DNA of 57,213 nt from Marinilabilia sp. (GCF_016278715.1 NZ_JADQBH010000045.1:1-57213), one strand, 5' to 3'. Shown: positions 1 to 57,213, counted from the first letter of the stretch. Notes: a model not told the origin generated them from the sequence alone. Program-made: numbers and translations.

Positions 1-7
1 TCTTTTT

Positions 8-1978
8 ATGAAGCAAATTTTACTTTTATTCGGGGCGTTGTGTTTTTCATTCTTTTCCCGGGCACAAATTGTTATCAACGAAGTTGATGCTGACAATCCA
101 AGTTATGATTATGAGGAATACATTGAACTTAAATCTGATGCTCCCAATTTCCCTCTGGATGGCTATGTAGTAGTATTGTTCAACGGAAGTAACGACGAAA
201 GTTATGATGCCTTTGATTTGGATGGCTATTCATCTGATGCTAACGGGCTGTTTGTCCTGGGGACTGAAGGAGTTTCTCCTTCCCCAGACCTGGTATTTTC
301 CAGTACCTCCAATGTCATTCAAAATGGAGCTGATGCGGTAGCATTATATCAGGCCAATGCCAGCGATTTTCCTTCCGGAACTCCACCAACGAAAACAAAC
401 CTCATGGATGCCCTTGTGTATGACACGAATGATTCGGACGATAGCGGTCTCCTGTCCGGACTAGGGGAATCTATCCAATATAATGAAGGTGCAAACGGAG
501 ACAAAGACAATCATTCAAATCAAAGAAAGGATGACGGAACTTATGAAGCAAAGGAACCCACTCCCGGAAAATTAAACTCAGGAGGTGGGATTCAACTTCC
601 ATCTGTGTCCATTTCAACCGAGCAAACTTCCTATACAGAAGGTGAAACATTTGATATTACATTTACCATATCCGAAAGTGTATCGGAAGATCTGACAATC
701 AACTTCAGCCTGACCAATGGGAGTTTTGACCAAAACGATTATTCAGGAAATCTGTCAGCCATCGTTTCCGCAGGCAACTCAACATCTTCTTCCTCAATTA
801 CGATAACAGACGATGCAGAAAACGAAGGAAATGAAACCATGACTGTTTCTTTGGTAAACCTAAACGAATTTTACGAAGCCTTTAATGACAATTATTCTGT
901 TACCATAGAGGATAATGATTTTGAAGTTAGTAATTTTGGAACCCCCATAAATCCAACATATTCAAATGTTTCTTCAACAGCTCCGGCCGACTATTACAGT
1001 ACTCTTGACGGATTGTCCGGACAAGCCTTAATAGATGAGATTGTAAGCATTATTGCTAATTCGTCCGTGGTTCGTGCACAAACTTATGGAGATGTATGGG
1101 ATATATTAAAAGAAGCGGATGAAAACCCTGAAAACAACAATGAAATCTGGATGCTTTATTCGGAGGCAGGAAGAGCCAAATCAGAGCAACAAGGCTCCGG
1201 GTCTAGTATCGGAAAATGGAACCGGGAACACATCTACCCGCAATCCCGGGGAGGCTTTTCAGATGGCACTTCAACCTATGCCGACGGAATAAATGTTTAT
1301 ATGACGACTGGCTCTTCCTATACAGCTCATGCTCATGCTGATGCCCATGCTCTGCGACCTGCCGATTCTTCGGTAAACTCTAGCCGTGGAAATGAAGACT
1401 ATGGAGACGATAGTGGCGAATATACCGGATCAACAGGGAATGCGGGAAGTTGGAAAGGAGATGTAGCAAGAGGTCTGTTTTATATGGCCTTAAGATATGA
1501 CGACTTAAGTTTAGTCCCAGACAATCCGGACAATTCGACAGTAGGCGAACTCGGAGATTTAGAAGACTTGCTTTTATGGGATGACACAGACATTCCGGAC
1601 GATTATGAGATGCATCGCAATAATGTTGTTTACGAGTGGCAACAAAACCGGAATCCGTTCATTGATCTTCCAAACCTGGCAGACTATATTTATGGACAAA
1701 AGCAAGAACAGGTCTTTAATTTAACAACCGCTATTTATGAAAAAGGGAAATACGAATTGAATGTAAGTGTATTCCCCAATCCAGCAGCTGATAGAATAAC
1801 TTTCTCAGGAATTTCGGATAACTGCAGCGTTGCTATCTATAGTATTACCGGTGAGCTGGTACTATCTGACCACCTCAGCCATCATTCATTAAACATCTCC
1901 AATCTCCTTCCAGGTATTTATTTATACAAAACTGGGGAAGCAGAAAACACATTGTCCGGCAGATTCCTCAAAGAATAA
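8..1978 (+). CDS. Secreted endonuclease I family protein with N-terminal lamin-tail-like domain, Calx-beta-like segment and T9SS C-terminal sorting domain
   Basis: Signal peptide; IVINEVDADNP...EYIEL lamin-tail start; KWNREHIYPQS nuclease motif; VSVFPNPAADRITF...GIYLYK type A sorting-like C-terminus. Confidence 0.85.
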   Translation: MKQILLLFGALCFSFFSRAQIVINEVDADNPSYDYEEYIELKSDAPNFPLDGYVVVLFNGSNDESYDAFDLDGYSSDANGLFVLGTEGVSPSPDLVFSSTSNVIQNGADAVALYQANASDFPSGTPPTKTNLMDALVYDTNDSDDSGLLSGLGESIQYNEGANGDKDNHSNQRKDDGTYEAKEPTPGKLNSGGGIQLPSVSISTEQTSYTEGETFDITFTISESVSEDLTINFSLTNGSFDQNDYSGNLSAIVSAGNSTSSSSITITDDAENEGNETMTVSLVNLNEFYEAFNDNYSVTIEDNDFEVSNFGTPINPTYSNVSSTAPADYYSTLDGLSGQALIDEIVSIIANSSVVRAQTYGDVWDILKEADENPENNNEIWMLYSEAGRAKSEQQGSGSSIGKWNREHIYPQSRGGFSDGTSTYADGINVYMTTGSSYTAHAHADAHALRPADSSVNSSRGNEDYGDDSGEYTGSTGNAGSWKGDVARGLFYMALRYDDLSLVPDNPDNSTVGELGDLEDLLLWDDTDIPDDYEMHRNNVVYEWQQNRNPFIDLPNLADYIYGQKQEQVFNLTTAIYEKGKYELNVSVFPNPAADRITFSGISDNCSVAIYSITGELVLSDHLSHHSLNISNLLPGIYLYKTGEAENTLSGRFLKE

Positions 1979-2001
1979 GTGGTCTAAAATTGAAAAAAAA
2001 G

Positions 2002-2034
2002 AGAGGCTACCCTGACGAAAAGGTAGCCTCTTTG
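2002..2034 (+). terminator. Rho-independent-like terminator after the endonuclease gene
   Basis: AGAGGCTACC / GGTAGCCTCT perfect 10-bp stem followed by TTT. Confidence 0.75.
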
Positions 2035-2409
2035 CTTGCTATATCCCTTAAAGGATCTTTGCTTTTTTATTTCTCCTATCTTCTGCCGTAGACAAATTAT
2101 ATTCTACAAAAGAGAAATGCTTTGCTAATGAATGCGGACAAATTACTATTTTTATGGTTAAATCTTTTTGAACCTTACGTCGCTTGGGTATGCTATATAT
2201 AATTGAAAAAAACGGAATCTGAAGAGCTCTTATGCTTATATTTGTCTGCATGATATGAGATATCGATACTAAAAATCTCGAATTTTCATTTTAAGATGCA
2301 TTTTCCCTTAACGATTCCGGAATCTGAATAACCATGAATACCTGTTTTTTTGAAGAATGAGAAAACTGCACCTTCATTCATCGCTCAACAATAAAAAGTA
2401 TTATTAAAA

Positions 2410-3189
2410 ATGGGAAAAAACAACGAGGAAGATTGGTTTACGATTGAGCAAATTGATGATAATACTTTTGTGATAAGTGAATATAAGCACTGGGAAGAAA
2501 CTCATTGTTACGTTTTAAATGGAACAGAAAGGTGTCTATTAATTGACACGGGACTTGGAGTTGATAATATTTGGAGCCAAGTACAAAAACTGACAGATAA
2601 ACCCGTTACTGTAGTTACAACACACGTACACTATGACCACTTTGGCGGACATAAATATTTTTCTGACTTTTATGTACACGAAGCAGAAACAGAATGGATT
2701 AACGGAGGATTTCCCTTGACATTAGAACAGGTGCGCAATTTCTTGATAGAAGAGCCGTGCGATTTCCCAAAGGATTTTGATGTCAATAATTATTTTCTTT
2801 TTGAAGGAATTCCGTCAAGAGTGCTTAAAGATTACGATTTAATTGAATTGGGAGGACGGACAATACAAGTTTTGCACACACCTGGACATTCCCCGGGGCA
2901 TATGTGCTTTTTCGAAAAAAGTAAAGGATATTTGTACACAGGTGATTTAGTTTATATCGGGGAATTGTTTGCGTATTACCCGTCAACAGACCCGGTTGCC
3001 TATATGAATTCAATAAAAAAATTGTTGCCGTTACCGATAAGAAAAATTTTACCAGCACATCATGACTTAATGGTTCCATTATCAATAATTAAAGACATGG
3101 ACAGAGCATTCACTGACTTGTACAATATGGGTAAACTTAAACATGGAAGTGGTATCTTTTCCTATCAGAATTTTGGAATAAAACTTTAA
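2410..3189 (+). CDS. MBL-fold metallohydrolase
   Basis: THVHYDHFGG (HxHxDH) motif, HTPGHSPGH, TGDLVY. Confidence 0.9.
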   Translation: MGKNNEEDWFTIEQIDDNTFVISEYKHWEETHCYVLNGTERCLLIDTGLGVDNIWSQVQKLTDKPVTVVTTHVHYDHFGGHKYFSDFYVHEAETEWINGGFPLTLEQVRNFLIEEPCDFPKDFDVNNYFLFEGIPSRVLKDYDLIELGGRTIQVLHTPGHSPGHMCFFEKSKGYLYTGDLVYIGELFAYYPSTDPVAYMNSIKKLLPLPIRKILPAHHDLMVPLSIIKDMDRAFTDLYNMGKLKHGSGIFSYQNFGIKL

Positions 3190-3456
3190 GAAAAAAATGT
3201 AGGAAAAAGAAATGATAAAAACCAGACATTAACAGCCCCGTCCTGCCTGATGAAATCACAACGGGTTGGAGTTTTGGCTGACTGCATTGGTGCCCCGGGA
3301 AGCAGAACATCGGCACCATATTGTTCTGCATGTTGTGGTTAATATTATGAGTGATTTGTGGCCTGCATGTATGGTTTTGTAATGGAGTAAATATCAACTG
3401 TCTGTAATCCCGAATCTTCGGGATTACAGAGCATTGCAATTAAAAGTCTAAAAAAA

Positions 3457-4314
3457 ATGAAGTTAAAAACACTAGTGTTATTCGTAGCAGTAACTTTATT
3501 AATGTCCTATAGCAGCTTCACATTGGCTAATGGGTCTTCAATAGCAGGAAGCTTTAGCATCGAAAAGGACTTATTGTTAGTTCAATTTGATTGTAAAACT
3601 GATGTGGATGATCTTCATACAGTGGCAGCCTTAGTTACTTTGATGTCCGATTCATCCTTTTACAAAATGAACTATCATGCAGTGGCGGGTGCTTATGGGA
3701 TTCAGGATGGTTTGTATGTTCCTCCTAATGCATTGTTTCAGGAGGCATTTGGAAACAACTGGACCGATGCCCATGAGAATTTTGAAAAGGCTGTTGAGAA
3801 GGTCAAAGTTGTTGTGAAGCCCATCCTTGCAAACAATGGAGATATCTGGATTGCAGATGCCGGCCAATCTGATTTTTCGGCAGCTTTGATAAAAGCTATT
3901 CAGACTGATTTTCCTGAAATAAATACTTCTCAACGCTTTCATGTGGTTCAGCACAGTAGTTGGAATGAGGAAGTAACTACTCCGGAATGTCTGCAATTTG
4001 TGAAAACGAATGCTGATTATCACAAAATTCCTGATGGAAATGCCGTTGGAAACGGAACACCGGGATTCCGGTCGCTTGAAAATATTCAGTTGAATAATAG
4101 TATGATGAATCCGGAATTGCTCGAAATATGGCAACTTGCAATGGATTTAGCCAACCAATATAATGGTAAAGAGGGACGTTACAACAATGAGGCCATTGCG
4201 GCAGGGGGAATGGATTTTTCTGACCTTTCTGAAGTTTGTTGGATCCTGGGCTTGCAGGAGATTAAGGATGTGGAACATTTTTTTGAGCGTTATACTTTTT
4301 ACAATAATCTTTAA
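3457..4314 (+). CDS. Secreted protein, possibly nucleoside-hydrolase-like
   Basis: Signal peptide; DCKTDVDDLHTVAALVTL acidic N-terminal motif reminiscent of nucleoside hydrolases. Confidence 0.45.
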   Translation: MKLKTLVLFVAVTLLMSYSSFTLANGSSIAGSFSIEKDLLLVQFDCKTDVDDLHTVAALVTLMSDSSFYKMNYHAVAGAYGIQDGLYVPPNALFQEAFGNNWTDAHENFEKAVEKVKVVVKPILANNGDIWIADAGQSDFSAALIKAIQTDFPEINTSQRFHVVQHSSWNEEVTTPECLQFVKTNADYHKIPDGNAVGNGTPGFRSLENIQLNNSMMNPELLEIWQLAMDLANQYNGKEGRYNNEAIAAGGMDFSDLSEVCWILGLQEIKDVEHFFERYTFYNNL

Positions 4315-4580
4315 AAAAACCTACAAAATTAAACGGGATTATCCATTTCAATTAATAGAAGTTTTGGAAGAGAAGGTTGCAGAACCTTTCGCCCCTTTTT
4401 CTATTAATAGACCTGCCTAGGATCTGTAGAACGGTGTCATAGCGCAATCTTCTTTCAAAAAAAATGTTTCTCCGGATAATAGTAACATTTTATCGTATTT
4501 TTGTTCGCATAATTTTTAAAACCGAATGCAATTCCGGAAACCTTTGAACAAAAAACAGGATTAAAACTGAAACAAAAACC

Positions 4581-5108
4581 ATGAAAAAATTAATTTTTAG
4601 CTTAACCATTCTTTTTATTGCTGCAATTTTCTCATTATCTGCATTCAGCCAGAATTACGATGTTGTTAAAAAAGGGCAGCAGGTCCCTGAATTTTCGATT
4701 GACCAGAATGGGCACTCTTTCAGTATTTCCGATTTCAAGGGAAGCGTGGTGTTGATTAATTTTTTCGCAACATGGTGCGGCCCTTGTCTCAAGGAGATGC
4801 CATTTCTTCAAAAGGATGTATGGGAGAAATTCAACGATAAGAACAACTTTAAGATGCTGGCAATAGGCAGGGGCCATAACTTTGTCGAGGTTGCTGCATT
4901 TAAGGAAAGTAAAAATCTCGGATTTCCGGTGTATGGCGATAAAAATAAAAGCATCTATGAAAAGTTTGCTACCAGCTATATTCCACGTAATTACATCGTG
5001 GATGCCAGGGGTAAAATTGTTTATGCTTCGGTTGGATTTTCTGAGGAAGAGTTTAGTAAAATGGTTGATATCTTAGACCGCTTGATTTCTGCCGACGACA
5101 AGGACTAA
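4581..5108 (+). CDS. TlpA/ResA-like thioredoxin-fold protein, exported
   Basis: Signal peptide; FFATWCGPCLKEMP CxxC motif. Confidence 0.9.
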   Translation: MKKLIFSLTILFIAAIFSLSAFSQNYDVVKKGQQVPEFSIDQNGHSFSISDFKGSVVLINFFATWCGPCLKEMPFLQKDVWEKFNDKNNFKMLAIGRGHNFVEVAAFKESKNLGFPVYGDKNKSIYEKFATSYIPRNYIVDARGKIVYASVGFSEEEFSKMVDILDRLISADDKD

Positions 5109-5133
5109 ATGTTGTATCGCGAATCTTTTTTGT

Positions 5134-5141
5134 AGTTTTGC
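5134..5141 (+). promoter_or_regulatory. Candidate Bacteroidota -7 element upstream of nitroreductase
   Basis: TAGTTTTG matches TAnnTTTG. Confidence 0.4.
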
Positions 5142-5157
5142 ACAAAAGCAATTTATT

Positions 5158-5901
5158 ATGATGGATGTACTTCTAAATCATCGAACAATTCGTAAATATA
5201 CCAACCAATCTATTGATGATGCCCTCCTGAATGAAATTCTTAATGCCGGTACCCGTGCTTCCACCACCGGAAATATGCAGGTTTACAGTATCGTGGTTAC
5301 CCGTGATGAAGAAATGAAGGAAAAGCTGGCTCCCACCCATTTTGGGCAGCCTGTTTTTAAGAACGCTCCTTTATCGTTGACTTTCTGTGCCGATTTTAAC
5401 CGGTTCAATAAATGGTGTCGTCAGCGCAATGCGGAGCCGGGATACGACAATTTTCAGTCGTTTGTTGCTGCGTTCATTGATGCGCTGTTGGTGGCACAAA
5501 ATGTTTGTGTGGCTGCAGAATCAAAAGGGTTAGGTGTTTGTTATCTGGGGACAGTAACCTACAATGCCGATAAAATCATTGATATCCTCCGTTTGCCTAA
5601 AGGAGTGGTACCCGTGGCTACCGTCACACTTGGCTGGCCCGATGAAAATCCGGAGCAAGTGGAGCGTTTGCCATTAGAGGCAGTGGTGCATCAGGAAACT
5701 TACAAGGATTATTCTGAAAAGGATATTGACCGTCTTTATGCAGAGAAGGAAGACCTTGAGGCCAATAAGCAGTTTGTTGCCGAAAACAGCAAGGAAACTT
5801 TAGCTCAGGTATTTACCGATATTCGGTACACGAAGGCGAATAACGAACATTTCAGTAAAGTTTATCTGGACGTCCTGAAAAAACAGGGTTTTCTGAAATA
5901 G
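5158..5901 (+). CDS. Nitroreductase family protein (flavin-dependent NAD(P)H oxidoreductase)
   Basis: RTIRKYTNQSI, GTRASTTGNMQVYSIVVTRD, GLGVCYLGTVTYN. Confidence 0.88.
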   Translation: MMDVLLNHRTIRKYTNQSIDDALLNEILNAGTRASTTGNMQVYSIVVTRDEEMKEKLAPTHFGQPVFKNAPLSLTFCADFNRFNKWCRQRNAEPGYDNFQSFVAAFIDALLVAQNVCVAAESKGLGVCYLGTVTYNADKIIDILRLPKGVVPVATVTLGWPDENPEQVERLPLEAVVHQETYKDYSEKDIDRLYAEKEDLEANKQFVAENSKETLAQVFTDIRYTKANNEHFSKVYLDVLKKQGFLK

Positions 5902-5910
5902 AAAAAAATA

Positions 5911-5950
5911 AGTCAGGGCTTCACACGCAGTGAAACCCTGACTGCTTTAT
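5911..5950 (+). terminator. Terminator after nitroreductase
   Basis: AGTCAGGGcTTCAC-acgca-GTGAAaCCCTGACT stem followed by a T-rich stretch. Confidence 0.65.
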
Positions 5951-6115
5951 TTTGCGAATTATTGTGTCGTCTGTTTTTATTGTGTGTGGCTTTAACTTTT
6001 TCACATCACAAACCCCGGTGTTATTTTGTGAAACAGCATTCCCTGATTTTTTCTACTCTGATTTCCTGGACTCTAGTCCATAACCTCCATTCTCAATCAA
6101 TCTAATGTTCTTCGG

Positions 6116-7192
6116 TTAGTGCGAAAACCGAACCCCAATTTGCTGCCCCAGCTCTCTTAAGTCTTTTATTACAGACTCTAAAACCGGAATTCCATTGGCA
6201 AGTCGTTCCTTTTCCAGTTCACGCTCCGGATCGCCGGGTATCAGCACTTTTTGTCCGGGAATAACAGGTTCCGCATTTCTGAATGTTTCAATCCAGCGAT
6301 CCATTTCTTCTTTAAATTCACCAGCCGGCCGAAATGCATCAATACGCATGGCCCCGATAAAATGTCCGATGCCTTCACCAACCTGATGAGCCGGTGGTTC
6401 CAGGAAAGCAACAAACGGAGGAACCCATGGGCCGTAATTGGCTCCCGAAAGCACTCCGGAGAAAATATCCACCATGGCACCCAGGCAATAGCCTTTATGA
6501 CTGCCATGTGTCCGGTCGCTACCCAGCGGCAACATTGCTCCTCCTTTTTTTAGTACTTCCGCATCATTAGAGGAGATTCCGTCTCTGTCCTGAGCCCAGC
6601 CTTCAGGAATGTCTTTTCCCTGTCGATTTAGAACTTCCAGTTTGCCGTTGGCAACAGGTGTGGTGGCCATATCTATTACCACCGGGGGCTGATGCAGGGC
6701 AGGGATGGCTACTGCAATGGGATTGGTGCCCAACAGCCTGCTTTTAGAAAAAGTAGGGGAGACCAAAGGACTTGCATTGGTCAGAGAAATGCCTATCATG
6801 TCGTGTTCCAAAGCAAGCATGGCATGATATCCGGCAATGCCAAAATGGTTGCTGTTGCGGATAGCTACCCATCCTGTTCCTGCAACCCTGGCTTTCTCAA
6901 TGGCCTTTTTCATGGCCTCCGGAGCTACCATTAAACCAGGGCCCTGGTCCCCATCTATTACTGCAGTTGAAGGGGTTTCATGAACTATCTTTGGTTCAGG
7001 GCTGGCATTCAGCCTTTTTTGCTCCCAAAGACGAACGTATCCGCTTAGCCGGGCCACTCCATGAGAGTCAACTCCCCGAAGGTCTGCAGCGTTCAGAACA
7101 TCTGCAGCTCTTTCAGCCTGAGAGGGCGAAGCACCTATCTTTTTAAATATTTCTGTGGTAAATTTTTTCAGGTAAATTGAAGGAATGAGCAT
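6116..7192 (-). CDS. Ldh family oxidoreductase (malate/L-lactate dehydrogenase, MdhB/YlbC-like)
   Basis: DLRGVDSHGVARL, VAIRNSNHFGIAGYHAMLAL, GTNPIAVAIPA. Confidence 0.9.
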   Translation of the reverse strand: MLIPSIYLKKFTTEIFKKIGASPSQAERAADVLNAADLRGVDSHGVARLSGYVRLWEQKRLNASPEPKIVHETPSTAVIDGDQGPGLMVAPEAMKKAIEKARVAGTGWVAIRNSNHFGIAGYHAMLALEHDMIGISLTNASPLVSPTFSKSRLLGTNPIAVAIPALHQPPVVIDMATTPVANGKLEVLNRQGKDIPEGWAQDRDGISSNDAEVLKKGGAMLPLGSDRTHGSHKGYCLGAMVDIFSGVLSGANYGPWVPPFVAFLEPPAHQVGEGIGHFIGAMRIDAFRPAGEFKEEMDRWIETFRNAEPVIPGQKVLIPGDPERELEKERLANGIPVLESVIKDLRELGQQIGVRFSH

Positions 7193-7340
7193 AAAGATTA
7201 TATTTCTTGTGTCGGTAAGAAGGAGACGGTGCTAAAATACAATTATTTATAGTTGACAAACGCAACCAAATTCATTTTTTTGCATCTAATTTTTGGTTTT
7301 TAATCGCTTTTGTCCGGGGACAATTGAAAAATTGAGATTT

Positions 7341-7437
7341 AGATTGCTTCGGTTCACTCGTAACGACCCCATTTTAACGGGATGAGGTGGGTAATATCAT
7401 TTTAATGCCTGTCATTGCGAACCAAGTGAAGCAATCT
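7341..7437. repeat. REP-like imperfect inverted pair
   Basis: AGATTGCTTCGGTTCACTCGTAACGAC opposed by GTCATTGCGAACCAAGTGAAGCAATCT. Confidence 0.6.
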
Positions 7438-7497
7438 CTTTTCTTTAACCGTTCACCTGTGGTTTTTATTTATCATTTAACTTCAAAAAATACCATC

Positions 7498-8712
7498 ATG
7501 ATACGAGTATTCATCATCACACTAATGATAACATTTTTAACCGGTTGCAGCTGGTTCGATAATGATGAGGAACCTGTGAAAAAAGATTTTGACCTGAAAT
7601 CACTCGAAGTATTGGAAGCTACCGACCGATTTGGGTGGGAACTCCTTGAGTCCGTTAATGCGGATGCCAAAGCGGGTGAGAATGTTGTGATCTCTTCTTT
7701 TAGTGTTGCTCAGGCTTTGGGGATGACCACCAACGGGGCTGACGGTGAAACACTTGACCAGATGCTGGAGGTGATGGATTTTGGCGAGGTGGAGACGATG
7801 AATTCGGCTTTTAAAAATATCAGGGAAGTATTGAAATCAGCCGACTCTAATGTTGATATTGAGGTGGCCAATTCGGTCTGGTATAAGGAATCTTTGCCTG
7901 CTAAAAAGGAATTTGGAGAGGTTGTTGAAAAATATTATGATGCAGCTTTTCGTGGCGTGGATTTTTCCGATAAGGAAAGGACTAAAAATCTTATTAACAG
8001 TTGGGTAAAGGATAAAACCAGGGGGAAGATTCCCACCATCATAGATGAAATCAGCGATCAACAATATATGTTTCTGGTGAATGCTGTTTATTTTCTGGGG
8101 AAATGGCAGTATCAGTTCGATAAATCGGATACACGGGACCAGGACTTCTATTTGTTCGATGGTTCTGTGGTACAGGTTCCTATGATGAATCAGGAACTGG
8201 AAATTAAATATTTTTCGGATGCTGATCTCCGGGCTGTAAAAATGCCGTACGGTGATGGTTCTTTCTTCATGATTGTAGCTCTCCCCGAAGGTGATACTAC
8301 GGTAGATCAGGTGATTGAAAATATGACCACTGAGAAGTGGGCTTCCATTTCGGAAAATATGAACGAGCGAAATCTAAAACTTTTCATGCCCCGATTCGAA
8401 GTGGAATGTAAGTATCTTCTGAATTCCAATTTAATCAGTATGGGTATGGAACTCCCTTTCTCCTTATTCAGCGCTGATTTTTCCAACATGATCGATGCAC
8501 CTGTTTTTATTAGCAAAGTCAACCACAAAACTTACATTAAAGTGGATGAAGAAGGTACCGAGGCAGCGGCGGCCACCAGTGTGGGTATGGTTGTTACTTC
8601 TGTAGGTCCTGAATTGCCCGAATTCAGAGTTGATCGCCCATTTTTCTTTGCTATCGGAGAAGAGAAAAGCGGTGCTATTCTCTTCTCCGGAAAAATTGAA
8701 AATCCTTTGTGA
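7498..8712 (+). CDS. Lipoprotein serpin (serine protease inhibitor family)
   Basis: ORF track starts at 7387 but MIRVFIITLMITFLTGCSW lipobox starts at 7498; serpin signatures FLVNAVYFLGKWQ, VDEEGTEAAAATSVG hinge, RPFFFAI. Confidence 0.9.
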   Translation: MIRVFIITLMITFLTGCSWFDNDEEPVKKDFDLKSLEVLEATDRFGWELLESVNADAKAGENVVISSFSVAQALGMTTNGADGETLDQMLEVMDFGEVETMNSAFKNIREVLKSADSNVDIEVANSVWYKESLPAKKEFGEVVEKYYDAAFRGVDFSDKERTKNLINSWVKDKTRGKIPTIIDEISDQQYMFLVNAVYFLGKWQYQFDKSDTRDQDFYLFDGSVVQVPMMNQELEIKYFSDADLRAVKMPYGDGSFFMIVALPEGDTTVDQVIENMTTEKWASISENMNERNLKLFMPRFEVECKYLLNSNLISMGMELPFSLFSADFSNMIDAPVFISKVNHKTYIKVDEEGTEAAAATSVGMVVTSVGPELPEFRVDRPFFFAIGEEKSGAILFSGKIENPL

Positions 8713-8957
8713 TGTTCAACTGTAAGCAACTCTTAAAGGCAAGAACGATAAGTTAACTGTCACATCCCTATAATGCTTCAGGTTCCATGTCTCAAAGAGT
8801 TGCTTGCAAATTTCTTTCGCTCTTTCAGGAATCTGAATTCCTCTTAATAGGGGCATCTCAGGATTGTTCTTTTCGCAGTTCCAAGCCAGAATTATCCAAC
8901 TAAGAGCTGCCAGCTACCAGCTATGAGCCATCAGCTAAGGGCTAATACCTACGGCAC

Positions 8958-9713
8958 CTATTCCCTATGGTTATACACCGCGCTGGCCTGAGCTGTGGGC
9001 ATCAGTAGCATATCGTTGACATTAACATGCGCCGGGCGGGTAATCATGAACTCCACTGCATCGGCCACGTCTTCCGCGTAGAGTGGCGTAATTCCGTCAT
9101 AAACTTTGTCTGCCTTTTCTTTGTCGCCATGGTAGCGCACCATCGAGAATTCCGTTTCCACCATACCGGGTGATATGGACGACACCTTAATATTGTGTGG
9201 TAACAGGTCAATGCGCATTCCCTTGGTGATGGCGTGCACGGCATGTTTCGAAGCACAATAAACATTTCCGTTGGCATAGACTTCCGAACCCGCAATGGAA
9301 CTCACATTTATGATGTGGCCTTTTTTTCGCTTTATCATTCCGGGCATTACAGCTTTGCTAACCGCCAGCAATCCTTTAACGTTGGTGTCAATCATCTGCT
9401 CCCAGTCCATCCAGTCTCCATCCTGAATGGGATCGGCCCCTGCGGCCAGTCCGGCATTGTTTATCAGAATATCTGGTGATTTCCATTCTTCCGGTAAAGA
9501 CAAAATGGCATTCTCCACCGCTTCTTTGTGACGAACATCAAACACGAGTGTTTTTACTTCTACGTTATTGTTACTCAGCTTTTGTGCCAGTTCATTTAGT
9601 CGGTTTTCTCTTCTTCCGGTAATAATGAGATTGTATCCGTTTCTTGCCAGCATAGCAGCACAGGCTTTCCCGATTCCTGAGGTGGCACCGGTTACCAAAG
9701 CAATCTTATTCAT
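8958..9713 (-). CDS. SDR family NAD(P)-dependent oxidoreductase (YdfG-like)
   Basis: ALVTGATSGIGKA, NNAGLA, YCASKHAVHAITKGMRIDL. Confidence 0.9.
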   Translation of the reverse strand: MNKIALVTGATSGIGKACAAMLARNGYNLIITGRRENRLNELAQKLSNNNVEVKTLVFDVRHKEAVENAILSLPEEWKSPDILINNAGLAAGADPIQDGDWMDWEQMIDTNVKGLLAVSKAVMPGMIKRKKGHIINVSSIAGSEVYANGNVYCASKHAVHAITKGMRIDLLPHNIKVSSISPGMVETEFSMVRYHGDKEKADKVYDGITPLYAEDVADAVEFMITRPAHVNVNDMLLMPTAQASAVYNHRE

Positions 9714-9986
9714 AATATTGTCCAATTTGTTTTGTGGTTATTTTTTTCTATTTTCAATGTCAAATATATCAAAAATCAGAGTAATTTCGGGTGGTTTCGA
9801 TAATCGTGTAAAAGAGGTGTTTTTTTGAATACCTTTGAGTCTTTAATGAATCTGAAGCATGTGGTCTCCTCGAATGCTAACATGATTTGTTTTTTTACGA
9901 ATAAAAACCGGGGCTCACTATTATTTTTGAATGTTTTGCTAACTTTAACAGTCCCAACCCTCAATAATCTGAAAAATTGTATTTCT

Positions 9987-12218
9987 ATGAACCATAAAGA
10001 CCTATCTACAATTGCCGATGCGGAGTTGTTGAATATGACTTCTGAAGAATTCGAAAAAATCGAATCCATTCTCGGACGACTCCCCAATAAACTGGAATTG
10101 GAACTCTTTTCCATCCTCTGGTCCGAACATGCCAGCTATAAAAACTCAAGGAAATGGCTGGAGTTATTACCTACTAAAAGTAAAAATGTATTGGTGGAAG
10201 CGGGGCAGGAAAGCGCCGGAGTGGTGGATATTGGAGATGGTCAGGTCGCTGTTTTTAAACTCGAGTCGCATAATCATCCTTGTGCCGTTCAACCTCGTTT
10301 GGGGGCATCAACCGGAATGCGTGTTGTTAACCGGGATATTTTTTCTATGGGTGCCAAACCTATTGCCCTGTTAAATTCTTTGCGTTTTGGTAAGTCTGAT
10401 CGCGATACTGCGCGGTGGCTCTTTGATGAGGTGGTAAATGGTATTGCTGATTTTGAGAAAGGATTTGGAACGCCTGTGATTGGAGGAGAAGTGTTTTTCT
10501 GCGAAGCGTTTAACACCAATCCTATTGTCAACACCATGTCGATTGGTATTGCAAACAAAGGGGGGCTGGTATCGGCTGTTGCCAAAGGAAACGGGAATCT
10601 GGTGGCAGTGATTGGTGTTCCTACCGGTCGTGATGGCATAGATAGTGACGCTTTTGTGGCCGATAAAATTTCAGATAAGGAGACGAAGAGTATTTCTTTG
10701 GAACAAATGCGGGATATTGAATCGGAAAAACACCTTTACAAGGTTTTACGAAAGCTGATTGATGATAAACTGGTGATTGGTGTTCAGACCATTGGGGCTC
10801 AGGGGATCGTTGGGGCGCTTACTGAAATGGCAGCTCGAGGAAACAGTGGTGTTGAGTTTAATGCCGATCTGGTGCCTATGCGCGAAAAGGATATGACTCT
10901 TCGTGAAATCCTGATTTCCGAAACATGGGGCAGGATGTTGATTTGTATAACCCCCGAAAATGAAGAGAAAATCAGGAAGATTGTGGAGGAAGGGAAACTG
11001 ACCATGGGAATCGTGGGGAATGTGAACGATAGCCAGTTATTGAAGTGCGGAATCAACGGGACTTCTGAAATCGAATTTCCTGTGAAATATTTGGGGTTGG
11101 CCGAAATGGGCCCGGTTTATGAGCGTGAAACAGCGACGGAAAGAAAGTTTCCTGAATCCATTAAAGTGGATGACCTCCCTGAACCGGATCATTATCCTGC
11201 CGCCGTGGAAAGTATGATGAAGTCGCTTAACGTTACTTCTAAGAAATGGCTGACACGCAAGTTTTCTAAAACTTTGCGTAAAGAATCCACAAGCACCAAG
11301 TTCCCGTCCGATGCAGGAATTATTGAATTGGGAAGTAATGATAAAGCTTTGTTGGCAACTGTAGATAGCAACCCCTCTTATTTTACTTCCGATCCCTACA
11401 ATGGTGCTCGTATTTCCGTGGCAGAGGCTATGCGAAACATTGTGTGTGGCGGAGGTGTTCCTTTGGCTGTTTCCGATTGTCTGAATTTTGGAAACCCTTA
11501 CGACCCTGAAGCCTATGCCGATTTCGTGGATTCAGTGAAAGGTATTGCTGATGCCTGTAAATTTTTCGACATCCCGGTAGTTAGTGGAAATGTCAGCTTC
11601 TACAATCAGCGTTCTGTAGAAGGGCAAATTATTCCGGTTATCCCTTCTCCTGTTATAGGTATGGTGGGAGTGCTCAAGGATGTGAATAAGCATACAACCT
11701 TGTCCTTTAAGCATAAGGGGGATATGATTTTCCTTGTTGGGCGTTCACGCGACGATATAAATGGTTCTGAGTATCTCAGGGCAGTACATGGAGTGGATGT
11801 TTCTTTACCACCCTATTTCAGTCTGGAAGAAGAGAAAAAACTCCAGGCTATTATTAGCGATCTGGTTGATCATCAACTGGCCAGGTCTGTTCACGATATC
11901 TCCAATGGCGGACTTTTCTTCACTCTTCTGGAATCCGGAATTCCTCTCAACTATGGGTTCGACATAACTTCTGATGCTGAAGTACGTCGAGATGCCTTCC
12001 TTTTTGGAGAGTCACAGGGGCGTGTGATAGTTTCGGTATCTCCTGAGAAACAAGACGACTTTGTGGACTTTATGATGGGAAAAGATATGCCGTTTTCTAT
12101 TCTGGGCCATGTAACAAGAGGTGAAATCAGGGTAGATGATGAATCCTACGGTTTTGTGGAGGAGATAAAAGCCAAGTTCGAGAACCGGCTGAAATGGTGG
12201 GCCGAAGGAAAGGTATAA
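9987..12218 (+). CDS. purL: Phosphoribosylformylglycinamidine synthase subunit PurL, small (~740 aa) form
   Basis: LFSILWSEHASYKNSRKWL, FKLESHNHPCAVQPRLGASTG; start corrected from 9825 to the conserved MNHKDLSTI start. Confidence 0.92.
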   Translation: MNHKDLSTIADAELLNMTSEEFEKIESILGRLPNKLELELFSILWSEHASYKNSRKWLELLPTKSKNVLVEAGQESAGVVDIGDGQVAVFKLESHNHPCAVQPRLGASTGMRVVNRDIFSMGAKPIALLNSLRFGKSDRDTARWLFDEVVNGIADFEKGFGTPVIGGEVFFCEAFNTNPIVNTMSIGIANKGGLVSAVAKGNGNLVAVIGVPTGRDGIDSDAFVADKISDKETKSISLEQMRDIESEKHLYKVLRKLIDDKLVIGVQTIGAQGIVGALTEMAARGNSGVEFNADLVPMREKDMTLREILISETWGRMLICITPENEEKIRKIVEEGKLTMGIVGNVNDSQLLKCGINGTSEIEFPVKYLGLAEMGPVYERETATERKFPESIKVDDLPEPDHYPAAVESMMKSLNVTSKKWLTRKFSKTLRKESTSTKFPSDAGIIELGSNDKALLATVDSNPSYFTSDPYNGARISVAEAMRNIVCGGGVPLAVSDCLNFGNPYDPEAYADFVDSVKGIADACKFFDIPVVSGNVSFYNQRSVEGQIIPVIPSPVIGMVGVLKDVNKHTTLSFKHKGDMIFLVGRSRDDINGSEYLRAVHGVDVSLPPYFSLEEEKKLQAIISDLVDHQLARSVHDISNGGLFFTLLESGIPLNYGFDITSDAEVRRDAFLFGESQGRVIVSVSPEKQDDFVDFMMGKDMPFSILGHVTRGEIRVDDESYGFVEEIKAKFENRLKWWAEGKV

Positions 12219-12325
12219 AAAAAACTAGGAGGTTACTGGAAGGGACTATTGATTTTTTATTTAGGAAGATTGCTGTTGATTTGTTTTTCGCAGCACTCTT
12301 CCTATTCTAGTTTCAAAAAGGTTTG

Positions 12326-12333
12326 TATTTTTG
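12326..12333 (+). promoter_or_regulatory. Candidate -7 element upstream of ubiE/menG
   Basis: TATTTTTG matches TAnnTTTG. Confidence 0.35.
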
Positions 12334-12352
12334 GCCTCATATAATTTACAGA

Positions 12353-13075
12353 ATGATAAAACCATATAAAAACTTGGAAAGCAGTAAAAAAGAGCAGGTT
12401 CGATCCATGTTCGATCGGATAGCGCCTCGTTACGACTTGCTCAATCGGCTGCTTTCATTTGGAATTGATAGAATCTGGCGAAAAAATGTGGTGAAATTGC
12501 TCAAAGACCTGAAAGCTCCTCTTATTTTGGATGTGGCCACAGGGACAGGTGATTTGGCTGTGGAGATTTGTAAAATAAATCCAGTGGAAGTCTATGGGAT
12601 CGATTTATCTCCTCAGATGCTTGAGGTAGCCCGAAAGAAAGTTCTGCAAAAAAGACTCCACATGACCATTCAGTTGAAAGAAGCCGATTCTGAGAATCTG
12701 CCTTTCGATGACAATTTTTTTGATGCGGTAACGGTGGCATTCGGGGTGCGAAATTTTGAGAATCTGGGCAAGGGGCTTGCTGAGATGCAAAGGGTGATGC
12801 GTCCGGGTGGAAAACTGATTGTGTTGGAGTTTTCCAAACCTCATAGTTTCCCGTTTAAGCAATTGTATCATTTCTATTTTACCCGTATATTGCCATGGTG
12901 GGGCGGGATGATTTCGAATGATAAGGATGCCTATAAATATTTGCCGGCATCTGTACTTCAATTTCCCGAAGGTACCGGGTTTGAAAATGAGCTTCGCGCG
13001 GCAGGTCTGGAACCTGAGAAATCGATTCCCCAAACTTTTGGAATAGCGACCATTTATGTGTCTGTCAAAAAGTAA
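12353..13075 (+). CDS. ubiE: Demethylmenaquinone/ubiquinone biosynthesis C-methyltransferase
   Basis: FDRIAPRYDLLNRLLSFGIDRIWR, LDVATGTGDLAVE, AFGVRNFENL. Confidence 0.93.
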   Translation: MIKPYKNLESSKKEQVRSMFDRIAPRYDLLNRLLSFGIDRIWRKNVVKLLKDLKAPLILDVATGTGDLAVEICKINPVEVYGIDLSPQMLEVARKKVLQKRLHMTIQLKEADSENLPFDDNFFDAVTVAFGVRNFENLGKGLAEMQRVMRPGGKLIVLEFSKPHSFPFKQLYHFYFTRILPWWGGMISNDKDAYKYLPASVLQFPEGTGFENELRAAGLEPEKSIPQTFGIATIYVSVKK

Positions 13076-13835
13076 AAGCAATAATCTGCATGTTTTTTCC
13101 GTTAGGCTGAAAAATAATTTGCTCTTGCGACTGTTCGTGCTATTTGTTTGTTTATTGGTCTTTCAGGCCCCTTCTTTTTCTCAGATGGAGAAGAAAAAGA
13201 AGGTGCCCAATTTGCCTGCCTTTGACTATAAACCATTGCATTTTGGGTTCCTGATAGGCCTGAATTCCATGGACTTTAAAGTTCGCCACAAATTGCCGGC
13301 AGATCGCCCGGACGGATTGGAAAATCGCTACGCGGAGGTGGTCAGTTTGAATCCCGGGGTAAATATCGGTATTGTTTCCAGTTTGCGTTTGAACAAAAAT
13401 CTGAATCTACGTTTTTTGCCCGGAATCAGTTTCGGGCAGCGCGATTTGCTTTACATCCAGGACGGAGAACAGGATCAGGCACCTTTGGAGATTAAATCTA
13501 CTTTTCTGGAGTTTCCGTTGTTGATTAAATTCAGCGGCGATCGGATGACCAATTTTAAACCCTATTTGATTGGTGGTATTAACCCTCGTATCGATTTGGC
13601 CAAAACCGAAAACGACGGACTCAGCCTCAAATCCAACGATTTGTATCTGGAATTGGGAACCGGCGTGGATATGTATTTGAACTATTTCAGGTTGTCCACT
13701 GAGATTAAAATTTCTGTAGGTCTTAGGAATGTGCTGAATCCCGGAGGAACCGGAGAACCTGAGGATGTTTTCTATACCGATGTGCTTGACAGGCTGTCAT
13801 CGCGTTTGTTTGTTTTTTCTTTTTATTTTGAATAA
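13056..13835 (+). CDS. porT: PorT-like outer-membrane beta-barrel protein (T9SS-associated)
   Basis: Signal peptide, LHFGFLIGLNSMDFKV, barrel-like strands; located directly after ubiE. Confidence 0.75.
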   Translation: MCLSKSKSNNLHVFSVRLKNNLLLRLFVLFVCLLVFQAPSFSQMEKKKKVPNLPAFDYKPLHFGFLIGLNSMDFKVRHKLPADRPDGLENRYAEVVSLNPGVNIGIVSSLRLNKNLNLRFLPGISFGQRDLLYIQDGEQDQAPLEIKSTFLEFPLLIKFSGDRMTNFKPYLIGGINPRIDLAKTENDGLSLKSNDLYLELGTGVDMYLNYFRLSTEIKISVGLRNVLNPGGTGEPEDVFYTDVLDRLSSRLFVFSFYFE

Positions 13836-15409
13836 TGAAGCAGGAAGTAGCTTTACGACTTACGCCTGAACAGGCGTCGCAGGAGGAATTCTTTAAAAAT
13901 ATAGCAGCCCGGAAGATGAAATTATCTCCCGGAAAAATTACCGGTTTACGGGTGGTGCGTCGCTCAATTGATGCCCGACAAAGCCAGGTGATGGTGCAGG
14001 TGCACCTGGAGGTGTGGACCGGCGAGCCGATGCCGGCCCATGAACCCGTATCTTTTCACTGGCCCAATGTTGTCAACGCTTCGGAAGTGGTCATTGTCGG
14101 TGCAGGCCCGGGAGGTTTATTCGCCGCATTGAAACTCATAGAACTGGGATTCAAACCCATTGTGATTGAAAGAGGAAAGGAGGTTTCGGAAAGAAAAAAA
14201 GATCTTGCCCTGCTCAACAGAAATGAGCAACTCAATGAAGACTCCAATTATGCCTTTGGTGAGGGAGGTGCCGGAACTTTCTCTGACGGAAAGTTGTACA
14301 CACGCAGTAAAAAGCGGGGTAACTTTCGCAATTTTCTGGAAATCCTCCACTTTCATGGCGCGTCAGACGACGTCCTGATTGACGCACATCCCCACATCGG
14401 CACCGACCGGTTGCCACGGGTTATCCGGAATATAAGGGAGACCATTATTGCAGCCGGAGGTGAGTTCCTTTTCAACTCCAGAGTGGTTGATTTTCTTCTG
14501 CAGGGAGATGAGATTGTGGGAGTGGAAATTGCCGATGGAACAAAAATTACCGGGAAAGCCGTTATTCTGGCTACGGGTCACTCGGCACGCGATATCTATT
14601 GGTTGTTGAATGAGAAGGGCATCGAACTGGAGGCCAAAACATGGGCTATGGGTGTCAGGGTAGAGCATCCGCAGGATCTTATTGATCAGATTCAGTATCA
14701 TTCTCCAGAAGGAAGAGGCAACTATCTTCCTGCTGCGTCTTATAGTTTTTCGCACCAGGTGGGTGAACGAGGCGTTTACTCTTTTTGTATGTGTCCCGGG
14801 GGCTTTATTGTTCCCGCAATGACCAGCGCCGATGAGATGGTGGTTAACGGGATGTCTCCATCCGGCAGGAACTCCCCCTTTGCCAATAGTGGAATGGTGG
14901 TGGAAATCAGACCGGAAGATATACCTGAATATCATCAGTATGGCGCAATGGCGGGCTTGAAATATCAGCAGGATGTGGAACGACTGTGTGCGGTTAATGG
15001 TGGTCAGGGAGTGATTGCTCCTGCTCAGCGCCTGGTGGACTTTGTTGGGAAGCGTCTTTCTTACGATTTGCCCGAATGCTCCTATGTTCCCGGAACGGTG
15101 TCGGCTCCTCTGCACTTTATTTTGCCGGAGCATATTTCCACACGATTGCAGGAAGGGTTTAAATTTTTCGGAAAAAGGGCCCACGGTTATCTGGATGGGG
15201 ATGCCATTGTGTTGGGTGCGGAGTCCAGAACGTCTTCTCCGGTGAGGATTCCCCGGGACAAAGATACTTTCCAGCATATCAGCATTAAAAGATTGTTTCC
15301 TTGTGGAGAAGGAGCGGGATATGCTGGCGGAATAGCATCTTCTGCAATCGACGGCGAGAGATGTGCGGAAGCGGTTGCCCGTCAGCTCAAAGACTTGAGC
15401 CCCTCCTGA
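13835..15409 (+). CDS. FAD-dependent dehydrogenase (COG2509-like)
   Basis: VVIVGAGPGGLFAALKLIELGFKPIVIERG, GEGGAGTFSDGKLYTRSKKRG. Confidence 0.88.
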   Translation: MKQEVALRLTPEQASQEEFFKNIAARKMKLSPGKITGLRVVRRSIDARQSQVMVQVHLEVWTGEPMPAHEPVSFHWPNVVNASEVVIVGAGPGGLFAALKLIELGFKPIVIERGKEVSERKKDLALLNRNEQLNEDSNYAFGEGGAGTFSDGKLYTRSKKRGNFRNFLEILHFHGASDDVLIDAHPHIGTDRLPRVIRNIRETIIAAGGEFLFNSRVVDFLLQGDEIVGVEIADGTKITGKAVILATGHSARDIYWLLNEKGIELEAKTWAMGVRVEHPQDLIDQIQYHSPEGRGNYLPAASYSFSHQVGERGVYSFCMCPGGFIVPAMTSADEMVVNGMSPSGRNSPFANSGMVVEIRPEDIPEYHQYGAMAGLKYQQDVERLCAVNGGQGVIAPAQRLVDFVGKRLSYDLPECSYVPGTVSAPLHFILPEHISTRLQEGFKFFGKRAHGYLDGDAIVLGAESRTSSPVRIPRDKDTFQHISIKRLFPCGEGAGYAGGIASSAIDGERCAEAVARQLKDLSPS

Positions 15410-16145
15410 ATTCGGAGCAGACGATCGCTGCTGCAATTCCCACATTTAAAGACTCCATGCCTCCATCCGAAAATGATGGAACGGTTATTCGTTGGGTTAC
15501 TAATTTTGCTGTTTCAGGACGTATGCCCCTGCCTTCATTACCCATGATTATTAGTCCTGACGAAGGTAAATCCATAGTGTAGATGTTGTTGCCGTCCATG
15601 AAGGTGCCAAAAACCTGCATGTTGAGTTCTGTTACCGATTTCTGACAAAAATCAGGTAAGTCGGTATAAATGATTTTAACGCGGGCTATAGCACCCATAG
15701 ATGCCTGCACCACTTTGGGATTGAAAACATCTGCAGTATCTTCGCTGCAAACGATGGTACGGATGTCAAACCAATCGGCTAGTCGGATGATGGTTCCCAG
15801 GTTGCCGGGATCCTGGATGCCGTCCAGGCAAAGAGATAACTGACTCGAGTGTTGACCGAACCTGAACTTTGGAAATGGCTTTTTGAATACCCCGAGAACA
15901 TTTTGGGGTGTTTTTAGAAAACTCAGTTTTTGAAGTTCCTGAGGAGTAATCACTTCTATAATGGAGTTTGATGCCTCTGGGGATATCTGAGACGCATCGG
16001 TGGTAAAAATTAACTCCGGCTGCATTCTGCTAATCAGTAAATCATTGATTAGCTTTGGGCCCTCGGCAACAAACAGACCATGTTTATCACGATATTTTTT
16101 TTGTGAGAGCGAAGAAATCAATTTTTTTTTTGTATGTCCTACCAT
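15387..16145 (-). CDS. TrmH/SpoU family RNA methyltransferase
   Basis: DGIQDPGNLGTIIRLADWF, IIMGNEGRGI, SLNVGIAAAIVCSEF. Confidence 0.9.
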   Translation of the reverse strand: MVGHTKKKLISSLSQKKYRDKHGLFVAEGPKLINDLLISRMQPELIFTTDASQISPEASNSIIEVITPQELQKLSFLKTPQNVLGVFKKPFPKFRFGQHSSQLSLCLDGIQDPGNLGTIIRLADWFDIRTIVCSEDTADVFNPKVVQASMGAIARVKIIYTDLPDFCQKSVTELNMQVFGTFMDGNNIYTMDLPSSGLIIMGNEGRGIRPETAKLVTQRITVPSFSDGGMESLNVGIAAAIVCSEFRRGSSL

Positions 16146-16236
16146 TTTGGCTTTTTCTTTGTTTGCAAAAATATAATTATAACCGATATATTTGGTTTCT
16201 TTGTATTGTCAGGAAAAATGAATTCCCAATTATATT

Positions 16237-18561
16237 GTGATTACATTTATAATTAAAAATATAGGTTTTTTCAGGAATCTTATTCCGTTTATTGTCGGAT
16301 TGGTACTTCTTTTCGGTTCAGGGTGTTCTTCTACCAAATTTGTTCCGGAGGGCGAATATCTGTTGACCAATGTAAAGGTAAAGAACAGAGGGGCCGATGT
16401 CCGCAAGGAACAATTAAATCCTTATATCAGACAGCAGGAGAATACCAAACTTCTGGGAGTATGGAAATTCTACCTTGGTCTTTACAATCTTTCGGGACGT
16501 GATGGTGATAAGGGCATCAATAAATGGCTGCGCAAAATCGGGGAGGAGCCGGTTATTTTTGATCCTTTCCTGGCTACTCAATCTTCAAAACAGATTTCAC
16601 TTTTTCTGAAAAATCAGGGTTATTTTCAGGCATCTGTAAGCGATACAGCTTTATACTCGGGGAAAAAGAAAGTTAAAGTGACCTATGACATTAATCCCGG
16701 TAACAGGTATTATTTGAAAGACCTTCGTTATAGAATCGAAGATGACACCATCCGGGATGAAATTTTAAGAGATTCTCTTTCTACTTTTTTGCGGCCTGGT
16801 CGTCCCTTCACCGTTAATTTGCATGAGCGTGAGAGAGAACGAATTTCTGAGAACCTGAGAAGCAAGGGTTTTTACAAATTTTCTGAAGAGTTTATTTATT
16901 TCAGATCCGATACCACAGTCGGAAATCATCAGGTGATTGATTCTATGGTGGTGGTTAGTCCCGAAGATGCTTTTGGAGAGAAACATCACCGCAGGTATAA
17001 AATCAATGATGTCCTTTTTCATATTGGTATAGGCACCTCTGATGTCTTTGATTCTGACAGCAGCAACATGGCTGTCGGAACTGATACTTTAGAATACAAG
17101 GATATATTTGTAATCTTCACAGAAGAACTTTCGTTTAAACCCGAATTGTTGTCCAGTTCAAGTTATATTCATCCCGGTGACTTTTACAATGCTCGTTTGG
17201 CCAGCAGAACCCATCAGTTGCTTAGCGGATTGAGATTGTTTAAGTACATCAATATCCGTTTTCGGGAAACCGGGCAGGTCGATGTGGATGGCACTCCGCT
17301 TCTGGATTGCCTCATCCGTCTTTCCCCCGGAAAATCGCAATCGATCTCCTTCGATATTGAAGGCACCAACTCCTCGGGCAACCTTGGTGCTGCCGGTAAT
17401 CTTACCTATCAGCACAAGAACTTGTTGCGTGGTGGTGAGTTTTTTACTTTTAATACACGTTTGGCACGACAAAACCAGTTTGTACGTACTTCGTCCGAGG
17501 AGTTTAATACATTGGAACTGGGGGCGGAGGCTTCGTTGGTTTTGCCCAGGTTTTTACTACCCCTGCGTATTGAGCAGTTCCGGCAGCGATACAATCCGAA
17601 AACTAATATCGGGCTGGCATACAACTACCAGCGGCGTCCTGACTATACCCGAACCATCGCAAATGCACGCTTGGGGTATAACTGGAAATCTTCAAGGTAT
17701 ATTTCTCATTCCTTTTATCCGATTGAGTTCAACTTTGTGAGTATTCCCCAGGTGAATGATGATTTTTGGGAAAGAATCCGTAACACTTTTTTGAGATATA
17801 CCTATGAGGATCACCTCATAATGAATATGAACTATTCGTTTCTGCTGAATCAACAGGTTCTGGGACAAAGCCGTGATTTCTGGTATTTTAGGGCTAATGT
17901 GGAATCTGCAGGAAATCTTTTGGCATCAGTCTCAGGAATGTGGAACAAGGATTCTGAACAGGATTATGATGAGCTACTGGGGGTGCGCTATGCCCAGTAT
18001 ATTAAATCTGATGTGGATCTGCGGTTTAATAACCGTATCGACCGTTATACTTCATTGGTTTGGCGAGTTTTTGCAGGAGTGGGCTACCCCTATGGCAACC
18101 TGGATGTGTTGCCTTTTGAGAAACGTTATTTCTCAGGAGGGGCCAACAGCATTAGAGCCTGGCCTGTAAGGGGGCTGGGGCCCGGAAGTTACAACGAAGA
18201 AGGTGCGCGCTTTTATAATCAAACCGCCGATATCAAGTTGGAATTCAATCTGGAATATCGTTTTAAGTTGTTTTGGATTCTCGAAGGGGCCTTGTTTCTG
18301 GATGTGGGAAATATCTGGAGTATCAGGGCGGATGCCAGTCCGGAAGGAGGATTGTTCCAGGTTGATAAGTTTGCTGAGCAATTAGCTGTTGGTACAGGGA
18401 TTGGAACACGTTTTGACTTCAATTACTTTATTTTCCGGTTTGATGCAGGGCTCAAAACTCATGATCCGTCTCTTCCCTCGGGTGAGCGCTGGATTCCGGT
18501 TAACAGACCCTGGACGTGGAACGATGTTGGCTTTAACTTTGCTATTGGCTATCCGTTTTAG
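16237..18561 (+). CDS. BamA/TamA-like outer membrane assembly protein (lipoprotein N-terminus)
   Basis: SGCSSTKFVPEGEYLL, POTRA-like region, barrel with RYFSGGANSIRAWPVRGLGPGSY. Confidence 0.85.
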   Translation: MITFIIKNIGFFRNLIPFIVGLVLLFGSGCSSTKFVPEGEYLLTNVKVKNRGADVRKEQLNPYIRQQENTKLLGVWKFYLGLYNLSGRDGDKGINKWLRKIGEEPVIFDPFLATQSSKQISLFLKNQGYFQASVSDTALYSGKKKVKVTYDINPGNRYYLKDLRYRIEDDTIRDEILRDSLSTFLRPGRPFTVNLHERERERISENLRSKGFYKFSEEFIYFRSDTTVGNHQVIDSMVVVSPEDAFGEKHHRRYKINDVLFHIGIGTSDVFDSDSSNMAVGTDTLEYKDIFVIFTEELSFKPELLSSSSYIHPGDFYNARLASRTHQLLSGLRLFKYINIRFRETGQVDVDGTPLLDCLIRLSPGKSQSISFDIEGTNSSGNLGAAGNLTYQHKNLLRGGEFFTFNTRLARQNQFVRTSSEEFNTLELGAEASLVLPRFLLPLRIEQFRQRYNPKTNIGLAYNYQRRPDYTRTIANARLGYNWKSSRYISHSFYPIEFNFVSIPQVNDDFWERIRNTFLRYTYEDHLIMNMNYSFLLNQQVLGQSRDFWYFRANVESAGNLLASVSGMWNKDSEQDYDELLGVRYAQYIKSDVDLRFNNRIDRYTSLVWRVFAGVGYPYGNLDVLPFEKRYFSGGANSIRAWPVRGLGPGSYNEEGARFYNQTADIKLEFNLEYRFKLFWILEGALFLDVGNIWSIRADASPEGGLFQVDKFAEQLAVGTGIGTRFDFNYFIFRFDAGLKTHDPSLPSGERWIPVNRPWTWNDVGFNFAIGYPF

Positions 18562-18585
18562 TTCATGGTGGAAATTCCTGATGGG

Positions 18586-18617
18586 TTGCTTTTTTTCCTA
18601 TTTTATTTTTAAATTTG
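18586..18617 (+). promoter_or_regulatory. Candidate promoter of fba
   Basis: TTG ... 21 nt ... TAAATTTG (TAnnTTTG). Confidence 0.45.
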
Positions 18618-18721
18618 CACGGATTTGTAATTGATTTTGTATTATTTGATTACGTTTTGTTGCAAATCTTTATGTTTTTTAATAAGCTATTAATTTTACA
18701 TCTTATCAAATAATTGTAATT

Positions 18722-19801
18722 ATGAAAGAAAAAATTTTGGATGTTGTAAAACCAGGTGTTGCTGCAGGTAAAGACCTTCAGGAAATTTTCCGGGTTGCCC
18801 GCGAAAACCAATTTGCTCTTCCCGCAGTAAATGTTGTTGGATCCAACTCTGTTAACGCTGTGATGGAAGCTGCAAAACTTTCCAAGGCTCCTGTAATCAT
18901 CCAGTTGTCGAATGGTGGTGCTGCTTTTTATGCAGGTAAGGCTGCCGATGGTGAAGGACAGGAAACTGCTATCAAAGGTGCTGTAGTTGCTGCCAAGCAC
19001 GTTCACCTGTTGGCTGAATCGTATGGTGTACCTGTTGTTCTTCATACCGACCACGCTGCCAAGAAACTGTTGCCCTGGATTGACGGATTGCTTGACGAAG
19101 GTGAGAAGTTCTATAAAGAGACTGGTAAACCTTTGTTCAGTTCACATATGCTCGACCTTTCAGAAGAGCCTCTTCAGGAGAACATTGATATTTGCAAAAA
19201 GTATCTTGAGAGAATGAGCAAAATTGATATGACGCTTGAGATCGAGCTTGGAATCACCGGTGGTGAGGAAGATGGTGTTGACAATACCAATGTTGACAAC
19301 GCCCTTCTTTACACTCAGCCTGAGGAAGTTGCTTTTGCGTACGAAGAGTTGAAGAAAGTTTCTCCTAACTTCACCATTGCTGCTTCTTTTGGTAATGTTC
19401 ATGGTGTTTACAAGCCGGGTAATGTTGTATTGCGTCCTGATATTCTTAAGAAGTCTCAGGATTTTATTTCTAAGAAATTCGGAACAGAAGAGAAGCCGGT
19501 TAACTTTGTATTCCACGGTGGATCAGGTTCTTCAGATGCTGAAATTCAGGAAGCAGTTAGTTATGGTGTTATCAAAATGAACATCGACACCGATACCCAG
19601 TGGGCTTTCTGGGATGGTGTTCGTGCATACGAAGCCAAGCATCATGATTATCTGCAGGCTCAAATTGGTAACCCCGAAGGGGAAGATAAGCCGAATAAGA
19701 AGTATTACGATCCCCGGAAATTTCTGCGTGCAGGAGAAGAGGCTGTGGTTGAGCGCCTGAAATTGGCCTTCAAAGCCCTTAACTGTGTAGATGTATTGTA
19801 A
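18722..19801 (+). CDS. fbaA: Class II fructose-bisphosphate aldolase
   Basis: VVLHTDHAAKKLLPWID, ELGITGGEEDGVDN, VFHGGSGSSDAEIQEAV. Confidence 0.95.
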   Translation: MKEKILDVVKPGVAAGKDLQEIFRVARENQFALPAVNVVGSNSVNAVMEAAKLSKAPVIIQLSNGGAAFYAGKAADGEGQETAIKGAVVAAKHVHLLAESYGVPVVLHTDHAAKKLLPWIDGLLDEGEKFYKETGKPLFSSHMLDLSEEPLQENIDICKKYLERMSKIDMTLEIELGITGGEEDGVDNTNVDNALLYTQPEEVAFAYEELKKVSPNFTIAASFGNVHGVYKPGNVVLRPDILKKSQDFISKKFGTEEKPVNFVFHGGSGSSDAEIQEAVSYGVIKMNIDTDTQWAFWDGVRAYEAKHHDYLQAQIGNPEGEDKPNKKYYDPRKFLRAGEEAVVERLKLAFKALNCVDVL

Positions 19802-19828
19802 GATGCACTTTATTTGTTCAATATTTCA

Positions 19829-19857
19829 AGCCCCCACGATTGTGTGGGGGTTTTTTT
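19829..19857 (+). terminator. Strong rho-independent terminator after fba
   Basis: CCCCCAC-gattgt-GTGGGGG then TTTTTTT. Confidence 0.9.
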
Positions 19858-19882
19858 AGTTGTTCTTTTTTACTTTCCTACC

Positions 19883-21202
19883 ATGCAAAACAACACACCT
19901 TCCAGAGATACTTTTTCAGGAAAATTTGGAATTATTGCTGCTGCAGCCGGCTCCGCAATCGGCCTTGGAAATATTTGGCGTTTTCCGTATGTGCTTGGCG
20001 AAAACGGAGGTGGTGCTTTTCTTCTGGTTTATTTGTTGTTTGTTATCTTGATTGGCGTGCCGGTAATGATTTCCGAGCTGTTGATTGGTCGAAATGCACA
20101 ACTTAATGTATTTGGTGCTTTTCGAAAACTCGCTCCCGGTAAACCATGGTATCTGGTTGGTGTGATGGGGGTTGGAGCTGCGTTCCTGATTCTGGGGTTT
20201 TATGCGGTGGTGGCCGGCTGGACACTCCAATATGTATATTATTCTGTGACCAATGTTCTGGCCGGAAATACCCCTGAACAATTGATACAGGTGTTTGAAG
20301 GAGTTCAGTCTACTAAAGGCTGGTCTGTCTTCTGGACACTGCTTTTTATGGTTGGAACGGCCTATATTGTGAGCTCCGGTGTTGAAAAAGGCATCGAAAA
20401 ATACACTAAAATTCTAATGCCTCTTCTGCTTTTGATTATTCTCATTCTAAACGTGAGAGCTGTTACCCTTGATGGCGCAATGGAAGGGCTGAATTTTCTA
20501 TTTAATCCTGACTTTTCCAAGCTTAATTCTGATGTGATACTCGAAGCCCTGGGACAGGCCTTTTTCTCTCTCAGTATCGGGATGGGAGTAATCGTCACCT
20601 ATGGTTCTTACATAAAAAAGAACGAAAGTCTGGGTGGTACAGCTCTTTCTGTTTCGCTTGCCGATACGCTGATTGCGGTCCTTGCGGGGGTTGCTATCTT
20701 TCCAGCTGCTTTTGCGTTTGGTATGGCTCCCAATCAGGGCCCCGGGTTGGTGTTTGTTACATTGCCCAATATTTTTAACCAAATGACAGGAGGATATATT
20801 TTTGGATTACTCTTTTTTGTGTTGTTGAGTATTGCTGCCTTTACTTCTTCAATATCTTTACTCGAAGTGGTGGTGGCTTATTTTACCGAAGAACTAAAAC
20901 TTCGCCGAAAGCAGGCAACCTGGATTGCTGCAGGAATTATGTCTCTCCTGGCTATTCTTTGTGCTTTCAGTGATTCCTCATTTGGGGCATTCGATTATAT
21001 TTCTTCTAATATCTTGTTACCGGTTGGTGGTTTTCTGGTGGTGGTTTTTGTGGGGTGGATCATGGAGAAGAATATGCCCCGGCTGGAAATCGAAGCCGAT
21101 GGTCGCAAGGCACGTTACTATAAAGGATTTCAATTTGTTATTAAATTTTTGGCTCCCATTGCCATTGCATTGGTTTTCCTGAACGGACTGGGATGGATTT
21201 GA
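19883..21202 (+). CDS. Sodium-dependent transporter, SNF/NSS family
   Basis: IAAAAGSAIGLGNIWRFPYVLGENGGGAFLLVYL; start corrected to the ATG after the terminator. Confidence 0.93.
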   Translation: MQNNTPSRDTFSGKFGIIAAAAGSAIGLGNIWRFPYVLGENGGGAFLLVYLLFVILIGVPVMISELLIGRNAQLNVFGAFRKLAPGKPWYLVGVMGVGAAFLILGFYAVVAGWTLQYVYYSVTNVLAGNTPEQLIQVFEGVQSTKGWSVFWTLLFMVGTAYIVSSGVEKGIEKYTKILMPLLLLIILILNVRAVTLDGAMEGLNFLFNPDFSKLNSDVILEALGQAFFSLSIGMGVIVTYGSYIKKNESLGGTALSVSLADTLIAVLAGVAIFPAAFAFGMAPNQGPGLVFVTLPNIFNQMTGGYIFGLLFFVLLSIAAFTSSISLLEVVVAYFTEELKLRRKQATWIAAGIMSLLAILCAFSDSSFGAFDYISSNILLPVGGFLVVVFVGWIMEKNMPRLEIEADGRKARYYKGFQFVIKFLAPIAIALVFLNGLGWI

Positions 21203-21284
21203 GATCTTCCAGGGATAAATTTTGAAAAACCAGTCTTATTGTTGATATAGTGCGGGTTATGTATTATCTTTCTCAATAAAAACC

Positions 21285-22232
21285 ATGTGGAAAGATTGGT
21301 TAGCCTTTTCCCGACGAGAGCAATATGGTTTGGTTCTACTCAGTTTTCTGATTGTTGCGCTGTTAGCAATTCGGTTGCTTTTGCCTCTGCTTCAGGCCCG
21401 GGCTCAAATGGAAGTTGTTTCTGAAGTAGGGTTTTTTGAGGTGCTTGAAGAAACCACGGAACACAAATCTGAGAACAGGGCTTTTAAAAAAAATAAGAAC
21501 TCCACCCATCACTTTGTCACCTTTGATCCAAATACCGTATCTGTCACTGAACTTTCTCAAATGGGGCTTTCGCCGTATGTGATTGTAAACTGGATGAAAT
21601 TCCGTGAAGCAGGCGGTTGTTTTGCTTCTGCAGATGATGTGGGAAAAATCTATGGATTAGATTCGATGGTTTTGACCGGGATGATGACTTATGTGGATAT
21701 TCCGGATGGGGGAGGGACTTTAAAAGAGGGGCGTTCATCAAACGGGTATAAAAAGAAATATTCGAATACACCCAGGAATAAGAGTAATGAGGCAGTCTCT
21801 GATTCCCCAAAGGATATTGAGATTATTGATCTGAATAAGGCAGACGCAGCGACTCTTCAAAAGCTTGATGGAATCGGACCCGTGTTTTCCCGGAGGATTG
21901 TTGATTTTCGTAATCTGCTGGGAGGGTTTTACAGTGTTGAACAACTCCGGGAGGTTTATGGACTTTCACCCGATTTGGTTGACAAAATCAGAGCGCATTT
22001 GGTGGTATTTCCAAAGGACGTGGTTAAAATAGACGTCAATTCAAATTCTCTTCGAACACTAAAAGCGCATCCCTATATTAATTTTTATCAGGCCAAAGAA
22101 ATTGTGGAGTATCGCAGAAATCAAGGAGCTTTAACCGATAAAATGATTATGGAAGATTTTTCTTCTTTTGATGAAAAGGCGTTCAATAAAGTTTTGCCCT
22201 ATCTCTCTTTCAAAGAGAAAAAGAAGCAGTGA
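21285..22232 (+). CDS. Helix-hairpin-helix (ComEA-like) membrane-anchored protein
   Basis: N-terminal TM; IDLNKADAATLQKLDGIGPVFSRRIVDFR plus further HhH repeats. Confidence 0.85.
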   Translation: MWKDWLAFSRREQYGLVLLSFLIVALLAIRLLLPLLQARAQMEVVSEVGFFEVLEETTEHKSENRAFKKNKNSTHHFVTFDPNTVSVTELSQMGLSPYVIVNWMKFREAGGCFASADDVGKIYGLDSMVLTGMMTYVDIPDGGGTLKEGRSSNGYKKKYSNTPRNKSNEAVSDSPKDIEIIDLNKADAATLQKLDGIGPVFSRRIVDFRNLLGGFYSVEQLREVYGLSPDLVDKIRAHLVVFPKDVVKIDVNSNSLRTLKAHPYINFYQAKEIVEYRRNQGALTDKMIMEDFSSFDEKAFNKVLPYLSFKEKKKQ

Positions 22233-22530
22233 AGAACAAAAAATTTGGAATTAACTTGTTTCAATCAATAATCTTCATTTTCTTTGCACCTGATTTTAAA
22301 AACACTGTTTTCCTTTATAACCAGCTAAAAGATTGGAGGTTGATTGTTTTTTTATTGAGAAAAAAGACTGATTTTACAAATATTCCCAATTAGTTTTTGC
22401 ATCCAGATGAATGCGAAAAGGTTGTAATGAAATAAGTTGACCATCTAAGGCGTCAAATAATTTCGGTACAATCACTAAGTTTTGTTTTAGTTAGAAAGAT
22501 TGAAGTTTAAAAATATTAAAAAATAATACC

Positions 22531-22722
22531 ATGATCGTAGTTCCTATTAAAGAAGGAGAAAATATTGAAAGAGCTCTGAAGAAATTTAAGCGTAAGTTCG
22601 AAAAAACTGGTGCTATGCGCGAAATTCGGAGTCGTCAGGCTTTTACAAAACCATCTGTTCAGCGCAGAGAGGAATTGAAGAAAGCTGCTTATATTCAGAA
22701 GCTTCAGGAAGATTCTGAATAG
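22531..22722 (+). CDS. rpsU: 30S ribosomal protein S21
   Basis: MIVVPIKEGENIERALKKFKRKFEKTG, 63 aa. Confidence 0.95.
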   Translation: MIVVPIKEGENIERALKKFKRKFEKTGAMREIRSRQAFTKPSVQRREELKKAAYIQKLQEDSE

Positions 22723-22738
22723 ACAAAAAATCTTTTTT

Positions 22739-22808
22739 AAAACGCCTGACTTTTCAGTGGTTTTTTCGTATATTCGTTAAAAGCAATAGTTGAAAAGTCA
22801 GGCGTTTT
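22739..22808 (+). terminator. Long-loop inverted repeat between rpsU and xer recombinase
   Basis: AAAACGCCTGACTTTTCA / TGAAAAGTCAGGCGTTTT perfect 18-bp stem, 34-nt loop, T-run after. Confidence 0.65.
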
Positions 22809-22810
22809 TT

Positions 22811-23695
22811 ATGCAATATATCCACCCGTTTTTAAATTATCTGAAATTCGAAAAGCGTTGTTCCAACCATACATTGGTCGCCTATGAAGCAGATCTTAAA
22901 CAGTTTGCTTTGTATATGGAAGAGATGGGTGTTGAGGATGAACGTATAATAAAAACACGTTTTATCCGAAGTTGGGTAGTTGCACTTCATTACGACAATC
23001 TTAAAGCACGGTCAATACACCGGAAAATTGCTTCTCTGAGAGCCTATTTTAAATTTCTTTTACGCGAGGATATAATGAAGGCTTCACCCGCCGAAGGGAT
23101 TATCTTGCCTAAACTACCAAAAAATCTCCCCGACTTTGTGAAAGAAAAAGAGATGGACTTTTTGCTTGACCAGGTTCCTTTTAAGAACGATTTTGCAGGA
23201 GTCCGGGACAAGACGATTATCGATTTGTTTTACGGCACAGGAATTCGTCTTTCTGAATTGGTAGGGCTGACAGACCGGAGTTTTGATTTTTCTTCAGGGT
23301 TGGTAAAAGTATTGGGCAAGCGTAACAAAGAACGTTTGGTTCCCATGAACCAAAGTACAAAGCACAATGTTTTAAATTATATGGAGGTGCGAAATGCAGC
23401 GTTCCCGGACCGCGCCGCAAGTCCTTTCTTTTTAACAGATAAAGGGGAGGCTGTTTATAGCAAATTGGTTTATCGTATTGTAAACAAGCATTTGCGGGCT
23501 GTTACCACCATGGCAAAAAAAAGTCCTCATATATTAAGACATACGTTTGCAACCATATTGCTCAACAGAGGGGCTGACATCAATGCCATTAAAGAGTTGC
23601 TGGGGCATGCCAATCTTAATGCCACCCAGATATATACGCATAATACATTTGAGAAATTATCATCTATTTATAATCAGGCCCATCCCAGGGCCTAA
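22811..23695 (+). CDS. Tyrosine recombinase XerC/XerD family
   Basis: LFYGTGIRLSELVGL, SPHILRHTFATILLNRGADINAIKELLGHANLNATQIYTH. Confidence 0.93.
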   Translation: MQYIHPFLNYLKFEKRCSNHTLVAYEADLKQFALYMEEMGVEDERIIKTRFIRSWVVALHYDNLKARSIHRKIASLRAYFKFLLREDIMKASPAEGIILPKLPKNLPDFVKEKEMDFLLDQVPFKNDFAGVRDKTIIDLFYGTGIRLSELVGLTDRSFDFSSGLVKVLGKRNKERLVPMNQSTKHNVLNYMEVRNAAFPDRAASPFFLTDKGEAVYSKLVYRIVNKHLRAVTTMAKKSPHILRHTFATILLNRGADINAIKELLGHANLNATQIYTHNTFEKLSSIYNQAHPRA

Positions 23696-23714
23696 ATTAG
23701 TTGGAGGAGTGTCT

Positions 23715-24014
23715 ATGAACATTACTATTGAATCGGTACATTTTGATACCGCGGAGAAACTTGAGGAGTTTATTAATCAAAAAGTTGGAAAACTTGATCA
23801 GTTCTCCGACAGCATTATTGGTGCAGAGGTGACTCTTCGCCTTGATAAAGCTGAAACATCGGAAAACAAAGTTGCTGAGGTGGAACTGGATATCCCGGGA
23901 AGCAATTTGTTCGCCAAAAAACAAAGTAAAACTTTTGAAGAAGCTGTTGATTCCACTTGCGAAGCCTTGCGCAAACAGTTGCTTAAGCGCAAAGAAAAGC
24001 TAAAAGCCAAATAG
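23715..24014 (+). CDS. hpf: Ribosome hibernation promoting factor HPF/RaiA family (short form)
   Basis: MNITIESVHFDTAEKLEEFINQKVGKL, DIPGSNLFAKKQSKTFEEAVD. Confidence 0.88.
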   Translation: MNITIESVHFDTAEKLEEFINQKVGKLDQFSDSIIGAEVTLRLDKAETSENKVAEVELDIPGSNLFAKKQSKTFEEAVDSTCEALRKQLLKRKEKLKAK

Positions 24015-24035
24015 TTAAAAAAGAGTGCCGTAATA

Positions 24036-24067
24036 TTTGGTGCTATTTGAAAAATATTATACATTTG
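24036..24067 (+). promoter_or_regulatory. Strong candidate sigma-ABfr-type promoter in the hpf-tuf interval
   Basis: TTTG-N20-TACATTTG. Confidence 0.6.
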
Positions 24068-24104
24068 CACACCGTTTTTGGTAGCTGGATGGCTGGCCGG
24101 AAAC

Positions 24105-24149
24105 CATTTTAATAGGCTGGTTATATTTAATAACCAGCCTATTAAAATG
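24105..24149 (+). other. Perfect 20-bp stem / 5-nt loop hairpin in the tuf leader region
   Basis: CATTTTAATAGGCTGGTTAT-ATTTA-ATAACCAGCCTATTAAAATG. Confidence 0.85.
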
Positions 24150-24370
24150 AATGGGCAAAAAGATGAACTGCCTTTTTTCTGCTCGCTCAGCATAGATTGT
24201 TGTGCGGATTTTTTGGAAAAAAGAACTTCAATTGTGCATTATTGCATTGAAAATGTTTATCTTTATGGCCCAAAAATCAGGTGGTTTTGAAAAAATAAAG
24301 CCACTAAAATATTGATTTTTAGCAAATAAGTGGTTTCAATTTATATCTAATTGTCTAATAATTTCGAGTT

Positions 24371-25558
24371 ATGGCTAAAGAAACATTTCAAAGGACGAAG
24401 CCTCACGTTAATATCGGTACCATTGGTCACGTTGACCATGGAAAAACTACTCTGACTGCTGCTATCACAAAAGTGTTGGCAAAGAAAGGTTGGTCCGAAG
24501 TAAAAGAATTTGATTCTATTGATAATGCTCCTGAGGAGAAAGAACGGGGTATTACTATTAACACTGCTCACGTTGAGTATCAAACTGGTGCTCGTCACTA
24601 TGCTCACGTTGACTGTCCTGGTCACGCCGACTATGTAAAGAACATGGTAACTGGTGCTGCTCAGATGGACGGTGCTATTCTTGTAGTTGCCGGAACTGAT
24701 GGTCCTATGCCTCAGACCCGCGAGCATATCCTGCTTGCACGTCAGGTAAACGTACCTAAAATCGTGGTTTTCCTCAACAAAGTTGATATGGTGGACGACG
24801 AAGAGCTTCTTGAGCTTGTTGAAATGGAAGTTCGTGACCTGTTGAACTTTTACGAGTTTAGCGGAGATGACGCTCCTATCATTCAAGGTTCTGCTCTGGG
24901 TGCTCTGGAAGGTGAAGAGAAGTGGGAAGAAAAAATTATGGATCTGATGGATGCTGTGGATTCTTGGATCCCTACACCTCAGCGTGATACTGAAAAGCCA
25001 TTCCTGATGCCTGTTGAGGACGTATTCTCAATTACAGGTCGTGGAACTGTTGCTACCGGACGTATCGAAACCGGAGTTATCCATACTGGTGACGAAATGG
25101 AAATGATTGGTCTTGGAGCACATGCCAAGAAAACCGTTTGTACTGGTGTTGAGATGTTCCGTAAGATTCTTGATGACGGACAGGCTGGTGACAACGTTGG
25201 TCTTCTTCTTCGCGGTGTTGACAAAAAAGAAATTAAGCGTGGAATGGTTTTGGCCAAGCCAGGTTCAATCACTCCTCACACCAAATTTAAGGCTGAGATT
25301 TATGTCTTGAAAAAAGAAGAAGGTGGTCGTCATACACCTTTTCATAATAAATACCGTCCGCAGTTTTATGTACGTACATTGGATGTAACCGGTGAAATTA
25401 CCCTTCCTGAAGGGTCTGAAATGGTTATGCCTGGTGATAATGTAACCATTACTGTTGACTTGATTTATCCTGTTGCATTGAACACAGGTCTGCGTTTTGC
25501 TATCCGCGAAGGTGGTCGTACTGTAGGTGCAGGTCAGGTAACTGAAATTCTGGAATAA
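24371..25558 (+). CDS. tuf: Elongation factor Tu
   Basis: [32 protein letters not shown]. Confidence 0.98.
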
Positions 25559-25578
25559 TCATTCCGAAACATATATTC

Positions 25579-25609
25579 GATGGAGAAGCCCCGTGCTTCT
25601 CCATCTTTA
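25579..25609 (+). terminator. Hairpin between tuf and tRNA-Trp
   Basis: GATGGAGAAGC-cccgt-GCTTCTCCATC then TTT. Confidence 0.6.
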
Positions 25610-25614
25610 TGAAT

Positions 25615-25687
25615 ACGGGTGTAGCTCAGTTGGTAGAGCACTGGTCTCCAAAACCAGGTGTCGGGAGTTCGAGTCTCTCCTCCCGTG
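25615..25687 (+). tRNA. tRNA-Trp (CCA)
   Basis: Cloverleaf by eye: ACGGGTG acceptor, GCTC..GAGC D-arm, CTGGT-CTCCAAA-ACCAG anticodon arm, GGGAG-TTCGAGT-CTCTC T-arm. Confidence 0.95.
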
Positions 25688-25736
25688 CAGGATTTAATTA
25701 TTACCCGAAGGTAAAGAGCTAAGTACAAAACAGAAT

Positions 25737-25931
25737 ATGAAAAAGATAAAAGCCTATTTTCAGGATGTTCATAATGAACTCATTAATAAAACATCCTGGC
25801 CTACATGGCCTGAGCTTCAAAACAGTGCTATTGTTGTTATGGTAGCTTCTGTTATTATTGCTGGAATTGTTTATGCGATGGATTATTCGTTTGACAATGC
25901 CTTGCAATGGATTTATCAGCAATTGTATTAA
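25737..25931 (+). CDS. secE: Preprotein translocase subunit SecE
   Basis: KTSWPTWPELQNSAIVVMVASVIIAGIVYAMD; position before nusG. Confidence 0.95.
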   Translation: MKKIKAYFQDVHNELINKTSWPTWPELQNSAIVVMVASVIIAGIVYAMDYSFDNALQWIYQQLY

Positions 25932-25955
25932 AAACTGGAAGAAGGAATTATTCCG

Positions 25956-26495
25956 ATGAGTGATATTCAAAAGAAATGGTATGTCGTACGGGCTGTTACC
26001 GGGAAGGAAAAAAAGGCTAAGGAATTCATTGAAAGTGAAATATCCAGCCGCGACCTTCAGGATTACGTTAGCCAGGTATTGATACCTACTGAAAAAGTTT
26101 ACCAAATACGGAACGGGAAAAAGATTAATAAAGAACGTACTTTTTATCCCGGATATGTATTTATTGAAGCTGCATTGGTCGGAGAAATTCCTCATATTCT
26201 TAAAGGTATTACTCATATTATTGGTTTCCTGGGAGGAGATAACCCTGTTCCAATGCGTGAGTCAGAAGTCAACCGGATGCTTGGGAAAGTGGATGAGTTG
26301 ACCGAGAATGAAGAAGAAATCAGCATCCCGTTCTACGTCGGGGAAACCGTCAAAGTTGTTGACGGCCCCTTTAATGGCTTCAACGGGGTGATAGAAGAGG
26401 TGAATCAGGAAAAACGTAAACTCAAAGTAATGGTAAAAATCTTTGGACGTAAAACACCTCTTGAATTAAGTTTTTTGCAGGTAGAAAAAGAATAA
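25956..26495 (+). CDS. nusG: Transcription termination/antitermination protein NusG
   Basis: WYVVRAVTGKEKK, FYPGYVFIE, VKVVDGPFNGFNGVIEEV. Confidence 0.96.
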   Translation: MSDIQKKWYVVRAVTGKEKKAKEFIESEISSRDLQDYVSQVLIPTEKVYQIRNGKKINKERTFYPGYVFIEAALVGEIPHILKGITHIIGFLGGDNPVPMRESEVNRMLGKVDELTENEEEISIPFYVGETVKVVDGPFNGFNGVIEEVNQEKRKLKVMVKIFGRKTPLELSFLQVEKE

Positions 26496-26608
26496 TTTCC
26501 GTTCATCGAGCAGCGGAGCTTCCAGGGCAATTTTTAATTGCCTCTGCAGGTGAAAAATGAAATGTTCTTGATTATCCTGATTATTAATAACCAACACGAA
26601 TTGCTACG

Positions 26609-27052
26609 ATGGCTAAAGAAGTAGAAAATTTAATCAAACTTCAGATTAGAGGTGGCGCAGCAAATCCATCACCTCCGGTAGGACCCGCATTGGGTGCCAA
26701 AGGGGTGAACATTATGGAATTCTGTAAGCAATTCAACGCTCGTACACAGGAAAAAGCCGGCAAGGTTTTACCTGTTGTCATTTCGGTTTACAAAGACAAA
26801 TCTTTTGATTTTGTTGTTAAAACTCCCCCGGCTGCTGTGCAGTTGATGGAGTTGGCTAAAATAAAATCTGGTTCTGCTGAACCCAACCGTAAAAAAGTTG
26901 CTTCAGTATCATGGGATCAGGTTAAAGCTATCGCTGAAGACAAAATGAGTGACTTGAATTGCTTTACAGTCGAATCTGCAATGAGGATGGTTGCTGGTAC
27001 TGCCAGGAGTATGGGAATTACCGTTGATGGTGATTTTCCGGTTAACAATTAA
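26609..27052 (+). CDS. rplK: 50S ribosomal protein L11
   Basis: [30 protein letters not shown]. Confidence 0.97.
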
Positions 27053-27067
27053 AATCCGTTTGCAACA

Positions 27068-27763
27068 ATGACAAAACTAACAAAGAATAAAAAGTTAGCG
27101 TTAGAGAAAATCGATGCCGGAAAGCAATATCCCATTGAAGAAGCTGCTCAGTTGGTGAAGGAAATCACCAATACTAAATTTGACGCATCTGTTGATATTG
27201 ACGTTCGTTTGGGAGTTGATCCCCGAAAAGCCAATCAGATGGTGCGTGGAGTGGTAACCCTTCCTAATGGTACTGGTAAAGAGACTAAAGTGCTCGTACT
27301 TTGTACCCCCGATAAGGAAGAGGAAGCTAAAGCAGCTGGTGCCGATCATGTAGGGCTTGATGAGTATATTGATAAAATCAAAGAAGGCTGGACCGACGTT
27401 GATGTTATCATTACTATGCCCAGTGTCATGGCCAAGGTTGGTGCTTTGGGGCGTATCCTCGGACCTCGTGGTCTGATGCCTAACCCCAAAAGTGGTACTG
27501 TAACCATGGATATTGCTAAAGCTGTCAGCGAAGTGAAGGCTGGTAAAATTGACTTTAAAGTGGACAAATATGGTATTATCCATTCCACTGTTGGTAAAGT
27601 CTCTTTTTCGCCCGAAAAGCTTACAGAGAATGTGCGTGAATTTGTAGGAAATATTATTAAGCTGAAACCTTCAGCTGCTAAAGGTACCTACATTAAAAGT
27701 ATCGCGCTTTCTAGTACCATGAGTCCCGGTATTCGCATTGAACCCAAATCGGTTGAGGTTTAA
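27068..27763 (+). CDS. rplA: 50S ribosomal protein L1
   Basis: [19 protein letters not shown]. Confidence 0.97.
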
Positions 27764-27794
27764 TTTTAATGTTAACTGAAGAGTATTAGGAATC

Positions 27795-28313
27795 ATGAAA
27801 AAAACAGATAAAAGCGCACTGATTAAAGAGCTTTCAGAAAAAATCAATGAGTACAGTCATTTTTATGTGGCTGATACCCTTGGGTTGAATGCCTCTCAAA
27901 CCAGCGATTTACGTCGTGCTTGTTTCAAGAAAGACGTCAAGATGATGGTGGTGAAAAACACCCTCTTCCAATTGGCTCTTGAAAAAAGCGACAAGCAGGT
28001 GGAAGGTATGGAGGAAGCCTTTAAAGGTACTTCTGCTGTTCTTTTCTGTAATACAGGAAATGTTCCTGCCAAGCTTATCAAAGAATTCCGCAAAGCTACG
28101 GAAAAGCCCGTTTTAAAAGGGGCTTACGTAGAGGAATCTGTGTATATGGGCAGTGATCAGTTAGAGACACTTAGTACCATTAAATCTAAGGAAGAATTGC
28201 TTGGCGATGTTATCGGTCTGCTGCAGTCACCTGCGAAGAACGTTATTTCCGCTCTGCAATCCGGAGGAACCAAAATTCATGGCATTCTCCAAACCCTTAG
28301 TGAGAAAGAATAA
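27795..28313 (+). CDS. rplJ: 50S ribosomal protein L10
   Basis: Position and TDLRRACFKKDVKMMVVKNTLFQLAL. Confidence 0.95.
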   Translation: MKKTDKSALIKELSEKINEYSHFYVADTLGLNASQTSDLRRACFKKDVKMMVVKNTLFQLALEKSDKQVEGMEEAFKGTSAVLFCNTGNVPAKLIKEFRKATEKPVLKGAYVEESVYMGSDQLETLSTIKSKEELLGDVIGLLQSPAKNVISALQSGGTKIHGILQTLSEKE

Positions 28314-28355
28314 ATTTTTACAAACTGAAACTGAAATTATTTAATACCTAGAACA

Positions 28356-28733
28356 ATGGCAGATATTAAAAAACTTGCAGAAGAATTAGTGAATTTGACT
28401 GTGAAAGATGTTAACGAGCTTGCTGAGATTTTGAAAGATGAATATGGCATTGAACCTGCTGCTGCAGCTGTTGCTGTTGCCGGTGGTGCTGCTGCCAGTG
28501 AAGGTGCTGCTGTTGAAGAGCAAACCGAATTTGACGTAATTTTGAAGTCACCAGGTGGTTCTAAACTGGCTATCGTTAAACTGGTTAAGGAAATGACCGG
28601 TGTTGGACTCAAAGAAGCCAAAGAAGTTGTTGACAAAGCACCTGCTCCTATCAAGGAAAAAGTATCAAAAGAAGAAGCTGAAAGCCTTAAATCTCAATTA
28701 GAAGAAGCTGGAGCAGAAGTTGAACTTAAGTAA
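28356..28733 (+). CDS. rplL: 50S ribosomal protein L7/L12
   Basis: [43 protein letters not shown]. Confidence 0.97.
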
Positions 28734-28763
28734 ACAGGAACAATATACCTGAAAAATGGTTAC

Positions 28764-28802
28764 GGTTTAGGAACCCATGATTATGGGATCCTAAACCTTT
28801 TT
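28764..28802 (+). terminator. Hairpin plus T-run between rplL and rpoB (terminator/attenuator)
   Basis: GGTTTAGGAaCCCATgattATGGGaTCCTAAACCTTTTT. Confidence 0.75.
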
Positions 28803-28839
28803 ATGCTTATATGTTTAAGTTCAAATAATTCGTTGATAG

Positions 28840-31800
28840 ATGACTCCAATTACTACCGAAAGGATTAGCTTTGCTACCATCAAAAACCAGCTGGACTATC
28901 CTGACTTCCTGGAAATTCAGCTGAAATCTTTCCGTGAATTTTTCCAGATGGGAACAACCCCCGAGGAAAGGAAAATAGAGGGGTTATGGCAGGTTTTTAT
29001 GGAGAACTTCCCAATTACAGATACCCGGAACAATTTTGTGCTCGAGTTTCTTGATTTTGGTATTGATCCATCCCGTTATACCATTGAAGAATGCATCGAA
29101 AGAGGACTGACTTATTGTGTCCCCCTGAAAGCCAAACTTAAACTTTATTGTACCGATCCCGAACACGAGGATTTCGATACAGTTGTTCAGGATGTATATC
29201 TGGGTACTGTTCCGTACATGACCGATAAAGGTAGCTTTATTATTAATGGTGCCGAAAGGGTCATCGTTTCGCAGTTGCACCGTTCGCCCGGTGTTTTCTT
29301 CGGGCAAAGTGTTCATGCAAATGGAACAAAGTTATATTCAGCCAGAATTATTCCTTTTAAAGGGTCCTGGATTGAATTTGCCACAGATATTAATAATGTG
29401 ATGTATGCTTACATCGACAGGAAAAAGAAATTACCTGTTACTACATTATTGAGGGCTATTGGGTATGAGAGTGATAAAGAAGTTCTGGAAATTTTTGACC
29501 TGGCCGATGAAATAAAAGTTTCTAAGACTGCCCTGAAAAAGGTGGTTGGACGTAAACTTGCTGCTCGTGTTCTTAAAACCTGGATCGAGGACTTCGTTGA
29601 TGAAGACACCGGTGAAGTGGTCTCTATTGAAAGAAACGAAGTGGTTATCGATCGGGAGACTGTTTTGGAAGATGAGCACATCGAAGAAATCATTGACTCC
29701 GGAACCAAAACCATTCTATTGCATAAGGAAGATCAGAATCTTTCTGATTTTGCTATTATATACAACACGCTTCAAAAAGACCCGTGTAATTCGGAAAAAG
29801 AAGCGGTTGTTCACATCTATCGACAATTACGTAATGCCGAACCACCTGATGAGGCTACTGCCCGTGACGTTATCGACAAGCTTTTCTTTTCTGATAAACG
29901 TTACGATTTGGGTGATGTGGGTCGTTACCGTTTGAACAAGAAACTGAATCTTAATATTGATCTGGATACCAAGGTACTGACACGTGACGATATGATCGCC
30001 ATTATTAAGTACCTGATTGAATTGATCAATTCTAAGACTGAGGTGGATGATATTGACCACTTGAGTAACCGTCGGGTTCGTACTGTCGGTGAACAAATGG
30101 CCAACCAGTTTGGCGTTGGTCTGGCGCGGATGGCGCGGACTATTCGGGAAAGAATGAATGTTCGCGACAATGAGGTGTTTACACCTATTGACCTTATCAA
30201 CAGTAAAACGCTTTCTTCTGTTATTAACAGTTTCTTCGGAACAAATGCGTTGTCTCAGTTTATGGATCAGACAAACCCATTGGCCGAGATTACTCATAAA
30301 CGACGGATGTCTGCGCTTGGACCTGGTGGTTTGTCACGTGAGCGTGCAGGTTTTGAGGTGCGTGACGTGCATTATACACACTACGGACGTTTGTGCCCTA
30401 TTGAGACTCCTGAGGGCCCCAATATTGGTCTGATTTCGTCTCTTTGTGTATTTGCCAAAGTAAACACCCTTGGTTTTATTGAAACGCCTTACCGGAAAGT
30501 TGAAACCAGTAAGGTCGATTTAACCAATGAAGGGGTATTTTACCTTACCGCTGAAGAGGAAGAATCTAAAATTATTGCACAGGCTAATGCACCTCTTGAT
30601 GAAAGTGGCGTTTTTGCCAACAACAAGGTGAAGGCTCGTCACGATGGCGATTTTCCGCTGATTGACAGAGAGGAAGTTGACCTTATGGACGTTGCACCAA
30701 ACCAGATTGCTTCGGTTGCTGCTTCGTTGATTCCATTCCTTGAGCATGATGATGCCAACCGCGCCCTGATGGGATCGAACATGATGCGCCAGGCCGTACC
30801 ATTGCTGCGACCCGAAGCGCCTATTGTTGGTACCGGACTGGAAGGTAAGCTGATTCGTGATTCACGAACACAAATTGTCGCTGAAGGCTTTGGTGTTGTT
30901 GAATATGTCGATGCTCAGGAGATTGTCATTAGATACGATCTTACTGATGAGGAGAAGTTTGTTAGTTTCGAGCCTGAAACAAAGAGATACAAACTGACCA
31001 AATACAAGAAAACCAACCAGAGTACCACCGTGGATATGAAGCCTCTTGTGAAAAAAGGCGATCGTATTGAGCCGGGGCAGATTATGACAGAGGGGTACTC
31101 TACCCAGAAAGGTGAATTGGCTCTTGGACGTAACCTTAAAGTGGCGTTTATGCCCTGGAAAGGATACAACTTTGAGGATGCTATCGTGATTTCAGAAAAA
31201 CTCGTGCGGGAGGATGTATTTACATCAGTCCATATTGATGAGTATTCTCTGGAAGTTCGTGACACTAAGCGGGGATTGGAAGAATTAACTTCTGATATTC
31301 CCAATGTTAGTGAGGAGGCCACCAAGGAATTGGACGAAAATGGTCTGATTCGTGTTGGTGCTCATGTGAAACCGGGTGATATCCTGATTGGAAAAATCAC
31401 TCCGAAAGGAGAGAGCGACCCTACACCTGAAGAAAAGTTGCTGAGAGCCATTTTTGGTGAAAAAGCAGGTGATGTGAAAGATGCTTCTTTAAAAGCTTCT
31501 CCATCTCTTTCAGGTGTTGTTATAAATAAAAAACTGTTCTCTCGTGTCGTTAAAGACCGGAAGAACAGGACTAGTGATAAACCTGCACTGGCTAAGATTG
31601 ATCAGGAATTTGATCGTTCTATCGAGGAAATTAAAGGACGATTGGTTGATAAGCTCTTTTCTCTGATTAATGGCAAAACCAGCCAGGGTGTTAAGGATTA
31701 TTTGGGTGCTGACCTTATTTCCAAGGGAACTAAGTTCACCCAGAAAATTCTTCAAGAGCTGGATTATCTTGCAGTAAATCCGAATAAATGGACTACTGAT

Positions 31801-32649
31801 AAAGATAAGAACGAACTTGTACAGAGGGTAATTCATAATTACCGGATGAAGCATAAACAGCTTGAAGCCAAAGAGAAGAGACAGAAATACAATCTGACCA
31901 TTGGGGATGAGCTTCCTGCCGGTATTGTTCAGTTGGCTAAAGTTTATATTGCCAAAAAACGGAAAATTACCGTTGGTGATAAAATGGCCGGACGACATGG
32001 TAATAAAGGTATTGTGTCACGGATAGTGCGTCAGGAAGATATGCCTTTCCTGGAAGACGGAACTCCTGTGGATATTGTTTTGAACCCGCTGGGTGTGCCT
32101 TCAAGGATGAACCTGGGACAGATTTACGAAACTGTTCTTGCCTGGGCCGGTGATGTGCTTGGTGTGAAATTTGCAACTCCTATTTTTGACGGTGCTTCCA
32201 ATGAAGACCTGACAGACTGGACACGTAAAGCCGATGTGCCAGACTTTGGTAAGACATATTTGTATGACGGTGGTACCGGAGAGCGTTTCCATCAGCCTGC
32301 TACAGTTGGTATTATCTATATGCTGAAGCTTGGTCACATGGTCGAGGATAAGATGCATGCACGTTCTATCGGACCATATTCTCTCATTACTCAACAGCCG
32401 CTTGGTGGTAAAGCACAATTTGGTGGTCAGCGTTTTGGTGAGATGGAGGTATGGGCTCTTGAGGCATTTGGTGCTTCTCACATATTGCAAGAGATTCTAA
32501 CAGTGAAATCTGATGATGTACTTGGACGTGCCAAGGCTTATGAGACCATTGTTAAAGGTGACCCGATGCCAATGCCGGGTATCCCTGAATCACTCAATGT
32601 TTTGCTGCATGAAATGCGCGGCCTTGGATTGAGTGTGAATCTTGAATAG
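28840..32649 (+). CDS. rpoB: DNA-directed RNA polymerase subunit beta
   Basis: Full-length 1269 aa; canonical motifs e.g. [24 protein letters not shown]. Confidence 0.98.
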
Positions 32650-32732
32650 TAAGTACTCTGGCGGTGTGCTTCTCTAAAAAGGAAGTATACAATGCCTCTC
32701 TTTTAGTTTAAACTCTTAATACTCGGCTATAT

Positions 32733-35700
32733 ATGGCATTCAGAAGAGATCAGAAAGTCAAGAGTAATTTTTCCCGTATTACCATCGGGCTGTCTTCACC
32801 TGAGGAAATTCTTGAGCGATCAAGTGGTGAGGTCCTAAAACCCGAAACAATCAATTACCGTACTTACAAGCCTGAACGGGATGGCTTGTTCTGCGAGCGC
32901 ATTTTTGGGCCTGTAAAGGACTATGAGTGTCATTGCGGAAAATATAAAAGAATTCGTTACCGGGGCATCGTTTGTGATCGCTGTGGTGTGGAAGTGACCG
33001 AAAAGAAAGTTCGTCGTGAACGAATGGGCCACATCTCACTGGTTGTTCCTGTAGCTCATATCTGGTATTTCCGTTCTTTACCCAACAAAATTGGGTATTT
33101 ATTGGGATTGCCTACCAAGAAACTGGATTCTATTATTTATTATGAGCGTTATGTCGTTGTTCAGGCTGGTGTTACAGCTACTGACGGTGTAAAATATATG
33201 GATTTTCTTACTGAAGAGGAATATCTTGATATTTTAGACAGTTTGCCTAAAGACAATCAGCATCTTGATGACGATGATCCTAATAAATTTATCGCCAAGA
33301 TGGGGGCTGATGCATTGCATATGATTTTATCCCGCCTCAATCTCGACGAATTGTCTTATGATTTGCGTCACAAGGCCGATACCGAAACGTCTCAGCAACG
33401 TAAAAATGAAGCTTTGAAACGTTTGCAGGTTGTGGAGTCGTTTCGTGAATCAAAAGGGATTAATCGTCCTGAATGGATGGTGGTAAAAGTGGTTCCTGTA
33501 ATTCCCCCGGAGTTAAGACCTCTTGTTCCACTGGATGGCGGTCGTTTTGCAACATCCGACCTCAACGATCTTTACCGCAGGGTGATTATTCGAAACAACC
33601 GTTTGAAGCGTTTGATTGAGATTAAAGCTCCTGAAGTAATCCTTCGTAACGAGAAACGTATGCTTCAGGAATCGGTAGATTCACTCTTCGACAACTCTCG
33701 TAAATCAAATGCAGTAAAAACAGATGCCAACCGTCCGCTGAAATCGCTTAGCGATAGTTTGAAAGGTAAGCAGGGACGTTTTCGTCAAAACCTGTTGGGT
33801 AAGCGTGTTGACTATTCTGCCCGTTCTGTAATTGTGGTTGGTCCTGAATTGAAGATGCACGAGTGCGGTATCCCTAAAGATATGGCTGCTGAACTTTACA
33901 AACCTTTTGTTATCCGTAAACTGATTGAAAGAGGTATTGTAAAGACTGTTAAATCGGCCAAGAAAATTGTTGATCGTAAAGATCCTGTTGTTTGGGATAT
34001 CCTGGAAAATGTGTTGAAAGGACATCCGGTAATGTTGAACCGGGCCCCAACACTTCACCGATTGGGTATTCAGGCTTTTCAGCCTAAATTGATTGAGGGT
34101 AAGGCTATTCAGTTGCACCCGTTGGCTTGTTCGGCATTTAACGCCGACTTTGACGGTGACCAGATGGCGGTTCACCTGCCTTTGGGTAATGCGGCTATCC
34201 TTGAAGCCCAGATGCTTATGCTGGCAAGTCAGAACATCCTGAACCCTGCCAACGGAGCACCGATCACAGTTCCTTCTCAGGACATGGTACTTGGATTGTA
34301 TTATATGACCAAAGCCAGGCCCGGAGCTAAGAATGAAGGTCTTGTGTTCTACTCTCCGGAAGAAGCTAAAATTGCTTACAATGAGAAGCAGGTTGAACTT
34401 CACTCTAAAGTGAAGGTGAAAACCATGGATCTTAATGAAGATGGCGAGTTGGTGGAAACCATGATTGATACAACTGTTGGGCGTGTCTTGTTTAATGAGT
34501 TTGTTCCAGCAGAGGTAGGTTTTATTAATACCTTGCTTACCAAGAAATCATTACGTGATATTATTGGAAAGGTTCATAAGGTTTGTGGTTCTCCCAGAAC
34601 GGCAGACTTCCTTGATGATATCAAATCCTTGGGATACCGTTTGGCATTCGAAGGTGGATTGTCATTTAACCTGCAGGATGTAATTATCCCTGCAGAAAAA
34701 GTGACTTTGGTGGATGAGGGATATGCTGAAGTTGATGAGGTGATGAATAACTACAATATGGGTTTCATTACCAACAACGAAAGATATAATCAGATTATTG
34801 ATATCTGGACACACGTTAATGCCCGTTTGACTCAGACACTGATGACCCAGTTGAGTTCAGACAAAGACGGTTTTAACTCTGTTTACATGATGCTTGACTC
34901 AGGGGCGAGGGGTTCGAAAGAGCAGATTCGCCAGTTGTCTGGTATGCGTGGTTTGATGGCTAAGCCGCAGAAGTCCGGAGCTGAAGGTGGACAAATTATC
35001 GAAAACCCGATTTTGTCTAACTTTAAAGAGGGACTTTCTGTACTTGAGTACTTTATTTCTACCCACGGTGCCCGTAAAGGTCTTGCTGATACAGCTCTTA
35101 AAACTGCCGATGCAGGTTATCTTACACGTCGTTTGGTAGATGTTTCTCAGGATGTTATCATTAATGAAGTTGACTGTGGAACATTACGTGGTTTGACAGC
35201 TATGGACATTAAGAGCAACGAAGAAGTTGTCGCCTCTCTTTATGAGCGTATTCTCGGACGTGTTTCTGTTCACGATGTTTATCACCCCAATACAGGGGAG
35301 ATTATTGTGAAGAGTGGGGAAGAGATTACTGAGATTGAAGGCCGCATTATTCAGGATTCTCCTATCGAGCGAGTTGAAATTCGGTCGGTACTGACTTGTG
35401 AATCCAAGAAGGGTGTTTGTACCAAGTGTTATGGTCGTAACCTTTCAACCGGGAAACTGGTTCACAGAGGTGAGGCTGTTGGTGTAATTGCCGCCCAGTC
35501 TATTGGTGAGCCTGGTACTCAGTTGACACTGCGTACATTCCACGTTGGGGGTACTGCTTCCAACGTAACGTCCGAAAACAGTATGCTTGCCAAATATGAA
35601 GGCAAAGCTGAATTTGATGAATTGCGGACAGTGCCTTATACTACTGATGAAGGAACCGAAGTGGATGTAGTGATTGGCCGTTTGGCTGAGTTACGTATTG

Positions 35701-37004
35701 TAGATAAAAATACAAATATTGCCCTTACTACACAGCCTATTCCTTATGGTGCCAAACTTTATATTAAGAATGGAACCGATTTAAAGAAAGGCGACCTGAT
35801 TTGTGAGTGGGACCCATTTAATGCCTTGATTATTACCGAAAAAACCGGTAAGGTTTCTTTCGAGAATATGATAGATGGGGTTACTTTCAAAGAGGAGTCG
35901 GATGAGCAAACCGGATATCGCGAGAAGGTTATTATTGAGACTCGTGATAAGACTAAAAACCCCGGATTGCATGTTTTGGACTCTAATGGTGAGGTGCTGA
36001 AAACATACAACCTTCCTGTAGGGGCCCACATCTCAGTGGATGAAGGCGACGAAATTAAGCAGGGTGAAACAATGGCTAAGATTCCTCGTGCCATGGGACG
36101 TTCCGGTGACATTACCGGTGGTCTGCCCCGTGTTACTGAGTTATTTGAAGCTCGTAACCCGTCCAATCCTGCAGTAGTGTCGGAGATTGATGGTGAGGTT
36201 GCTTTTGGAAAAATAAAACGTGGTAACCGCGAGATTATTGTTACTTCCAAGAACGGTGAAGTGAAGAAATACCTTGTATCTCTTTCCAAGCAGATTCTTG
36301 TGCAGGAGAACGATTATGTTCGTGCAGGCACGCCGCTTTCCGATGGTGCTACCACACCTTCTGATATCCTTGCTATTAAAGGACCTACTGCAGTTCAGGA
36401 ATACATTGTGAATGAAGTTCAGGATGTGTACCGTCTGCAGGGTGTGAAAATCAACGACAAGCATTTCGAGATTATCGTTCGCCAGATGATGCGTAAAGTT
36501 GAGATTGCCGATGCTGGTGATACTCGTTTTCTTGAACGTCAGATAGTGGACAAGATCGAATTCATGGAAGAAAATGATGAGATCTGGGGTAAAAAAGTGG
36601 TTGTTGATGCGGGTGATTCACCAACCTTGCGTCCCGGGCAGATTGTTAATGCCCGTAGATTGAGGGATGAAAATTCTCAGTTGAAACGCAAAGACCTGAA
36701 GCTGGTTCAAATTCGCGACGCAGTGCCTGCTACCTCAGGTCAGGTGTTGCAAGGTATCACCCGTGCCGCATTGCAGACCAAGAGTTTCATGTCCGCTGCT
36801 TCCTTCCAGGAAACAACGAAGGTGTTGAATGAGGCTGCCATTCAGGGTAAAATTGACAGACTTGCTGGTCTTAAGGAGAACGTTATCTGCGGACACCTTA
36901 TTCCTGCTGGTACTGGTTTGCGTGAGTATGACAAGATTATTGTTGGTTCTCAGGAAGAATACGATAAGCTTGTTAATAAACGTGAGTCTGAAGCAGTTAA
37001 ATAA
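32733..37004 (+). CDS. rpoC: DNA-directed RNA polymerase subunit beta'
   Basis: Full-length 1423 aa; [16 protein letters not shown]. Confidence 0.98.
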
Positions 37005-37053
37005 TTGACTTACATATCTCCTGAACTTCGGGAAATAAGTAATATTTATATTG

Positions 37054-37088
37054 AAGCGCAACTCCGGAAAATCCGGAGTTGCGCTTTT
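37054..37088 (+). terminator. Strong terminator after rpoC
   Basis: AAGCGCAACTCCGGA-aaa-TCCGGAGTTGCGCTT then TT. Confidence 0.9.
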
Positions 37089-37167
37089 GCTTTGTTTACC
37101 GGGTGTTTTTTCCTTGAAAATCGCCCTATTTTCAATACCTTTACTCATCAAATTAAAATGAAAGAAA

Positions 37168-37497
37168 ATGGAAGACCAAAACAACAAAAAGGGACAGGTT
37201 AAAATTGAATTGAATCAGGAAGTTGCACAGGGAATTTATTCAAACCTTGCAATTATCAGCCATTCTCCTTCCGAATTTGTAATAGATTTTGCAAGGGTTA
37301 TGCCCGGTGTTCCGAAAGCTTCGGTGAAATCACGTGTGGTTTTGACCCCGGAACATGCCAAAAGATTGCTTCAGGCATTGAAAGATAACATTGCCAGGTT
37401 TGAGGAGATTCATGGCCCCATAAAAAATATTGCGGGTCCTAATGATCATGGCAGTGGGTTTCCGCCGATGAATTTTGGTCCTACAGGACAAGCTTAG
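37168..37497 (+). CDS. DUF3467-like small conserved protein
   Basis: YSNLAIISHSPSEFVIDFARVMPGVPKASVKSRVVLTPEHAKRLLQAL. Confidence 0.8.
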   Translation: MEDQNNKKGQVKIELNQEVAQGIYSNLAIISHSPSEFVIDFARVMPGVPKASVKSRVVLTPEHAKRLLQALKDNIARFEEIHGPIKNIAGPNDHGSGFPPMNFGPTGQA

Positions 37498-37859
37498 GAT
37501 TTTCTTCAACACAATTCCTTATATTCACAATAAAATGTAGGGAGCAAAGATTCTTTTCACGCCCTGATGGACGGTTTCACCTATTATTTGGAAATGGTCT
37601 GGTACTGGAACAGATCCAAAACGAAATGACAGAAGAAGCCGAAAGCAGAGCGTCATGGACTGAAGATTTGGTTGAATGCAAGCTCTTGCTTCAGAAAAAT
37701 ATCTTTTGTTTCTATAGCGGATGCTCAATACTTTGCAATCTTTTTGTAACTGACTGGGGCTAAATTGTTTGTTGATAAAACAGAAATTGGCTGCAGCTTT
37801 TTAATAGTAAAAAATATGCGTTGTTGTTCTGCGTTTAGTCTTTTCAGAGGGCTAGGGTT

Positions 37860-38594
37860 CTAAGGAACAAGCCTTTTCTTGGATTGATTTGAGTCAGAAA
37901 ATGTCTTTTTATTTTCTTCCTTTTTTCGCTGTATCGACGGTTCTCTCAGAAAATAATATGCACCATTCTCTGTGAGTTTGATGTCAATAATGCCTAAAAC
38001 AATAAGATTAACCAGGGTATTCTCTGCCTTTTTCCTTGAAATGCCGGCGATGCGGGAAAATTTTGAGTGGGTTATATATTGGTCCTCATTGTTGAGCCAG
38101 GTTAAAAGAAGCTGTTCGGGTTCCTTGAGTTGAAAAAACGTGCCTTTATTTTTTCGTTGTCTCATCCATACTTTGAGCAAAATCTGATTGGCCAGGAGAT
38201 TTTGGTCCTTTACGCGTACATAAACTTTATATTTGCCGTCTTTAGTCGGGGCTTTATGTGGCTTCTTATCACTTCGGGGAACAATTATCTCCACAACCGT
38301 TTTGCCGTCAAGTTCATGCTCGCGGGATTCGAAAACCACAGGAGGTCTGCAAAATCTTTTGGCAGCAGCATCTACCATATAAAACTCCTCATCCGAAGAA
38401 ACGCCTGCAATACGGCCGTTGTCTTTAACACCCACCAATAATCTTCCACCTTCTGTATTTGCAAATGCAGCAAGGGAACGAGCTATCTTCCGGCTGTCGT
38501 TGATGGCATACTTGAAATCCTGTCGTATGTGTTCGCCTTCCGAAATCAGATTCTTCAAATAATTCTTCACGTCCAAACTCCTTTTATGAAACAA
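37860..38594 (-). CDS. AlbA_2/Schlafen-type ATP-binding domain protein, putative transcriptional regulator
   Basis: EGEHIRQDFKYAINDSRKIARSLAAFANTEGGRLLVGVKDNG; winged-helix-like C-terminal part. Confidence 0.8.
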   Translation of the reverse strand: MFHKRSLDVKNYLKNLISEGEHIRQDFKYAINDSRKIARSLAAFANTEGGRLLVGVKDNGRIAGVSSDEEFYMVDAAAKRFCRPPVVFESREHELDGKTVVEIIVPRSDKKPHKAPTKDGKYKVYVRVKDQNLLANQILLKVWMRQRKNKGTFFQLKEPEQLLLTWLNNEDQYITHSKFSRIAGISRKKAENTLVNLIVLGIIDIKLTENGAYYFLREPSIQRKKEENKKTFSDSNQSKKRLVP

Positions 38595-38686
38595 ATTTCG
38601 TTAAAAATAGGGGGAATATGAAATAAACATCAATGTTCTTAATTCAGTGTTTAGAATCAATAAAAATTTAGTGGCTATCTCTGTAT

Positions 38687-38702
38687 TATGACAAAAGTCA
38701 TA
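38687..38702. promoter_or_regulatory. Perfect dyad in the divergent interval upstream of the first hydrogenase operon
   Basis: TATGAC-aaaa-GTCATA. Confidence 0.45.
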
Positions 38703-38778
38703 GGTATCGTCTGTTTAATATGTCAATTTTAATAAAGAAAAAAATCTTCAATAATGTGTTTTTCTTAAAATCAGTATT

Positions 38779-39261
38779 ATGCCACATACCGGTGAGTACA
38801 TTAAAAAGCTTGCGGAACGTCACGGCCGCCGTCTTGAAAGTTTGCTTCCTATACTGGAAAATGTTTATGAAGACCATCACATTATACCCGAAGATGCAAT
38901 GGTCGAAATCGCCAGGGAATTGGATGTTTCTGCGGCAAAGGTTTATGGCACCGCCACCTTTTACTCGTTTCTTGAAACTTCAAAGGGTGGAAAGTACGTG
39001 ATAAGAGTCTGCAAAACTATTACCTGCATGATGCATGGTAAAAATCAGATAATAAAAGAACTCGAGGAGTTGTTGAAAATAAACCTTGGAGAGACCACGC
39101 CTGACGGTTTGTTTACATTGAAAGAGACCAATTGTCTTGGGCAGTGTCACCGGGGACCGGCAATGCTGATTAACGACACTCCATATACCGAACTTACTCC
39201 CTCGAAAGTGAGAGATATTATTAACGAATACAGGTTGATTGCCCAAAAGTCTGCTTCCTGA
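38779..39261 (+). CDS. NuoE-like [2Fe-2S] subunit of [FeFe]-hydrogenase 1 (HydC-type)
   Basis: VYGTATFYSFLE, CKTITC...CLGQC [2Fe-2S] ligands. Confidence 0.9.
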   Translation: MPHTGEYIKKLAERHGRRLESLLPILENVYEDHHIIPEDAMVEIARELDVSAAKVYGTATFYSFLETSKGGKYVIRVCKTITCMMHGKNQIIKELEELLKINLGETTPDGLFTLKETNCLGQCHRGPAMLINDTPYTELTPSKVRDIINEYRLIAQKSAS

Positions 39262-39316
39262 ATATTGAGTTTTTTTGTCTTTTTGGTAATCCACTACTTA
39301 TTGAAAAATCCAGGTT

Positions 39317-40495
39317 ATGAAGAAAGGTCTTAAACGTCTCGATTTAATATTTAAGAATGAACATGACTGTGATGTTATTCTGAAAAAGTCGTTAAACCGT
39401 TCCAATGAGGAGTTGGTTGAGGATTTGATTAGCTCAGGCCTGAAAGGTCGGGGAGGTGCCGGTTTCCCCACCGGCTTAAAATGGAAACTTACGGCTGAAG
39501 CACCGGGCGACGAAAAGTATGTTATCTGCAATGCCGATGAGGGAGAGCCCGGCACTTTTAAAGACCGCGAGATTCTTTCCAGTGTTCCTCACAAAGTATT
39601 GACAGGAATGGCTATCTGTGGACGCATTGTTGGTGCACAGCGAGGGTTTATTTATTTAAGGGGAGAGTATAAGTTTTTAATCCCCGAACTTCAGAAAGCC
39701 ATCAACGACTTTCATGAGCTTACGGATAAGATGAAACTGCCGTTCCGGGTTGAAATATTTACGGGTGCAGGTGCTTATATATGTGGAGAGGAGTCGGCTC
39801 TGTTCGAAAGTATGGAAGGACACCGCGGTGAACCTCGGAACAAACCACCGTATCCTACCGATGCGGGCTACCGGAACCGACCTACCGTTATAAATAATGT
39901 GGAGACGCTTGCTCATACTTATTCTATTTTAAAATACGGTCCTGAGAAGTTCCGTGATCTGGGTGTTAAAGATAGTCGTGGAAGTAAAGTCTTTTCGGTT
40001 AGTGGGGATACGCCCATTCCCGGAATTTATGAATTGGAGTTTGGAATGACTCTTCAAAAGTTTGTGGACGACTTCGGTGATGGAGATGCAAAGGCGGTAC
40101 AGGTTGGAGGAGCAGCAGGATTTTGTGTGCCCCGGAAGAAGTTCGACAAAACAGTAATCGGGTATCAGGGGAAACTCACCGGTATTAGTTTGCCTACAGG
40201 GGGTTCTATGATGATTTTTAATTCATCGCGCTCCATGTATAATGTTTTGCACAATTATCTTGATTTTTTTGTGGAGGAGAGCTGCGGACAGTGTACTCCC
40301 TGCAGGGTTGGCACTCAACAATTGCTGTTGGGGATAGAAGCTGTCAAGCGGGGCGATAAATCCTCGCAATATCTTGAAAAGCTGCTGGAACTTGCCGAAA
40401 CCATGAGGGTTACTGCAAAGTGTGGGTTGGGACAATCGGTAGCCAACTCCTTTAGTTCCATTGTCGAAAATTTCCGTGAAGAAATGATTTATTAA
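39317..40495 (+). CDS. NuoF-like FMN subunit of [FeFe]-hydrogenase 1 (HydB-type, short form)
   Basis: GLKGRGGAGFPTGLKWKLTAE, CNADEGEPGTFKDR, ESCGQCTPCRVG; lacks N-terminal [2Fe-2S] and C-terminal 2[4Fe-4S] extensions. Confidence 0.92.
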   Translation: MKKGLKRLDLIFKNEHDCDVILKKSLNRSNEELVEDLISSGLKGRGGAGFPTGLKWKLTAEAPGDEKYVICNADEGEPGTFKDREILSSVPHKVLTGMAICGRIVGAQRGFIYLRGEYKFLIPELQKAINDFHELTDKMKLPFRVEIFTGAGAYICGEESALFESMEGHRGEPRNKPPYPTDAGYRNRPTVINNVETLAHTYSILKYGPEKFRDLGVKDSRGSKVFSVSGDTPIPGIYELEFGMTLQKFVDDFGDGDAKAVQVGGAAGFCVPRKKFDKTVIGYQGKLTGISLPTGGSMMIFNSSRSMYNVLHNYLDFFVEESCGQCTPCRVGTQQLLLGIEAVKRGDKSSQYLEKLLELAETMRVTAKCGLGQSVANSFSSIVENFREEMIY

Positions 40496-40517
40496 TCAGG
40501 TTAAATCCGGTTTTGTT

Positions 40518-42308
40518 ATGGACGAGAAAGTAAATCTTAAAATAGACAATCTCAGTGTTTCAGTTGATACAGGGACTACCATACTGGAAGCTGCCCGAAA
40601 AATTAATATCCGAATTCCCACATTATGCCATCATGAGGATTTGTGTGTGGCAGGAAACTGCAGGGTGTGCGTGGTGGAAGAGAGCGGAATGGGGCGTTTG
40701 CAGCCGGCTTGTGCGATTCCCGTTAGTGAAGGGATGGAAATACATACCAATAGCATGAAAGTGCGTAATGCCCGTAAGCAAATTATTGAGTTACTGATTT
40801 CTGAGCATCGGGCCGAGTGTACTACCTGCTACAAAAACGGGAAATGTGAACTCCAGGCTCTTTCCAATGAGTACATCGTGGGAGAAAGTGGCTTTCTTCC
40901 CCTGGTGCCATTGAAAGGGTATACCATAGATGAGTTTTCTCCTTCCATCATCAAGGATGACTCTAAATGCATTCGTTGTCAAAGGTGTGTTAGAACCTGT
41001 GACCAGCTCCAAAGTGTGGGTGCTTTAACAGTTGCTCATAAAGGGGGGGAGATGAAAATTTCCACCTTTTTCGACAAGCCTATTTATGAGGTGGTTTGCA
41101 CCAATTGCGGGCAGTGTGTGAATCGTTGCCCTACAGGAGCGCTAACCGAAAAGACTTACATTAATGAGGTTTGGAATGCCATTGACAATCCTGAAAAATT
41201 TGTGGTGGTTCAAACTGCCCCAGCTGTGAGAATTGCGTTGGGTGAAGCGCTCGATATGGAACCCGGCGAAATTGTTACCGGAAAAATGGTGGCGGCACTT
41301 CGTCGGATGGGTTTCAATGCTGTTTTGGATACCGACTGGTCCGCCGACCTGACCATCATTGAAGAAGGAAATGAACTTCTTCAGCGGCTGAAAAGAGTAT
41401 TGAAAGATAAGGAGCCGGGTGTGAAGATTCCCATGACTACTTCCTGCTCTCCTGGTTGGATAAAATTCATTGAACACACATTTCCAGATTTTCTGGAACA
41501 TCTATCCACCGCCAAATCGCCACAACAAATGTTTGGAGCATTGGCCAAAACTTTTTATGCCGGCAAAATAGGCGTTGAACCTTCTAATATGGTAAGCGTA
41601 TCGGTAATGCCCTGCACCGCTAAAAAGTTTGAAGCCAACAGACCTGAAATGCGTGCAAGTGGCTATCAGGATGTGGATTTTGTGGTCACTACCCGCGAGT
41701 TGGCCATGATGATAAAACAGGCAGGAATTGATTTCCGTTCGTTGCCCGACGACGACTACGACACCATTATGGGTGAGAGCACGGGAGCCAGTGTGATTTT
41801 CGGGGCTACCGGTGGTGTGATGGAAGCTGCTTTAAGAACTGTATACGAAGTAGTTACAGGTCGTGAAATTCCCTTTGACGGACTGAATATCATGCCGGTT
41901 AGAGGAATGGAGAACGTTAGAGAAGCTTCCCTGAAAATTGAAAATCCTTTGCCCGAATGGGACTTTTTGGATGGAGTGGAAGTGAAAACCTGTGTAGCTC
42001 ACGGTTTATCCAACGCCAAAAAGGTGATGGAGCAGGTAAAAAATGGAGAAGCTGACTACCACTTTATCGAAATTATGGCCTGTCCCGGTGGATGCCTGGG
42101 AGGCGGCGGTCAACCGTTGCCAACCTCCCCTGAAATAAGGAAAAAGAGAGCTGAAGCTATTTACAGGGAAGATGCCGGCAAGAAGATTCGGAAATCTCAT
42201 GAGAACCCGGAAATCATTCAGGTTTATGAGGAGTTTTTAGTGGAACCCCTGGGGCACAAGTCCCATGAGTTGCTTCATACCACATATACCCCACGGAACA
42301 GGTATTAG
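40518..42308 (+). CDS. [FeFe]-hydrogenase 1 catalytic subunit (HydA-type)
   Basis: N-terminal [2Fe-2S], HRAECTTCYKNGKC, two 4Fe-4S motifs; H-cluster motifs TTSCSPGW, VMPCTAKKFE, EIMACPGGCLGGGGQP. Confidence 0.95.
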   Translation: MDEKVNLKIDNLSVSVDTGTTILEAARKINIRIPTLCHHEDLCVAGNCRVCVVEESGMGRLQPACAIPVSEGMEIHTNSMKVRNARKQIIELLISEHRAECTTCYKNGKCELQALSNEYIVGESGFLPLVPLKGYTIDEFSPSIIKDDSKCIRCQRCVRTCDQLQSVGALTVAHKGGEMKISTFFDKPIYEVVCTNCGQCVNRCPTGALTEKTYINEVWNAIDNPEKFVVVQTAPAVRIALGEALDMEPGEIVTGKMVAALRRMGFNAVLDTDWSADLTIIEEGNELLQRLKRVLKDKEPGVKIPMTTSCSPGWIKFIEHTFPDFLEHLSTAKSPQQMFGALAKTFYAGKIGVEPSNMVSVSVMPCTAKKFEANRPEMRASGYQDVDFVVTTRELAMMIKQAGIDFRSLPDDDYDTIMGESTGASVIFGATGGVMEAALRTVYEVVTGREIPFDGLNIMPVRGMENVREASLKIENPLPEWDFLDGVEVKTCVAHGLSNAKKVMEQVKNGEADYHFIEIMACPGGCLGGGGQPLPTSPEIRKKRAEAIYREDAGKKIRKSHENPEIIQVYEEFLVEPLGHKSHELLHTTYTPRNRY

Positions 42309-42337
42309 TGATTAAACAAGATTATATGGTTTAACAT

Positions 42338-43120
42338 TTACCCGCAGGGTACATACAAATCATGAAGGGGATTGACAAAAAGAACCGGGGTATTGCCCCG
42401 GTTTTTTAATAACCGGATTTCCGGTGGTCCGGTAAATACATACTCCGGGGAGTTGAGGCGCGTGGCTGGTAGCACCAAAAGACTATCCCTTGAGTTTCCC
42501 GCCATTTCAATGGCTTTTGAACGTGCTTCTTTTCTTTTGCATCCTGCAGGGCAGGTTTCGAAAACCACATTTGACTGGTTGAACAGATTTCTGATAAAGG
42601 CAAGATTTCTTTGCAGGTACTGTTTGGTGGTTTTATTTCTGAATTCCGGATGAATAATGTGTAGTCTGCCCTGATGAGTTCTGGTCCAGAATCCGGCCCA
42701 GGCAGAGGCTTCTTTTTCCCCATCTTGCAGGCACACAGGAAAAAATATGTTTTCGGGACACCACCCGGAGTCAGGGGCATCGGGCAATACCAGATAGGGT
42801 ACTTTCAGGCTTCTGAATTTTGCGAAAAAGTGAGTGGCTTTATTTCGGCTTTTCAGGTTGATTACCTTGGGAGTCAACACCACCAGAGTTACATCGTGTT
42901 CTGTGGAATTCAGAAAGGAGTAGATGGTATGGAAAAAATTCTTGTCGGAATGCTGTACGGTAACCGATGCATGAACGAGTGGGTTTCTGACTTCTTTTTC
43001 GGATTTGTTGTAGGTGAAAGGAATTAATTGATAATCGAGATTTCTGGCAATCCGGGTGCCTGCCGACATTAGTTGGGCCGCGTCATCGTCAGGTGAAATG
43101 GGAAGTAACAGGCTTGCCAT
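42338..43120 (-). CDS. Universal stress protein-like
   Basis: Layout of Usp-like repeats: MASLLLPISPDDDAAQLMSAGTRIARNLDYQLIPF ... TPVLFVNP. Confidence 0.55.
   Translation of the reverse strand: MASLLLPISPDDDAAQLMSAGTRIARNLDYQLIPFTYNKSEKEVRNPLVHASVTVQHSDKNFFHTIYSFLNSTEHDVTLVVLTPKVINLKSRNKATHFFAKFRSLKVPYLVLPDAPDSGWCPENIFFPVCLQDGEKEASAWAGFWTRTHQGRLHIIHPEFRNKTTKQYLQRNLAFIRNLFNQSNVVFETCPAGCKRKEARSKAIEMAGNSRDSLLVLPATRLNSPEYVFTGPPEIRLLKNRGNTPVLFVNPLHDLYVPCG
42384..42407 (+). terminator. Terminator for hydrogenase 1 operon, lying inside the 3' end of the convergent Usp-like CDS
   Basis: ACCGGGG-tattg-CCCCGGT-TTTTT. Confidence 0.8.
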
Positions 43121-43172
43121 AAATATAGAGTTTTTTGCTAATTTTTAATCCCTACAAATAGAGGAACGGTTG

Positions 43173-43202
43173 TTTGGGATGAGTTAAAAATATGTAATTT
43201 TA
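43173..43202 (+). promoter_or_regulatory. Candidate promoter for the ferredoxin-HydS-SpoIIE unit
   Basis: TTTG-N18-TAATTTTA. Confidence 0.4.
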
Positions 43203-43260
43203 GTGAGATGGCAATTGTTGTTGAATTGTTCATCCGGAACAACGGCTAAAAATAGAAGCC

Positions 43261-43521
43261 ATGAGCAATGAAATAGATATGACTATATGTCTGGGGAGCT
43301 CTTGCTTTTCGCGAGGGAACCGTTATACCATGGAGTTGATAAAGAGTTATCTAAAAGAACACGACCTGCAGGACAGGGTATTCTTTCATGGTGACCTTTG
43401 CGACGGGCTTTGCGAACAGGGTCCTGTTTTAAAAATAAACGGAGAGGTATTCCGGAATGTTACCTCAGACAATATTTATGAAGTTCTCAATGATTTTTTC
43501 TCTCGTGAGGATATTGGTTAA
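43261..43521 (+). CDS. Stand-alone thioredoxin-like [2Fe-2S] ferredoxin
   Basis: CLGSSCFSRG ... GDLCDGLCEQGP (Cx4C...Cx3C), 86 aa. Confidence 0.8.
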   Translation: MSNEIDMTICLGSSCFSRGNRYTMELIKSYLKEHDLQDRVFFHGDLCDGLCEQGPVLKINGEVFRNVTSDNIYEVLNDFFSREDIG

Positions 43522-43538
43522 AAACGAATTTGATTTTT

Positions 43539-45404
43539 ATGGCTCAGTTGATTCATGTCGACCCCGAAAAGTGTAATTTAAGTCTTACCTGCATCCGGGT
43601 TTGCCCTGCCAAAGCCATTCGCATTGTTGACAAACATGCAGAAATAATGCCGTCACGGTGTATTGGCTGTGGAAATTGCGTGACTATGTGCGCTCAGAAT
43701 GCCATTGAAGTACGGGACGAGAAACAACGCGTCCGGAATCTTCTTGACGGAGACACACCCGTGGCTGCAATCTGCGACCCTACTATCTCTGCTGAGTTTG
43801 TGGATATCTCCGATTACAGGAAGTTTGTTGGAATGATTCGTTCTCTCGGTTTTTCTTATGTTATGGAGGGTGCTTTTGGGGTGGATTTGGTTTCTTTTCG
43901 TTACCGGGAGTTGCTCTATAACTTCCAGGGGAAATATTACATCAGTACCAACTGTCCGCCTGTTGCTTTACATGTTGAGAAGTACCATCCCGAACTGGTG
44001 GATAATCTGGCCCCCATTGTGCCCCCGTATGTAGCTATGGCAAAGGTTACACATAAGATCTACGGAGCAGGTACTAAAATTGTTTACATCAGCGCTTGTG
44101 CTGCAGCCAAAGATGATGTCCGGTATTTTAAAGGTGACGGCAAAACCGATGCTGTGCTTTCTTTTTTGGAGTTGCGGGAGATGTTCGCGGAGAATCATGT
44201 GACCGAAAACTCGGTTAAATTTAGCGACTTTGACCCGCCAATCGGCAGAAAAGGAGGATTGTTTCCCATCAACCGGGGATTGCTGCAGGCGGTAGATATC
44301 AATCAGGACTTATTGAGTGCGAGTATCATTATGACGGAGGGGCGCAACAATTTTCTGCAGTCTCTTCAGGAGTTTAAGACTGAAAAGGGGCTGCAGCAGC
44401 ATCTTGATCTTTTTTATTGTGAGGGATGTATTATGGGACCATGTACCTCTCCGGGAGGGAAAAAGTTTTACCGGCGTTCTCAGGTGATTAAATATGTCAA
44501 TAAGCGCTTGAAAGATTTTGATTACGAAACATGGCAGAAGCAAATCGAATCATTCAGGGATTTGGATTTGAGCAGATCATTTAAGGAACTGGATCAACGG
44601 TTGCCTTACCCTGCCGAAAGTGAGATTCAACGGGTGTTGCATGAAATGGGTAAAGGCAAAGTGGAAGACCAGCTGGGTTGTGGTGCCTGCGGGTATCCAT
44701 CCTGCCGCGAATTTGCTGTGGCATATTGTCAGGGATTGACCAATTATGAGATGTGCTATACTTATACCATTCATAAGATGCATACATACATTGGAAAACT
44801 AAATGCGACCAATGAAAAACTCAAAAAAACAAAAGAAGCTTTAAAGCAGAGTGAAGAGAAGGCAAGGGAGGAGGAAAAACTAGCTCGTCTGGCTGCCGAA
44901 ACAACTACCGCAATGCTTAATAAAATCAGGGCCGGGGTGGTAATTGTGGATGCAAATATGAAAATCATTGAGTCGAATAACAGTTTTGTTGAAATGCTTG
45001 GCGAAGATGCCCGGCAGATAAACGAAACTATTCCCGGACTCAAAGGCGCTGAGCTGGCTGCCCTGGTGCCATTTCCCAAGCTCTTTTCCTCAGTTTTGCA
45101 GTCGGGGCAGGATTTACTCAACCGAGATACCTCTGTTGGTGACTCAATTGTGAATGTGTCGGTCTTTACCATTGAGAAAAATAAGATTGTAGGAGGCATC
45201 ATTCGTGACCTCACAGCTCCTGAGGTAAGAAAGGAGGAAGTGGTAACCAGAGCCAGAGAGGTGATTCGGGAAAATCTTGAGACTGTGCAGCAGATTGCCT
45301 TTCTTCTGGGCGAAAGTGCTTCTAAAACTGAAAAAATCCTGACCTCCATTATTGAAGCGCAAAAGTTGGGAAGTAGGGATGATTCAGGCATCACTAATAA
45401 ATAA
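43539..45404 (+). CDS. Putative sensory [FeFe]-hydrogenase-like protein (group C-type HydS): 2x[4Fe-4S], H-cluster domain, Fes-type 4Fe-4S, PAS
   Basis: CNLSLTCIRVCPAKAI / CIGCGNCVTMC; STNCPPV, SACAAAK, YCEGCIMGPC; GCGACGYPSC...C; PAS-like RAGVVIVDANMKIIESNNSFVEMLGE. Confidence 0.88.
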   Translation: MAQLIHVDPEKCNLSLTCIRVCPAKAIRIVDKHAEIMPSRCIGCGNCVTMCAQNAIEVRDEKQRVRNLLDGDTPVAAICDPTISAEFVDISDYRKFVGMIRSLGFSYVMEGAFGVDLVSFRYRELLYNFQGKYYISTNCPPVALHVEKYHPELVDNLAPIVPPYVAMAKVTHKIYGAGTKIVYISACAAAKDDVRYFKGDGKTDAVLSFLELREMFAENHVTENSVKFSDFDPPIGRKGGLFPINRGLLQAVDINQDLLSASIIMTEGRNNFLQSLQEFKTEKGLQQHLDLFYCEGCIMGPCTSPGGKKFYRRSQVIKYVNKRLKDFDYETWQKQIESFRDLDLSRSFKELDQRLPYPAESEIQRVLHEMGKGKVEDQLGCGACGYPSCREFAVAYCQGLTNYEMCYTYTIHKMHTYIGKLNATNEKLKKTKEALKQSEEKAREEEKLARLAAETTTAMLNKIRAGVVIVDANMKIIESNNSFVEMLGEDARQINETIPGLKGAELAALVPFPKLFSSVLQSGQDLLNRDTSVGDSIVNVSVFTIEKNKIVGGIIRDLTAPEVRKEEVVTRAREVIRENLETVQQIAFLLGESASKTEKILTSIIEAQKLGSRDDSGITNK

Positions 45405-45424
45405 TAATTTGATTTGTCCCTGTC

Positions 45425-46618
45425 ATGCATTTACCAGAACAGAATATTTATTTGGATATTTTTTGCGAACAGCGTGATCACGAGGGCGAAGCCATCTGTG
45501 GGGACGTTTTTCTTTCCCGGAGGGTACGTGAGGAGGGGAGAACTATCGTTGTATTGTCCGACGGAATGGGCTCTGGAATTAAAGCCAATGTTTTGGCCTC
45601 TCTGACTGCTTCCATGGCCATAAACTTCACTATTGAACACAGGGAAGTGCGGAAAACTGCAGAAATAATAATGAATACTCTGCCGGTTTGTTCCATTCGG
45701 AAAATTAGTTACTCCACATTTACGATTGTAGATATGGAAGACAACGGACAGACCACTATTGTGGAATACGACAATCCATCATGCCTGTTGCTTCGGAACA
45801 ACCGTGAGTTCGACCCGGGCTGGGAAAACCTGGAGCTGGAATCGGAACGTCACAAGGGGAAGATTATTCGAACCTGCAGTTACATGGCCCAGAAGGAGGA
45901 CCGAATTGTGTTCTGGACAGATGGAGTTATTCAGTCAGGAATGGGCACACGTTCTTTCCCTTTTGGATGGGAACGCCGCGGAGCTGTTGGGTATGTGATG
46001 AAAATCCTTGGTAATGAGCCTTATATTTCTGCAACTAAAATGGCCAGAAAAGTCACCAATATGGCCGGGCTGCATGATGGCGAAAGTCCCAAAGATGACA
46101 CTTCTTGTGGTGTGATTTATTTCAGAGAACCCCGAAAATTATTATTGGTGTCAGGGCCCCCCTTTGATGAACGTCACGATCTGGATTTTGCTTTAAAAGT
46201 TCAGCGTTTTAGCGGGAAGAAAATTATTGCTGGAGGAACCACTGCGGAGATCGTGGCCCGAGAACTTGCCCTCAGGTTCGACGCCGGCATGGAGTCTACA
46301 GATCCCGAACTTCCGCCTGTCTCTTATGTGGAGGGCATAAATCTGGTGACTGAAGGGATTCTTACCCTGGGTAAAGTGGCTCGCATTATGGAGAACTACC
46401 ACCGTGACACTAAATTGGGAAATGGTCCGGCCGACCAGATTATCAGAATGCTTCTTGAAAGTGACCGGATTCATGTGTTGAATGGTACCCGGATTAATGT
46501 TGCCCACCAGGATCCCAGTTTGCCTGTAGAACTTGAGATTCGGCGTTCGGTGATTAAGCGTATTGTTCATCTTCTTGAGGAGCGCTTTTTAAAAGAAGTG
46601 GATTTAGAATTTATGTAG
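45425..46618 (+). CDS. SpoIIE/PP2C-type serine/threonine phosphatase with extra C-terminal domain
   Basis: GEAICGDVFL, VLSDGMGSGIKANVLAS, FWTDGVIQSGM, DDTSCGVIYF. Confidence 0.88.
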   Translation: MHLPEQNIYLDIFCEQRDHEGEAICGDVFLSRRVREEGRTIVVLSDGMGSGIKANVLASLTASMAINFTIEHREVRKTAEIIMNTLPVCSIRKISYSTFTIVDMEDNGQTTIVEYDNPSCLLLRNNREFDPGWENLELESERHKGKIIRTCSYMAQKEDRIVFWTDGVIQSGMGTRSFPFGWERRGAVGYVMKILGNEPYISATKMARKVTNMAGLHDGESPKDDTSCGVIYFREPRKLLLVSGPPFDERHDLDFALKVQRFSGKKIIAGGTTAEIVARELALRFDAGMESTDPELPPVSYVEGINLVTEGILTLGKVARIMENYHRDTKLGNGPADQIIRMLLESDRIHVLNGTRINVAHQDPSLPVELEIRRSVIKRIVHLLEERFLKEVDLEFM

Positions 46619-46940
46619 CATTGGCAAGAAAATGCCAAATACTTTTGGCAGGTTTAAGAACAGAGTTTGCTTCATTGTTTTCGCGATGATGGGACTGTGA
46701 TTATTTGAATGAATTGTTAAATAGTTTTAAGTTTGGAAAGAGACTTATTTTTCCGTTAAATAGGATTTTGTTAATGTTATTCTTCATTCCTGCAATAATT
46801 TAGACTAGATATATATTACAAAGCGTGCTTTTTTTTATTTTTTATAGTCGTTAAAAATTGTAGTTTCGTGTATTAATTATTGAAAAAATTCTTTAATCAA
46901 TCAGGTGTCTGTTATGTAATTGATTGTCAGGCACATATTG

Positions 46941-46948
46941 TAGTTTTG
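46941..46948 (+). promoter_or_regulatory. Candidate -7 element upstream of DRTGG gene
   Basis: TAGTTTTG; a near copy TAGTTTCG lies at 46861-46868. Confidence 0.4.
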
Positions 46949-46962
46949 ATGTTGCTTTTTAA

Positions 46963-47307
46963 ATGAAAATAAGTAGATTACTTGAGGTATTGGACGGAGA
47001 ACTCGTCTGCGGCGAACGGTTTCTGGATAATGAAGTGTTGTGGGGATTCGCAAGTGATTTGATGAGTGATGTTTTGACGCTGGATACGGATAAATTGGTT
47101 CTGGTAACCGGATTAAACAATTTACAAACGATAAGAACTGCTGAAATGGCAGATATTGAGTGTGTTGTGTTTGTCAGAAATAAGAAGATTCTCCCGCCTA
47201 TGATAGAAATTGCCTCGGAGCATGAGATGGTTTTGATTGAGTGTCGCTTTTCCATGTTTGGAGCGATAGCCCGGTTGTATGAGGCCGGGCTGAAGCCTGT
47301 TTATTGA
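46963..47307 (+). CDS. DRTGG-domain protein
   Basis: LLEVLDGELVCGERFLDNEVLWGFASDLMSDVL... Confidence 0.8.
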   Translation: MKISRLLEVLDGELVCGERFLDNEVLWGFASDLMSDVLTLDTDKLVLVTGLNNLQTIRTAEMADIECVVFVRNKKILPPMIEIASEHEMVLIECRFSMFGAIARLYEAGLKPVY

Positions 47308-47450
47308 TTTAGCAATATGAAGCAATAGCTGTTGGTTTTTGGCAAAACCCTTTGGGTTAATTGTTTTTGTTTTAAAGTGTGATTGAGCGAAGATGGTTGA
47401 TGTCAATATGATATAGCTAATCTAGCGTCTAAAAATTTAACCATCTATTG

Positions 47451-47864
47451 ATGAAGTTTAAATATGAAATAGAAGGGGGTAATTTTTCCAAAGCGGGAAA
47501 TGCCAGTAGTGCAGTAAAAAAGATTCTGAAGCAATTGAATGTTCCGCCTGCCATTATCAAAAAACTGGTGGTTGCGCTTTATGAAGGGGAAGTGAATGTG
47601 GTAGCCCATGCCTGGAACGGATGCATTCATGTAGATATAGAGGCTGATCGAATTTTTGTATCAATTGAAGATGAGGGACCGGGTATTCCGGATATCGAAC
47701 AGGCCATGCAGGAGGGATATTCTACTGCTTCTCAGGCGGTGCGGGAAATGGGTTTTGGAGCTGGAATGGGATTACCCAATATGAAAAAGAACGCGGATTA
47801 CCTCAATGTTAAAAGCGAGGTGGGAAAAGGCACCACGGTTGAGATAATAACATTTTTAAAGTAA
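47451..47864 (+). CDS. RsbT/RsbW-like GHKL ATPase (anti-sigma/switch kinase type)
   Basis: ALYEGEVNVVAHAW N-box, EDEGPGIPD, GFGAGMGLPNMKKNAD. Confidence 0.87.
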   Translation: MKFKYEIEGGNFSKAGNASSAVKKILKQLNVPPAIIKKLVVALYEGEVNVVAHAWNGCIHVDIEADRIFVSIEDEGPGIPDIEQAMQEGYSTASQAVREMGFGAGMGLPNMKKNADYLNVKSEVGKGTTVEIITFLK

Positions 47865-47873
47865 CAGAGATCA

Positions 47874-49262
47874 ATGGTTGAAAGCGGGTTTTATCATGCA
47901 TTAAAGGTTGATGAGGACAAGTGTTTTGGTTGTATCCATTGTATGAATGTTTGTCCTACTGCTGCCATCCGAATTCTTAAAGGCGTAGCGTCCATCAGGC
48001 CCGACTGGTGTGTGGATTGCGGTGAATGTATGCGGGCCTGTCCGGTAGATGCCATTTTTGTGGAACAAGACGATTTCGATAAGATATTTCAATACAAGTG
48101 TCGTGTGGCTTTGGTTCCTGCCGTTCTCATCGGACAATTCCCGGAAAAGGTCACCGAAGCAGAAATTTTCTCCGTAATGCGCGAGCTGGGCTTCACACAT
48201 GTTTTCCAGACAGAGCATACCACAGGAGTAATAACGCGGGCTATGGTTGAGGCTGCCCGCGATGCCGAGGAAAAACCGGCTATCTCCTCTTTTTGTCCGG
48301 CCATCGTGCGATTGGTTCAGATTAAATTTCCCTCTTTGCTGGATCAGGTGTTGGCCATAAAGCCGCCTATTGATGCGTCTGCCGTCTATTTCAGGAAAAG
48401 GTTGGAAGATGAGGGTATCCCATCCGAAGATATTGGTATTTTTTACATTACTCCGTGTGCTGCCAAAATTGCTGCAGTAAAAAGTCCTGTAGGAGAAGAG
48501 AAATCGCCTATCAATGGTGTCATCAATATGAAGTTTATCTACAATAAGATATATAAACTCATTAAATCCAGAAATGAAACCAGCAGTATTTCTCCTGGGG
48601 AGATGCTGCCATTGTTGAGCCCGGGGGCTATAAAATACAGCCTGACCGGCGGTGAAGCTTCCCTGATGGAGGGACGATGCCTGGCCATTGATGAAATCCA
48701 TAATGTTATTGAATTCTTAGAAAAACTGGAGCATGATGAAATTGAGGGGGTTGATTTCTTGGAACTCAGAGCGTGCGACCAAAGTTGTGCCGGCGGAGTT
48801 TTGGTAGGGGGAAACCGGTTTTTAACCACCGAGCGGCTCAATAAACGGGCAAAAAGGTTTGAAGGGGTTGCTGATATTCCCGCGGATATCAAAGCCTACA
48901 CGCATTTTATGGCCAATAATCTGGATATAGGACCGCTGGAACCGCGCTCCATGATGGCGCTGGATCAAGACATGGGGGAAGCTATGCGGAAGATGCAACA
49001 AGTGCGTCATTTGATGTGCTTTTTGCCGGGAATTGATTGTGCGGCCTGCGGAGCCCCTAATTGCCAGAGTCTGGCCGAGGATATTGTGCGAAGAGAAGCT
49101 CAGCTTTCTGCATGTGTCTTTATTCAGAGAATGATGGAGAAGCACAGCAAGTTAAGTGGTGAACATGCACTGAAGATTATTGAAAAGATATGGGGCAAAA
49201 ACCGGCTGGATAAGGATTGTAAGAAAAAAGGGGCCGAAAACGAATCGAATATGGAACTCTGA
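47874..49262 (+). CDS. Putative sensory [FeFe]-hydrogenase-like protein (group D-type): 2x[4Fe-4S], H-cluster domain, Fes-type 4Fe-4S
   Basis: CFGCIHCMNVCPTAAI / CVDCGECMRACPVDAI; SSFCPAI, ITPCAAK, ELRACDQSCAGGVLVGG; CAACGAPNC...C. Confidence 0.88.
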   Translation: MVESGFYHALKVDEDKCFGCIHCMNVCPTAAIRILKGVASIRPDWCVDCGECMRACPVDAIFVEQDDFDKIFQYKCRVALVPAVLIGQFPEKVTEAEIFSVMRELGFTHVFQTEHTTGVITRAMVEAARDAEEKPAISSFCPAIVRLVQIKFPSLLDQVLAIKPPIDASAVYFRKRLEDEGIPSEDIGIFYITPCAAKIAAVKSPVGEEKSPINGVINMKFIYNKIYKLIKSRNETSSISPGEMLPLLSPGAIKYSLTGGEASLMEGRCLAIDEIHNVIEFLEKLEHDEIEGVDFLELRACDQSCAGGVLVGGNRFLTTERLNKRAKRFEGVADIPADIKAYTHFMANNLDIGPLEPRSMMALDQDMGEAMRKMQQVRHLMCFLPGIDCAACGAPNCQSLAEDIVRREAQLSACVFIQRMMEKHSKLSGEHALKIIEKIWGKNRLDKDCKKKGAENESNMEL

Positions 49263-49271
49263 TTCTTTGAA

Positions 49272-49640
49272 ATGTATAGTGACAATCTTAAAAATAGTCT
49301 TATGACTGTAAATGATATCGTTGGTAAATTGAATTTAACCGTTTTTGGAGGAGATAAAGGTCTCAATCGGGAAATTACCGGAGGTTACGTGTCCGACCTG
49401 CTGAGCGATGTGATGGGAAATGCCTCTGAGGGAGAGGTCTGGGTCACGCTGCAAACGCATAAAAATGTGATGGCTGTGGCTTCTCTTAAAGATGTGTCAG
49501 CAGTAATCCTGGTGAAAGGACTGAAACCGGATGAGGATATGCTGGCTCAAAGCAATGAAGAGGATATTCCTGTTCTGGGTACTGAGATGGAGACCTTTGA
49601 ACTGGCAGGTCAACTGTACGGATTGATAAAGAATAGGTAG
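49272..49640 (+). CDS. Second DRTGG-domain-like protein
   Basis: DIVGKLNLTVFGGDKGLNREITGGYVSDLLSDVMGNA. Confidence 0.75.
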   Translation: MYSDNLKNSLMTVNDIVGKLNLTVFGGDKGLNREITGGYVSDLLSDVMGNASEGEVWVTLQTHKNVMAVASLKDVSAVILVKGLKPDEDMLAQSNEEDIPVLGTEMETFELAGQLYGLIKNR

Positions 49641-49642
49641 AT

Positions 49643-50410
49643 ATGTTGAAGGAATTTCGTGCCGATTTGCATGTTCACACGGTGCTTTCGCCCTGTGGAA
49701 GTCTGGATATGAGTCCGGCACGAATCATTTCCGAAGCAAGACAAAAGCACATTGACATACTGGCCATTACCGATCACAACTCAACCCGTCAATGCAGGGT
49801 GGTAATGGAATTGGGCCGTAAAGCCGGAATTACTGTTTGGGGTGGTGCTGAAATCAATACACGTGAGGAGGTGCATTGTCTGGCATTTTTTGAACAAGAG
49901 ACGGCCCTTGAAGAGTTCCAGCAATGGCTCGACCGATGGTTGGTGAAAATAAAGAATAAGTCCGGCTATTTTGGCGATCAGGTTTGGGTTGATGCAAAGG
50001 ATAATATTTTGGGAGAGGAAGAGTGGTTGCTTATTGCAGCATTAGACAGAACCATTGACCAAAGTTATGAGGAGGTACACCGCCTGGGAGGTGTTTTTGC
50101 TCCGGCCCACATCGATAGGAAAAGCAACAGCCTGAACAGCCAACTGGGATTTGTTCCACCGGATATCCGGGCCGATGCACTGGAGATAAGTCCCTCGGCC
50201 ACATTGGAATTGGTGAGAATGAATGGCTGGAATAAAATAAAACCGCTGATCGCCGGTTCGGATGCCCATCAACCTGAGAGATTAGGATTGAATATGACAC
50301 AATTGAAAATGAAAAATACCAGTCTTGGAGAGTTTAAAAAAGCATTGATTGAAGTGGATGGACGAAGTGTTATTCCTGAAAGATTGCAGGAAACTCCAGG
50401 TTGTCAGTGA
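49643..50410 (+). CDS. PHP-domain metal-dependent phosphoesterase
   Basis: RADLHVHTVLSPCGSLDMSP, AITDHNST, APAHIDR, AGSDAHQPE. Confidence 0.9.
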   Translation: MLKEFRADLHVHTVLSPCGSLDMSPARIISEARQKHIDILAITDHNSTRQCRVVMELGRKAGITVWGGAEINTREEVHCLAFFEQETALEEFQQWLDRWLVKIKNKSGYFGDQVWVDAKDNILGEEEWLLIAALDRTIDQSYEEVHRLGGVFAPAHIDRKSNSLNSQLGFVPPDIRADALEISPSATLELVRMNGWNKIKPLIAGSDAHQPERLGLNMTQLKMKNTSLGEFKKALIEVDGRSVIPERLQETPGCQ

Positions 50411-50481
50411 CCGACCCTGGATGGTGAACTGAAACCAGGTTTTATGAAGTTTATTTGAAAATCCAGTTTTTAAGAAATACC

Positions 50482-51003
50482 ATGAAGGATTTATCTATGC
50501 ATCTACTTGATATTGCTGAGAACTCCATTAAAGCCGGCGCAAAGCAGGTAGAAGTGGAACTCCGGTATGCTGATAATCGTCTGGTTATGACCATCAGCGA
50601 CAATGGATGCGGCATGGATGAAGAGATGGTTAACAGAATTACCGACCCATATATCACTTCGCGCACTTCGCGAAAAGTGGGGTTAGGATTACCCTTTTTG
50701 AAGATGAATGCAGAGCAGACAGGAGGAAACATAATGATTTCATCAGAGCAGGGCCGCGGCACCACTGTGAAAGCAGTGTTTTTGACCGACCACATTGATT
50801 GTGTTCCTCCGGGCGATCTGGCTTCGTCGCTTTCGCTTTTGATGACCGGCAATCCGGAGATCAATTTTGTTATACGATTGATTAAGGACGATGATGCCTT
50901 TGAGGTTTCATCGAATGAAATAAACGAAGTGTTGGAGGGAATTCCCATTTCACACCCAAAAGTCGGGGTGTTTGTCAGAAATATGTTGAAAGAAGAGTTT
51001 TAA
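50482..51003 (+). CDS. GHKL (HATPase_c) ATP-binding protein
   Basis: MHLLDIAENSIKAGA, SDNGCGMDEE, GLGLPFLKMNAEQTGG. Confidence 0.85.
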   Translation: MKDLSMHLLDIAENSIKAGAKQVEVELRYADNRLVMTISDNGCGMDEEMVNRITDPYITSRTSRKVGLGLPFLKMNAEQTGGNIMISSEQGRGTTVKAVFLTDHIDCVPPGDLASSLSLLMTGNPEINFVIRLIKDDDAFEVSSNEINEVLEGIPISHPKVGVFVRNMLKEEF

Positions 51004-51024
51004 GCGTATTAAATACAGTGTGTT

Positions 51025-51423
51025 ATGAGCAAAGTGAAAAATCTTCAGGACCTCAAAAAAATGAGGGACGAACTCAAAGGCAAAATCAACCTTAGAGAAA
51101 AGAGTGACCATCCTGAAAGCATGGTGCAGATTAAAGTTTCGATGGCGACCTGCGGCATAGCCTCAGGCGCGCGTGAAACGATGAATTATATGATTGATGA
51201 ACTGGACAGTCAGGCCATTGATGCCGTTGTTACTCAAACCGGTTGCATGGGGTATTGTTATGCCGAGCCTACCATTGAAGTGACTATGCCCGGTGAAAAA
51301 CCGCTTGTTTTTGGTAATGTAAATACTAAAAAGGCTTCCGAAATCATTGAAAAATATATCAAAAATGGCGAATTGGTGGACGGGATTATTCCTGATAGCT
51401 ACGAAACCATTGATGGTAAATAG
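51025..51423 (+). CDS. Thioredoxin-like ferredoxin-fold protein of hydrogenase operon
   Basis: MATCGIASGARET ... TGCMGYCYAEP; only three Cys. Confidence 0.75.
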   Translation: MSKVKNLQDLKKMRDELKGKINLREKSDHPESMVQIKVSMATCGIASGARETMNYMIDELDSQAIDAVVTQTGCMGYCYAEPTIEVTMPGEKPLVFGNVNTKKASEIIEKYIKNGELVDGIIPDSYETIDGK

Positions 51424-51650
51424 TCTTTGCAAGGGGCTGTCTAAAAAGTCACTGTAGCTTTTACATTGCGCGGGTGGTTGTCTTTTATGTTGCATATAAT
51501 GAGGTCCTTAGCTGTGTTTGGAATGACAAAAAACACGAAATCCATGACTCTCCTGACAACCCCCTGGTTTTGAGTAAGTTAACTTCCAAAAATAAAGTAG
51601 AGAAATTTATCCTTTAATGCCTAATATGGTTTTAAAATAATATAATTGCT

Positions 51651-53444
51651 ATGGCCAAATACAAAAATCATATCCTTGTTTGTGCAGGTACCGGTTGCCG
51701 GGCCTCTGAGAGCGAAGCCATTGCCGTCAATCTGAAACGTTCAATTGACGAAAACAATCTGGAAAACGACGTTCAGGTAGTGCGTACCGGTTGTTTTGGC
51801 TTTTGCGAAAAGGGACCTGTGGTAAAGATGGTACCCGACAATACTTTTTATGTCCAAGTGACTCCAGACGATGCAGAAGACCTTGTGCTTGAGCACCTGA
51901 TAAAAGGACGGAAAGTGGATCGCTTACTTTATGTGGATCCCGAAACCAAAGAACAAGTGAGTGATTCCAAACACATGGATTTCTATAAGAAACAGATTCG
52001 CATTGCGCTCAGAAACTGCGGTTTTATCAATCCCGAAAATATTGACGAATACATAGCCCGCGACGGTTACAGTGCGCTGGGTACTATTCTGGATGAGATG
52101 TCGCCCGAATCAGCTATTAAGATAATTAAGGACTCGGGTCTTCGGGGAAGAGGAGGTGGTGGTTTTCCAACAGGCCTTAAGTGGGAAATTACCCGGAAAT
52201 CGGAATCTGATCAGAAGTATGTGGTTTGTAATGCTGACGAAGGGGATCCAGGGGCATTTATGGATCGCTCTATTCTGGAAGGCGACCCCCATTCAGTATT
52301 GGAAGCGATGGCAATTTGTGGGTATTGCATTGGTGCCGATTCCGGGTTGATTTACATCCGTGCGGAGTATCCGTTAGCCATCAAACGTTTAAAGGTTGCC
52401 ATTAATCAGGCCCGCGAATATGGCTTGCTGGGGAACGATATCTTCGGTTCAGGATTTTGTTTCGATGTGGAAATCCGTTATGGTGCCGGAGCTTTTGTGT
52501 GCGGTGAGGAAACGGCACTGATTCATTCTATGGAAGGGTTGCGTGGAGAACCCACCGTGAAACCGCCTTTCCCTTCGGTTAGTGGCTATAAAGGAAAACC
52601 CACCAACGTCAACAATGTGGAGACTTTTGCCAATATCCCTGCCATTTTTCTGAAGGGGGCTGATTGGTTCAGACAGATTGGAACGGAGAAAAGTTCCGGA
52701 ACCAAGGTTTTTGCGTTGGCGGGAAAAGTCAACAATGTGGGACTGATTGAGGTTCCGATGGGAACTACTTTGCGCGAGGTGATTTTTGATATCGGCGGAG
52801 GCATCAAAGGCGGAAAGAAATTTAAAGCGGTTCAGACAGGAGGTCCGTCAGGTGGCTGTTTGACTGAACATCACCTGGATTTGCCTATTGATTATGACAG
52901 TTTGATTGCCAGCGGTTCCATGATGGGCTCGGGAGGCATGATTGTGATGGACGAGGACGACTGCATGGTTTCGGTAGCCAAGTTCTATCTTGATTTTACC
53001 GTGGAAGAGAGTTGCGGTAAATGTACCCCCTGCCGTATTGGAAACAAGCGACTTTACGAATTGCTCGAAAAGATAACCCTGGGTAAAGGGGATGAGGGAG
53101 ATTTGACCCGGTTGCGTAATCTGGGCAATGTAATTAAGGATACGGCGCTCTGTGGATTGGGCCAGACATCACCTAACCCGGTACTTTCGACCATGGACAA
53201 TTTCCCCGAGGAATATGAAGCTCACGTGAAGGAGAGTAAATGTCCTGCCGGTCAGTGCCGGGCGCTGATGCAATATGTTGTCAGTCCCAAGCTTTGTACC
53301 GGTTGTACATTATGTGCACGTGTTTGTCCGGTGGATGCCATTTCGGGTGATAAGAAAATGCCGCATTTTATCAATACTTCCATCTGTATAAAGTGTGGTG
53401 CCTGTATGGATAAGTGTAAGTTTGGTGCCATCAGCATTCAATAA
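51651..53444 (+). CDS. HydB-type subunit of [FeFe]-hydrogenase 2 (TRX-like [2Fe-2S] + NuoF + 2[4Fe-4S])
   Basis: CAGTGCRASES...CFGFC; RGRGGGGFPTGLKWEI; ESCGKCTPCRIG; CTGCTLCARVCPVDAI / CIKCGACMDKCKFGAI. Confidence 0.94.
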   Translation: MAKYKNHILVCAGTGCRASESEAIAVNLKRSIDENNLENDVQVVRTGCFGFCEKGPVVKMVPDNTFYVQVTPDDAEDLVLEHLIKGRKVDRLLYVDPETKEQVSDSKHMDFYKKQIRIALRNCGFINPENIDEYIARDGYSALGTILDEMSPESAIKIIKDSGLRGRGGGGFPTGLKWEITRKSESDQKYVVCNADEGDPGAFMDRSILEGDPHSVLEAMAICGYCIGADSGLIYIRAEYPLAIKRLKVAINQAREYGLLGNDIFGSGFCFDVEIRYGAGAFVCGEETALIHSMEGLRGEPTVKPPFPSVSGYKGKPTNVNNVETFANIPAIFLKGADWFRQIGTEKSSGTKVFALAGKVNNVGLIEVPMGTTLREVIFDIGGGIKGGKKFKAVQTGGPSGGCLTEHHLDLPIDYDSLIASGSMMGSGGMIVMDEDDCMVSVAKFYLDFTVEESCGKCTPCRIGNKRLYELLEKITLGKGDEGDLTRLRNLGNVIKDTALCGLGQTSPNPVLSTMDNFPEEYEAHVKESKCPAGQCRALMQYVVSPKLCTGCTLCARVCPVDAISGDKKMPHFINTSICIKCGACMDKCKFGAISIQ

Positions 53445-53477
53445 ATCGGGTCTGAAATTTTGAAAAAATAACGAGTT

Positions 53478-55247
53478 ATGAACTTAGCTAAGTTAACCAT
53501 TGATAATAAGCCGGTAGTTGTGGAAAAGGGAACTACGGTTCTTGAAGCTGCCAAATCTATCGGCATCAAAATTCCATCTTTGTGCTATATGAAGATGGAC
53601 GATATGAATTTTGAGAATAAACCGGGTGGTTGCCGGGTTTGTGTAGTCGAAGTGGAAGGACGACGCAATCTGGCTCCTGCCTGCAAAACCGAATGTACCG
53701 ACGGTATGGTGGTCAATACGCATACGGTTCGGGTGGTAAATGCCCGTCGTACTGTTGTGGAATTGATATTGTCCGACCACCCCGCGGAGTGTCTTACCTG
53801 TGCCAAATCCGGGGAGTGCGAACTGCAGGACCTCGCGCAAAATCTTGGTATCCGTGAAATTCATTATACAGGAGAACAGTCGCATTACAAAGGCGACCAG
53901 TCGCCTGCCATTATTCGCGAGATGGACAAATGCATCATGTGCCGCCGATGTGAGACTGCTTGTAATGAGGTTCAGACCGTGGGTGTTTTGTCGGCCGTGA
54001 ACCGTGGATTCGAATCGGTTGTGGCGCCGGCTTTTGAAATGGACCTTGACCATTCAGTTTGCACATACTGTGGTCAGTGCGTAGCTGTTTGTCCCACCGG
54101 GGCATTGACCGAAAGAGATTATACCTGGAAAGTTATTGAGGCTTTAGTCAACCCCAACAAAACGGTGGTGGTGCAAACGGCTCCTGCCGTTCGTGCCGCG
54201 TTAGGAGAATCATTCGGGATGGAACCCGGCTCTTTGGTTACCGGAAAGATGGTTTCCGCCCTTCGAAAATTGGGATTTGATTATGTTTTTGATACCGATT
54301 TTGCAGCCGATTTGACCATTATGGAAGAGGGAACCGAACTGCTGGACCGCCTGAGCCGCCATTTGAGTGGAGATAAGGAGGTTAAACTACCTATTCTGAC
54401 CAGTTGTTGTCCCGGTTGGGTGAAGTTTTTTGAGCATCAGTTTCCTGAAATGATGGATGTGCCATCTACAGCCAAGTCGCCCCAGCAGATGTTCGGCTCC
54501 ATTGCAAAGTCTTATTTTGCAAAAAAAATGAACAAGAAGCGCGAGGATTTAGTGGTGGTTTCGGTAATGCCTTGTCTGGCAAAAAAATATGAGTGTACCC
54601 GCGAAGAGTTCTCTGTAAACGGCGATCCCGATGTGAATGTTTCTATCTCAACAAGAGAACTGGCTCAGCTTATACGTAATGCCAATCTGGATTTTGCTTC
54701 ACTTCCGGATGAAGACTTTGACCAGCCTTTGGGCGAATCTTCAGGAGCAGCGGTGATTTTCGGAACAACAGGAGGGGTTATTGAGGCAGCGGTGCGAACT
54801 GCTTATGAGTTGCATACCGGAAAACATCTGGAAAAAGTTGATTTCAAAGAGTTGCGGGGAATGGAAGGTTCACGGAAAGCGACTGTCGATTTTGACGGTT
54901 TAAAACTCAATATTGGTATTGCTCATGGATTAGGAAATGCCCGAAAGCTGCTGGAAGAAGTCAAGTCCGGAAAGTCGGAGTTCCATGCCATCGAAATTAT
55001 GGCGTGTCCCGGCGGTTGCATCGGCGGAGGCGGTCAGCCTTATCATCACGGAAATGTGGATATTCTTAAGAAACGTCAACGGGCTATTTATGAAGAGGAT
55101 AAAGGGAAACCTATACGTAAGTCGCATGATAACCCGTTTATTCAGGTTTTGTATAAAGAATTTCTGGGGAAACCAATGAGTGATTTATCACACGAATTAC
55201 TACATACACACTATTTTGACCGTAAGAAAAAAGCTGAAGTTGAATAG
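53478..55247 (+). CDS. [FeFe]-hydrogenase 2 catalytic subunit (HydA-type)
   Basis: HPAECLTCAKSGEC; TSCCPGW, VMPCLAKKYE, EIMACPGGCIGGGGQP. Confidence 0.96.
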   Translation: MNLAKLTIDNKPVVVEKGTTVLEAAKSIGIKIPSLCYMKMDDMNFENKPGGCRVCVVEVEGRRNLAPACKTECTDGMVVNTHTVRVVNARRTVVELILSDHPAECLTCAKSGECELQDLAQNLGIREIHYTGEQSHYKGDQSPAIIREMDKCIMCRRCETACNEVQTVGVLSAVNRGFESVVAPAFEMDLDHSVCTYCGQCVAVCPTGALTERDYTWKVIEALVNPNKTVVVQTAPAVRAALGESFGMEPGSLVTGKMVSALRKLGFDYVFDTDFAADLTIMEEGTELLDRLSRHLSGDKEVKLPILTSCCPGWVKFFEHQFPEMMDVPSTAKSPQQMFGSIAKSYFAKKMNKKREDLVVVSVMPCLAKKYECTREEFSVNGDPDVNVSISTRELAQLIRNANLDFASLPDEDFDQPLGESSGAAVIFGTTGGVIEAAVRTAYELHTGKHLEKVDFKELRGMEGSRKATVDFDGLKLNIGIAHGLGNARKLLEEVKSGKSEFHAIEIMACPGGCIGGGGQPYHHGNVDILKKRQRAIYEEDKGKPIRKSHDNPFIQVLYKEFLGKPMSDLSHELLHTHYFDRKKKAEVE

Positions 55248-55300
55248 GTTTGTAACGAGTTGATAACTGTTCATTGATAATTTGATAACTGAAAAATGTT

Positions 55301-55774
55301 ATGGCAAAAATAAAAATACCCGAAAATAAGGTTCAGGAATTGAAGGACTTGTGCGCCCAATTCAAAAATGAACCCGGCGAATTGATTAACGTATTGCATG
55401 GAGCCCAGGGAATGTTTGGCTACCTGCCTGCCGAAGTGCAGGAAATTGTGGCAGAGGGAATGAATGTCTCTTTAGCCCATGTGTATGGTGTGGTTACATT
55501 TTATTCGTTTTTTTCAATGTTGCCCAAAGGAAAACATCCCATCTCCATTTGTATGGGAACTGCCTGCTATGTGAGGGGAGCGGAAAAGGTGTTGGATGAG
55601 TTTAAGCGTCATTTGGATGTGAAAGTTGGCGATACCACTCCTGACGGGAAATTCTCCCTGAGTTGTTTGCGTTGCGTGGGAGCCTGTGGACTGGCCCCGG
55701 TGGTGACCATCGGAGAGCGCGTTTACGGACGTGTTTCGCCGGAAGATGTAAAAGGGATTCTCGGAGAGTATTAA
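55301..55774 (+). CDS. NuoE-like [2Fe-2S] subunit of [FeFe]-hydrogenase 2 (HydC-type)
   Basis: VYGVVTFYSFFSM, CMGTAC...CLRCVGAC. Confidence 0.93.
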   Translation: MAKIKIPENKVQELKDLCAQFKNEPGELINVLHGAQGMFGYLPAEVQEIVAEGMNVSLAHVYGVVTFYSFFSMLPKGKHPISICMGTACYVRGAEKVLDEFKRHLDVKVGDTTPDGKFSLSCLRCVGACGLAPVVTIGERVYGRVSPEDVKGILGEY

Positions 55775-55793
55775 ATTTCAGGAGCGGCGAAGT

Positions 55794-55850
55794 AGGAGTG
55801 GCGGATTCCGGTCTGCCTTTTGCTACTGCGGATCGGAACCCGCCGCTCCT
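55794..55850. repeat. REP-like imperfect palindrome between hydC-like gene and hydG
   Basis: AGGAGTGGCGGATTCCGGTCTGCC opposed by GCGGATCGGAACCCGCCGCTCCT. Confidence 0.65.
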
Positions 55851-55919
55851 ATAAAAAACCGTAAAACCTTTCCGAAAACACCACATTCATCGTACCTTTA
55901 ATCCCTTAAAGGTTTTGTT

Positions 55920-57213
55920 ATGTCCGTAATTTATCATCCTCAGAAATATAAGATTGATGATCGTCCCATGCAGAATTTTATTGATTCTGATGAGATTTGG
56001 GAGACTCTGAAGCGGAATGAGAATCCCGCAAGGGAAAGGGTGCGTGAGGTCATTGCCCGTTCGCTGGATAAGCATCGTTTGTCGATGGATGAAACGGCCG
56101 TATTGATCAATGCCAATACGCCCGAACTCATTGAAGAAATTAAGAATGGTGCTCGTGAGCTGAAAGAGCGGGTTTACGGAAAGCGGATTGTCTTGTTTGC
56201 ACCTCTTTACATCGGAAACCTTTGCGTAAATAATTGTGCGTACTGTGGCTTCCGTACTGAAAATAAGAAGCAGAAGAGGATTACGCTATCTTCCGATGAA
56301 ATCAGGGCAGAGGTGGAAATGCTGGAGAATTCCGGTCATAAGCGTTTGATACTTGTTTTCGGAGAACACCCCAAATACGATGCTGAATTTATTGCCGAAA
56401 CGGTACGCAATGTGTATAGTGTAAAAAAAGGCAATGGAGAAATCCGGCGGGTCAATATCAACGCCGCCCCCATGAACTTGGAGGATTTCAAAATTGTGAA
56501 GGATGCAGGAATCGGTACTTATCAGGTATTCCAGGAGACCTACGAGCGCAATGCTTATCTGAAAGTGCATTTGGGCGGAAAGAAACGTGATTATGACTGG
56601 CGGATTACTGCATTGGACCGTGCCCAGGAAGCCGGAATCGACGATGTGGGAATTGGTGCCTTGATGGGGCTTTACGATTGGCGATTCGAGGTATTGGGCT
56701 TGTTGAGACATGTCAACCACTTTGAGGCAGTTTATAAGGTGGGGCCCCATACCATATCATTTCCACGCCTCAAGCAGGCTTCCGGTTTTGATGTGAAGCC
56801 GGAATTCGAGGTAAGTGATGAGGAGTTTACCCGTCTGGTGGCCATTCTTCGTCTGGCAGTTCCTTACACAGGATTGATTCTTACCGCCCGCGAACCTGCA
56901 CACATTCGTGATGAGGTTCTTCAATATGGCGTATCACAGATAGATGGCGGTACCAACATTGAGATGAAGGGCTATTCGTCCCGAAAAGACAAACAGGATC
57001 TTGACCATGAGCAATTTACTATTGGGGATAACCGCACCTTGAATGAAGTGATGGAAGAACTCCTGGGGCATGGTTATTTGCCCTCGTTTTGCACTGCTTG
57101 TTACCGGTTGAAACGAACGGGGGAGCATTTCATGGAATTTTCTGTTCCTGGGTTTATTAAGCGCTTTTGTCAGCCCAATGCCATGCTCACTTTGGCCGAA
57201 TATCTGGAAGATT
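55920..57213 (+). CDS. hydG: [FeFe]-hydrogenase H-cluster radical SAM maturase HydG (truncated by window end)
   Basis: Start MSVIYHPQKYKIDDRPMQNFID; CVNNCAYC radical-SAM motif; C-terminal CTACYRLKRTGEHFMEF...KRFC; absent from ORF track because it runs off the end. Confidence 0.94.
   Translation, partial: MSVIYHPQKYKIDDRPMQNFIDSDEIWETLKRNENPARERVREVIARSLDKHRLSMDETAVLINANTPELIEEIKNGARELKERVYGKRIVLFAPLYIGNLCVNNCAYCGFRTENKKQKRITLSSDEIRAEVEMLENSGHKRLILVFGEHPKYDAEFIAETVRNVYSVKKGNGEIRRVNINAAPMNLEDFKIVKDAGIGTYQVFQETYERNAYLKVHLGGKKRDYDWRITALDRAQEAGIDDVGIGALMGLYDWRFEVLGLLRHVNHFEAVYKVGPHTISFPRLKQASGFDVKPEFEVSDEEFTRLVAILRLAVPYTGLILTAREPAHIRDEVLQYGVSQIDGGTNIEMKGYSSRKDKQDLDHEQFTIGDNRTLNEVMEELLGHGYLPSFCTACYRLKRTGEHFMEFSVPGFIKRFCQPNAMLTLAEYLED

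Follow-up and report, generated by a model that had tools for sequence, protein, structure and literature searches.

The window analyzed here, a 57,213-nucleotide stretch of DNA, is contig C137 of the 4.95-Mb genome of a marine Marinilabilia (Bacteroidales). Our listing of open reading frames, combined with Pfam and NCBIfam searches, places at 38779-57212 an island of genes for four H-cluster proteins together with phosphatase, ATPase, DRTGG, PHP and HydG genes (Table 1). The Fe_hyd_lg_C matches, in the genes that start at 40518, 43530, 47874 and 53478, have E values from 1e-22 to 1e-95. The parts named in the preliminary description, namely a SpoIIE phosphatase, an RsbT/W-like ATPase, a second GHKL ATPase, two DRTGG proteins, a PHP protein and HydG, were all recovered using Pfam/NCBIfam, comparison with the PDB and AlphaFold. 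The two HydABC-type sets it called full are likewise both present, except that HydB1 has neither the 2Fe-2S part at its N-terminus nor the 2x4Fe-4S part at its C-terminus.

Table 1. Features of the hydrogenase island, in window coordinates
Feature	Position	Strand	Basis
HydC1, NuoE-like thioredoxin [2Fe-2S] subunit	38779..39261	+	PF01257 3e-46
HydB1, short NuoF-like, non-bifurcating signature	39317..40495	+	PMC7311640 criteria
HydA1, catalytic group A hydrogenase, L1 TSCSPGW	40518..42308	+	NF040763 881 bits, alignment, tree
260-aa protein, UspA-like by eye	42338..43120	-	0 Pfam matches; synteny
Small thioredoxin-like [2Fe-2S] protein, group C module	43261..43521	+	PF01257 5e-8, synteny
Group C (HydS/HfsB-type) H-cluster putative sensor	43530..45404	+	PF02906 6e-28, motif, PAS, tree
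SpoIIE/RsbX-type PP2C phosphatase	45425..46618	+	PF07228 3e-8; RsbX 3w40 7e-4
Bacteroidota-type promoter-like TTTG-N-TAnnTTTG, weak	46704..46735	+	pattern scan
DRTGG1, stand-alone DRTGG-fold protein	46963..47307	+	AlphaFold, 2ioj match
RsbT/SpoIIAB-like GHKL ATPase, putative Ser/Thr kinase	47448..47864	+	HATPase_c_2 2e-10; PDB SpoIIAB 5e-9
Group D (M2e, TamHydS-type) H-cluster putative sensor	47874..49262	+	PF02906 1e-22, motif, residues, tree
DRTGG2	49272..49640	+	PF07085 4e-6
PHP-domain protein	49643..50410	+	PF02811 2e-7
Second GHKL ATPase	50455..51003	+	PF02518 2e-17
HndB-like [2Fe-2S] protein	51025..51423	+	weak PF01257; position before HydB2
HydB2 (HndC-like), full-length, bifurcating signature GGPSG	51651..53444	+	A. 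woodii HydB 7q4v E 1e-256
HydA2 (HndD-like), catalytic group A, L1 TSCCPGW	53478..55247	+	NF040763 912 bits, alignment, tree
HydC2 (HndA-like)	55301..55774	+	PF01257 2e-48
HydG maturase, cut by contig end	55920..57212	+	TIGR03955 472 bits

All reading frames of the island lie on the plus strand, with the sole exception of the gene for the 260-aa protein, which stands between the two halves and was seen again beside the C and D modules when the synteny of relatives was compared. Spacing inside the cassettes is mostly 2-55 bases. Because the gaps flanking DRTGG1 measure 344 and 140 bases and the gap ahead of HydB2 measures 227, the layout is suggestive of three or more transcription units: HydCBA1, a C cassette, and a D cassette with or without HydBAC2. 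The promoter-like pattern TTTG-N-TAnnTTTG has three matches in the window compared to 2.5 expected by chance, and the match at 46704, although suitably positioned ahead of the D module, does not exceed chance. Scans for consensus promoters and terminators gave no signal beyond the chance level, and an Rfam scan of the island returned no matches. Elsewhere in the genome, HydE lies on contig C31, HydF on contig C223, and a fifth hydrogenase, of the monomeric group B type (TIGR04105, 510 bits), on contig C293.

Classes of the four H-cluster proteins and the two HydABC enzymes

In our own tree of 72 H-domains, which holds no reference group C or D sequences and whose group labels do not come from HydDB, HydA1 and HydA2 cluster with CpI and with the HydA1 proteins of T. 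kivui and A. woodii; the 43530 protein shares a clade with histidine-kinase-fused proteins, and the 47874 protein forms a clade of its own, apart from groups A and C and from the B-like protein. Alignment with CpI confirmed the four L1 loops as first read (TSCSPGW, STNCPPV, SSFCPAI and TSCCPGW). All four H-cluster cysteines are retained in both the 43530 and 47874 proteins, with C299 replaced by Asn in the former and by Phe in the latter; the 47874 protein also carries Thr at 353, a hydroxyl residue in place of M353, and Arg at 497. Both proteins have a Cx2Cx4Cx16C motif, at residue 384 in the group C protein and residue 389 in the group D protein. This motif is the one given for groups C and D, which are putative sensors (PMC8163306), and its combination with loss of C299 has been described for putative sensory hydrogenases (PMC8163306, PMC10055695).

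The group C protein alone has a PAS-like domain after the cluster motif, with an E value of 4e-4 on the isolated domain, just under Pfam's cut-off; an AlphaFold model of the full protein, built with nine close sequences, reached a pLDDT of 41 and was too poor to confirm the PAS assignment. Domain search and motif scan show the group D protein to consist of two N-terminal 4Fe-4S motifs, the H-domain and Cx2Cx4Cx16C, with no PAS domain. Retained H-cluster cysteines, a lost C299, a C-terminal cluster followed by a PAS-like domain and an adjacent SpoIIE/PP2C gene thus place the 43530 protein in the phosphatase-linked group C, and the PAS-free layout with F299 and T353 places the 47874 protein in group D. 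By sequence, then, the island encodes two catalytic group A proteins, one group C protein and one group D protein, in line with the earlier proposal of two catalysts and two putative sensors, and neither extra protein classifies as catalytic. We also considered whether the Ser for Cys in TSCSPGW marks a dead HydA1, and rejected this idea, as A. woodii HydA1 (7q4v) has the identical loop and orthologues in relatives retain TSCSPGW.

To type the two enzymes we applied the published HydB criteria (PMC7311640) on alignments with T. maritima HydB. The third position of that scheme, numbered 367, mismatched the chain count, and both of the nearby aromatic positions agree in outcome. HydB1 has Thr and Lys at TmHydB positions 232 and 234, GGAAG rather than GGPSG and Tyr rather than Phe, and it has none of the extra Fe-S domains; for these reasons HydABC1 matches the NADH-only, non-bifurcating type. 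HydB2 has Ala and Met at 232 and 234, GGPSG, Phe and the full set of Fe-S domains, so that HydABC2 is predicted by the same criteria to be electron-bifurcating. The HndB-like 51025 protein lies directly 5' of HydB2 in Bacteroidales loci and is probably a fourth subunit, making HydABC2 Hnd-like.

Two conserved cassettes

The D cassette consists of DRTGG1, the RsbT-like ATPase, the group D protein, DRTGG2, the PHP protein and the second GHKL ATPase. We gathered 80 named Bacteroidales loci by similarity to the group D protein, and DRTGG1-RsbT-D was whole and in order in every one of them (80/80). The order DRTGG2-PHP-GHKL was kept wherever all three genes were present (67/67), directly 3' of the group D gene in 51/67 and upstream in 16/67, mostly from rumen lineages. 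Each DRTGG protein therefore travels with one GHKL ATPase. HydBAC2 lies downstream of the D cassette in 48/80 loci, and in 29/80 neither HydABC1 nor HydBAC2 was seen, in some cases because the contig ends. In one rumen locus, L106, the D cassette is flanked on each side by 10 kb free of hydrogenase genes, and many rumen loci are alike, indicating that adjacency of the cassette to a hydrogenase is not obligatory.

By sequence DRTGG1 gives only a weak PucR match. Its AlphaFold model (pLDDT 96) has 2ioj as best match (TM 0.83), followed by HPr kinase structures, and the motif FASDLMSDVLT is near-invariant. The closest solved relatives of the RsbT-like protein in the PDB are SpoIIAB kinases, and a Pfam search detected no HisKA domain in the second GHKL ATPase.

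The C cassette is made up of the 43261 [2Fe-2S] protein, the group C protein and SpoIIE, whose C-terminal ~160 amino acids gave no match in a family search; SpoIIE stands beside the group C gene wherever flanks are present. In Marinilabiliaceae the C cassette is directly ahead of the D cassette in 12/12 named loci, and where both flanks are present it stands between the two enzymes. Marinifilaceae and Lentimicrobium-like genomes have no C cassette at that spot and carry it elsewhere. The expected pairing of group C with SpoIIE and of group D with RsbT and DRTGG1 was thus borne out. As SpoIIE is linked to C and RsbT to DRTGG1 and D, the single phosphatase/kinase module of the preliminary description has to be replaced by two separable modules.

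Surveys of 344 Bacteroidales genomes and of a phylum sample of 297 place these cassettes in a broader context. Among the 344, D was found in 113, full-length C in 111 and both in 78, an odds ratio of 13 for co-occurrence by Fisher's test, which ignores shared descent. In 14 of these 78 genomes a single contig carries C and D no more than 30 kb apart, and most of the others have them on separate contigs of fragmented assemblies. In the phylum sample D occurred in two genomes (G545 and G553) besides that of the window. Three genomes of other families (G113, G099 and G291) have a single island that runs HydCBA1, D cassette, HydBAC2, with SpoIIE-C next and oriented divergently from a third HydCBA set; in G113 and G099 a histidine-kinase-fused group C protein comes after that set. 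The suggestion that the arrangement is unusual did not hold, since the window's layout is common to the 12 Marinilabiliaceae loci and larger islands occur in other Bacteroidales. Sensor hydrogenases near hydrogenase operons were already known (PMC8163306, PMC3492117, PMC10055695), and Petrimonas has a group C1 sensor near Hnd (PMC7768429). In the literature searched we found no joint report of DRTGG proteins and sensory hydrogenases; DRTGG and hydrogenase were mentioned together in one D. vulgaris mutant study, once each. As far as could be checked, the combination is common in its group, built from known parts and undescribed as a unit.

Two putative sensor cassettes and their possible targets

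The reading we favor, with a probability of roughly 60%, is that two enzymes are tuned to H2 or redox state by two independent sensor cassettes. HydABC1 would exchange electrons with NADH only, and HydABC2 with the HndB-like protein would bifurcate between NADH and ferredoxin. The group C protein may bind H2 or report redox state at its H-cluster, a signal that would pass through the C-terminal [4Fe-4S] cluster and the PAS-like domain to the activity of the PP2C phosphatase. The state of the group D protein would be passed to the RsbT-like kinase, with DRTGG proteins taking the role of STAS proteins as its partners or substrates. Together the two cassettes would set the amount or activity of each enzyme as H2 pressure and the NADH/ferredoxin redox state shift. 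Our analysis shows the gene content, group assignments, enzyme types, fixed cassettes and their conservation; how the signal travels, what the kinases act on and that these two enzymes are the targets we infer, the D half of the mechanism from synteny. With an NADH-only and a bifurcating enzyme beside both sensor classes, the cell could choose between them by H2 pressure.

A regulatory role for group C with its phosphatase is supported by analogy with Ruminococcus albus and Thermoanaerobacterium (PMC6776011, PMC5707799, PMC11837493). The hfsABCD operon of Thermoanaerobacterium saccharolyticum resembles the C cassette in that the PAS-bearing sensory hydrogenase HfsB is immediately followed by the serine phosphatase HfsC, near a catalytic [FeFe]-hydrogenase (PMC11837493, PMC5707799), and differs in that the catalyst, HfsD, is ferredoxin-linked, whereas the island has HydABC1 and HydABC2 and an added group D cassette. 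The R. albus HydA2/HydS cluster also combines a PAS-bearing group C sensor with a Ser/Thr phosphatase and is H2-regulated, with a 111-fold drop when the organism is co-cultured with an H2-consuming partner (PMC6776011); it differs from the island in having an alcohol dehydrogenase and a group A1 enzyme, with no group D protein reported. In Clostridium thermocellum, phosphatases, kinases and PAS/PAC sensors are encoded upstream of two HydABC sets (Cthe_0340-0342 and Cthe_0428-0430; PMC3492117), but these occupy two separate loci, whereas the island holds both enzymes together with both sensor classes in one contiguous stretch.

These systems bear on what the cassettes control. It is possible, if somewhat unlikely, that the targets are separate, with C and SpoIIE acting on fermentation genes elsewhere and only the D cassette governing the adjacent bifurcating enzyme. 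Deletion of hfsB altered adhE expression and product yields (PMC5707799), and the alcohol dehydrogenase in the R. albus cluster (PMC6776011) points the same way, as do the position of D ahead of HydBAC2 in most loci and the differing position and orientation of the C/SpoIIE and D cassettes across loci. However, C adjoins the D cassette throughout the Marinilabiliaceae loci, between both enzymes where both flanks are present, and T. maritima HydS lies inside a hydrogenase operon (PMC10055695). Against our favored reading, hfsB acts on genes elsewhere, so the targets need not be local.

The nature of the D signal is addressed by G545 and G553, in which the complete D module, accompanied by HydC, HydB and the HndB-like protein, lies amid HdrABC, an HdrA2-like fusion without an H-domain and Vhu/Mvh-type [NiFe] subunits. 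In G545, which is 99% complete, D is the sole PF02906 protein, and no HydG was found in that genome; the D protein there keeps 4/4 H-cluster cysteines. The D protein may sense redox in G545, and since it occurs there without detectable HydG, one cannot assume that all D proteins bind H2. A group A protein is present in G553, where again no HydG match was obtained, a warning that the absence of HydG may be incomplete or the maturase divergent. The G545 argument would be weaker if Syntrophomonas were without HydEFG, an idea that was rejected, as the published account shows HydEFG present. A tentative alternative is that group D is, through its Fe-S clusters, a redox sensor for NAD-linked bifurcating complexes generally and not an H2 sensor. 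Set against the [NiFe] setting of G545 are the purified TamHydS, which has an H-cluster, reacts with H2 and shows raised affinity (PMC8163306), the four H-cluster cysteines kept in both the window protein and that of G545, and the presence of HydE, HydF and HydG in the window genome. TamHydS, the group D/M2e protein of Thermoanaerobacter mathranii, differs from the island protein in having Leu at 497 where the latter has Arg, and the literature examined has no description of the full DRTGG1/RsbT/DRTGG2/PHP/GHKL set found in the island. A broader form of this alternative, which we consider improbable, has the D cassette govern NAD-linked bifurcating complexes in general by redox state, whether [FeFe] or [NiFe], through a STAS-less relay that pairs the DRTGG proteins with the two GHKL ATPases, and has G545-like D proteins function with no [2Fe] part of the H-cluster. 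If confirmed, the G545 case would allow H2 sensing and redox sensing by group D to be told apart.

G545 and G553 also show that the DRTGG, GHKL and PHP proteins track the HydB/HydC/HndB set even when the catalytic subunit is of the [NiFe] kind. GHKL proteins include ATP-driven chaperones, and no kinase substrate is identified, both of which count in favor of these proteins helping to assemble or mature bifurcating Hyd complexes instead of relaying a signal. We regard this as very doubtful, given the proximity of the RsbT-like protein to SpoIIAB kinases among solved structures and the loci in which the cassette occurs without a hydrogenase within 10 kb.

Our favored reading of two sensor cassettes departs from a strict partner switch, as had been proposed, in that the locus has no STAS protein and DRTGG1 has a DRTGG fold, not a STAS fold. 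Rsb/SpoIIA modules resemble the island by homology only, in their RsbT/SpoIIAB-like ATPase and SpoIIE/RsbX-like phosphatase, and differ from it in their STAS protein and sigma factor. It counts against our favored reading that the locus encodes neither a DNA-binding protein nor a sigma factor or STAS protein, so that a route to transcription is missing from it. A classical partner switch could use an unlinked STAS protein, and to the kinase and PP2C homologues may be added six STAS matches elsewhere in the genome, at least one of them in a short stand-alone frame (the window has zero). This is decidedly unlikely, as SpoIIE and RsbT sit in different cassettes and the invariant neighbor of RsbT is a DRTGG-fold protein.

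The question on which the cassettes bear is the signal output of putative sensory [FeFe]-hydrogenases, and their fixed composition points to likely partners, SpoIIE for C and the RsbT-like protein with DRTGG1 for D. Cultured carriers of the cassettes include Marinilabilia, Anaerophaga and Labilibacter.

Settings of the group D cassette

In two relatives (L180 and L181), a single operon comprises the group D cassette, HdrABC, HydC, an HndB-like protein, HydB and a Vhu/Mvh-type [NiFe] hydrogenase. G545, the genome carrying L180, has no H-cluster-domain protein other than D, and a search of that genome for the H-cluster maturase HydG gave no match. A rumen lineage (L106) has the D cassette with no hydrogenase within 10 kb, NqrA-like and fumarase-like genes lying upstream and a ribosomal S1-like gene downstream.

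Features discussed, with coordinates on their own sequences
Feature	Location	Positions	Strand
D cassette, rumen lineage	L106	10001-11380	
D cassette and [NiFe] hydrogenase operon	L180, G545 C8	110000-129900	
D cassette and [NiFe] hydrogenase operon	L181, G553 C87	3000-22900	
Group C protein adjoining SpoIIE	L038, G031 C21	54248-56092	-
HydA1	window	40518-42308	+
Usp-like-looking protein	window	42338-43120	-
SpoIIE protein C-terminal region, ~160 aa	window	46139-46618	

Larger islands and group C variants

Bigger islands, each with three HydABC-type sets, occur at L151/L152, L155/L156 and L160, and all three islands combine group D with phosphatase-linked group C; L152 and L156 additionally encode a histidine-kinase-fused group C protein. 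In Marinifilaceae G371 and G368 (L182, L183) SpoIIE-C pairs stand in tandem, in the order SpoIIE-C-[2Fe-2S]-SpoIIE-C, the second C being just ~33% identical. The SpoIIE-adjoining group C protein of L038 keeps none of the four H-cluster cysteines and is possibly a sensor that has given up cofactor binding.

Unassigned regions and the HydA1 loop

Neither the SpoIIE C-terminal region nor the Usp-like-looking protein of the window matches a Pfam family. Poorly conserved copies of the latter recur in relatives: in Marinilabiliaceae they adjoin the C module, and in Marinifilaceae they lie upstream of the D module. In the window's HydA1 and its orthologues Ser replaces ligand C300 (loop TSCSPGW), as it does in A. 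woodii HydA1.
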